Shown: one piece after another, positions 1 to 37,154 of the stretch
Numbering within the stretch: position 1 is the stretch's first letter
Layout: each line of letters begins with the position of its first letter
Assembly (NCBI RefSeq): GCF_001552675.1
Contig: NZ_BCRQ01000027.1
Span: forward strand, 1 to 37,154
Origin: Alicyclobacillus sendaiensis NBRC 100866
GTDB lineage: Bacteria > Bacillota > Bacilli > Alicyclobacillales > Alicyclobacillaceae
Direction of reading: 5' to 3'
Length of the DNA stretch: 37,154 bases
The notes under the pieces: model-generated
Seen by the model: only the letters and a program-made list of their open reading frames with translations
Databases searched by the model: none
Told to the model about the DNA's origin: nothing
Program-made: the position numbers and the translations under genes

Positions 1-645
1 GCGCGCGCTGACCCAGTCGATCACGTCCTTCACCGTCTGCAGCCCGAGCCGCGCGCACAGTTCCATCTCCTTGCGCCACACCGCTGCGGTCATGCGCACA
101 TCCGCATCGGCCTGGTGGCGGCCGACCACCGGGATGCCGAGCCACTCGCATGCCTCCTCGAGCTTAAGCGGCCTCGCCGCCCGCGCGAGCACTTGGGCGA
201 CGACCGCCGTGTCCATGGCGAGCGGCCGCAGGCGAAGGCGCCACAGCGCGTCGGTCGCGCGCTGCAGAAAGCCGAGATCGTGCCGAATGTGGTGTGCAAT
301 CCACACGCGGCCGGCCCCAAGCTCCAGCGCTCGACGAAGCGCGGACTCGAGCGGCTCGCCGGCCCGCACCGCCTCCGGCGACAGCCCGGTCAGCTCCCAG
401 ATGTGCAACGGCACGTCCGCGACGTCGTCGTGGCGCACGACGGCGTAGAAGCTCTCGTCAGGTTCGTTTCTCCACCCGGAAAACGTGGCGCACGCCACCG
501 ACAGGATCTTGTCCCGAGCGGGAGAGAACCCGGACGTCTCGAGATCCAGCACGAAGTACGGCGCCTCGCCGAGGGGCCGCTCCCAGACGGGCACAGGCTC
601 GTCGCTCGCCGGCACCTCTCTCCGGAGGGAAAAAAACCACCTCAT
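1..645 (-). CDS. DEDDh 3'-5' exonuclease (DnaQ/RNase T type), 3' end outside window
   Basis: This is an exonuclease of the DNA polymerase III epsilon-like superfamily, which removes nucleotides from DNA or RNA 3' ends using two metal ions. Reading the minus strand from the ATG at 645 gives 215 residues without a stop up to the window edge. All acidic motifs are visible: DLETSG (Exo I), the HHIRHDLGFL segment (Exo II), and HQADADVRMT with the catalytic His and Asp of the DEDDh type. An N-terminal stretch of about 33 residues (MRWFFSLRREVPAS onward) precedes the domain. The start codon overlaps the stop of the upstream nucleotidyltransferase (ATGA, 642-645), so the two are probably translationally coupled. 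A GAGGGG site lies just before the ATG. It is a stand-alone exonuclease, not a PolC domain; substrate unknown. Confidence 0.85.
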   Translation of the reverse strand, partial: MRWFFSLRREVPASDEPVPVWERPLGEAPYFVLDLETSGFSPARDKILSVACATFSGWRNEPDESFYAVVRHDDVADVPLHIWELTGLSPEAVRAGEPLESALRRALELGAGRVWIAHHIRHDLGFLQRATDALWRLRLRPLAMDTAVVAQVLARAARPLKLEEACEWLGIPVVGRHQADADVRMTAAVWRKEMELCARLGLQTVKDVIDWVSAR

Positions 646-1673
646 CTCGATCCCCTCGGTTTCGGAAATCGACGGCACACCAGGCGCTCCAGGGCTTGCG
701 CCGTGCGAAGGTGCTCCTCGAGCGCTTCCTGCCAGGCGCGGGACAGGCTCGAGCGCGGGACGAGATCGACGGCGTCCCGCTGGCCTTTGAGCCAGCATTC
801 CGCGTGACGGCGCGCTCTAAGCCTCCATCCGAACCAGAGCGCGCGGACAATCGCGTCCGCCTGCAAGCCTTCGAGGGCGCCGATGCGGCCGAGCGATGTG
901 GCGCGATCCACCGAGGCGAGCGCGTCCACACCGTGGTGCAGGCTGAGCAGGCGAAGCGCGTGGATCATCGGCGCGAGGAACCGGTCCTTCACGTGGAAGA
1001 CGGCCCCTTCGCCGCTCGCCTGCCAGCGCACGCCGCGCACAGCGCCCCATCCGACCGTCCCGCGAATGCCGAGATGCGCCATCTGCCACTTCATGAACCC
1101 CGATTGGGCGATCACGCCGCGCACCTGCGCCGCCACCAGCGCCCACTGCGGCGCGTCGTCGAGGGGCGCCGCATCGACAGTCATGTACAAATAGCGGACA
1201 TTCGCCCAGTCCGGGAACTCGGCGTACGCCTGGACGCGCGCCCTCCACGCGTCTTCAGGGCCAAACCAGCGCGGGTTGCCGCCCATCACGTTGCCCATGC
1301 AAGGAGAGAAGCCCATGGGGCCCATCCAGCGCACAAACCGCTCGACGTCCGGGGCCGCGTCGTCGAGCCGGAGGTCGGTTGACGTGAGGAGCGCGAAGTC
1401 GAGATCGCTCTGCGGCAGATCCTCGCCCCGGGCGAGGGATCCCAGGGCAATGAGGCGCGCCCGGCGCCTGACGTCCGGCGAGACCGCTTCCGCCCAGCCC
1501 GCGAGCACGAACGCCCGGCGCTGCACCTGATAGGCTTCCAACCAGCGCTGAAACGCCGCGGTGTCGTCCGGCGGATGGTCATCCTGGAGCACAGACTCGC
1601 ACCACGCGCGCTGCAGCTCTTCGCCGCGCTCGCGAATGTCGCGCGCGTCCGTCACGCACAAAGGCACGTTCAC
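642..1673 (-). CDS. DUF294-type nucleotidyltransferase
   Basis: This is a predicted nucleotidyltransferase of the DUF294/GlnD-like group. The Pol-beta fold signature is clear: ALGSLARGE followed by QSDLDFALL, giving the GS helix start and the DxD metal pair about 90 residues in. The rest is helical and fits the 'putative nucleotidyltransferase substrate-binding' C-terminal domain. The CBS and cyclic-nucleotide domains found in many proteobacterial relatives are absent. The reading frame is open back to 1706. An ATG at 1679 abuts the GGAGG, so the GTG at 1673, seven bases after that GGAGG, is preferred. Its TGA overlaps the ATG of the downstream exonuclease. Conserved pairing of this family with a DnaQ-like exonuclease suggests a joint nucleotide or RNA end-processing role, which is inference. 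Confidence 0.75.
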   Translation of the reverse strand: MNVPLCVTDARDIRERGEELQRAWCESVLQDDHPPDDTAAFQRWLEAYQVQRRAFVLAGWAEAVSPDVRRRARLIALGSLARGEDLPQSDLDFALLTSTDLRLDDAAPDVERFVRWMGPMGFSPCMGNVMGGNPRWFGPEDAWRARVQAYAEFPDWANVRYLYMTVDAAPLDDAPQWALVAAQVRGVIAQSGFMKWQMAHLGIRGTVGWGAVRGVRWQASGEGAVFHVKDRFLAPMIHALRLLSLHHGVDALASVDRATSLGRIGALEGLQADAIVRALWFGWRLRARRHAECWLKGQRDAVDLVPRSSLSRAWQEALEEHLRTAQALERLVCRRFPKPRGSR

Positions 1674-1740
1674 GGCCATCCCTCCGCCCTGGTGTCTCCT
1701 GCCCATGTGAGGATTGCTAGATTTTTGAGATTTCGCGCAT

Positions 1741-1746
1741 TATGAT
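1741..1746 (+). promoter_or_regulatory. candidate -10 element upstream of the glutamine synthetase-like gene
   Basis: TATGAT lies 33 bases before the ATG at 1780. No convincing -35 box is found at 17 bases (TAGATT), so this is a weak prediction. I found no GlnR/TnrA box in the 1674-1779 gap. Confidence 0.3.
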
Positions 1747-1779
1747 GAACCCAGAAGATCATCCGGGTGGTGGATTTTC

Positions 1780-3045
1780 ATGACAAGTGTTGCATCGCTC
1801 CTCCGCCAGGTCGAGGCCGAGCGCATCGACGTCGTCCATCTGCAGTTCACCGACTTGATAGGCACCGTGAAGACGGTCGCCATCCCTGCGGGCCGACTTC
1901 CGGACGTCCTCGAACGCGGCGTGGGCTTCGACGGATCGTCCATCGAGGGCTTTGCGCGGGCCGAGGAGTCGGATATGCGCCTCGTGCCCGATCTCGCGAC
2001 GGCCTGCCTGTGGCCCTCCGGACCTGGCGCGCGCGCCCTGCGCCTCATCTGCGACGTCGTGCTGCCGGACGGCCTGCCGTTTGCCGGCGATCCCCGTCGG
2101 ATCCTGGCCCGCGCGGCGGACCGCGCCGCGACGTCCGGCGTGCCCCCGATGGCGATATCGGCCGAACTGGAGTTCTTTCTCCTCCCGCAGGGCGAGCGCG
2201 TGGAAGGCGCCCATCGCGGCGATCCCGCCCGCTATTTCGACGCGCCGTCCTCCGACCTCGCGGCGCAATCGCTCATGTCCATGGCTGAGGAGCTCATGGG
2301 CGCCGGCGTGCCCGTGACGCAGATCCACCACGAAGCGGCGCCGCACCAATACGAGATCGATCTCGCCGCGCGATCGCTCATGGCCGCAGTGGACGCCCTC
2401 GTCACCGCCAAACTCGTCATCCGCCGGGAGGCCGCGCGGTTCGGATTCACGGCGTCCTTCATGCCGAAGCCATTCACCGGCCATCCGGGCTCCGGCCTGC
2501 ACCTCACCTTCGCCCCCGCCTGCGCCACCGACGCGCCGCCATGGGCTTCGTTTGCCGCGGGCATCCTGGCGCACGCGCCCGGGCTCACTGCCATCGCCAA
2601 TCCGACGGTGAACAGCTACAAGCGCCTTGGCGGAAGTGAAGCGCCCGGCTTCGTCGCCTGGTCCGACCGCCACCCGGACCCCTACTTGCGCGCCGTCGGC
2701 GACGCGTGGGAATGGCGAGCCCCTGACGCGTCCGCGAATCCGTACCTCGCCATCGCCTGCGCACTCGCCGCGGGAGCGGACGGAATGGAACAGGCCCTGC
2801 CTCTGCCCGCGCGGTTGGACGATCGGCCGGAGAGGTGGTCCGAGGAACAGCGGTTCTTGCGGCACATCGACGCGCTGCCCGAAACCCTGCGGGACGCCCT
2901 CGATGCGCTCGAACAAGACGACTGCCTCCAGGCGGCACTCGGCGATCACGCCATGCGCCACTTCCTGGAGGCCAAGCGGCTGGAATGGGAGGCCTACGCG
3001 ACGACCGTCCACGTTTGGGAATGGGAGCAGTACCTCACGCTTTAA
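1780..3045 (+). CDS. glnA: glutamine synthetase-like ligase (divergent GSI)
   Basis: This 421-residue type I glutamine synthetase homologue would use ATP to couple an amine to glutamate. Catalytic landmarks are present: latch Asp51 in DGSSI, Glu129 and Glu131 in SAELEFF, Glu185 in IHHEAAP, Glu192 in HQYEID, His241 in GSGLH, flap Glu287 in GSEAP, Arg297 and Arg304, and Glu311/Arg313 in EWR. It is shorter than B. subtilis GlnA (444). The segment between Arg304 and EWR lacks about five residues, the second Arg of the usual ARNRS motif is Pro299, and the flap reads GGSEAP instead of PGYEAP. These changes lie around the substrate and ATP pocket, so it may be a paralogue acting on another amine. 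The Shine-Dalgarno is weak (GGTGGTGG). The gene converges on the ammonium transporter with overlapping stop codons. No glnR precedes it. Confidence 0.8.
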   Translation: MTSVASLLRQVEAERIDVVHLQFTDLIGTVKTVAIPAGRLPDVLERGVGFDGSSIEGFARAEESDMRLVPDLATACLWPSGPGARALRLICDVVLPDGLPFAGDPRRILARAADRAATSGVPPMAISAELEFFLLPQGERVEGAHRGDPARYFDAPSSDLAAQSLMSMAEELMGAGVPVTQIHHEAAPHQYEIDLAARSLMAAVDALVTAKLVIRREAARFGFTASFMPKPFTGHPGSGLHLTFAPACATDAPPWASFAAGILAHAPGLTAIANPTVNSYKRLGGSEAPGFVAWSDRHPDPYLRAVGDAWEWRAPDASANPYLAIACALAAGADGMEQALPLPARLDDRPERWSEEQRFLRHIDALPETLRDALDALEQDDCLQAALGDHAMRHFLEAKRLEWEAYATTVHVWEWEQYLTL

Positions 3046-4454
3046 TTCTGCGTTCCGTGCTCCAGCGGCGACTCCTTGATGAGCGGCGTCACGTTGGCGC
3101 CGAAATACTTCGGCAACTCCGACGCCGTGAGCGTCTCCGGATACGCGGACTCGGCGTGCAGGGCGAGATCGAGCCCCATGATCTCCTCTTCCTTCGTCAC
3201 GCGCAACCCCATAACCTTGTCGACGATCCAGAGCAGGATGAGGCTGCCGACGCCCGAGAACACCCACGTGCTCGCGACGCCGATGAGCTGGAGCAGGACC
3301 TGGTGTGGATTGCCATGGATCAGCCCGTTGGCCCCCGACGGGTTGACGGCGGTGGAGGCGAACAGGCCGGTGGCGATGGCGCCCCAGGTGCCCCCGATGC
3401 CGTGACCGCCGAACGCGTCGAGCGCGTCGTCGTAGCCGAGCTTCGCCTTCATGAAGGTGGACGCGAAGTAGCAGAATGCGCCGCCGAGAAGGCCGAGGAC
3501 GATGGAATAGCCCGGCGAGACGAAGCCTGCCGCGGGCGTGATGGCCACCAAGCCAGCCACGGCGCCGGCGCAAGCGCCAACCAGGGTCACGTGCCCCGTG
3601 CGAAGCTTCTCGACAATCATCCACCCCACCGCGGCAGCCGCCGTGGCCGTGTTGGTCGCCAAGAACGCCTCGGCCGACAGGAAGTTGGCCGCGACCGCGC
3701 TGCCCGCGTTGAATCCGAACCAACCGAACCACAAAAGCGCTGTGCCGAGGAGGACAAACGGCACGTTGTGCGCCTTGATCTCGCCCGTGCCGTGTTCCGC
3801 GCGGCGCCCGAGATACAGCGCCGCCATGAGACCGGCCACGCCGGAGGAGATGTGCACCACGGTGCCCCCCGCGAAGTCGAGGACGCCCAGATTGTGGAGC
3901 CAACCGCCCGCGCCCCACACCCAGTGCGCCAGCGGGTCATAGATGAACGTTGCCCACAGGACAATGAAGACCACGAACGAAGCGAAGCGGACGCGCTCCG
4001 CCAGCCCTCCCACAATCAGTGCAGGTGTGATGATGGCAAACATCATTTGAAAGATGGCGTAGAGCACGTTGGGAATGGTCGGCGCGTAGTCAGAATCCGG
4101 CGCCGCACCCACGCCGTGCATCATGAACCAACTCAGGTTGCCGATGATGTGGTGGAAGTCGGGCCCAAAGGCCAGGCTGTACCCGACGATGACCCATTGC
4201 AGGGAGACCACCAGGATGACCGCCACCACTTGCAGCATGGTCGTGATCACGTTTTTCGTCCGGACCAGGCCCCCGTAGAAGAAGGCGAGCCCCGGCGTCA
4301 TGAGCAGCACAAGGGCCGAGGAAGCGAGAATCCAGGCCTCATCTCCCGAATTGAGCGGTGATGTCGTCGTCGCCGCAAAGCACGTCGCGGGAACGAGAGC
4401 GGCGCCGAGCCCCGCCATGGCGGAGGCGAGCCACTTCCACCGTGTTCTGAGCAT
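3042..4454 (-). CDS. amtB: ammonium transporter, Amt/MEP/Rh family
   Basis: This membrane channel conducts ammonium or ammonia into the cell. It has an N-terminal signal-like segment ending near CFAATTTS, then eleven predicted helices. Family hallmarks are the FFYGG segment after helix 1, the pore Phe pair, a Trp at LWATF, and the twin pore histidines in PLAHWVWG (His177) and FGGHGIGG (His351). The frame is open to a GTG at 4466, but that codon touches the AAAGGAG. The ATG at 4454 is eleven bases downstream of it and is also preceded by GGGGGAG, so it is preferred (470 residues). No PII (glnK) gene follows; the next gene is convergent, with stop codons overlapping. Two GlnR/TnrA-like boxes upstream suggest induction under nitrogen limitation. 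Confidence 0.95.
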   Translation of the reverse strand: MLRTRWKWLASAMAGLGAALVPATCFAATTTSPLNSGDEAWILASSALVLLMTPGLAFFYGGLVRTKNVITTMLQVVAVILVVSLQWVIVGYSLAFGPDFHHIIGNLSWFMMHGVGAAPDSDYAPTIPNVLYAIFQMMFAIITPALIVGGLAERVRFASFVVFIVLWATFIYDPLAHWVWGAGGWLHNLGVLDFAGGTVVHISSGVAGLMAALYLGRRAEHGTGEIKAHNVPFVLLGTALLWFGWFGFNAGSAVAANFLSAEAFLATNTATAAAAVGWMIVEKLRTGHVTLVGACAGAVAGLVAITPAAGFVSPGYSIVLGLLGGAFCYFASTFMKAKLGYDDALDAFGGHGIGGTWGAIATGLFASTAVNPSGANGLIHGNPHQVLLQLIGVASTWVFSGVGSLILLWIVDKVMGLRVTKEEEIMGLDLALHAESAYPETLTASELPKYFGANVTPLIKESPLEHGTQN

Positions 4455-4486
4455 CTTCTCCCCCACTCCTTTGCGTGAATTTTTTT

Positions 4487-4515
4487 ATAACGATACACGC
4501 GCGCAACAGAGGCGT
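4487..4515 (-). promoter_or_regulatory. candidate amtB promoter
   Basis: On the minus strand TTGACG (4515-4510) is followed after 17 bases by TATCGT (about 4492-4487). This lies just upstream of the amtB ribosome binding site and downstream of the GlnR/TnrA-like box. The -35 is 5/6 to consensus; the -10 is moderate. Confidence 0.45.
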
Positions 4516-4525
4516 CAACGAAAAA

Positions 4526-4542
4526 TGTAAGATAATCTAACG
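4526..4542. promoter_or_regulatory. GlnR/TnrA-like operator, amtB-proximal
   Basis: TGTAAGATAATCTAACG matches the known Bacillus GlnR/TnrA consensus TGTNA-N7-TNACA at every specified position but the last. It sits about 70-90 bases upstream of the amtB start and just upstream of its candidate promoter, in AT-rich sequence that contrasts with the surrounding GC-rich DNA. TnrA activates the amtB homologue nrgA in B. subtilis from a similar position; the assignment here is by motif only. Confidence 0.6.
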
Positions 4543-4597
4543 TATTAAAGGATAACATCTTGACAACGAGTTTCAGGATAGCGTTTTCAGAAATTAG

Positions 4598-4614
4598 AGT
4601 CATATTTCTTTACA
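4598..4614. promoter_or_regulatory. second GlnR/TnrA-like operator
   Basis: AGTCATATTTCTTTACA reads on the other strand as TGTAA-N7-TGACT, one mismatch from TGTNA-N7-TNACA. Its centre is 72 bases, about seven helical turns, from the first box. It lies between amtB and the divergent HAD gene, so it could also affect the latter. Confidence 0.5.
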
Positions 4615-4677
4615 TATGACCGCGCGAGCCGTCCCGCGGCGTGGCACTTCCGGACCCTGCCTCCCCGGCGGCCGACG

Positions 4678-4686
4678 TGCTATACT
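4678..4686 (+). promoter_or_regulatory. extended -10 promoter of the HAD gene
   Basis: TGCTATACT is a good extended -10 element (TGN plus TATACT, 5/6) placed 31 bases before the ATG at 4718. No clear -35 box is present, as is common for extended -10 promoters. Confidence 0.5.
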
Positions 4687-4717
4687 CCAGGGAAGCGAAA
4701 GCCTACGGGAGGTCCGT

Positions 4718-5389
4718 ATGAGAGCCGTCATTTTCGATTTCGACGGAACCATCGTCGACACCGAGCGGGCGTGGTACGAGGCGTACGCCGGATTGTATCG
4801 GCAACACGGTCGTGAACTTCCGTTTCATCTCTACGCGAAAACAGTCGGCACAAGCGCCGACGCGTTCGATCCCGTCCGCCACCTGTGCGACGCGGACGCT
4901 TCCATCCGGCGGGAGGAGGCCGAGCGCGCGGTGGAGCAAGAACACCGGCGGCTGCTCGATGATGAGCCTCTCCGGCCTGGCGTGCGGGCTTCGCTGCAGG
5001 AGCTCCGGCGCCTTGGCGTGTCCATCGGCCTGGCCACGAGTTCTCGGCGGGCGTACGTCGAACCGTTTCTGGAGAAGTACGGAATTCAAGCCTTCTTCGA
5101 CGCCATCGCCACCGCCGACGACGTGATCCGGGTGAAGCCGGACCCCGAGTTGTACCAACTGGCCTGCCGGCGCCTCGGCGTGGCGCCTTCGGAGGCGCTC
5201 GCCGTCGAAGACTCGCCTCACGGCGCGCAGGCCGCCATCGCCGCAGGGCTTCCGGTGCTATGCGTGCCAAACGCCATCACCAAGCACCTGTCGTTTCCGG
5301 ACGGCTGTCTCTTTCGAAGCAGTTTGGAAGGGGTGGATTGGCCTTCGTTGCTCGAGGCCCTATCGGAGCGCGAAGAAGAGCAGGAATGA
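4718..5389 (+). CDS. HAD-superfamily phosphatase/phosphomutase (YhcW-like)
   Basis: This 223-residue cytosolic HAD hydrolase belongs to the beta-phosphoglucomutase-like subfamily. Motif I is FDFDGTIVD near the N-terminus (nucleophile Asp7, acid/base Asp9), motif II is LATSS, motif III is the Lys in RVKPDPE, and motif IV is VEDSPHG. A helical cap occupies roughly residues 15-80. The start is fixed by GGGAGG five bases before the ATG; the frame is open further upstream but lacks a second site. It resembles B. subtilis YhcW, whose substrate is not established. It is monocistronic, diverges from amtB, and ends at a hairpin shared with the convergent oppF. Confidence 0.85.
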   Translation: MRAVIFDFDGTIVDTERAWYEAYAGLYRQHGRELPFHLYAKTVGTSADAFDPVRHLCDADASIRREEAERAVEQEHRRLLDDEPLRPGVRASLQELRRLGVSIGLATSSRRAYVEPFLEKYGIQAFFDAIATADDVIRVKPDPELYQLACRRLGVAPSEALAVEDSPHGAQAAIAAGLPVLCVPNAITKHLSFPDGCLFRSSLEGVDWPSLLEALSEREEEQE

Positions 5390-5393
5390 GGCA

Positions 5394-5424
5394 GGGAGAG
5401 CGAAAGGTGTGGCGCTCTCCCTTT
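5394..5424. terminator. terminator hairpin between the HAD gene and oppF
   Basis: GGGAGAGCG (5394-5402) and CGCTCTCCC (5413-5421) form a perfect 9-bp stem around a 10-base loop, followed by TTT on the plus strand. It begins five bases after the HAD stop codon and lies between two convergent genes, so it could serve both directions. The T tract is short. Confidence 0.6.
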
Positions 5425-5435
5425 GGGGTCCGTCA

Positions 5436-6392
5436 TCAGGTAGCCAAATGGCATGCCACGGCGTGGTTGGGGCCGATAAGTCGCCGTTCCGGCTTGGTCG
5501 TCCGGCACCGATCGACGGCCATCGGACACCTGGGGTGGAAGGGGCACCCCTTGGGAGGATCGAACGGCGACGGAATCTCGCCCTGAATGGGCGTGAGCAC
5601 TTGGCGCTCCTCCAAACTTCGCGGCATCTTCAGAATGGACTGGATGAGCACCTGGGTGTACGGGTGCGTCGGGCGCGAGAACAGTTCCTCCGCGGGCGCC
5701 TGTTCCACCACTTCGCCGAGATACAACACCGCCACGACGTCGCTCAGGTACTCCACCACAGCGAGGTTGTGGGAAATGAAGATGTACGTCAGGTCGTAAT
5801 CCTGCTGCAGCTCGCGGAGGAGCTGAATGACCTGGACTTGAATCGAGACATCCAGCGCGGAGATGGGCTCGTCGCAGATGACGAGTTTCGGGCGAAGCGA
5901 CAACGCGCGCGCGATGCCCACGCGCTGAAGCTGGCCGCCCGAAAGCTCGTGTGGATACGCCCACTTCACCTCGCGAGGAAGCCCCACGCGCTCGAGCAGC
6001 TCATCGACCCGTTTTTGCCGCTCCTCCTTGGTCCCTATCCTGTGAATGATCATCGCGTCCTCGATGGCCATGCCGATGGTCATACGCGGGCTCATGCTGG
6101 CCATGGGGTCCTGGAAGATGATCTGCATCTCCTGCCGGAGCGGCCGCATCTGTTTCTGGGTAAAACGAGTGATGTCCTTCCCTTGGTACACGATCCGGCC
6201 CTCGGTCGCCTCGAGCAACTTCAGCACCAGTCGGCCCAGCGTTGACTTCCCGGAGCCACTTTCGCCCACGAGGCCAAACGTCTGCCCGCGCTGAAGTTGA
6301 AACGACACCTTTTCGACCGCGTGGAGATCGCGGCCCTGTACGCGAAACCGCTTCGACACCTCGTGCACTTCGAGCAGCACCTCAGATGACAT
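5436..6392 (-). CDS. oppF: ABC importer ATPase, OppF/DppF type
   Basis: This 318-residue cytoplasmic ATPase subunit is the last gene of the Opp-type importer operon. It shows Walker A GESGSGKST near residue 45, Q-loop FQDPMASM, the signature LSGGQLQRVGIARAL, Walker B LVICDEPISALD and the switch His in IFISHNLAVV. The C-terminal oligo/dipeptide extension carries the Cys cluster CPFHPRCPMAVDRC. The start overlaps the end of oppD by eleven bases and is preceded by AGGAGGT inside oppD, so the pair should be made in balance. The family energises peptide import, but members also import oligosaccharides, and the celA context favours a sugar here. Confidence 0.92.
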   Translation of the reverse strand: MSSEVLLEVHEVSKRFRVQGRDLHAVEKVSFQLQRGQTFGLVGESGSGKSTLGRLVLKLLEATEGRIVYQGKDITRFTQKQMRPLRQEMQIIFQDPMASMSPRMTIGMAIEDAMIIHRIGTKEERQKRVDELLERVGLPREVKWAYPHELSGGQLQRVGIARALSLRPKLVICDEPISALDVSIQVQVIQLLRELQQDYDLTYIFISHNLAVVEYLSDVVAVLYLGEVVEQAPAEELFSRPTHPYTQVLIQSILKMPRSLEERQVLTPIQGEIPSPFDPPKGCPFHPRCPMAVDRCRTTKPERRLIGPNHAVACHLAT

Positions 6393-7371
6393 CCGCCAGC
6401 ACCTCCTCCGCCCGATGGCACGCCACCCAATGCCCCGGCCCTATCTCGCGAAGCTGCGGCAGCTCGTTCCGGCACCGCTCCGTGGCGAGCGGACAGCGCG
6501 GCGCAAACGAGCAACTCCGCGGCATCTCCGTCACCGTGGGCGCCATGCCAGGGATGGGCTTCAGCGGTTTCGCGCGGTGGCCAATCTCGATGATGGAGTG
6601 CTTCAACCCGACCGTGTACGGATGCGCCGACTCGCGGATGAACGCCCCCGTGTCCGCGACCTCCATGATCTGCCCCGCGTACAAGACGATGATCCGGTCG
6701 CAGAAATTCGTCGCGACGCCGAAATCGTGCGTGATGATGGCGACCGCCATGTTCCGCTTGCGCCGCTGCTCCTCAAGCAACGCGAGGATCTGCATCTGGA
6801 CCGTCACGTCGAGCGCCGTCGTCGGCTCGTCCGCAATGAGCAACTGCGGCTCACAGGCCAGGGCAATGGCCATCATGATGCGCTGGCGCATGCCACCCGA
6901 AAACTCGTGCGGATAATTTCGAAAGCGCGCCCTGGGCTCGGGAATGCCCATCTCGTGCAAAAGTTGCAACGTGCGCTCAAACGCCTCGCGATGGCTGCAG
7001 AAGTGGTGTGCGAGCATGGCCTCCATAATCTGATCCCCAATCCGCATGACCGGATTGAGGCTCGTCATCGGATCCTGAAACACCACGCCGATCTCGCGCC
7101 CGCGGATGTCCTCCAGCTGTCGCTCCGACAGCTTCAGGAGGTCCGTCCCTTGAAACAGTGCCCGGCCCGAGCGAATGCGCCCGTTCTCGCGAATCAGGCC
7201 GATGGCCGACATCAGCGTCACCGACTTGCCGGATCCGCTTTCGCCGACAATGCCGAGCGTCTCCCCCTCTGCAATGGAGAAGCTCACTCCGTTGACGGCG
7301 TAGACCGTGTCTTCGCCGCGATCGAACTCAACACGCAGATCTTCGATGGACAGAAGCGGCTGTGACACCAT
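6382..7371 (-). CDS. oppD: ABC importer ATPase, OppD/DppD type
   Basis: This is the second ATPase subunit, about 329 residues, pairing with OppF in the nucleotide-binding heterodimer. Visible motifs are Walker A GESGSGKS, Q-loop FQDPMTSLN, signature SGGMRQRIMMAIAL, Walker B LLIADEPTTALD, the switch His in IITHDFGV, and a C-terminal Cys cluster CSFAPRCPLATERC. The frame opens at a GTG at 7374, but the ATG at 7371 is six bases after GGAGG and is preferred. It then shares one base with the oppC stop (TGATG). Confidence 0.92.
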   Translation of the reverse strand: MVSQPLLSIEDLRVEFDRGEDTVYAVNGVSFSIAEGETLGIVGESGSGKSVTLMSAIGLIRENGRIRSGRALFQGTDLLKLSERQLEDIRGREIGVVFQDPMTSLNPVMRIGDQIMEAMLAHHFCSHREAFERTLQLLHEMGIPEPRARFRNYPHEFSGGMRQRIMMAIALACEPQLLIADEPTTALDVTVQMQILALLEEQRRKRNMAVAIITHDFGVATNFCDRIIVLYAGQIMEVADTGAFIRESAHPYTVGLKHSIIEIGHRAKPLKPIPGMAPTVTEMPRSCSFAPRCPLATERCRNELPQLREIGPGHWVACHRAEEVLADVI

Positions 7372-8261
7372 CACACGCCTCCTTTCGGGTTAAACGCTTC
7401 CTGCAGGCCGTCGGCCACGAAGAGGAACGACAGCAGGGTGATGGCGAACACGCCGGCTGGAAAATAGAGGAGCCAAGGGAAGCCCAAGATGTTCGCGCCC
7501 GCCTGCGCCAACATGTTGCCAAACGACGGCATGGGCGGATTGAGGCCCATCCCCACAATGCTGAGACCTGCCTGCGCCGTGAGATCGTACGGAATGCCGA
7601 AGGCGAGCGAGACCACCATGCTCCCCATCACGTTCGGGAACATGTACTTGCGCGCGATGTGCCACTGCGACGCCCCGAGCGCCCGGGCGGCTTCCACCAT
7701 CTCGCCGTTTCGCATCGCGAGCACGAGCGAGCGGATGAGTCGCGCATACCCCGCCCACCCCGGTACGCCGATGGCGAGAATCATCGGGAAGATCCCCTTG
7801 CCGAGAAGCACCATCAGGATCAGGGCGAAGAAAAACGACGGAAGCGCAAACATGAAGTCGACAGCGCGCATGACGATGATGTCGATGAGGCCGCCCGCAA
7901 GTCCGGCCCACAGCCCTAGGATGACGCCAATCAAGAAGCTGACGCACGTGGCGCCGAGCGCAATCTCCAGCGCGTACCGAATGCTGTACAGGATTTGGCT
8001 GAAGACGTCGTATCCGACCGTATCCGTGCCGAACCAATGCTGCCAGGAAGGACCCGAGTGCATATGGAGAAAGTCCGCATATGTGTAGCTGTACGGCGCG
8101 ATCCACGGCCCGATGATGCCGATGATGAAAAAGATGATGACCCAAATGAGCCCGGCCACGGCGAACCAATTTTTCCGATATCGCTGCCAGGCGCGATACA
8201 TCGGTGAGTTGCGCCTCGCGCGCCGCGCCGGCGCCTGGGGCTGGGATACCGCAATGGCCAC
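7371..8261 (-). CDS. oppC: ABC importer permease, OppC/DppC type
   Basis: This is one of two membrane subunits, about 296 residues. An N-terminal cytoplasmic tail rich in Arg (ARRARRNS) leads into helix 1 (WFAVAGLIWVIIFFIIGIIG), then a periplasmic loop containing WFGTDTVGYDVFS. The binding-protein-dependent transport domain has the EAA-like loop MVEAARALGASQWHIARKYM that contacts the ATPase. Six transmembrane helices are predicted. An ATG at 8267 directly abuts GGGAGG; the GTG at 8261 has normal spacing and is preferred. It is separated from oppB by about 36 bases and overlaps oppD. Confidence 0.92.
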   Translation of the reverse strand: MAIAVSQPQAPARRARRNSPMYRAWQRYRKNWFAVAGLIWVIIFFIIGIIGPWIAPYSYTYADFLHMHSGPSWQHWFGTDTVGYDVFSQILYSIRYALEIALGATCVSFLIGVILGLWAGLAGGLIDIIVMRAVDFMFALPSFFFALILMVLLGKGIFPMILAIGVPGWAGYARLIRSLVLAMRNGEMVEAARALGASQWHIARKYMFPNVMGSMVVSLAFGIPYDLTAQAGLSIVGMGLNPPMPSFGNMLAQAGANILGFPWLLYFPAGVFAITLLSFLFVADGLQEAFNPKGGV

Positions 8262-8297
8262 AATCATCCCTCCCGTCCGTCTACTGCAATCGATGAC

Positions 8298-9263
8298 TCA
8301 CTGGAGTTTCACTCGTGGATCCATCCACGAATAGATGAGGTCGACCACGAGGTTGGTCAGCATGATGGTCGCGCCCAGGATGAACACCGCCGTGATGGCC
8401 ATGGGGAAATCAAAGTTCGTGAAGGCCGTCGAGATGACCTTGCCCAGGCCGGGGATGGCGAAGATGTTCTCCACCCAAACGGTGCCGACGACCGTGAACG
8501 CGAATTGGGGCCCGATCACAGTGATGAGCGCAGTGAGCGAATTTCGCACGCCATGCCGAATCACGAGCGCCCAGTACTTGACGCCCTTCGCTTTCGCAGT
8601 CCGGATGAAATCCTGCCTCATGGTTTCAATCAGGCTGCCCCGCATGTAGCGTGCAACCACGCCGATATTCCCTGCGGCCAGCGACAAGATGGGCAAGACC
8701 GCATCCGCGGGCGTCCCCCACCCCGTGACGGGCAAGACGTTCTGCCACACCACGCCGAAGATCAGCACAAACAGGACCGCGAGCACGAAGGAGGGGATGG
8801 CCTGGCCGAACATCGAGAGGGTCGTCACGAGATAATCGACCCACGAATTCCGCTTGAGCGCCGCGATGACCCCCATGGGAATGCCGATCACGACCGATAC
8901 CACGACAGAGCCGAAGGCCAGGAAGACGCTGATGGGCAGCGCGTCCTTGAGCTGGGACACGATGCTCAGCGTCGGGTTCTGCATCGAGTTGCCGAAGTTG
9001 AACGTGAACGTGTGCCATTCGTAGAGCAGCACCTGTTTCCACAGGGGCAGGTTGAGGCCGTACCGGCTCTGGAATTGCTCCATGAGCTTCTGGTACGCAG
9101 CCGGATCCTGCGCGGCGAGCGGCGCAAGCGCGGACGCGAGCTGCGTCGTGTTCATGAAGCCTCCTGGCGAGTAATACATCATGACGTACGAGATGGCGAT
9201 GACAGCCGCCAGCGTGATGATGATGGCCACGAAGCGCTTGGCGAGGAATTTGACGTAAAACAT
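8298..9263 (-). CDS. oppB: ABC importer permease, OppB/DppB type
   Basis: This 321-residue inner-membrane permease opens with a hydrophobic helix (FVAIIITLAAVIAISYVMMY) and the family-typical SPGG segment. A long extracytoplasmic loop follows (about residues 40-95), then five further helices with the EAA-like loop near LIETMRQDFIRTAKAKG. GGGAGG lies six bases before the ATG. It partners OppC. A strong hairpin (9281-9310) separates it from oppA, a common arrangement that lets the binding protein be made in excess over the permeases. Confidence 0.92.
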   Translation of the reverse strand: MFYVKFLAKRFVAIIITLAAVIAISYVMMYYSPGGFMNTTQLASALAPLAAQDPAAYQKLMEQFQSRYGLNLPLWKQVLLYEWHTFTFNFGNSMQNPTLSIVSQLKDALPISVFLAFGSVVVSVVIGIPMGVIAALKRNSWVDYLVTTLSMFGQAIPSFVLAVLFVLIFGVVWQNVLPVTGWGTPADAVLPILSLAAGNIGVVARYMRGSLIETMRQDFIRTAKAKGVKYWALVIRHGVRNSLTALITVIGPQFAFTVVGTVWVENIFAIPGLGKVISTAFTNFDFPMAITAVFILGATIMLTNLVVDLIYSWMDPRVKLQ

Positions 9264-9280
9264 CGCGGGCCTCCCTTCAG

Positions 9281-9310
9281 CGCACCCGCGGGCGGCGACC
9301 CGCGGGTGCG
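9281..9310. terminator. intergenic hairpin between oppA and oppB (attenuator or mRNA stabiliser)
   Basis: CGCACCCGCGGG (9281-9292) and CCCGCGGGTGCG (9299-9310) form a perfect 12-bp stem around CGGCGA. There is no T tract on the minus strand, so it is more likely to stabilise the 3' end of oppA mRNA or give partial termination than to end the operon. Confidence 0.55.
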
Positions 9311-9321
9311 CTGCGCTGCCG

Positions 9322-11433
9322 TCACTTGGTCGAAAGATACTGGAACTGATAGAAATTGCCCCAGGCCCACGGGTTGGGCTGCGCCCCAGTCACCCACGGC
9401 TTCTCCAGGTAGAACGTCTCGTTGTAGTAGAGCGGGATGACCCAGGCCTGCTGCTCAAGCGACGTGACGAGCTTGCCGGCCCACACCGCCGCCTGAGCTG
9501 ACGTCATGCTGTTTTGCTCGTAGGCCTGCCACATCCGCCACTCGCGCTCCTGTTCGGACTCGTTCGTATCCCACCACGCCTGCACGTCCAGCGCGCCCGT
9601 GTTCGTGCCGCCGAGCGTCGTGGTTGCGGACTCTGGCGCGACGAACTCCCACGCAAGGACAAACGCCGCATGCTTGGCGGACGCCGTCTTGGCGTTCTTC
9701 CACTGCTGCACGATCTGATTCCACTGCTGCTGTAAGGACGGCGTACCCGGCGGGTTCAGAATGGCCTGCCACTTCGCCGGCTGCTCCTTGGTCCACTTGG
9801 TGATGATGGCGATATCCTTCTGCACCTCGTTCTGCAGTGGGATCCAGTCGTTCCAGCTCACGCCGGTTTTCGGATCCTGCGGGTTGCCGTACTTGGCGAC
9901 GGAGGCCGGATCGTACGGCGTGTTGTACCACGGGAGCACGTGCTGCACCTGTTGCGGCGTCCAACCGTAGTCGCCCGGGAAGTAGATGCCTTGGCTCGCC
10001 TGGATGTCCATATTGGCCGGCTCGAACCAGTTCACGGCGCCGGCCGCCACGACGAATCCGGGCTGAATGCCCTTGAGCGGCCCCTCCCAGACGAGCGCGC
10101 TGTAGTTCGTCTGATTTTCCTGCACAATCTTGGTCTGGATACCCAGGTTCTGCTGCAACTCCTGGGAGATGGCCTCGGCGACCGGCACGCCCTGTTGGTT
10201 CACGTCCGGCACCGGGGCGTACAGGTACAGGACGGGCAGCCCTTTGCCGTTCGGGTAACCAGCTTCGGCCAGGAGCTTCTTGGCCTGGGCCACGTTCTCA
10301 GGCAGCCCCTTTTCGTATTTGGCGGCCGGCCAGCCCGGCGTCGAGAACGTGTTGGTCACGCCGCCCATCCCGCCCAACACATCCTGCACGATGGGCTGGC
10401 GCTCGATGGCCATGGCGATGGCCTGTCGCACCTTGGTGTTGTAATACGGCGACGGAACCGCGGAGTGGTCCCACTCGAGGTATTCGATGCTGTAGTCCGG
10501 CGCGACGTGGAGCTGGGTCTTCAAGTTGTGCGTCTTGACGTATTGCAGATCCGACGGCGATCCGACGAGCGCGACGTCCAACTTGCCCGCCATGTAGTCC
10601 TCCACCGCGACGGTGGTACCCGGCACCAGGTTGATGACCTTCGCGTTCCCGTGGTTCACCTCGCCCGGATGGCCGACGTATTTCGGATTGGGCACCAACG
10701 TGATGGTCCCGTTTGGCGTAAACGATTTCACGACGTACGGCCCGTCGCCCACGAAGTACTGCGGTAGGTACCAGTTCGTCGGATGCGCGTTGACCACCTT
10801 GGGGTCGAGCGGCATCGACGCGGACACCGCGAGCTCGCCCAGGATATAATGCGGCGTCGTGGTCGTGATCTGCAGTTCGTAGTTGTTGATGACCTTGATG
10901 CCCACCTTGCTCGCCGGCACCGCACCCGAATGGTACTGGTAGGCGTTCTTCACGTTGTTGAGCACGCTCGCCCACAGCTGCGCCTGCGAGTTGGCCGGAT
11001 TGAGCTGTCTCATCCACGCGTAGTAGAAATCTTGAGCCGTCACCGGATCCCCGTTCGACCAGCGCGCGTCGTGGCGCAGGTAGATGGTCCAAGTGAGTCC
11101 GTCCTTAGAAAGAGAATAACCCGAAGCAATCTTCGGCACAATCTGATTTTGTTGATTGTATCCGTAGAGCCCCTCCAAGATGGTGCCTTGGTCCACCAAG
11201 ATCTGCGCCGCCCACTGCGACGGATCGAGCGAGGAGATGCCCGGCGGCGAAGGATACGTGATGGTCACGGTTCCATTGCCGGCGCCCGCCGCTCGCACGG
11301 GAACTGCCGAAGCCGCGCCGCTGTTCGAAGCTGTGTTGTGGCTCTGCGTCGACGTTGCGCATCCCACTAAGCCCCCGCTCGCCACGAGCACGGCGATGGG
11401 CACATGCCATTTCCTCAGTTTGCGCTTGGCCAC
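9322..11433 (-). CDS. oppA: ABC importer solute-binding lipoprotein, family 5, oversized
   Basis: This extracellular lipoprotein would capture substrate for OppBCDF. A basic N-terminus and hydrophobic core lead to the lipobox LVGC (Cys about 24), then a Ser/Thr/Ala-rich linker. The family 5 binding-protein core is clear, for example LDPSQWAAQILVDQGTILEG, WTIYLRHDARWSNGDPVTAQD and VRQAIAMAIERQ. At 703 residues it is roughly 150 longer than a typical OppA/DppA; the extra length is in the C-terminal half. The frame is open to 11520, but the GTG at 11433 has GGAG eight bases upstream and starts a proper signal peptide. Family 5 proteins bind peptides, nickel or oligosaccharides. The upstream cellulase and LacI- and CcpA-like sites favour a beta-glucan oligosaccharide, which is inference. 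Confidence 0.9.
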   Translation of the reverse strand: MAKRKLRKWHVPIAVLVASGGLVGCATSTQSHNTASNSGAASAVPVRAAGAGNGTVTITYPSPPGISSLDPSQWAAQILVDQGTILEGLYGYNQQNQIVPKIASGYSLSKDGLTWTIYLRHDARWSNGDPVTAQDFYYAWMRQLNPANSQAQLWASVLNNVKNAYQYHSGAVPASKVGIKVINNYELQITTTTPHYILGELAVSASMPLDPKVVNAHPTNWYLPQYFVGDGPYVVKSFTPNGTITLVPNPKYVGHPGEVNHGNAKVINLVPGTTVAVEDYMAGKLDVALVGSPSDLQYVKTHNLKTQLHVAPDYSIEYLEWDHSAVPSPYYNTKVRQAIAMAIERQPIVQDVLGGMGGVTNTFSTPGWPAAKYEKGLPENVAQAKKLLAEAGYPNGKGLPVLYLYAPVPDVNQQGVPVAEAISQELQQNLGIQTKIVQENQTNYSALVWEGPLKGIQPGFVVAAGAVNWFEPANMDIQASQGIYFPGDYGWTPQQVQHVLPWYNTPYDPASVAKYGNPQDPKTGVSWNDWIPLQNEVQKDIAIITKWTKEQPAKWQAILNPPGTPSLQQQWNQIVQQWKNAKTASAKHAAFVLAWEFVAPESATTTLGGTNTGALDVQAWWDTNESEQEREWRMWQAYEQNSMTSAQAAVWAGKLVTSLEQQAWVIPLYYNETFYLEKPWVTGAQPNPWAWGNFYQFQYLSTK

Positions 11434-11471
11434 GTTGCTCACTCCTTCTCCCTGTGTCTTGCGTTCGAGAT

Positions 11472-11487
11472 TGGAGAACGCTTTCAA
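11472..11487. promoter_or_regulatory. candidate cre (CcpA) site in the oppA leader
   Basis: On the minus strand TTGAAAGCGTTCTCCA resembles the catabolite-responsive element WTGNAANCGNWWNCAW with two mismatches. It lies about 40 bases upstream of the oppA start and roughly 135 bases downstream of the predicted transcription start, where it could act as a roadblock. Confidence 0.35.
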
Positions 11488-11580
11488 AGACCCCCATCCT
11501 GACGACTTCCATGCATGCACCGCCCAGGCCTGGACGCGTACACCCCCCTGATCCCATACCCCTCGGCGGAATCAAGGTGC

Positions 11581-11614
11581 ACAAATCGATTTGTCCTTAG
11601 ACAAAACGATTTGG
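11581..11614. promoter_or_regulatory. tandem palindromic operators in the oppA leader (LacI-family-like)
   Basis: ACAAATCGATTTGT (11581-11594) is a perfect 14-bp palindrome with a central CG. ACAAAACGATTTGG (11601-11614) is an imperfect copy starting exactly 20 bases away, two helical turns, so both face the same side of the helix. Both lie just downstream of the predicted oppA transcription start. A central CG within an A/T-flanked palindrome is typical of LacI-family operators. The same core recurs at 13295 and 33501. Confidence 0.6.
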
Positions 11615-11618
11615 CTGA

Positions 11619-11642
11619 TGTCTCAAACATAAGATTGAGACA
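11619..11642. repeat. perfect inverted repeat spanning the oppA -10 region
   Basis: TGTCTCAA (11619-11626) and TTGAGACA (11635-11642) are perfect 8-base inverted arms with an 8-base spacer. The predicted -10 box (11626-11631) lies between them, so a bound dimer would block RNA polymerase. No regulator is assigned. Confidence 0.5.
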
Positions 11643-11654
11643 TGCCAAAATCAA
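11626..11654 (-). promoter_or_regulatory. predicted oppA operon promoter
   Basis: On the minus strand TTGATT (11654-11649) is followed, after exactly 17 bases, by TATGTT (11631-11626). Each box is 4/6 to sigma-A consensus. Transcription would begin near 11619, giving a leader of about 185 bases that holds the tandem operators and the cre-like site. No terminator separates it from celA, so celA transcripts may also read through. Confidence 0.5.
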
Positions 11655-11702
11655 TAGTCTTATTGAGCGATCCTTGTCTTTTTAAGCGTGTGCCTGTCAA
11701 GG

Positions 11703-13322
11703 CTATCGCCCTTTCCCGCGCGCCTCATGCAGACCCGCCATCACAAATACGGCAGGCGAATTCCAGTAGATGGCGACCTCGTTGGTCGAGTAACTGGCTT
11801 CGTGATCGAGGTACGCCTCCATCGCAGGTTTTCCCGCGAGCTGTGCGCGCGCCACCTCGTCCTGCAGGTTGCGGTTTGGCCCGCCGACGACCATGCCCGG
11901 GACGGGATCCACCACGTCGTCCGCGACCGATGGGCGGTGATGCGGATGGACCACCCGGTGTTGGCCGAAGCCCGTGACGAAGCACGTACCAAGCGGATTC
12001 GCGCCGAACAGGTAGTCCGCCGCTCGTTGGGCCACGGTGTGAGCCGCAGGATGGCTGACACCGGCGCCCTCCGCGAGCAGAAACGCCATCGCGCGGTTCA
12101 AGAGCACCATGTGGCTGCCCCAGATCCAGTCGTCATCTCGCATGGGGATGCCCAATGGATGAGACTCGGCCATCGCGGCGAGGACGTCGAGTTCTCGAAC
12201 GAGGCGCGCTTTCACCTTGTCGCGCACGTGACTCGACGCGGCGTCGCTCGGAGCGCGCAAGTATTCGATCACGCCGTAGAGCGCGACGTCCGCCCACCCC
12301 AGGTCCCACGGGAGATCGAGAAGGAGAAGCGGTTCACACCGGCGCGCCCAGGCCGGATCGCCCGTCATCCGGAACATGGCAGCCGACGCCCATAGCCATT
12401 CATCGCGGAGTTCGGCGTCGCCGTATTCGCCCGTGAGGATGCCATTGGGGTTGCGAAACGGCCGCATGTCGTGCTCGCCGAGCCACGCGTGCGCACGGCG
12501 AGCGGCGTCGGCGCAAGCCGACGACAGAGCCGGATCGAACGAGCGATACACGAGAGCGGCGTGGGCCATGACTGCGCAAAACGCGGCCGTAGCCGCGTAG
12601 GAGATAGGGCTCAGGACAAGAGGCGCGCGGTCGTCCTCGGGGCGGGTGTCGAGCGGGGGAAAGGAAGCCGTGGTGACTTTGTGATACACGCCGCCCGTTG
12701 CGGGATCCTGCATGGTGAGAAGCCAGACAACCTCCTCGCGCGCCACCTCGAGCACCGGCGGCAGGTGAGGCTCTCGATGCGCGGCGCGCATGGGGCGGAT
12801 GCGCGCGAGCGCCGGGGCGAAGTACTCGTGGGCCAGAAGCAAGTCGGCCACGGCCTTGGCCGCGGGGACGACGTACTTGCCGTAGTCGCCGGCGTCATGC
12901 CAACCGCCCTGGCAACGGACGGCGATGTCCGTCCCGTACACCTTGGCGTCGCTCGCGTGGCAGACCCCGTGTGCCCACGGACCAGCCTCGCCCTCGGGCA
13001 GCGCGGCGCCGCACAGCTGATAGTCGAAAAAGCGAACCAGCGCTTCGAGTACATCGCGGTACGCACGGCGATGGATCACGACGGGCACCTCGCTGGCCCC
13101 GACCCTCAAGGCGTAGGTTCCTGGGACGCGGAGCGCGGAAAAATCCCCGGCGTGCCAGTTTCCGCCGACGGGCTTGGTCATGCCCGCGAACACGGCCTGC
13201 CCATCCTGGGTGCGCAGCGCGAACGGCTGCGGCTCGCGGGCCTGGACCCAGAAGCGTTTCTCACCGCCGGTCAGATACCCGATCTGATTGTAGAAAATCG
13301 ATTTGGAGACGCGAGCTGGCAC
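11703..13322 (-). CDS. celA: family 9 endoglucanase, cytoplasmic (CelA/Cel9A)
   Basis: This 539-residue glycoside hydrolase family 9 enzyme cleaves internal beta-1,4-glucan bonds by inversion. An N-terminal Ig-like domain (about residues 5-85) precedes the (alpha/alpha)6 barrel. Catalytic residues fall at Asp143 and Asp146 in GGWHDAGDYGKYV and Glu515 in STNEVAIYW. Cys104, Cys121, His122 and His142 look like the structural zinc site I recall for the A. acidocaldarius enzyme; length and the Glu515 numbering also fit it. There is no signal peptide, so it acts inside the cell and needs imported oligosaccharides. GGGAGGGG lies eight bases before the GTG start. Codons 6-9 contain the palindrome AAATCGATTT, and the ribosome binding site sits in an inverted repeat. 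It follows nadA by 74 bases and precedes the importer operon. Confidence 0.95.
   Translation of the reverse strand: MPARVSKSIFYNQIGYLTGGEKRFWVQAREPQPFALRTQDGQAVFAGMTKPVGGNWHAGDFSALRVPGTYALRVGASEVPVVIHRRAYRDVLEALVRFFDYQLCGAALPEGEAGPWAHGVCHASDAKVYGTDIAVRCQGGWHDAGDYGKYVVPAAKAVADLLLAHEYFAPALARIRPMRAAHREPHLPPVLEVAREEVVWLLTMQDPATGGVYHKVTTASFPPLDTRPEDDRAPLVLSPISYAATAAFCAVMAHAALVYRSFDPALSSACADAARRAHAWLGEHDMRPFRNPNGILTGEYGDAELRDEWLWASAAMFRMTGDPAWARRCEPLLLLDLPWDLGWADVALYGVIEYLRAPSDAASSHVRDKVKARLVRELDVLAAMAESHPLGIPMRDDDWIWGSHMVLLNRAMAFLLAEGAGVSHPAAHTVAQRAADYLFGANPLGTCFVTGFGQHRVVHPHHRPSVADDVVDPVPGMVVGGPNRNLQDEVARAQLAGKPAMEAYLDHEASYSTNEVAIYWNSPAVFVMAGLHEARGKGR
13295..13304. promoter_or_regulatory. AAATCGATTT operator-like palindrome inside the celA 5' end
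   Basis: The same 10-bp palindrome as in the oppA leader occurs 18-27 bases into celA (codons for Lys, Ser, Ile, Phe). A repressor bound there would act as a roadblock. It is also simple coding sequence, so function rests on its recurrence at 11583 and 33501. Confidence 0.45.
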
Positions 13323-13365
13323 GTCGAATCCCCTCCCACCGGCTTTGCAGGAGAGAAGATTCGAC
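13323..13365. promoter_or_regulatory. inverted repeat enclosing the celA ribosome binding site
   Basis: GTCGAATC (13323-13330) and GATTCGAC (13358-13365) are perfect 8-base arms. In the celA mRNA the second-transcribed arm touches the GTG start, and the GGGAGGGG lies in the loop, where CUCC can pair with its GGAG. This could gate translation initiation. No terminator is seen between nadA and celA. Confidence 0.4.
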
Positions 13366-13395
13366 GGCTGCGCGAAAATCCCTGCCTTCGGCGCC

Positions 13396-14364
13396 TCAGC
13401 CGATGGCCACCATCCGCTCGATGGCCACCCGCGCGCGCTCCGCCACGTCGGCCGGCACCGAGATCACCGTCTCCATGCGAGCGAGGGCATCCCGCACCTT
13501 TTCGAGCGTGATCATCTTCATGAACGGACAGATGGCCGCGCGGTTCGCGGGGATGAACGTCTTGCCAGGGTTCTGGCGCTCCATCTGGTGTAGGATGCCG
13601 ACTTCCGTCGCCACGATGAACGCGCGCTTGTCGGATTCGCGCGCCCGCTTCAGCATGCCGCTCGTCGACAGGACATGGGTCCGATCCGCCGGCAGTTGCC
13701 CTTCGGCCAGCAGGTACATATTCGAGGTGGAGCAACCGCACTCGGGGTGAATCAACAGTTCCGCGTCGGGGTGGGCCGAGAGCGTCGCCTCGATGTCGTG
13801 GGGCCGGATCCCAGCGTGCACGTGACACTCGCCCATCCAGATGTGCAGATTGTCTCGCCCGGTCACCCGCTTCACATACGAGCCGAGAAACATGTCGGGC
13901 AGAAACAGGATCTCCCGATCTTCAGGGATGCTTTGCACCACCTGCACGGCGTTCGAGGACGTGCAGCAGTAGTCGCTCTCCGCCTTCACGTCGGCGGTTG
14001 TGTTCACATAGGCGACCACCACCGCACCCGGATGCTCCGCTTTCCACGCCCGGAGTTCATCCGCCGTGATGGAGTCCGCCAGCGAGCAGCCCGCGTTGGG
14101 ATCCGGCAAGAGCACCGTCTTGTCCGGGTTCAGGATGGCAGCCGTCTCGGCCATGAAGTGGACGCCGCAGAGCACAATGACGTCGGCGTCGGCCCGCATG
14201 GCGGCGCGCGCAAGCGCGAGCGAGTCCCCGAGCACGTCCGCGATGTCCTGAATTTCGGGCAGCTCGTAGTTGTGCGCGAGGATCAGGGCGTTGCGCTTTC
14301 TCTTCCACTCGAGAATCTCGTCAACCAAGGTCTGGCGTTCTACCTTCGTCTCCAGCACACGCAT
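13396..14364 (-). CDS. nadA: quinolinate synthase A
   Basis: NadA condenses iminoaspartate with dihydroxyacetone phosphate to quinolinate, the second step of de novo NAD synthesis, using a [4Fe-4S] cluster. Likely cluster ligands, by spacing, are Cys93 (AGCSLADS), Cys180 (GECHVHAG) and Cys279 (AAICPFM). Other family motifs are [12 protein letters not shown] at the N-terminus and [11 protein letters not shown]. The frame extends to 14460, but the ATG at 14364 lies eight bases after the nadB stop with GAGGGG just upstream; a GTG two codons later has more regular spacing. It is about 322 residues, close to the shorter NadA forms. It is the last gene of nadC-nadB-nadA; B. subtilis has the order nadB-nadC-nadA. 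Confidence 0.95.
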
Positions 14365-14371
14365 TCCCCTC

Positions 14372-15883
14372 TCAAGTCGTGATGGCGACAGACGTGAAAG
14401 CCGAATGCGCCTTGCCGATCCGGCTCGGTCGGGCGTAGGCCGGATCAGGCACTGGCGCATCCCGGCGAACGTGGCTTCCTCGGCTTTCCCGTCTCCACAG
14501 CGCCGAGCGCGCGATGAGCGAGGCCGCCATCACCGCCCCGGAGCCTGGATATCGGCGCGCCATGCCTTGAAGCTCCTCAAGCGCCGCGCGAAGCCCCGGC
14601 GCATCGCGCACGATCCCGACGAACGACCACATCAGGGGCGCGAGTTCAGGGAGAATCGCCTCGTCCTGCTCGGGGCGAAGCAGCCACTCAGGGTCTTCCA
14701 CGGTGTGCGTGCGCGCGCACGGCTCCTGCCGCACCGCTTCGCCGAACCTCCGCCCCATGACCACGCACTCGAGCAGCGAATTGCTCGCCAGCCGGTTGGC
14801 CCCGTGCACGCCCGTGCACGCCGTTTCGCCAAGGGCGAAGAGCCCCGGCACCGAGGTGCGCCCGGCGAGATCGGCCTCGATGCCGCCCATGAGAAAGTGC
14901 GCGCCAGGCGTCACGGGAATGGGCTGAGACGCAAGGTCGAGACCTGCGCGGCGAAGACGAGCCGCGATGGACGGGAAGCGCGCCGCGACGTCTGGCACCT
15001 TCGTCGCGTCGAGAAACACCTGATGGCCATCCGCCTCCGCCCGCGCGATGGCGAGGGCGATCACGTCGCGCGTGCGCAGGTTGTCCGCCGGATCGGCAAA
15101 CAGCGGCGCGCCTCGCTCGGTGACGAGCACCGCGCCCGCGCCGCGAAGCGCCTCGGACACGAGCATCGCGTCGTCGTCCCGCCCCAGCCACAGCGTCGGA
15201 TGAAACTGGACGAATTCGAGATTGGCGAGCGTGGCGCCCGCGTGATAGGCGAGCGCGACACCTGCGCCCACCGCGCTCGGCGGATTGGACGTGCGGCCGA
15301 ACAGGGCACCCACGCCGCCCGTGGCGAGGCCCACGGCGCGCCGAGCCCCGACGAGTCGGTGACGCGCCCCGTCCCAGGTCCAGGCGCCGACGGCCCGCCC
15401 GCTGGCGTCCTGCGCGATGCCGACGCAGTGCTCCTGCCGGAACTCGATCCGCGGATGGCGCAGCGCCGCCTGCCAGAGCGCTTCGGTGATGAACCGCCCG
15501 GTGGCGTCCCCGCCCGCGTGAACGATACGCGCACGCGTGTGCCCGCCTTCCCGCCCGAGTGCGAGCCGCCCGGACGGGTCGCGATCGAACGGAACGCCGA
15601 GCTGCGCGAGCCACTCGACGACCGACGGCGCCGCCACCGCGAGCTCGCGAACGCGCTCTGCGTCGCACAGACCGGCGCCGGCGCGCAGCGTGTCTTCGGC
15701 GTGCAGATGGGGGTCATCCCCCTCCCCCACCGCGGCCGCGAGGCCCCCCTGTGCCCGCGACGAACTCGACGCCTGCGGCCCGCCGCCGGCAAGGACGCAG
15801 ACGTCGTCCGTCTCTGCCGCAGCGAGCGCGGCGGTGAGCCCTGCGATCCCGGCACCAACCATCACGACACCAGCCGCCTCCAT
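14372..15883 (-). CDS. nadB: L-aspartate oxidase
   Basis: NadB oxidises L-aspartate to iminoaspartate with FAD, feeding NadA directly. The N-terminal dinucleotide motif [18 protein letters not shown] is followed by the Ser/Arg-rich FAD loop [13 protein letters not shown]. Substrate-binding segments [20 protein letters not shown] and [10 protein letters not shown] are as in the succinate dehydrogenase/NadB family. The C-terminal motif [16 protein letters not shown] is intact. The length of 503 residues is slightly short of the usual 530. GAGGAGGT six bases before the ATG overlaps the nadC stop, so translation is likely coupled within the operon. Confidence 0.95.
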
Positions 15884-15895
15884 CGCGGCACCTCC

Positions 15896-16741
15896 TCACC
15901 CAAGGTCCATCTCAATGTCGAGCCCCACGTCTACAGCCTGGGCGCGCATGGTGATGTGGCTCATGGAAATGAAGTCGACGCCCGTCTCCGCCACCGCTCT
16001 CAGCCGGCCCGGCCGCATGTTGCCCGACGCCTCGAGCGGAACGCGGCCGCCGGTACGCCGCACCGCCTCGCGCATGGCCTCGAGATCCATGTTGTCGAGG
16101 AGGACGACGTCGGCCCCCGCCGCGATGGCCTCCTCCAGCTGATCCAGGGATTCCACTTCCACCTCGACCTTGTGGGCAACGCCAGCCCGCGCCTTTGCGC
16201 GCGAGACGGCCTCCCGGACGCCGCCCGCAATGGCGATGTGGTTGTCCTTGATGAGCACCATGTCGTCGAGGGCAAACCTGTGATTCCAGGCGCCGCCCAC
16301 GCGGACCGCGTACTTCTCGAGCGCCCGCCATCCCGGCGTGGTCTTGCGCGTGTCCAGGATGCGCGCGCTCGTCCCCTCGACCTCGCGGACGGCGTCGCGC
16401 GCCGCCGTGGCGATGCCGGTCAAGCGGGACAGAAAGTTGAGCGCCGTGCGCTCCGCGCCGAGAATGGACCGCGCCGCGCCCTCCACCCGCATCACCACGC
16501 CGGAGCCGTCGAGATCGATCCCGTCCGGGCACAGGACGGTGACCTGGAGTCGCGGGTCCACCTCGTGAAACACCCAGGCGGCGACCTCTGTGCCGCACAC
16601 CCTGGACGGTTCTTTGATCCACACGCTCGCGCGCGCCGTCGCATCGGCCGGGATGACGGCTTCGGTCGTGAGATCGCCCCGGCCCAGGTCTTCGGCGAGC
16701 GCGAGGCGGACGAGATCGCGCGTCACCACGTCGAGCCACAT
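15896..16741 (-). CDS. nadC: nicotinate-nucleotide pyrophosphorylase (quinolinate phosphoribosyltransferase)
   Basis: NadC decarboxylates quinolinate and joins it to PRPP to give nicotinate mononucleotide. Family motifs include EDLGRGDLTTEAVIPAD, the active-site run ILDTRKTTPGWRALEKYAV, DDMVLIKDNHI, and the C-terminal EASGNM and DFISMSH segments. The frame is open to 16822, but the ATG at 16741 with GGGAGG ten bases upstream begins the conserved domain (281 residues). It is the first gene of the nad operon, and a palindromic operator-like region lies about 50-75 bases upstream of its start. Confidence 0.95.
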   Translation of the reverse strand: MWLDVVTRDLVRLALAEDLGRGDLTTEAVIPADATARASVWIKEPSRVCGTEVAAWVFHEVDPRLQVTVLCPDGIDLDGSGVVMRVEGAARSILGAERTALNFLSRLTGIATAARDAVREVEGTSARILDTRKTTPGWRALEKYAVRVGGAWNHRFALDDMVLIKDNHIAIAGGVREAVSRAKARAGVAHKVEVEVESLDQLEEAIAAGADVVLLDNMDLEAMREAVRRTGGRVPLEASGNMRPGRLRAVAETGVDFISMSHITMRAQAVDVGLDIEMDLG

Positions 16742-16791
16742 CGCCCTCACGCCTCCCTTGATGCGCCTCGCCGCGTCGCCAGGCGCACAAC

Positions 16792-16817
16792 ACTGTTTAA
16801 TCAACTGTATATACAGT
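16792..16817. promoter_or_regulatory. palindromic operator-like array upstream of nadC
   Basis: ACTGTATATACAGT (16804-16817) is a perfect 14-bp palindrome, and a further ACTGT half-site lies at 16792-16796. Half-site starts are spaced 12 and 9 bases. The position upstream of nadC fits a repressor of NAD synthesis such as NiaR, but I could not match that regulator's consensus from memory. The core also looks like an enterobacterial LexA box, which is not the form used in Firmicutes. Confidence 0.45.
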
Positions 16818-16859
16818 AGCACACACAGGATGGTGTTTCACCTGGAAGTTGCGAGGAGC

Positions 16860-16888
16860 TTGCGAAACGAGGGAAGGGGAAGTATACT
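16860..16888 (+). promoter_or_regulatory. promoter of the radical SAM gene
   Basis: TTGCGA (16860-16865, 4/6) is followed after 17 bases by TATACT (16883-16888, 5/6). Transcription would start near 16895, about 49 bases before the chosen ATG at 16944. Confidence 0.6.
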
Positions 16889-16943
16889 GAGATGAGAACA
16901 TATGTTCGGTTTCGCGCAGGTCGCGCTGAGGAGGGGTGCCGGG

Positions 16944-17933
16944 ATGGAGGCTCCGACGTTTCTTCGTCTGGATGTGAAGCGGGCGCTGAACCGGGTTCGC
17001 GCCGCGAGCATGCCGTTTGCGTGGTCGCTGAATCCGTACCGAGGCTGTGGGCACGGGTGCGCCTTCTGCTATGCCCGAGGTACGCATGAATATCTCGGGT
17101 ACCATGCGGACGACACGTTCCGCTCGCGCATCCACGTGAAGCAGGAGCTCCCTGCCGTCCTCGAGGCGGAGCTCAGCGCGCGGCTCGCGCGAGCCGGGGG
17201 AGATGTCGAACGGATGGCCGCTTCGCTCGGCATCGTGGCCATCGGCACGGCGACGGACCCGTATCAGTCGGCCGAGGCGCGCTTTGGCATCACGCGCCGG
17301 TGCCTCGAGGTCCTCGTCCGCTACGGCGTCCGGTTCAGCATCACGACGAGATCGCCGCTCGTGCTGCGAGATCTCGACCTGTTGAAGCGCGCCAGGCTGG
17401 AGGGCGTGCACGTGAGCCTGCACACGCTCGATGCCGAGATCTGGCGCGCCTTTGAGCCTGCCACGCCGCCGCCTGGCGTCCGGCTGCGCGCGTTGGCGCA
17501 GCTCGTGGAGGCCGGGCTCCCGGTGAGCGTCTTCGTGGCGCCGGTGCTCCCTTATCTGACAGACGACGTGGCGTCCATCGCGGCCGTCATGAAGGCCGCG
17601 CGGGCGGCAGGCGCCGCGGATGCAATGGTGTCGCCTCTGCGGTTGGCGCCCGAGGTCAAGCCGTGGTTCTTCGCTGTCCTGAGGCGCGCGTATCCGGCGA
17701 TGGTGGCGCGGTACGAGCGCTTGTACGCGGGCCGCGCCTATCCACCGCGCGCGTACGCCGAGCGATTGTACGCGGTGGAGGCGCTCGCCAGGCGGGCGGC
17801 GGGGCTCGCGCCGCGGCAGGTGCCCGCGGACGCACCGGGCGACGAGCCGGCCGCACAAACCGAGGGGGCGCGCGGTGAACCGAAACCTGCCGCGCCCGAG
17901 CCTCGCTGCGTGCAGTTGACGCTGCCGCTCTAG
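16944..17933 (+). CDS. SPL-like radical SAM protein with C-terminal clamp-binding-like motif
   Basis: This 329-residue protein belongs to the spore photoproduct lyase-like radical SAM family (COG1533). The cluster motif CGHGCAFC (C-x3-C-x2-C; Cys35, Cys39, Cys42) follows WSLNPYRG, and GTATDPYQ and FSITTRSPLVLRDLDLL match the family. It lacks the residues I would need to call true photoproduct lyase, so the substrate is unknown, although DNA is likely. The last six residues are QLTLPL, at the end of a Pro/Ala-rich tail, closely matching bacterial beta-clamp-binding hexapeptides such as QLSLPL. The frame opens at 16902, but GAGGAGGGG seven bases before the ATG at 16944 fixes the start. It converges on thiF with a 13-base gap and no terminator. 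Confidence 0.82.
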   Translation: MEAPTFLRLDVKRALNRVRAASMPFAWSLNPYRGCGHGCAFCYARGTHEYLGYHADDTFRSRIHVKQELPAVLEAELSARLARAGGDVERMAASLGIVAIGTATDPYQSAEARFGITRRCLEVLVRYGVRFSITTRSPLVLRDLDLLKRARLEGVHVSLHTLDAEIWRAFEPATPPPGVRLRALAQLVEAGLPVSVFVAPVLPYLTDDVASIAAVMKAARAAGAADAMVSPLRLAPEVKPWFFAVLRRAYPAMVARYERLYAGRAYPPRAYAERLYAVEALARRAAGLAPRQVPADAPGDEPAAQTEGARGEPKPAAPEPRCVQLTLPL

Positions 17934-17946
17934 GCGTCTTCGGGCA

Positions 17947-18978
17947 TCACATGCCGATGTACTGCGCGTAAAGCGAGCGGGCGCGGGCGGGATCGTCCGT
18001 GCCATGCACGAGCGCGCGGCCGTTCGGGAACACGGTGAGGGTCACGCCCTCCGCCTCAAATCGCAGCAGGGCGTCGTTCGCGCGCACAGCGCCAAGCGGT
18101 CGCAGGCGCTCGGCGAGCGCCTCGAGCGAAAGCGCCACGTCCGCCTCGGGCCGCACCTGAATCGTCTGGCGGCCGCAGAACGTGACGGAGAGCGCTCGGC
18201 GGCCCGCGCTGAGGGCCACAAACTCCCTCCGCGCGCAGCAGGGGCAGTCGGGCTTGGGACCGCCCATGCGGATGAGCCGGACATCGGTCTGCCACACGTC
18301 GGCCTGGAGGATGGCGTTCGACAGGGCGTCCTCACGGCCCGCGAGGTACTTCAGCACCTCCGCCACCTGGTACGACGCCATCCACTGAACGATAGGCGCA
18401 ATGACGCCGACCGTGTCGCACGTGTCATACCCCACCCGGGCACCGTGGCCCACGAGACACACCAGGCACGGCGTGCGGCCGGGCCGCAAGAACGCGCTCG
18501 TGCCATGCGCCTCCACCGCGCCCGCGTAGGCCCATGGGATGCCGTGCTTGACCGCCACCTCGTTGATCAAGTACCGGACCTCGAAGTTGTCGCTTCCGTC
18601 GATCACGACGTCCACGTCGGCGAGGAGGCGCTCCGCATTTGAGGCGTCGAGATCGTCCACCACCGCTTCGATGGCGATGCTGCTGTTGGCGGCCGCAAGC
18701 GCGTCGCGCGCCGCGATGGCCTTCGGCGTGGCGTTGCGGGCGTCCTCCTCGGTGTAGAGCATTTGGCGCTGCAGGTTCGTGATCTCGACGACGTCCCGGT
18801 CAATGAGCCGCAGGTAGCCCACGCCGGCGCGCGCGAGCTGCGCGGCGCTCGCCGTCCCGAGCGCGCCGAGCCCCACCACGGCCACGCGTGCGCTCGAGAT
18901 CCGCTCCTGGCCCGCCTCGCCGATGTGCCGAAAGCGAATCTGGCGCGAATAGCGGCTGTTAAATGCGAACTCCGTCAT
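17947..18978 (-). CDS. thiF: ThiF/MoeB-family sulfur-carrier adenylyltransferase
   Basis: This E1-like enzyme adenylates the C-terminal Gly of ThiS with ATP so that sulfur can be loaded for thiazole formation. The Rossmann motif VVGLGALGTASAAQLARAG, the Arg/Asp segment DRDVVEITNLQRQ and the DGSDNFEVRYLINE run are all present. Zinc-binding Cys pairs are CLVC and CPCC. At 343 residues it has an extra C-terminal domain of about 90 residues (ending LYAQYIGM), similar in size to B. subtilis ThiF and without a rhodanese domain. It may also serve MoaD. It is the last gene of the thi operon, 15 bases after thiG. Confidence 0.9.
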   Translation of the reverse strand: MTEFAFNSRYSRQIRFRHIGEAGQERISSARVAVVGLGALGTASAAQLARAGVGYLRLIDRDVVEITNLQRQMLYTEEDARNATPKAIAARDALAAANSSIAIEAVVDDLDASNAERLLADVDVVIDGSDNFEVRYLINEVAVKHGIPWAYAGAVEAHGTSAFLRPGRTPCLVCLVGHGARVGYDTCDTVGVIAPIVQWMASYQVAEVLKYLAGREDALSNAILQADVWQTDVRLIRMGGPKPDCPCCARREFVALSAGRRALSVTFCGRQTIQVRPEADVALSLEALAERLRPLGAVRANDALLRFEAEGVTLTVFPNGRALVHGTDDPARARSLYAQYIGM

Positions 18979-18993
18979 GCCGCAGCCATCCCT

Positions 18994-19773
18994 TCAGTTC
19001 CGACCGACGACGCCCGCCTCCGGGCTCGACGGTGAAGGTGTGCTCGACTTCGGGATGCGGCCGGCGCGCCGCGCGAGATAGCCGGCCTCGACGGCCATGC
19101 GCATCGCCCGCGCCATCGCGACGGGATCGCCCGCGCGGGCAATGGCGGTGTTGACGAGCACGGCGTCCGCGCCGGTTTCCATCGCGAGCGCGGCGTCAGA
19201 CGGGGCGCCGATGCCCGCGTCCACCACCACCGGCACGCGGCCGCGGATCTCGTCGACGATGCGCGCAATCCGCTCCACCGCCTCGAGGCCGCGCCCCGTG
19301 CCGATGGCGGATCCGTACGGCATTACGGCCGCGCAGCCGACTTCTAACAGCCGCCGGGCGACGACGTGATCGTCCGTGGTGTAGGGAAGCACGACGAAGC
19401 CCTCTTTGACGAGGATCTCGGCGGCCTCCACGGTCGCGATGGGATCCGGAAGCAGGGTGCCGTCATCCGGGATGACCTCGAGCTTCACCCAGTTCGACAG
19501 CCCCGCGGCCCGCGCCAGCCGCGCCGTGCGGACGGCCTCTTCGGCCGTGTGGCAGCCCGCGGTGTTCGGCAATAGCGTGTAGCGCTCGAGATCGATGTAG
19601 GACAGGATGGACGTCTCGCGAGCCTCGAGATTCACCCGTCGCACGGCGACGGTGACGATCTCGGCGCCCGAGGCAGCGAGCGCTTCGCGCATGACCTCGA
19701 GCGATTCGTACTTGCCCGTGCCCACCATGAGCCGGGACTGAAACGAGCGTCCTGCAATCCGCAAAGGTTCCAT
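18994..19773 (-). CDS. thiG: thiazole synthase
   Basis: ThiG condenses deoxyxylulose phosphate, dehydroglycine and ThiS-thiocarboxylate into the thiazole phosphate ring. It is a TIM barrel. The Schiff-base Lys is Lys97 in SNWVKLEVI, and phosphate-binding segments [13 protein letters not shown] and [10 protein letters not shown] are intact. The ATG at 19773 is preferred over a GTG at 19794 because GAGGAG lies ten bases upstream. The C-terminus has a Ser/Pro-rich tail ([12 protein letters not shown]) beyond the conserved fold. A gap of about 150 bases separates it from thiS. Confidence 0.95.
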
Positions 19774-19926
19774 GGGGAACTTGCTCCTCTCCACGTACGG
19801 ATATCTGCGCCTTGGCGATCCGCCAGCGCGGGGGACGTTTGCTCAGCGCGCCCTTCCCGCGCGGATGCGTGCTTCCCGGCAAGCGGTCCGCGCGGCAAGC
19901 GGCATCTGTCAACGGCCGAAGGGCCA

Positions 19927-20127
19927 TCAGCCGCCGCCGACGAATCGAACCATCTCGACGACGTCGCCCTCCTGGATCACTTCGGCGTCGAACGCCTCTC
20001 GGTCCACAATCTGGCCATTCCGCTCAATGGCCACCGGCTCGCCGTCGAGATCGTAGTGGCGGACGAGATCGCGCACCGTGAGGCCATCCGGAAGGGAGAC
20101 GTCCTTACCGTTCAGGCGTATTCGCAC
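19927..20127 (-). CDS. thiS: thiamine sulfur-carrier protein ThiS
   Basis: This small ubiquitin-fold protein (66 residues) carries sulfur as a C-terminal thiocarboxylate. It starts VRIRLNGKDV and ends MVRFVGGG, the di-glycine tail required for adenylation by ThiF. An ATG at 20133 is only two bases from the GGGAGG; the GTG at 20127 has an eight-base spacing and starts exactly at the conserved beta strand. It overlaps the 3' end of thiO by 23 bases. Confidence 0.92.
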   Translation of the reverse strand: MRIRLNGKDVSLPDGLTVRDLVRHYDLDGEPVAIERNGQIVDREAFDAEVIQEGDVVEMVRFVGGG

Positions 20128-21262
20128 GCACATCACCTCCCCGAGCCGCAAAACGCGCGGGCGGCCAAAACGGCAGCCAGAGATCCTCGGGCTCGCGCCC
20201 GAGCGCGGCGCCCGCCACGATGCGGCCCGTGATGGGGGAGAGCAACACGCCGTTGCGAAAATGGCCGACGGCGAGAATGATGCCCTCGGCGCCGGGCCAC
20301 GGGCCAATGACGGGATCGGCCGCTTCACCTGCGAGTCGCGGGCGAAGGCCGCTCCAGGCGCGCACCCACTCGCCGCCGCGAAGGCCGGGCACCGCGCCGA
20401 GCGCCTTGGCGGCAAGCGCCGCGAGGCCGTCCACTGTGTTGCGCTTGTCGTAGCCCGCGTCCGGCTCCTCCGTCGCGCCGACGACGACCGTCCCATCCCG
20501 CTTCGGCACCAGATACGTGCCGGCATCGTACACCGTTCGGCGCAAGGCGGCGCCGCGCGGCGGTCGCAAGGCAAACATCTGCCCCTTCACCGGACGCACC
20601 TCGAGCGAAATCCCGAGCGCGCGGAGGAAGGGAGATGCCCACGCGCCGGCTGCCAGCACCACCCGGTCCGCCGCGTACACGTCCCGCGCGCCGCGCACGC
20701 GCCAACCCGCGCCCGCGCGCTCGACGGCCACAACTTCTTCGCCCTCGTACACGTCGCACAGGCCAGCCACACACGCCCTGAGCGCCGCGCTGAGCCTCGG
20801 CGCGTGGACGTTGCCGTCGCGCGGCAGATAGAGCGCGCCAAGCACGTCGTCCGCGGTTGCGGGCTCGAGCGCCCGCACCTCTGCCGGATCGAGCCACACC
20901 GCCTCATCGCCCGCCGCGCGCTGCCATCTCATCCGCTCCCTGAGCGCCGCGGCCGCGCCCTCCGAGCGCGCGAGCTGCAGGATGCCGTTTTCCACCCACT
21001 CGACGTCGATGCCCGTCTCCTCGAGGAGCGCCGCCGCAAAGTTCGGGTACATCGCGCGGCTCTCCCGGCACAGCGCATAAAACGCGTCCGGCGCGTGCGC
21101 CTCGAGCTGCGCGCCGAGCATCCCCGCCGCCGCACTCGAGGCCTCGCCCCCCAGCCGGCCGCGGTCGATCACGGCCACGGACAGTCCCTCGCGCGCCAGG
21201 GCCCGCGCCGACGCCATGCCGATGGCGCCGCCGCCCACCACCACGGCGTCATACGCACGCAT
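20105..21262 (-). CDS. thiO: glycine oxidase ThiO
   Basis: ThiO is an FAD-dependent oxidase that converts glycine to dehydroglycine for the thiazole synthase. The N-terminal motif YDAVVVGGGAIGMASARALA binds FAD, LGGEASSAAAGML is the family's second FAD segment, and the C-terminal WSGLRPRLAGEAADPVIG and VGHFRNGVLLSP are characteristic of the DAO fold. It has 385 residues. GGAGGAGGT seven bases before the ATG sets the start; the much longer open frame upstream is antisense-like and ignored. It overlaps tenI by 14 bases and thiS by 23. Confidence 0.93.
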   Translation of the reverse strand: MRAYDAVVVGGGAIGMASARALAREGLSVAVIDRGRLGGEASSAAAGMLGAQLEAHAPDAFYALCRESRAMYPNFAAALLEETGIDVEWVENGILQLARSEGAAAALRERMRWQRAAGDEAVWLDPAEVRALEPATADDVLGALYLPRDGNVHAPRLSAALRACVAGLCDVYEGEEVVAVERAGAGWRVRGARDVYAADRVVLAAGAWASPFLRALGISLEVRPVKGQMFALRPPRGAALRRTVYDAGTYLVPKRDGTVVVGATEEPDAGYDKRNTVDGLAALAAKALGAVPGLRGGEWVRAWSGLRPRLAGEAADPVIGPWPGAEGIILAVGHFRNGVLLSPITGRIVAGAALGREPEDLWLPFWPPARFAARGGDVRANTPER

Positions 21263-21941
21263 TCCGCACACCTCCTCCTGCCGCCGGAAACGGCACCTTC
21301 GGCGCCGCGGCACATCTTGCCATGGCCTCCTTGAGCCTCGCCGCGGCCGCGCGCGGATCCGCGGCCTCCACCACCGCGCCAATGACGGCCACGCCGCTTG
21401 CGCCCGTGGCCAACACCTCGGCCACGTTCCCGGCGTCAATCCCGCCGATGGCCACCACCGGGATGGCGAGCGCCTCGACCACCCGGGCGAGTTCCCGCAC
21501 GCCCTTCGGCGGCAGGCCCGGGTGTGATGCGGTGGGGAAGATGTGGCCAAAGGTGACGTAGTCGGCGCCCGCCGCCTCGGCGGCCCGCGCCTCCTCGAGC
21601 GAGTGCACGGAGCAGCCGAGGAGAAGCCCGCCGCCCGCGCGCTGCACCACCTCGCGCGCAGCCGCGACCGGCAGCGACTTGGCAGCCAGGTGCACGCCGT
21701 CCGCGCCCGCCGCCAGGGCCACGTCCAGGCGATCGTTCACGAGCACGCGCGCGCCTGATCCCGCCTCGCGCAGCCGCGCCAGAAGCTCGCGCGCGAATTC
21801 AAACACGGCGAGCGCCGGCGCCTTCTTTTCGCGGACTTGAATCACGTCCGCGCCACCCAAAGCCGCGAGCCACAGCGCCTCTTCGAGCGGAACCTTCGCG
21901 CCGCGGGCGCGATCGCTCAACACATGGAGCACATGGGTCAT
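21249..21941 (-). CDS. tenI: thiazole tautomerase TenI (ThiE-like)
   Basis: This TIM-barrel protein of the ThiE/TenI family has 230 residues. The motif YVTFGHIFPTASHPGL resembles TenI (FGHVFET) more than the ThiE phosphate/pyrophosphate motif, and the gene sits just before thiO as in B. subtilis tenA-tenI-thiO-thiS-thiG-thiF. TenI aromatises the thiazole product. Segments GCSVHSLEEA and IPVVAIGGID are shared by both families, so thiamine phosphate synthase activity cannot be excluded. GGAGA lies seven bases before the ATG; the frame is open further but crosses a terminator hairpin. Confidence 0.8.
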   Translation of the reverse strand: MTHVLHVLSDRARGAKVPLEEALWLAALGGADVIQVREKKAPALAVFEFARELLARLREAGSGARVLVNDRLDVALAAGADGVHLAAKSLPVAAAREVVQRAGGGLLLGCSVHSLEEARAAEAAGADYVTFGHIFPTASHPGLPPKGVRELARVVEALAIPVVAIGGIDAGNVAEVLATGASGVAVIGAVVEAADPRAAAARLKEAMARCAAAPKVPFPAAGGGVRNACV

Positions 21942-21954
21942 GTTGTCATCTCCA

Positions 21955-21984
21955 AAAGAAAAGCCGCACCCCATCGGGCACGGC
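21955..21984 (-). terminator. intrinsic terminator between ppaC and tenI
   Basis: In minus-strand RNA GCCGUGCCC and GGGUGCGGC form a 9-bp stem (two G-U pairs) with loop GAUG, followed by UUUUCUUUU. It ends about 14 bases before the tenI start codon, almost on its ribosome binding site. It may terminate ppaC or attenuate the thi operon. Confidence 0.7.
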
Positions 21985-22049
21985 AGGTTTCCAGTCTGAA
22001 CCTCGCAAACGCGCCGCCACATCGGCAGCCATCTGATGTTGTCGCGGAC

Positions 22050-22979
22050 TTACTTCGAGAGCGCCTCCGTGAGCACGGGGACAATCTGCTTCTTGCGCGA
22101 CACGACGCCTTTCAGCAGGGCCTGATGATCCTCGAGCTTCACGCCGTACGCCTCCTCGACCGCGTGCGCCGCGCGCCCCACGGCCAGGCCCACCGAGTCG
22201 TTGTTCAGGATGTCGGTCACCACAAAGAAGAACAGGTCCAGATTCTTCTCGGCGACCTTCTTCTCCATGGCCTGCAGGATCTCGCCCTTCTTCGCGAGCA
22301 CGTCGTTGACGTCCACCGCATTCACCTGCGCGATCTCGACCTTCGCATGGCCCATCTGGAACTCCTTCGCGTCGAGCGTCAGAAGTTCGTCGACGGTCTT
22401 CTGGCTGAGATCCGCGCCCGCCTTGAGCATCTGAAGCCCGTACTCCTCCAGCTTGACGCCAGCGAGCTCGGCGAGTTCCCGCGCCGCCTTCACGTCCTCC
22501 TCCGTGCAGGTCGGCGACTTGAGGAGCAGAGTGTCCGAGATGATGGCGGAGAGCATGATGCCAGCCACGTGGCGCGGAATCGAGACGTTCTTCTCCTTGT
22601 ACAGCTTGTTCAAAATGGTGGCTGTGCAGCCGACCGGTTCCGCGCGATAGTAGAGCGGATCCGCCGTCTCGAAGTTCGCGATGCGGTGGTGATCGATGAC
22701 CTCCACCACCTTCACCTGGTCGACGTCCGGCGCGCTCTGTTGGCGCTCGTTGTGATCCACCAGGATGACCTCGTCCACTTCCCCTGCCACGCCCTCGACG
22801 ACGCGCGGCGCGGACACACCGAAGTGGCTCAGGACGAACTGCGTCTCAGGGTTCGGCTCGCCGAGCGCCACGGGCTCCACGTCCTCGCCCAGTTCGCGCT
22901 TCAGGTGAGCGTATGCGATCGCGGACGTGATCGCGTCGGTATCGGGATTTCGGTGGCCGAAAATCAAGCGCTTCGCCAT
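22050..22979 (-). CDS. ppaC: manganese-dependent inorganic pyrophosphatase, family II
   Basis: PpaC hydrolyses pyrophosphate to phosphate in the cytosol, pulling biosynthetic reactions forward. DHH-family motifs are intact: [14 protein letters not shown] (His9, Asp13, Asp15), [17 protein letters not shown] and [10 protein letters not shown]. The C-terminal DHHA2 domain ends with the substrate-binding [10 protein letters not shown]. Its 309 residues match the simple family II form without CBS domains. GGAGGAGT upstream of the ATG at 22979 fixes the start rather than the earlier in-frame ATG at 23012. It appears monocistronic. Confidence 0.95.
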
Positions 22980-23020
22980 GCAGCCGACTCCTCCAAGCGA
23001 TTTTGTAAACATTCGAATTC

Positions 23021-23029
23021 AGTATATCA
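23021..23029 (-). promoter_or_regulatory. extended -10 promoter of ppaC
   Basis: On the minus strand TGATATACT is an extended -10 (TGN plus TATACT) 42 bases upstream of the ATG at 22979, in a short AT-rich patch. No clear -35 is seen. Confidence 0.5.
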
Positions 23030-23063
23030 GGTTGGAGGGCCTGTTTGCACGGGTGGCGAGGCA

Positions 23064-24314
23064 TCACGCGTTCGGCGCCGCGCCCGAAGCGGGTTGGCCT
23101 GCGGCGCCGTGGCGCGGGACGGCCCGCCACCAGCCGATGGTGAGCGCGGCGCACGCGGCAGAGCAGAGCCACATCCACGCCGCGATGGGCACCACGCGCA
23201 GGGAGACGCCGGCAAGCCCGTTGGCAAGCGGCACCGCCACGCCCGCGAACGAGTAGATGAGGCCAAACGCCCTCCCGCGCACCTTCTCGGGAATCGCGCG
23301 CTGCATGAGGGCGAAACCGATGGCGTTGATGATGGCAATGAACACGCCCTCCACCACGCTTGTGGCGAGCGAGAACGGCACGGAGCGAGAGAAGCTGAAC
23401 GCGAGGATCGACGCCGACGTCAAACCGCCGAACGTGAGAAGCCCTGTGCGCGCGTTCATCTTCGCGGCGAGGCTCGCGAAGAGGCTGCCAAGCAGCTGAC
23501 CGAAGGACAGGGTCGCGTTCAGAGCGCCGAATTGCGCAGCGCCTCCGTGCAGCACGCGGTGCGTCCACACGGATAAGAGCACGTCCACCCCGGCGAAGGA
23601 GAAGTTGAGGAGCATGAGGACGGGCAAAACGGCGACGAACCAGCGAATGCGCGCGACGGCGCGCCAGCCTTCCATCATCTGCGAGGCCAAAGAAGCCTTT
23701 GGCCTCGGCGCTGCCGCTCGGTCCCGCCACCTGCGGCCCTCACGCCGCCACAGGCGAATGACGTTGGCCACGGCGGCGGCGCTCGCGAGAAAGGTGAGGC
23801 CGTCGATGGCAGCAATCCATGGGACGCCGATGGCCGCGATCGACGCGCCCCCGACGGCCGCGCCGACGGAGATGGCCAGTCGCGACGTGGTCATGGAGAG
23901 GCCATTGGCCGCCACGAGATCCTCGTCGGGCACCAGCCGTGGCAGGATCACGCTCTCGGCTGGCGTAAACAGGCTGCCGCCGAGGCCGTGCGCGGCCAGA
24001 ATGACGAGCGTCACGGGCACAAACGCGTGGGGCCACCACGCGTAGGCCAGGGCGCCGAACAGCGAGACCGCGGCGCGGACGAGATCGGTCCAAAGCATCA
24101 CGAAACGGGCGTCCCAGCGATCCACGAGGCTGCCGCCGACGGCGGACAGGAGGTTCGGCAGCGTCAACACCAACCCGGCGGCGGACAACAGGTATGGCGA
24201 GCGGAGCTGCAGTTCCCAATACGCCATGATGAACAACAGCTGCGTGCCGACCTGCGACAAGATCTGCCCCAGCCAGACGGAGGTGAACGCCGGCCATCGG
24301 AATACCCGGAACAT
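23064..24314 (-). CDS. MFS exporter, 12 helices
   Basis: This 416-residue major facilitator protein resembles the MFS_3/macrolide-efflux-like group. The N-terminus FRVFRWPAFTSVWLGQILSQVG is typical, and loop 2-3 carries GGSLVDRWDAR. A long cytoplasmic loop with basic residues (LWRREGRRWRDRAAAPRPKA) lies between helices 6 and 7. It may export drugs or metabolites; substrate unknown. GAGGAGAG six bases before the ATG sets the start. It follows the other MFS gene by 29 bases and is the last gene of the yhbD operon as read here. Confidence 0.85.
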   Translation of the reverse strand: MFRVFRWPAFTSVWLGQILSQVGTQLLFIMAYWELQLRSPYLLSAAGLVLTLPNLLSAVGGSLVDRWDARFVMLWTDLVRAAVSLFGALAYAWWPHAFVPVTLVILAAHGLGGSLFTPAESVILPRLVPDEDLVAANGLSMTTSRLAISVGAAVGGASIAAIGVPWIAAIDGLTFLASAAAVANVIRLWRREGRRWRDRAAAPRPKASLASQMMEGWRAVARIRWFVAVLPVLMLLNFSFAGVDVLLSVWTHRVLHGGAAQFGALNATLSFGQLLGSLFASLAAKMNARTGLLTFGGLTSASILAFSFSRSVPFSLATSVVEGVFIAIINAIGFALMQRAIPEKVRGRAFGLIYSFAGVAVPLANGLAGVSLRVVPIAAWMWLCSAACAALTIGWWRAVPRHGAAGQPASGAAPNA

Positions 24315-24343
24315 CGCGCTCTCTCCTCACACGGGATTTGACC

Positions 24344-25891
24344 TCAGTCCACCGCCTCGTCTACCGGAGCCATCGCCCAGGCTTGCGGCGAGAAGCGGGA
24401 TCGACCGAACGCGCACACGGCTGCGACGGTCAGCGCGCACGGAATCAGGTCCCAGAAGAAGGTGGCCTGAATCGACTGATGGAGCGCGTCGACGAGCTTG
24501 TGCAGTACGAAATCAGGGATGTGCATGCGCGTCTGCGGCGACATGATGGCGCGGGGATCCATGTGGCGGAACGCGCCAGCTTGCGGAACGCCGCGAAACG
24601 CCTGAGCCACCTGGTAGGCAAACGCGTGCTTCTGAATGGCGCCGTAAATCACGATGCCGACCGTCATCCCGAGTTCGCGGACGAAGCTGTTGGTGGAGCT
24701 GCCCGCGCCGCGCTGATGCGGGTCGAGATCGCTCATCGCGGCCATGCCGGTGACGGAGAAGAACGGCCCGATGCCCACCCCGACCACGGCCATGTCGAGG
24801 AGCACGCGCCACGTCGGCGTGTCTTCGCGGAGCCCGAGAAGGAGCGCGATGCCGAAGCCAAACAGGAGGGCAAACGGCAACAACACCGTCCGATAAGCCG
24901 CGCGGCTCGCAAGTCGCCCCGCCACGGCCGCGGACGCGGACGATCCGACCATCATCGGCAAGAGATACAGCCCCGCGTCGATGGGCGATCCGCCGCGGAC
25001 GCCCTGCACGTAGATGGGCACCCACACCACCGCGACGATGTACGCGCTGCCACTCAAGATGCCGGCCACGTTCGAGACGGCAAAGGATCGCCTGCGAAAC
25101 AGGTGGAGCGAGACGACGGGCTCTTTCGCCCGCAACTCCACGGCCAAAAAGAGCGCGAGGAGCACCGCGGCCACCGCGAACCCCGCGAGAATGGGCGCCG
25201 AAGCCCACGGATACGTCTGCCCGCCGAGCTCGAGCGCGAAGGTGAGCGCGGTGACGCCGGGCACCAGGGTGAAGATGCCGAGCCAGTCGATGACCTGCCG
25301 CCCGTGCCGGGACGACTCGCGGTACGCAAACAGGATGAGCAGGAACGCCACCGCGCCAATCGGAACGTTGATGTAGAAGACGATCCGCCACGACCAGTGC
25401 TGGGTGATGTACGCGCCGAGAAGCGGGCCGAAGATGCTCGCCATGCCGAACACCGCGCCGAACAGGCCCGAAAACTTGCCCTGCTCCTTCGGCGGCACCA
25501 CGTCGAAGATGATGGTAAACGCGATGGGCATGAGCGCGCCGCCGCCGATGCCCTGAATGGCGCGATAGATGGCGAGTTCGGTCATGTTCTGCGCCGTGCC
25601 GCACAGGATAGAGCCGATGAGGAACGCCGCAATGCCAAACATGAAAAACCGCTTGCGCCCGTACATGTCGGACAGCTTGCCGAAAATCGGCATCCCAGCC
25701 ATCTCGGTCAACATATACGCCGCCGTGATCCACACAATCTGCTCGAGGCCGCCCAGGTGCGCGACGATGTTGCCCGTCGCGGTGGCCACAATCGTGTTGT
25801 CCATGGCCGCCACAAAGATGCCAAGCAAGAGCGCCAGCACGACCCATCCTTGCTTGGATGTTCTACGCATCTGCATCTCCCTCTCCGTCAT
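24344..25891 (-). CDS. MFS drug exporter, EmrB/QacA (DHA2) type
   Basis: This DHA2-type major facilitator has about 14 predicted helices and 515 residues. Helix 1 carries FVAAMDNTIVATATGNIV (motif D1), the 2-3 loop has GKLSDMYGRKRFF (motif A), and helix 5 has the antiporter motif C-like GLFGAVFGMASIFGPLLGAY. It would export toxic compounds by proton antiport. The ATG at 25891 overlaps the bactofilin stop (ATGA); another ATG at 25870 has better spacing from AGGGAG, so the start is uncertain by seven codons. Placement in the yhbD-bactofilin operon is unusual. Confidence 0.88.
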   Translation of the reverse strand: MTEREMQMRRTSKQGWVVLALLLGIFVAAMDNTIVATATGNIVAHLGGLEQIVWITAAYMLTEMAGMPIFGKLSDMYGRKRFFMFGIAAFLIGSILCGTAQNMTELAIYRAIQGIGGGALMPIAFTIIFDVVPPKEQGKFSGLFGAVFGMASIFGPLLGAYITQHWSWRIVFYINVPIGAVAFLLILFAYRESSRHGRQVIDWLGIFTLVPGVTALTFALELGGQTYPWASAPILAGFAVAAVLLALFLAVELRAKEPVVSLHLFRRRSFAVSNVAGILSGSAYIVAVVWVPIYVQGVRGGSPIDAGLYLLPMMVGSSASAAVAGRLASRAAYRTVLLPFALLFGFGIALLLGLREDTPTWRVLLDMAVVGVGIGPFFSVTGMAAMSDLDPHQRGAGSSTNSFVRELGMTVGIVIYGAIQKHAFAYQVAQAFRGVPQAGAFRHMDPRAIMSPQTRMHIPDFVLHKLVDALHQSIQATFFWDLIPCALTVAAVCAFGRSRFSPQAWAMAPVDEAVD

Positions 25892-26571
25892 TCCGCCACC
25901 CCCGCTGCTGTGACGCGTCCGACGCGAGCACTCGGGTGCGCCTCGTACGCGTCGCTGTATTCGACGCACTCGATAGCGCAACCAGGGCCGAGCCGCACCA
26001 CCTTCGCGCGGACCACGCGGGCCTTCGTGTGAACGAGATGGACCTCATCCGCCTCAATCACGTCCACCTCGAGCGTGCCGTGGCGCCTCATCTCGGCGCC
26101 CCACGGATAGCGCGGCAACTCGACCGCGAGCCGCCCCATGCCCATCTCCCGCGCGCGACAGTCCCCGTGCAGCCGAATCCGCGCCTCATCCGCGGAAAAC
26201 AGGCCATCCACGGTCATGGCACCCCGGATCAGGGCGCGATCCGCCTCGCAATTCCCGCGGACCTTCACCTCGCCCGCGGTCTTCAATTCGCCCACGGACA
26301 GGTGGCCGTCGCAGACGAGCATCCCCTTCACGTCGAGCCTGGAGATGAGAAGATTCGCTCGGCACGTCATCTGCCCCATGATGCTTGCCTCGTCCGCCGA
26401 GACGTCCCCATTCGCCTCCATCTCCCCCATGACCCGGAGTCGCTCGCACACCAACCGGCCCTGGACGACGGCCTGCCCCAGGATTCGCACCCGCCCAAAT
26501 TCGCCGCCCGCGGAGGTCGATTCGCCCATCACCGTCAAATGGGGTTTGTCAAGCTTGGAGCCGCTTTGCAT
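25888..26571 (-). CDS. yhbF: bactofilin-like polymer-forming protein, YhbF type
   Basis: This is a right-handed beta-helix bactofilin-like protein of 227 residues. It has many short repeats with small residues at turns, such as GRVRILGQAVVQGRLVCERL and GEVKVRGNCEADRALIRGAM, but no hydrophobic segment. The C-terminal part (LEVDVIEADEVHLVHTKAR onward) parallels that of the adjacent paralogue, suggesting a duplication. B. subtilis YhbE and YhbF (BacE, BacF) are bactofilins linked to flagellar assembly. GGAGGAG six bases upstream favours the ATG at 26571 over the ATG at 26577, which touches it. Several Cys residues occur at repeat positions, which is uncommon. Confidence 0.78.
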   Translation of the reverse strand: MQSGSKLDKPHLTVMGESTSAGGEFGRVRILGQAVVQGRLVCERLRVMGEMEANGDVSADEASIMGQMTCRANLLISRLDVKGMLVCDGHLSVGELKTAGEVKVRGNCEADRALIRGAMTVDGLFSADEARIRLHGDCRAREMGMGRLAVELPRYPWGAEMRRHGTLEVDVIEADEVHLVHTKARVVRAKVVRLGPGCAIECVEYSDAYEAHPSARVGRVTAAGVAE

Positions 26572-26584
26572 CGGCATCTCCTCC

Positions 26585-27280
26585 TCACAACTGCACCGCT
26601 TCGCCCACCACGGCCGAGCCCCGCCGCTCAAAGGCCGTGCGATACTCGACCCTATCCACCTCGCAGCCGTCTCCCAACACGACGACGTCGCCCCGAATGC
26701 GGCGCGCGAGAACCGCCTCCACCTCGATGCGGTCCCCTTCCATCACCTCTACCTCCAGGCGCGGCTTCGAAAACCAACCTCCCTTGCCGACGCGGGTCGT
26801 GATGGTCGTGCAGCCGATCTCCCGCACCCTCGACTTGCCCATCAGCTCGAATTCGATCTCGTCCGCGTTCATCAGCGCCCGGCATTCGACGCTGCCCGTG
26901 ACGCAAATGCGATCCGCTTCGATGGGCCCTCCGACCCGCGCGCGGCCGCCGACGTGTACGCGAGCGGCTTTCAACCCGCGCCCGATTTTCGCCATGCCGG
27001 CGATCTCGGCCTCGCTCCCGACCTCACAGTCGCCCGCCACATCGCACAAGCCGTTCACTTCAAACGCCCCCGCCCTGATGCTTCCATTCACGGTCACGCG
27101 GCCATTCACCTCGAACTTCTCTGTCACGTCCATCCGCCCGCCGACGTGCGCGCTGCCATTCACCTCGCAACGCTCGCACGACACGTCGCCCTGCATCTTG
27201 GCCGTCCCGTTGACCTCGACCTTGCGATACGCGCCGCCCCCAAGCGTGGCACGACCGGAAACCTCGAGATCCTCAGCCAT
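26585..27280 (-). CDS. yhbE: bactofilin-like polymer-forming protein, YhbE type
   Basis: This 231-residue bactofilin-like protein shows a recurring EVNG repeat (VEVNGTA, CEVNGSA, FEVNGRV, FEVNGLC) spaced about 20 residues apart, as expected for rungs of a beta-helix that polymerises into filaments. The second half contains an Arg/Lys-rich segment (TTRVGKGGWFSKPRLEVEV) and then EVEAVLARRIRGDVVVLGDGC, matching the YhbF paralogue downstream. The ATG at 27280 is chosen; GGGGGG lies eight bases upstream. It sits between yhbD and yhbF as in B. subtilis, which supports the assignment. Confidence 0.8.
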   Translation of the reverse strand: MAEDLEVSGRATLGGGAYRKVEVNGTAKMQGDVSCERCEVNGSAHVGGRMDVTEKFEVNGRVTVNGSIRAGAFEVNGLCDVAGDCEVGSEAEIAGMAKIGRGLKAARVHVGGRARVGGPIEADRICVTGSVECRALMNADEIEFELMGKSRVREIGCTTITTRVGKGGWFSKPRLEVEVMEGDRIEVEAVLARRIRGDVVVLGDGCEVDRVEYRTAFERRGSAVVGEAVQL

Positions 27281-27312
27281 ATGCGATTCCCCCCACACGT
27301 AGACGCCTCAGG

Positions 27313-27939
27313 TCATCCCATCAATTTAAGCTTCAACTGCTCCACCGCGCTCGCCACATCGGCGGAAAATGCGACGTTCGCCTGCGGGTCGATCACGACT
27401 TCCGCATCGGGCGCGCGCGCCAGCCAGATGCCGACGCCGAGTTTGCGGACGAGATCGAGCCGCACTTGCATGTCACGAAACATTGTTACGCTATGTTCGA
27501 ACATGGGGATGAGTTGCCTCGCCTCGTCCAGGCTGACCTGGCCGCTCGCGATAGCCTCGTGAACCAGGTGCGCGCAGACAATTTCGCGAAACGCGAGCAC
27601 GCGAGCGCGAGGGTGAGCCTCCTCATACAAGCGCAGGGCGGGAGGGCTCGCGATGCCGAGCCGCACGAGATCCTCGCCCGTCCGCTCGACGTCAATTCCG
27701 TCCGGAGACAGCCGCTTCGCCAGCTCATCGAGAGGGACATCCTCTTTCCACTGCTTGATCTGCTCGATGCGACTGAGAATTTTGTCGCGCGGAAAGAACG
27801 TCTCCTGGCCGGTGAACGTGGACTTTCGAATGAACCACTCCTCCGGGATCAGCTTTTTGCGCTTCCACCGGTACAGTTGGCCGTAGGAGATACCCGTGAT
27901 GTCGAGGAGTTCCTTTTTCGAGATCAGTTCGTCCTCCAT
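27313..27939 (-). CDS. yhbD: YhbD-family protein (DUF4004) with MerR-like helix-turn-helix
   Basis: This 208-residue protein begins MEDELISKKELLDITGISYG and continues QLYRWKRKKLIPEEWFI, a MerR-like winged helix-turn-helix (about residues 5-40), followed by a conserved FFPRDKILSRIEQIK segment. It matches the B. subtilis YhbD family, whose gene also precedes yhbE and yhbF. It is probably the transcriptional regulator of this operon. GGAGAT lies eight bases before the ATG. A near-perfect 21-bp palindrome lies about 30-50 bases upstream of the start, with a similar sequence inside the gene near its 3' end, which suggests autoregulation. Confidence 0.8.
   Translation of the reverse strand: MEDELISKKELLDITGISYGQLYRWKRKKLIPEEWFIRKSTFTGQETFFPRDKILSRIEQIKQWKEDVPLDELAKRLSPDGIDVERTGEDLVRLGIASPPALRLYEEAHPRARVLAFREIVCAHLVHEAIASGQVSLDEARQLIPMFEHSVTMFRDMQVRLDLVRKLGVGIWLARAPDAEVVIDPQANVAFSADVASAVEQLKLKLMG
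27476..27496. promoter_or_regulatory. second, intragenic copy of the yhbD operator
   Basis: The plus-strand run AACATTGTTACGCTATG (27479-27495) differs at one base from the same 17-mer in the upstream operator (27972-27988). Its left arm is only partly palindromic. It lies in the 3' third of yhbD, encoding HSVTMFRD. Confidence 0.45.
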
Positions 27940-27965
27940 GAAGCACCATCTCCACGCCGCGATCG

Positions 27966-27986
27966 TAACATAACATTGTTACGTTA
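27966..27986. promoter_or_regulatory. near-perfect palindromic operator upstream of yhbD
   Basis: Left arm TAACATAACA and right arm TGTTACGTTA flank a single central T; nine of ten positions pair. On the minus strand TTGAAA (about 28012-28007) followed 16 bases later by CATAAC would be a promoter whose -10 lies within the palindrome. This fits repression by a dimer, perhaps YhbD itself. Confidence 0.6.
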
Positions 27987-28048
27987 TGCAAGCGGCATGA
28001 AGCCTTTCAGAACGGGCGCGCGTCGGCGTCAACGGGCCAACCTGGACC

Positions 28049-28080
28049 AAAAGCAAGAGCGCCTGCCTCTCGGCAGGCGC
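28049..28080 (-). terminator. terminator downstream of the first orphan solute-binding protein
   Basis: GCGCCTGCC (28059-28067) and GGCAGGCGC (28072-28080) form a perfect 9-bp stem around TCTC, followed on the minus strand by TCTTGCTTTT. It lies 15 bases after the stop codon of the gene at 28095. Confidence 0.75.
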
Positions 28081-28094
28081 ACGGAGCGAAAAAC

Positions 28095-29873
28095 TCACTT
28101 CGTCACGTACCAGTACTGCATCTCGGGCAGGCCATCCGCGGCGTTCAGGTGCTGCAGCACACCCTGCACGTGCGGCGCCACGACGACGAGCGTGGCTGGG
28201 TTGACCGTCCACAGGAACGGCAGGACCTTCGCCGTGTACATTTCGTACTGGTCGAACACCTTCATCGTCTCAGCGGTCGTCGCGTACGGCTGGTGCGTCG
28301 CGTTGATCAGCTGATCTTCCTTCGGATCGCTGAAGCCCGTGCCGCTCGGCGCACCCGTGTTGAACAGACCTTCGCCCGACGGATAGAAGCCCGGGCCGTT
28401 GTACCCCCAACCGGAGCCAAGCGCGAGATCCCAGGAGTGGTTCGACGGATCGGACGTGATGGAGATGAACTGCGAGAACGGCTCGCCCTTGAGCGTCACC
28501 TTCACGCCGATCTGCCCGAAGTCCTGTTGCACGAGCTCGGCCTCCTGCTGCGTCGACTCGCTGCCCGTGACATACATCATGGTGAGGTTCAGCTTCTTGC
28601 CCTGCGCGTTCGTCATGACGCCGTTCTTCATGTGCCAACCCGCGCTCTCGAGCAGCTGCTTCGCCTTGGCGAGGTTGAAGCTATACAGGCCGTTCACAGC
28701 CGGATCGTAGAACTTCGTCGCGGGCTGCGGCGGAATCGGGCCGTAGAGCGGCACCGCGAAGCCCTTGTAGATGTCCTTCACAATGGTCTCGCGGTCAATC
28801 GCCATCTGCAGCGCCTGGCGGACCGGCAGTTGATCAAAGACGCTCGCATTGGGCGCGCCCTTGTACATGTTCATCTCAATCCAGAAGATACCAAACGTAT
28901 ACTCCGGCGTCACCGTATCGCCCATCGACGTGAGCGCCGACTCCGAGCCGAGTTGCGACTGATCCAGGTAGCCGACGTTGATCTGGCCGCTGCGGAGCGC
29001 CGCAAACTCCGCCTCGTTGGAGCCCTCATACTGGAAGACAATCTTGCTCACTTGAGGCTTGTGGCCCGCGTAGCTCGGGTTCGGGACAATGACCCACTCC
29101 TGCTTGTCCTTCGCCAGCAGCGGCTTGAACGGGCCGTCCACGACTTTGTCGAACATCATATTGGTCGCATTGGCGCCCAGGTACTTGATCTCGTCCGTGA
29201 TGTTCGACTTGACGTCCATATAGGAAGCAGGAAGCGGCGTGAGCTGAATAATGCCGTTGTAGATAAACCACTGCTGGTTCGTCGGCTGTTTGAGCGTGAT
29301 GGTGACCTCGTACGGGCCATTCGCCACCACACTCGCCACACCGTTCGGGATATCACCTGTGCCCACGCCCACAAACGGCCACGGGCTCGGCGCGTTCGAC
29401 GCGGAAGCCGCCTTAATCACATTCCACGTAAAGAGGACGTCCTTCGACGTCACCGGCTGGCCGTTCGACCACTTCCACTTCGGGTTCAGGAAGATGTGGT
29501 AAACAGTACCCTGCTTGTTGTACGTGATGTTTTTCGCAATGGAATCCTGCCAGTTGATGCTGTAGTCGTTGTTCAGCACCAACATCGGGATGTACATCTG
29601 ATCGACAATCTGGGCGTTATACAGCGAATCGTTCGCCGCGTTGAAGATGGGAAGGAACCAGTTGAGGTCCGTCTGCGGAGGCAGCGCGTAGTCGATTACG
29701 CCCTCAGGGTTTACCGGCCCAGTGGTCGTCGCGGTCGTCGTGGAATTTTTGGTGTTGGTGGTGTTGTTGGAAGCGCTGTTCGACGTGGATGTACCGCACC
29801 CGGTCACGCCGAGCACGACTGCCGCGGCAGCACCCGCAGAAACAAGCGCTCGCTTTCTAAGTTTTCGCACCAT
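28095..29873 (-). CDS. orphan ABC solute-binding lipoprotein, family 5 (copy 1)
   Basis: This 592-residue extracellular lipoprotein has a basic N-terminus, hydrophobic core and lipobox VTGC (Cys about 26). A low-complexity linker rich in Ser, Thr and Asn follows (about residues 27-55). The family 5 binding core is clear, with YHIFLNPKWKWSNGQPVTSKD, YEVTITLKQPTNQQWF and VRQALQMAIDRETIVKDIY. It would capture peptides or oligosaccharides, but no permease or ATPase is adjacent, so it must share a transporter encoded elsewhere. GGGAGG precedes the ATG closely. It is a tandem paralogue of the gene at 30059, with long identical runs. It has its own promoter and terminator. Confidence 0.9.
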   Translation of the reverse strand: MVRKLRKRALVSAGAAAAVVLGVTGCGTSTSNSASNNTTNTKNSTTTATTTGPVNPEGVIDYALPPQTDLNWFLPIFNAANDSLYNAQIVDQMYIPMLVLNNDYSINWQDSIAKNITYNKQGTVYHIFLNPKWKWSNGQPVTSKDVLFTWNVIKAASASNAPSPWPFVGVGTGDIPNGVASVVANGPYEVTITLKQPTNQQWFIYNGIIQLTPLPASYMDVKSNITDEIKYLGANATNMMFDKVVDGPFKPLLAKDKQEWVIVPNPSYAGHKPQVSKIVFQYEGSNEAEFAALRSGQINVGYLDQSQLGSESALTSMGDTVTPEYTFGIFWIEMNMYKGAPNASVFDQLPVRQALQMAIDRETIVKDIYKGFAVPLYGPIPPQPATKFYDPAVNGLYSFNLAKAKQLLESAGWHMKNGVMTNAQGKKLNLTMMYVTGSESTQQEAELVQQDFGQIGVKVTLKGEPFSQFISITSDPSNHSWDLALGSGWGYNGPGFYPSGEGLFNTGAPSGTGFSDPKEDQLINATHQPYATTAETMKVFDQYEMYTAKVLPFLWTVNPATLVVVAPHVQGVLQHLNAADGLPEMQYWYVTK

Positions 29874-29902
29874 TTGTACCTCCCTGAGAAGACGTAGAGA
29901 AT

Positions 29903-29934
29903 GCCCGCATCGAACGGTGTCGCTCGATGCGGGC
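29903..29934. repeat. 11-bp inverted repeat in the 5' leader of copy 1
   Basis: GCCCGCATCGA (29903-29913) and TCGATGCGGGC (29924-29934) form a perfect 11-bp stem with a 10-base loop. It lies between the promoter and the ribosome binding site, with no T tract after it, so mRNA stabilisation or protein binding is more likely than termination. Confidence 0.55.
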
Positions 29935-29965
29935 CAGTAGCAGGTGTAGAACCAAGGACACTTCT

Positions 29966-29974
29966 AGTATAGCA
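29966..29974 (-). promoter_or_regulatory. extended -10 promoter of copy 1
   Basis: On the minus strand TGCTATACT forms an extended -10 about 93 bases before the ATG at 29873. No strong -35 is seen 17 bases upstream. Confidence 0.5.
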
Positions 29975-30058
29975 AGTCCAATTGCGCATTGCACGCATTT
30001 TTTAAAGAGATCTTCAATCGAGCTTCAAAACTTCGCGTTCACGCCACCGAATCGAGCG

Positions 30059-31795
30059 TCACCGATCCGAAACCGTCCAGTACTGCATCTCGGGAATGCC
30101 AACCGCGCCGTTGTAATACGGCAACACGTTGTGGACGCTCGGCGCGATGACGGCTACGGTCGCGTTGTTCACGTTCCATAGCATCGGCAACTGCTCCGCC
30201 GTGTAGTACTCGTATTGATAGAAGTGCTTCATGGTCTCGGCGGTGGAACTGTACGGTACGTGCGTCGCATTGATCAGCGCGTCTTCGGTGGCATTGCTGT
30301 AGCCAGTGCCGCTCGGCGCGCCCGTGTTGAACAGGCCATCTCCGGACGGATAGTAGCCCGGACCGCTGTAGATCCATCCTGAGCCGAGCGCGAGATCCCA
30401 GTTGGTCTCCTTCGCATTGCTTGTCAGCGAAATCAGTTGGTCAAACGGCATGCCCTTGAGCGACACCTTCACGCCAATCTGCGCGAGCTCCTGCTGGATG
30501 AGCTCTGCCTCCTGGACGGTGGTCTCGACGCCTGTCGCATAAATCATGGTGAAGTTCATCTTCTGGTTGCCTTTGGTCATCACGCCGTTCTCAAGCTTCC
30601 AGCCGTGCGCTTCGAGCAGTTTTTTCGCCGCCGCCGGGTTATAAGGATACAGCTTCTCCACAGCCGGATCGTAGAACTGCGTGCGGGGTTCAGGCGGAAT
30701 CGGCCCATGCAGCGGGACCGCGTACCCCTTGTAGATGTCTTGTGCAATTTCCTGATTGTTGATGGCCTGCATCAGGGCTTGGCGCACATACAGTTGGTCG
30801 AAGATCTTTGAGTTCGGGGATGCCGGATACATGTTCATCTCGGTCCAGAAGACCGCAAACATGTATTCCGGCGCGATGGTGAAACCGGACGACTTCAGCT
30901 GCGGAACGGCCGCTGATTCCGACGGATCCAAGTATCCAACGTTGACCTGGCCGCTGCGAAGCGCCGCGAGCTCCGCTTCGTTGGAGCCTTCGTACAGGAA
31001 GATGAGCTTCGAAACGGTGCTCTTGTGCCCCGCGTACATCGGGTTAGGTTTCAGCACCCACTCCTGGCGGTCCTTTGCGTAGACGGGTTCAAACGGCCCA
31101 TCCACCACTTTGTCGAACATCATATTGGGCCCATTGGCGCCGAGGTACTTCAGCTCGTCGGTCATGTTTTTCTTAACGTCCATGTACTTCGCGGGCATGG
31201 GCGTCATCTGCATGAGACCGTTGTAGATAAACCACTGCTGGTTAGTGGGCTGTTTGAGCGTGACCGTCACCTCGTAAGGCCCGTTCGCCACCACACTTTG
31301 GATGCCGTTGGGGATGTCCCCCGTTCCCGCGCCGACGTACGGCCACGGCGACGGCGCGTTCGGCGCGCAGGCTGCCTTCATGACGTTCCAGGTGAAGAGG
31401 AGATCCGCAGACGTCACCGGTTGGCCGTTAGACCATTTCCACTTCGGATTCAAGTAGATGTGGTAGACAGTACCTTGCGCATTGTACGTGACCTTTTCCG
31501 CGATCGAATTCTTCCAGTCGATCTGGTAACTGTTGTTCAGCTGCAATAGAGGGACAAACATCTGGTACACGAGCTGCGCGTTCGCCAGCGTGTCCGTGGG
31601 ACCCGTGAAGAGAGGCAGAAACCAATTCAAATCGGTTGCTGGTTGCACAGCATACTCAATGACACCGCCACTCTGGGGTTTTGAAACCGGATGAGACGAA
31701 GTTTGATTCGACGCGGAAGAGCCGCATCCCGTCACCCCCATCACAATGGCCGCGGCCATGCCCGCAGCAGCGATTCCTTTTCCTCGACGTGTCAC
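30059..31795 (-). CDS. orphan ABC solute-binding lipoprotein, family 5 (copy 2)
   Basis: This is the paralogue of the gene at 28095, about 578 residues. The signal sequence from the GTG at 31795 (VTRRGKGIAAAGMAAAIVMG) ends at lipobox VTGC. The mature protein shares runs such as NPKWKWSNGQPVTS, VANGPYEVTVTLKQPTNQQW and NMMFDKVVDGPF with copy 1, while the linker after the Cys is shorter. The open frame reaches 32011, but only the GTG at 31795 has a GAGGGGG upstream (11 bases) and gives a sensible signal peptide. It has its own promoter. No transporter genes are adjacent. Confidence 0.88.
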   Translation of the reverse strand: MTRRGKGIAAAGMAAAIVMGVTGCGSSASNQTSSHPVSKPQSGGVIEYAVQPATDLNWFLPLFTGPTDTLANAQLVYQMFVPLLQLNNSYQIDWKNSIAEKVTYNAQGTVYHIYLNPKWKWSNGQPVTSADLLFTWNVMKAACAPNAPSPWPYVGAGTGDIPNGIQSVVANGPYEVTVTLKQPTNQQWFIYNGLMQMTPMPAKYMDVKKNMTDELKYLGANGPNMMFDKVVDGPFEPVYAKDRQEWVLKPNPMYAGHKSTVSKLIFLYEGSNEAELAALRSGQVNVGYLDPSESAAVPQLKSSGFTIAPEYMFAVFWTEMNMYPASPNSKIFDQLYVRQALMQAINNQEIAQDIYKGYAVPLHGPIPPEPRTQFYDPAVEKLYPYNPAAAKKLLEAHGWKLENGVMTKGNQKMNFTMIYATGVETTVQEAELIQQELAQIGVKVSLKGMPFDQLISLTSNAKETNWDLALGSGWIYSGPGYYPSGDGLFNTGAPSGTGYSNATEDALINATHVPYSSTAETMKHFYQYEYYTAEQLPMLWNVNNATVAVIAPSVHNVLPYYNGAVGIPEMQYWTVSDR

Positions 31796-31863
31796 TGTCT
31801 CTCGAACCCCCTCAATGTTCTGAAAACCTCTCATTTGAACCAAGATTTCAGACAAGCAGGCCC

Positions 31864-31892
31864 ATTGTACGACGCGTCGACGGCCGTGTAAA
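31864..31892 (-). promoter_or_regulatory. sigma-A promoter of copy 2
   Basis: On the minus strand TTTACA (31892-31887, 5/6) and TACAAT (31869-31864, 5/6) are separated by exactly 17 bases. This is among the best promoter matches in the window, about 62 bases of leader before the GTG at 31795. Confidence 0.7.
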
Positions 31893-31960
31893 GGGGAAGA
31901 TGTGTGACAACTGTCCATGATAAGGCCAAACATCGCGCCAGACCGCCAATCGAAGTCAAT

Positions 31961-31994
31961 AAAACAGACACATCGGCGGCGCGCCGATGTGTCT
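31961..31994 (-). terminator. terminator of the DinB-fold gene
   Basis: AGACACATCGGCG (31966-31978) and CGCCGATGTGTCT (31982-31994) form a perfect 13-bp stem with a three-base loop. On the minus strand it is followed by GTTTTATT. It begins 14 bases after the stop codon of the gene at 32008. Confidence 0.85.
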
Positions 31995-32007
31995 CGTCGC
32001 TTCGACT

Positions 32008-32451
32008 TCAAATTCCAAGCAACTTTTTCACAAGCGGGATTTGCCCTCGATGGTGTGCCGTGTGCGCAATCGCATACGCCGCGAGCTGGCGCTTGTTGAC
32101 CTCGCCAACCCCCAGCTTGGCTCCCGGCTCATCCAACTGCTGTGCCGTCAGGTGCTCAAACGCGTCCCTGGCCAGGCGCTCGTTTTCCGCCCACATCGAC
32201 TTGATCTTCGCGACATCCCAACTCGTCGCCAAAAACGGCGCCCTCGCGTCGATGTCCGGCGTCTCTCCCTTCAGCTGCGCAAAGAAGCGGCGTTCCACAA
32301 GCAAGGTGTGTTCCAGGATCGACGCGATGTTGTTGAAATGATCCGCCGGCTTTTTCACCCATTGTTCGTCCGTCAGATCATCCACCATCTGATGAATCGT
32401 CGCGTGCACCTTCAGGTAGAGATCGTGGAGGTCTTGCATCTCCTTCAACAT
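32008..32451 (-). CDS. DinB-fold metal-dependent protein
   Basis: This 147-residue four-helix-bundle protein belongs to the DinB/YfiT-like family. The metal-binding His triad is present: His48 in SILEHTLLVE, and His130 and His134 in AIAHTAHHRGQ. Members include mycothiol- or bacillithiol-dependent transferases and many of unknown function; the sequence here does not decide the substrate. GGGAGG eight bases before the ATG sets the start. It is transcribed alone, divergent from the TIGR01777 gene. Confidence 0.82.
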   Translation of the reverse strand: MLKEMQDLHDLYLKVHATIHQMVDDLTDEQWVKKPADHFNNIASILEHTLLVERRFFAQLKGETPDIDARAPFLATSWDVAKIKSMWAENERLARDAFEHLTAQQLDEPGAKLGVGEVNKRQLAAYAIAHTAHHRGQIPLVKKLLGI

Positions 32452-32518
32452 AGCCTCGTTCCTCCCTCATCATCGCCACGGCCCCATCGCCGTTGGCGGT
32501 CCGCCTTCGGCCCTCCTT

Positions 32519-32561
32519 CATTGTAGCGCGATCACGGCCGCGCGCACGATCTGCTACAATG
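32519..32561. promoter_or_regulatory. symmetrical divergent promoter region with inverted repeat
   Basis: CATTGTAGC (32519-32527) and GCTACAATG (32553-32561) are perfect 9-base arms 25 bases apart. Each arm contains a TACAAT -10 box facing outward: plus strand 32555-32560, preceded by TGC as an extended -10, and minus strand 32525-32520. The -35 boxes are weak. Confidence 0.5.
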
Positions 32562-32595
32562 CCATCAGGATCATCTTGCCCGGGAGGCGCCACGC

Positions 32596-33462
32596 GTGCA
32601 CATCTACCTCCTCGGCGGCTCCGGATTCATCGGCCGCCATCTCGCGCGCGAACTTGAACGCCAAGGCCACCAGCCGGACGTCGTACGGCGACCGTACGCG
32701 CCAGAGGTTCTGCGCGTCCGTTTTGCCGCGAGCGCCGAACGCGGCGAGCCCTACGCCATCTGCAACCTCGCCGGCGCTTCGCTCAATCGAAAGCGCTGGA
32801 GCGCAGCGTACCGGCGCGAAATTGTCCGATCGCGCGTCGACACGGTTCGCGCCGTGATCGCGGCCCTCGAAGGTCTGCCCTCCGCGCCCACCGCGTACCT
32901 GCAGGCCTCCGCCGTGGGTTACTACGGCTCGTCTCCGGACAGGACGTTTACCGAGACCTCTCCGCCCGGAAACGACTTTCTGGCGCGCGTGTGCGTGGCG
33001 TGGGAGGAGGCCGCAGAGCCCCTCCGCGCCCTCACGCGGGTGGCCTTTCTGCGGTTCGGCATGGTGCTCGGGCGCGACGGCGGCGCGCTGCCCCTCATGT
33101 GGCCCGTGTTCCAGCTGGGTCTCGGAGGAACGCTCGGATCTGGCCGTCAGTGGATATCGTGGATTCACGTCCACGACGCTGCCCGACTCGCCGCGTGGGT
33201 CCTCGCGGACCATCGGTTGGACGGCCCCTTCAACGCCACCGCACCCGAGCCCGTGCAAATGCGCGGCTTCACGCGCACGCTGGCCGAGGCGCTTCACCGC
33301 CCCCACCTCACCCGTGTTCCAAGCGCCGTACTGCGCCTGGCGCTCGGCCGGCGCGCCACCCTCGTGCTCGACGGTCAGCGCGTGTTGCCTCAACGTGCGC
33401 TCGATCTCGGCTTCACCTTTGCCTACCCGACCCTTGATGCCGCCATTTTGGACTTCCTGTGA
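32596..33462 (+). CDS. TIGR01777-family NAD(P)-binding oxidoreductase/epimerase
   Basis: This 288-residue short-chain dehydrogenase-like protein belongs to the YfcH/YfhF (TIGR01777) family. The dinucleotide motif LLGGSGFIGRHLA lies at residues 5-17, the segment YLQASAVGYYGS carries the active-site Tyr region, and ISWIHVHDAARLAAWVL is the family signature. The C-terminal DUF1731-like part includes PSAVLRLALGRRATLVLDGQRVLPQ. The substrate is unknown for the family. The GTG start has GGGAGG eight bases upstream. It lies 96 bases before the MFS gene. Confidence 0.88.
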   Translation: MHIYLLGGSGFIGRHLARELERQGHQPDVVRRPYAPEVLRVRFAASAERGEPYAICNLAGASLNRKRWSAAYRREIVRSRVDTVRAVIAALEGLPSAPTAYLQASAVGYYGSSPDRTFTETSPPGNDFLARVCVAWEEAAEPLRALTRVAFLRFGMVLGRDGGALPLMWPVFQLGLGGTLGSGRQWISWIHVHDAARLAAWVLADHRLDGPFNATAPEPVQMRGFTRTLAEALHRPHLTRVPSAVLRLALGRRATLVLDGQRVLPQRALDLGFTFAYPTLDAAILDFL

Positions 33463-33469
33463 GCCGGAC

Positions 33470-33499
33470 TTGTGCACCTCCCCCTCCTGCCCTTAGAAT
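33470..33499 (+). promoter_or_regulatory. candidate promoter of the ACS-type MFS gene
   Basis: TAGAAT (33494-33499, 5/6) is preceded at 18 bases by a weak TTGTGC (33470-33475). It is followed immediately by the operator-like palindrome at 33500. Confidence 0.45.
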
Positions 33500-33511
33500 G
33501 AAATCGATTTC
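33500..33511. promoter_or_regulatory. AAATCGATTT operator-like palindrome at the MFS transcription start
   Basis: GAAATCGATTTC is a perfect 12-bp palindrome with central CG, adjacent to the predicted -10 box, so a bound repressor would overlap the start of transcription. It shares the 10-bp core with sites in the oppA leader and in celA. Confidence 0.55.
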
Positions 33512-33558
33512 CCCCTCAATCTTTTGCAGGGAAACACAAGAAAGGAGGCTCTCGAACC

Positions 33559-34887
33559 ATGGCCACGCGATTCCGCTGGGTCATTATCGGTCTTTTGTTC
33601 TTCATCACGGTGGTCAACTACATCGACCGTTCCGCCATCTCCTATGCCATTGGCGACATCGCTCAGGTCCTGCACCTGAACGACAGCCAGGTCGGCATGA
33701 TCCTCGGCACCTTTGGCATCGGCTACATGATTACCACCTTCTTCGGCGGCATCTGGGTCGATCACGTCGGCGCGCGCTGGGCCCTCTTCTTCGCGTCCCT
33801 CCTCTGGAGCCTGTCCATTGGCCTCACCGGCGTGGCGGCGTCCTTCACCATCATCTACCTCATGCGCATCCTGCTCGGCATCGCGGAGGGACCCAACTTC
33901 CCAGCCGTCAACCGAGCCGTCGGCGACTGGCTTTCGCCTCGAGAACGAGCCATCGCGCTGTCCAACTCGCTCGTGGCCGTGCCGCTCGCGCTCGCCATCG
34001 GCGCCCCGATTGTGACGTCCTTGATTCTCGGTGTCGGCTGGCGCGGCATGTTCATCATTCTCGGCATCGTGGGCCTTCTCTGGGTGCCGGTATGGTTCTT
34101 TTTGTTCCGCGACTTCCCAGAACACAGCCGGCATGTGAACGATGAAGAGCTGCGCCACATCCGAGCTACACAGGCCGTGGATCGATCCCGTCCCGCCAAG
34201 GAAATGCGCTACCGCCAGGCGCATCACGTGTCCTCCGGGACGCTGTGGAAGTACCTTTTGGTCAACCGCACCTTGATGGCGAACAACTGGTCCTTCTTTG
34301 TGTTCGGCTATTACCTGTTCTTTTTCATGACGTGGTTGCCGTCCTATCTGAAAAACGTGTACCACTTGAACCTCAAATCCGTTGGAGCCTTCTCCATCCT
34401 GCCGTGGGCTTTGGCCACCGTGCTCCTGTGGCTCGTCGGCTACATTTCCGACTGGATCCTCCGGCGGACGGGAAGCCTGCGGTTGGCGCGATCGTACCCC
34501 ATCTGGATCTCGCAGCTCTTGTCGGCGCTCTGCGTCATCCCGCTCACCTTTACGCACGATCTCACCACGGCCATCGTCTTCATCACGCTCGCGGTGGGCT
34601 TTGGGATGAGCGCGAACTCCACCTTCTACGCGATGAACGTGGATCTGATGCGAGAGCGCACGGCCACGGCTCTGGGCGTCATGGATACCTTTTTTGCGGC
34701 AGCCGGTTTTCTTGCGCCGGTCATCACAGGATGGATTGTCAACGCCACGGGCAGCTTCAAGAGCGCCTTCTGGCTCATGGCCGTGCTCGCCGCCACGTCG
34801 GTGCTCGCGGTGCTCATCTTCCATCAGCCGGACAAACAGCGGCGGATTGAGACCTCAACCAGCTCCTCTGCATCGCTAACACATTGA
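33559..34887 (+). CDS. MFS transporter, anion:cation symporter (ACS)-like
   Basis: This 442-residue major facilitator protein has 12 predicted helices. The N-terminus FFITVVNYIDRSAISYAIGD is typical of the ACS family, which takes up sugar acids such as glucarate, galactonate and hexuronates. The 2-3 loop reads GGIWVDHVGARWA, and LLGIAEGPNFPAVNRAVGDW matches the family's helix 4 signature. The central cytoplasmic loop is basic and His-rich (RYRQAHHVSSG). The exact substrate cannot be read from sequence. AAAGGAGG ten bases before the ATG sets the start. The upstream palindrome links it to the celA and opp sites, so control by carbohydrate is plausible. Confidence 0.88.
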   Translation: MATRFRWVIIGLLFFITVVNYIDRSAISYAIGDIAQVLHLNDSQVGMILGTFGIGYMITTFFGGIWVDHVGARWALFFASLLWSLSIGLTGVAASFTIIYLMRILLGIAEGPNFPAVNRAVGDWLSPRERAIALSNSLVAVPLALAIGAPIVTSLILGVGWRGMFIILGIVGLLWVPVWFFLFRDFPEHSRHVNDEELRHIRATQAVDRSRPAKEMRYRQAHHVSSGTLWKYLLVNRTLMANNWSFFVFGYYLFFFMTWLPSYLKNVYHLNLKSVGAFSILPWALATVLLWLVGYISDWILRRTGSLRLARSYPIWISQLLSALCVIPLTFTHDLTTAIVFITLAVGFGMSANSTFYAMNVDLMRERTATALGVMDTFFAAAGFLAPVITGWIVNATGSFKSAFWLMAVLAATSVLAVLIFHQPDKQRRIETSTSSSASLTH

Positions 34888-34893
34888 CACCTT

Positions 34894-34928
34894 GAGGCCC
34901 CCGCAGGGAACAATCTTGCGGGGGCCTC
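34894..34928 (+). terminator. terminator after the MFS gene
   Basis: GAGGCCCCCGCA (34894-34905) and TGCGGGGGCCTC (34917-34928) form a perfect 12-bp stem with an 11-base loop, starting six bases after the stop codon. The T tract is poor (ATTCGTT), but the stem is very stable. The following stretch to 35016 shows nothing else I can support. Confidence 0.7.
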
Positions 34929-35016
34929 ATTCGTTCGCCGTCCACGTGGTATGAGGCAACGTCCATGCAGAACTCGACGACCTTAAGCAAAAGTCCTGTG
35001 CAAGCGCGAGGCCAAG

Positions 35017-36665
35017 CTATGGGTTTTTGAGGACTCGGTAGATTTTCCACATACCGAAATTCTTCTCCAGATGTGCCCACGATGCTCCATGGACATAGAG
35101 GGTTGGATAGGTGCGGTTTACGGCGTCAAACTGATATCCGTTTACCGGGTCTGGAACAACGATATACCCGACGTGATACGTCGCCGGATAGCGCAGCGCG
35201 TTCACAAAATCGTAGTCGCTCGTAAACGCGGGTGTTGCACATGAAGAATCACATCGAAGGCAGCGTACGAATCCATAAGAATCGTCGCCGCGGGAAGCTC
35301 CTGATTTATATATTGGGCGACTTGCTGTTGGATTCGGAGCTGTTGAAGCACCGCATTTTTATCCATGTGAATGAGACTGTATTCCTCAGGCGCAATCTCG
35401 GCATTTCGATCCATCACTACTCCTGTGAGCACGCCGGAGATTGCAACGGACATGGCCATCGCAAGTTGCGCCAGTTCACGCTCCCATCGCTTCAGTTGCC
35501 TGGCATCTGCACGCATTTCGTATGTCCACCAGGCCACCGCAATCGGAAGAGGATAAAAGAAAAATCGCAACCAACCGTATGATGCTCCATGCAGGAGTAG
35601 CAAGAACTGTAGCGAAGGAATGGATGCAGCGAGCAGGAGCAGTTGTAACGTCTCCCACCGAAAGAGTCGACCGCGAATGAGGCGGTACACAAGCAGCATA
35701 CCTACAGGAACCATAAACATCCAGATCCGTCGCCACATGAACAGCAGAACACGCACCGGGTGGTGCTCAATTGAGCGATACTTGGACGTCGAGGAAAGCA
35801 CGCTCGTCAACGATAAGTTCGAATACGCAGAGTGCAGGAAGTAGAGCGGATCGTGCATGATCTCAGCATTCAGCGCAATCCACACAATGCCCGAATATAC
35901 GGCAGGCAAGAGCAATACCAGAGCAGTGGCGAGGGCGTACCACAAACGCTCCTGCCTGCGGAACCAGCGGTACCTCCGGCGAGACATGAGTAAGCGCGCA
36001 TGTGCACCCATCGGGGCACGGCGTAGCGCGTCGAAGAGAACGATTGCAAACAGCCCCACCCCGAATGCTCCCGCTTCATAGCGCGCCCAAAACGCCATCG
36101 CGAGGGCACACCCTGCAATGACCAACCTTGAAATGGAATATTCGTCTTTCCATGCGAGATAGTTTAATAGACAGATGACCAAAAAACAGGCGAAGATCAT
36201 CTCACTCATGCCATTTGCACCGTAGAGGAACATGAACGGATGCAGCGCGAGGCACAAAACGAGCACAAGGGAAGTGGCCTTCGAGACTTGAGCCCCAAGC
36301 AGAGCTCGGTACAATGCGAACGCGATGGCCGCAGATGCGAGGGATGTCACGAGCACGCCAGCCAACGCGTCTGAAGCGATGGGTGGGAACCAACGCCACA
36401 GGGCGACGGGCGGCAACTCAAACATGCTCGGCAAGGGGTTCCATACAAAGCCAATCGCGCCCAGATGCGGATTCCGGCTAAACAACACGTAAAATGCGTT
36501 GGCCACGCGGCTCAGGGCATCCTCCTGGATATCACCTTCGACTGCGTACAGATAACAGCCGAAAACGAACTCAGCCAAAAATACGATCGCGGCTAGAACC
36601 CAGCTGGTCCGGTCTTTTCTCTGAACGGATGCGTTCTCCTTTGAAAGTTCAACCCATCGCATCAT
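35017..36665 (-). pseudogene. family 39-like membrane glycosyltransferase, frameshifted near its 3' end
   Basis: This polytopic protein has about ten predicted helices. Early acidic residues sit in GDIQEDALSRVANAFYVL, where GT39/PMT-type transferases place a catalytic Asp in the first outer loop. FVWNPLPSM and MFLYGANGMSEMIF are typical of related membrane transferases using lipid-linked sugars. The main frame (36665 to 35202, 487 residues) ends after DVILHVQHPRLRATTIL. The other frame continues with FTSDYDFVNALRYP and then HVGYIVVPDP to 35017, a coherent C-terminal domain. Restoring one C to the CCC run at 35230-35232 (minus strand) joins them as VQHPAFTSDYDF. AAGGAG lies nine bases before the ATG. 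It may be a recent inactivation or a sequence error. Confidence 0.75.
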
Positions 36666-36678
36666 TCGTGAATGCTCC

Positions 36679-37154
36679 TTATGACGGCAGGCGCACCGTG
36701 GTCGTCGTCAGACCATGCGGCGTCTTGTTCCAATAGAACGGCCTTCGAATGAGTTCCCATAACGCACGATACGTGGCGACGGACATCAGGAGCCAATACA
36801 GCGGCGAGAGAACCGCCGAAAGAACCAGCCTGAAAGACAACAACGCAGATCCCCGCCGTTGACTTTTCTCGACCTCAAGGTACATGCCGACCATGTTGCT
36901 GTATACAAACACGAAATTGCCGATGAACAAGAGAATTGAAGCTAAGTAGTAGAGAAAGCCCGGGAATAGGGTCGGAATCCACGGCGCATGACGCACAAAC
37001 CACAGGATCAACAACAGCCAAAAGAACGGGTTCACGAGCGGTAAAAATGGGGTCCCGAGGATCATTTCCTGAAATCCCCAGAAGCCTTTCGTGCCGAGAT
37101 CGCGCCACAACTGCAACGGACGCCTCATGTTCACCAGCCATGTGATGAGATAGC
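36679..37154 (-). CDS. C-terminal part of a family 2 membrane glycosyltransferase, 5' end outside window
   Basis: The frame is open from the right edge to the TAA at 36679, 158 residues. It starts YLITWLVNMRRP, then LQLWRDLGTKGFWGF, followed by four or so hydrophobic helices and PLYWLLMSVATYRALWELI ending KTPHGL. This is the C-terminal membrane region of processive-type GT2 enzymes (cellulose-synthase or poly-N-acetylglucosamine-synthase-like); the catalytic domain would lie beyond the window. It ends 13 bases before the GT39-like gene starts, so both are probably one operon for surface glycan or exopolysaccharide. Confidence 0.75.
   Translation of the reverse strand, partial: YLITWLVNMRRPLQLWRDLGTKGFWGFQEMILGTPFLPLVNPFFWLLLILWFVRHAPWIPTLFPGFLYYLASILLFIGNFVFVYSNMVGMYLEVEKSQRRGSALLSFRLVLSAVLSPLYWLLMSVATYRALWELIRRPFYWNKTPHGLTTTTVRLPS

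Follow-up and report, generated by a model that had tools for sequence, protein, structure and literature searches.

Whether a short palindrome that recurs in a 37,154-nt stretch of the Alicyclobacillus sendaiensis genome (the window, meaning the whole stretch that was analysed) marks the operators of one LacI-type regulator is the question raised by this locus, since a preliminary description had proposed that it joins the cellulase gene celA, an Opp-type importer and an MFS transporter gene in one regulon. Exact copies of AAATCGATTT were confirmed at 11583-11592, 13295-13304 and 33501-33510, and the details claimed for them held as well: the first copy is enclosed in a 14-bp palindrome, ACAAATCGATTTGT (11581-11594), the degenerate copy about 20 bases on lies at 11603-11612 and is the one single-mismatch form in the window, the second copy occupies codons 7-10 of celA on the minus strand, and the third begins two bases past a TAGAAT box. 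The expected number per window was 0.005 from base composition and 0.017-0.024 from Markov models of orders 1-4, near the 0.01 given earlier, versus 3 observed; matches with at most one mismatch numbered only 4 in the window, while shuffled sequences averaged 0.65 and 0 of 100 reached 4. Genome-wide, where exact and IUPAC patterns were counted, there were 9 exact copies versus 0.4 expected from composition or 1.3-1.8 from Markov models, which were trained on 230 kb of the A. sendaiensis genome that includes all 9 sites. The reversed word gave 0 copies, a weak control because it has stop codons in two of its three frames. Each of the 9 copies is placed within a carbohydrate or transport gene or in the region preceding one. 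That an A+T-rich word simply recurs here by chance or through codon usage we consider very improbable: in clade B and in genome G004 the word does fall largely inside unrelated coding sequence, but the excess over expectation, the placement at glycan genes, and the conservation of tandem sites and their spacing all argue against it.

A candidate for the protein that would read these sites, here called C16-LacI, is encoded at G000:C16:45086-46096, in a genome with 11 LacI HTH matches. It has a LacI HTH (54.0 bits) and a Peripla_BP_3 domain (130.4 bits), its own promoter contains AAATCGATTT, and a celB-like gene is divergent from it. Of the 14 other genomes of the genus, 8 have an orthologue (74-93% identity), and in 7 of these 8 lacI is preceded by two sites 14 bp apart, one reading AAATCGATTT and the other AAAACGATTT, AAATCGTTTT or AAATCGATTT again; the orthologue in G009 has one 1-mismatch site before the gene. 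The distal site is loosely conserved (only 2 of 12 columns invariant), a divergent celB-like gene adjoins lacI at 6 of the 7 fetched loci tested, G009 being the exception, and the A. sendaiensis contigs C72 and C16 each end within such a lacI-promoter site. No such site was found at the LacI homologue of G037 (51% identity; recognition helix SPATVSLALN versus SPTTVSWALN), nor at the oppA relatives of that genome. The rarity of the palindrome and the conservation of one copy in the promoter of a LacI-family gene support the earlier suggestion of a CG-centred LacI-type operator, and a LacI-type protein is likewise supported as the candidate reader of the oppA and celA sites. Our main reading, to which we give a probability of roughly 0.7, is that AAATCGATTT is the core of the candidate C16-LacI operator, and that this single autoregulated protein would control a dispersed plant-fibre-breakdown set.

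The pattern HAAAWCGWTTTD, [ACT]AAA[AT]CG[AT]TTT[AGT], which is the form found at the promoter of C16-LacI itself, had 10 matches in A. sendaiensis versus about 2.0 expected (Markov orders 1-3), and all 10 are at glycan genes. Six are in promoters (two at lacI/celB, two at oppA, one each at a GH3 gene and a GH113 operon) and four in coding sequence (celA, GH67, a GH36-linked oxidoreductase and a GH1-operon permease), of which the GH67, oxidoreductase and permease matches may be codon coincidence (NRF, IDF). Matches at glycan genes made up 10 of 11 in G002 and 7 of 20 in G005; the reversed pattern, as control, matched 1 time in A. sendaiensis, 7 times in G002 and 10 times in G005. Exact AAATCGATTT copies in six clade A genomes lay upstream of or inside homologues of the glycan and transport set in 39 of 43 cases, with MFS and SBP genes included; of the 13 exact sites of G010, all but the two on contig C31 were examined. 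A bare count of the 10-mer across the genus was uninformative, as regulator-less genomes have 5-27 copies. Random spread, mainly in coding sequence, had been named as the observation that would speak against the proposal; it was seen in G004, which is without C16-LacI (15 of 20 copies in coding sequence, 0 of 20 with neighbours having a blastp match to the target set, and a lower G+C of 51% around the sites), and not in A. sendaiensis. The sites, positions and gene neighbours observed in the window are given in Table 1.

Table 1. Genes, promoter boxes and operator-like sites of the window
Feature	Positions	Strand	Remarks
oppABCDF importer genes, likely one operon	5436-11520	minus	SBP_bac_5, BPD_transp_1, OppC_N, ABC_tran, oligo_HPY
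oppF	5436-6392	minus	
oppD	6382-7374	minus	
oppC	7371-8267	minus	
oppB	8298-9263	minus	
oppA	9322-11520	minus	start codon uncertain
Predicted operator CAAATCGATTTG, proximal copy, oppA promoter	11582-11593	minus	C..G-flanked; oppA orthologues of at least 76% identity
Predicted second operator CAAATCGTTTTG, oppA promoter	11602-11613	minus	centre 20 bp from first
Putative oppA -10 box TATGTT	11626-11631	minus	alignment reading; boxes shared by clades A and B
Putative oppA -35 box TTGATT	11649-11654	minus	alignment reading; 17 bp from -10
celA, GH9 cellulase	11703-13322	minus	Glyco_hydro_9, CelD_N
Operator-like site CAAATCGATTTT, celA codons 6-10	13294-13305	minus	
Putative MFS -35 box TTGTGC	33470-33475	plus	alignment reading
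Putative MFS -10 box TAGAAT	33494-33499	plus	18 bp from -35
Operator-like site GAAATCGATTTC	33500-33511	plus	G..C flank class; over likely transcription start
MFS transporter, anion:cation symporter type	33559-34887	plus	MFS_1; best NCBIfam TIGR00893, 241 bits (cut-off 395)

Conservation upstream of orthologues, which had also been proposed as a check, was found for oppA (8/8) and for the MFS gene (9/9, as GAAA[TC]CGATTTC, 55-58 bp before the start codon), and at celA it extended to 5 of 9. The oppA operators are conserved from clade A into clade B, and the promoter-operator unit is doubled in G005 and G010; the second operator is kept in all five clade A alignments, and the linker between both operators varies. 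No site of AAATCGATTT type was found at the oppA relatives of the regulator-less genomes G001, G007, G028, G020 and G022. Conservation within clade A alone proves little, because 51 of 329 12-column windows of the oppA alignment are conserved as well as the operators, and such windows were dropped as a test of the operators since the alignment is too conserved to discriminate. G025 has an oppA that is 96% identical, with both sites, and no C16-LacI match at E 1e-60; this oppA is cut off by a contig end and may therefore be stray sequence. Rows L160 and L255, in which the 5' flank is cut by a contig end, were excluded from the counts. Because both oppA operators closely follow the -10 box, C16-LacI would block transcription there.

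The product of celA has as its best solved structure match 3ez8, a cellulase (537 aa). In the gene, AAA TCG ATT T is identical, synonymous positions included, in 5/5 clade A orthologues, and the site is absent from 4/4 more distant orthologues (G009 left out of the comparison). Binding of C16-LacI in these first codons would act as a roadblock.

The conservation of the MFS site marks it as a real promoter element; in 3 of 9 orthologues it reads GAAACCGATTTC instead. Its G..C flanks differ from those of the oppA and celA sites. By inspection, these flanks and the GAAACCGATTTC variant suit another LacI paralogue or CcpA no less well than C16-LacI, though the scores from the weight matrices of C16-LacI and of its C67 LacI paralogue (9 genomes each, counted as independent) overlap. 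One regulon defined by the bare 10-mer was dropped, since the flanks differ and the two LacI paralogues have distinct self-sites. Thus, of the regulon claimed earlier, the shared operator type of celA and opp stands, whereas membership of the MFS gene is not established and the three-way link is unproven. On balance we favour another LacI-type protein, either the C67 paralogue or CcpA, over C16-LacI as the probable reader of the MFS site. That C16-LacI reads it too, tolerating G..C flanks, seems rather unlikely to us: the C16 matrix gives the site 16.8 and the C67 matrix 13.4, the proximal oppA site gets only 12.3 on the former, and G009 retains C16-LacI and an exact MFS site while oppA is lost and celB is not adjacent, so the MFS gene could be a target after all; but G..C flanks and the GAAACCGATTTC change are each seen in 0 of 16 C16-LacI self-sites, and the three genomes with a GAAACCGATTTC MFS site keep exact C..G sites at oppA.

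The C67 paralogue, as reader of the G..C-flanked sites at the MFS gene and at the SBP genes on C23 and C88, is a serious possibility that we place just short of an even chance. The promoters of C67-type lacI genes read CGAAANCGNTTTCG, a site of this type precedes the gene in 9/9 genomes listed, C67-type genes immediately precede SBP genes in G010 and G012 and adjoin one in G001, and six SBP sites score 17.0-25.2 on the C67 versus 5.1-14.8 on the C16 matrix. Yet the MFS site is without the outer C..G and its 13.4 compares with 21.7-25.5 for C67 self-sites, and the SBP site G005:C6 fits C16 better (21.4 versus 7.7). The cre consensus for CcpA in Bacillus is TGWAANCGNTNWCA. A CcpA cre at the MFS gene is a minority reading, to which we give limited credence: TGAAATCGATTTCC agrees at 13 of 14 positions with this Bacillus consensus, from which that of Alicyclobacillus may differ, a CcpA-like protein is encoded on C58 (TIGR01481, 382 bits, below the cut-off of 442), the site overlaps the likely transcription start, and a regular expression modelled on cre matches nowhere else in the A. 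sendaiensis stretches scanned. The gluconate-type operon on C55 is a further likely CcpA target.

In the C16-LacI regulon, the targets would be lacI, the divergent celB-like gene, the opp importer, celA, the GH3 gene (beta-glucosidase/xylosidase type) and the GH113 operon (mannanase-type), and a fibre-derived oligosaccharide or sugar would release the protein; binding to the sites, repression and the ligand sensed are what we infer from sequence. In A. acidocaldarius DSM 446, genes of the celB, GH67, GH1, GH9 and GH3 types (paired with A. sendaiensis genes by family and length, not sequence) are down on xylose or glucose, and a strong fall on xylose is seen for the Opp genes adjoining GH9 (PMC5901876). 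The same study reports that the fall is broad (15/19 glycoside hydrolase genes down), that xylose lowers fibre-breakdown genes more than glucose, and that catabolite control departs from the classical kind; its authors regard Opp-type importers adjoining glycoside hydrolases as possible sugar importers (PMC5901876). Further, the regulon hypothesis predicts that sugars derived from fibre enter through the so-called oligopeptide importer. It is a speculative and improbable extension that C16-LacI governs plant-fibre use in the A. acidocaldarius group as its master regulator and is the missing xylose factor, in which case it would join a secreted celB-like enzyme and cytoplasmic celA, GH3 and GH113 enzymes with the Opp-type importer, perhaps also GH67, GH10 and GH36-linked enzymes, and would explain the stronger xylose effect, for example if xylose or its product favoured the DNA-bound protein. 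The C16-LacI hypothesis links an orphan motif to a concrete set of regulator, operator and targets in a thermoacidophile used for industrial enzymes, and offers a testable cause for the non-classical catabolite control reported in PMC5901876.

Among known systems, the solved full-length structures nearest to C16-LacI are those of E. coli PurR (E about 1e-47); PurR senses purines, the likeness concerns fold and not effector, and these closest solved structures give no hint of effector. CcpA is a related protein with a CG-centred palindrome as here, and the MFS site resembles cre, but AAA is preceded by C or T at oppA and celA and by G in the Bacillus cre consensus; with 132.8 bits on the CcpA model (cut-off 442.35), C16-LacI is, judged by its sequence, not CcpA. 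CelR and CelR-like proteins are LacI-type regulators of cellulase genes, as proposed for C16-LacI, but CelR belongs to another organism and has another operator. As far as the literature consulted shows, the proposed regulon is of a known kind, and no description of the regulon itself was found; the main text of PMC4052901 makes no mention of Alicyclobacillus. With the carbohydrate LacI-family regulons of PMC4052901, the Alicyclobacillus set shares an even palindrome, a central CG, autoregulation, near-promoter sites and glycan targets. It differs in that several unlinked cellulose, xylan and mannan operons would be under one protein, whereas the LacI members there are mostly local, and in that one likely site is in coding sequence, where fewer than 1% of LacI-type sites occur in those regulons (PMC4052901).

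The palindrome AAATCGATTT occurs in the window at three exact places and once with a mismatch, and the preliminary description was right about it, on better grounds than could be known from the window; the neighbouring genes that it named (Opp-type importer, cellulase, MFS transporter) are as stated. With Markov models fitted to 230 kb of the A. sendaiensis genome (G000; 2.79 Mb in 153 contigs, the window being contig C27), 0.017-0.024 copies would be expected in the window and 1.3-1.8 in the genome, against 3 and 9 found. Five of the nine are intergenic, in the promoters of oppA, the MFS gene, a LacI-family gene and two family 5 binding-protein (SBP) genes, one of which heads an Opp-type operon whose last gene is a GH1 beta-glucosidase; the other four lie in codons of celA, the permease of the GH1 operon, GH67 and a GFO/IDH/MocA gene adjoining GH36. 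We conclude that celA and opp probably do belong to one regulon extending well beyond the window, that both have first-class sites, and that the MFS link is unproven.

Features in the window and at related loci
Feature	Position	Strand	Remark
Opp-type importer	5436-11520	minus	
GH9 cellulase (celA)	11703-13322	minus	best solved match 3ez8, cellulase, 537 residues
MFS transporter	33559-34887	plus	most similar model TIGR00893, score below its cut-off
AAATCGATTT, exact	11583, 13295, 33501		
AAATCGATTT, one mismatch	11603		
TGTCTCAA-N8-TTGAGACA	11619-11642		inverted repeat over putative oppA -10 box
oppA-like family 5 binding-protein genes	28095-29873, 30059-31648		between opp cluster and MFS gene
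C16-LacI	G000:C16:45086-46096		candidate regulator
oppA paralogue	G000:C33:8007-10105		two overlapping pieces with internal stops
HAAAWCGWTTTD match	G000:C1:88813		about 87 bp before GH3 gene, 782 residues
HAAAWCGWTTTD match	G000:C3:46283		about 12 bp before glyoxalase-GH113 gene pair
ATATCGATTT and AAATCGTTTT	L032 3710-3732 (G000:C55)		13 bp apart, before MFS-gluconokinase-type gene pair
Doubled oppA unit	L175 (G005:C12:71000-78000), L210 (G010)		copies about 134 bp apart

Homologues of this glycan/transport set account for 39 of 43 exact copies over six clade A genomes (A. sendaiensis 9/9, G002 8/8, G003 7/8, G009 1/3, G011 6/6, G014 8/9), and in clade B for 5/14 in G005, 5/12 in G012 and 6 of the 11 examined in G010. 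In G004, a genome without the LacI-family candidate C16-LacI, coding sequence holds 15 of the 20 copies, and comparison of the neighbours of all 20 with the set gave no matches. An intergenic GAAATCGATTTC precedes an apparent LacI-type gene there (L295 2000), though the genome has no C16-LacI.

Orthologues of C16-LacI (74-93% identity) were found in 8 of the 14 other genomes of the genus and none at E 1e-60 in the remaining six; among 26 genomes of other genera in the family, one (G037) has a 51% homologue. Seven of the eight orthologues carry two sites 14 bp apart in their promoter, and that of G009 a single one-mismatch site only. In A. sendaiensis, contig C16 stops just past one site and C72 just past another, and both ends fall inside the lacI/celB tandem operator, so the assembly broke at that repeat. 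The gene at the C72 end encodes a 959-residue protein whose homologue is divergent from lacI at 6 of 7 loci tested, the exception being G009; a Pfam search with it gave no match, and family 51-type arabinofuranosidases in the PDB match it weakly and in part. Its size and neighbourhood make it a candidate counterpart of CelB (Aaci_0048), a 959-residue endoglucanase close to the GH67 gene Aaci_0060 (PMC5901876). At L170, L183, L184 and L198 (G003, G011, G014, G009), AAATCGATTT with A..T flanks lies upstream of, or in place of, the gene for a family 1 sugar-binding protein and adjoins a C16-LacI paralogue. In G011 and G014 this paralogue has 53-55% identity; in G003 it is a fragment.

Two operator classes could be distinguished by their flanks. 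In the C16-LacI promoters the core is preceded by A, C or T and followed by A, G or T, and the oppA and celA sites are of this first class; the self-sites of a second LacI paralogue, C67, read CGAAANCGNTTTCG in 9/9 genomes listed, and G..C flanks mark the MFS site and the SBP-gene sites on C23 and C88. In G010 and G012 a C67-type gene precedes SBP genes, and in G001 it lies beside one. With weight matrices built from each protein's self-sites, celA scored 17.8-21.1 for C16 versus 8.4-9.9 for C67, oppA in eight orthologues 12.3-19.8 versus 1.6-9.0, and six SBP sites 5.1-14.8 versus 17.0-25.2. The MFS site scored 16.8 versus 13.4 (13.4 versus 13.1 in G012), which does not discriminate between the two proteins, and both values are below every self-site of either class. 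G009 keeps C16-LacI and the MFS site, with oppA absent and celB not adjoining lacI, so MFS could be read as a target; because of this genome we hold a split of MFS from the C16-LacI regulon to be only somewhat favoured. The C55 LacI protein may have its operator in the ATATCGATTT/AAATCGTTTT pair.

A C..G-flanked site is present in 8/8 oppA orthologues with at least 76% identity. In their alignment we recognise a putative promoter, TTGATT-17-TATGTT, followed directly by the operators; promoter and operator are doubled in G005 and G010. No such site was seen in relatives of 49-69% identity (G001, G007, G020, G022, G028) or in four examinable relatives in G037, and within clade A the footprint is non-discriminating (51/329 windows equally conserved). 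The inverted repeat in the same promoter, present in 5/5 clade A alignments, is perhaps a second regulator's site. The oppA paralogue on C33 (60% identity) looks broken, and the two oppA-like genes in the window share about 30% identity with oppA or with the C88 SBP. In celA, AAA TCG ATT T is kept in 5/5 close orthologues (71-78% protein identity across the first 200 residues), synonymous positions too, and is absent in all four relatives at about 40% identity. The MFS site reads GAAA[TC]CGATTTC in 9/9 orthologues, 55-58 bp upstream of the start codon, and only 6/159 twelve-column windows match its conservation.

Genome-wide, the first-class pattern HAAAWCGWTTTD has 10 matches in A. sendaiensis versus about 2.0 expected, every one of them at a glycan locus. 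Promoters hold six (lacI/celB at the C72 and C16 ends, oppA twice, GH3, GH113), and four lie in codons of celA, the GH36-linked oxidoreductase, GH67 and the GH1-operon permease. In G002, 10/11 are at glycan loci, one of these inside a GH10 gene, and the remaining match is in unrelated coding sequence; in G005 we place 7/20 at glycan loci. Reversed patterns gave 1, 7 and 10 matches in A. sendaiensis, G002 and G005, and the signal is therefore clear in the first and weaker in the other two.

Some observations count against the regulon. The oppA of G025 (96% identity) carries both sites, yet C16-LacI was sought in that genome at E 1e-60 and not found; this oppA runs off the contig end. Moreover, 4/10 first-class matches are in coding sequence, whereas PMC4052901 gives less than 1% for the family. 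Autoregulation, co-occurrence and an altered recognition helix in G037 would assign the sites to C16-LacI. Most likely, oppA would be repressed by putative C16-LacI binding downstream of its promoter and celA by binding in its first codons, and the protein would control its own gene and celB from their common intergenic region; sugars from fibre would release it.

In the Alicyclobacillus literature on LacI regulators, cellulases and carbon catabolite repression, covered mostly outside subscription papers, we found no description of this regulon, and the accessible sections of PMC5901876 link these genes to no LacI protein. The changes given below for A. acidocaldarius DSM 446 fit a shared regulator, but 15/19 of its glycoside hydrolase genes decreased, which makes them non-specific (PMC5901876). 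Expression was lower with xylose and glucose, respectively, by 5.6- and 2.8-fold for Aaci_0048, 1.7- and 2.5-fold for GH67 Aaci_0060, 7.9- and 2.3-fold for GH1 Aaci_1895, more than 4- and nearly 2-fold for GH3 Aaci_2630, and about 2.8-fold with either sugar for GH9 Aaci_2475 (PMC5901876). The Opp genes adjoining GH9 showed a strong decrease with xylose, and sugar import by Opp-type systems was proposed by the same authors (PMC5901876).
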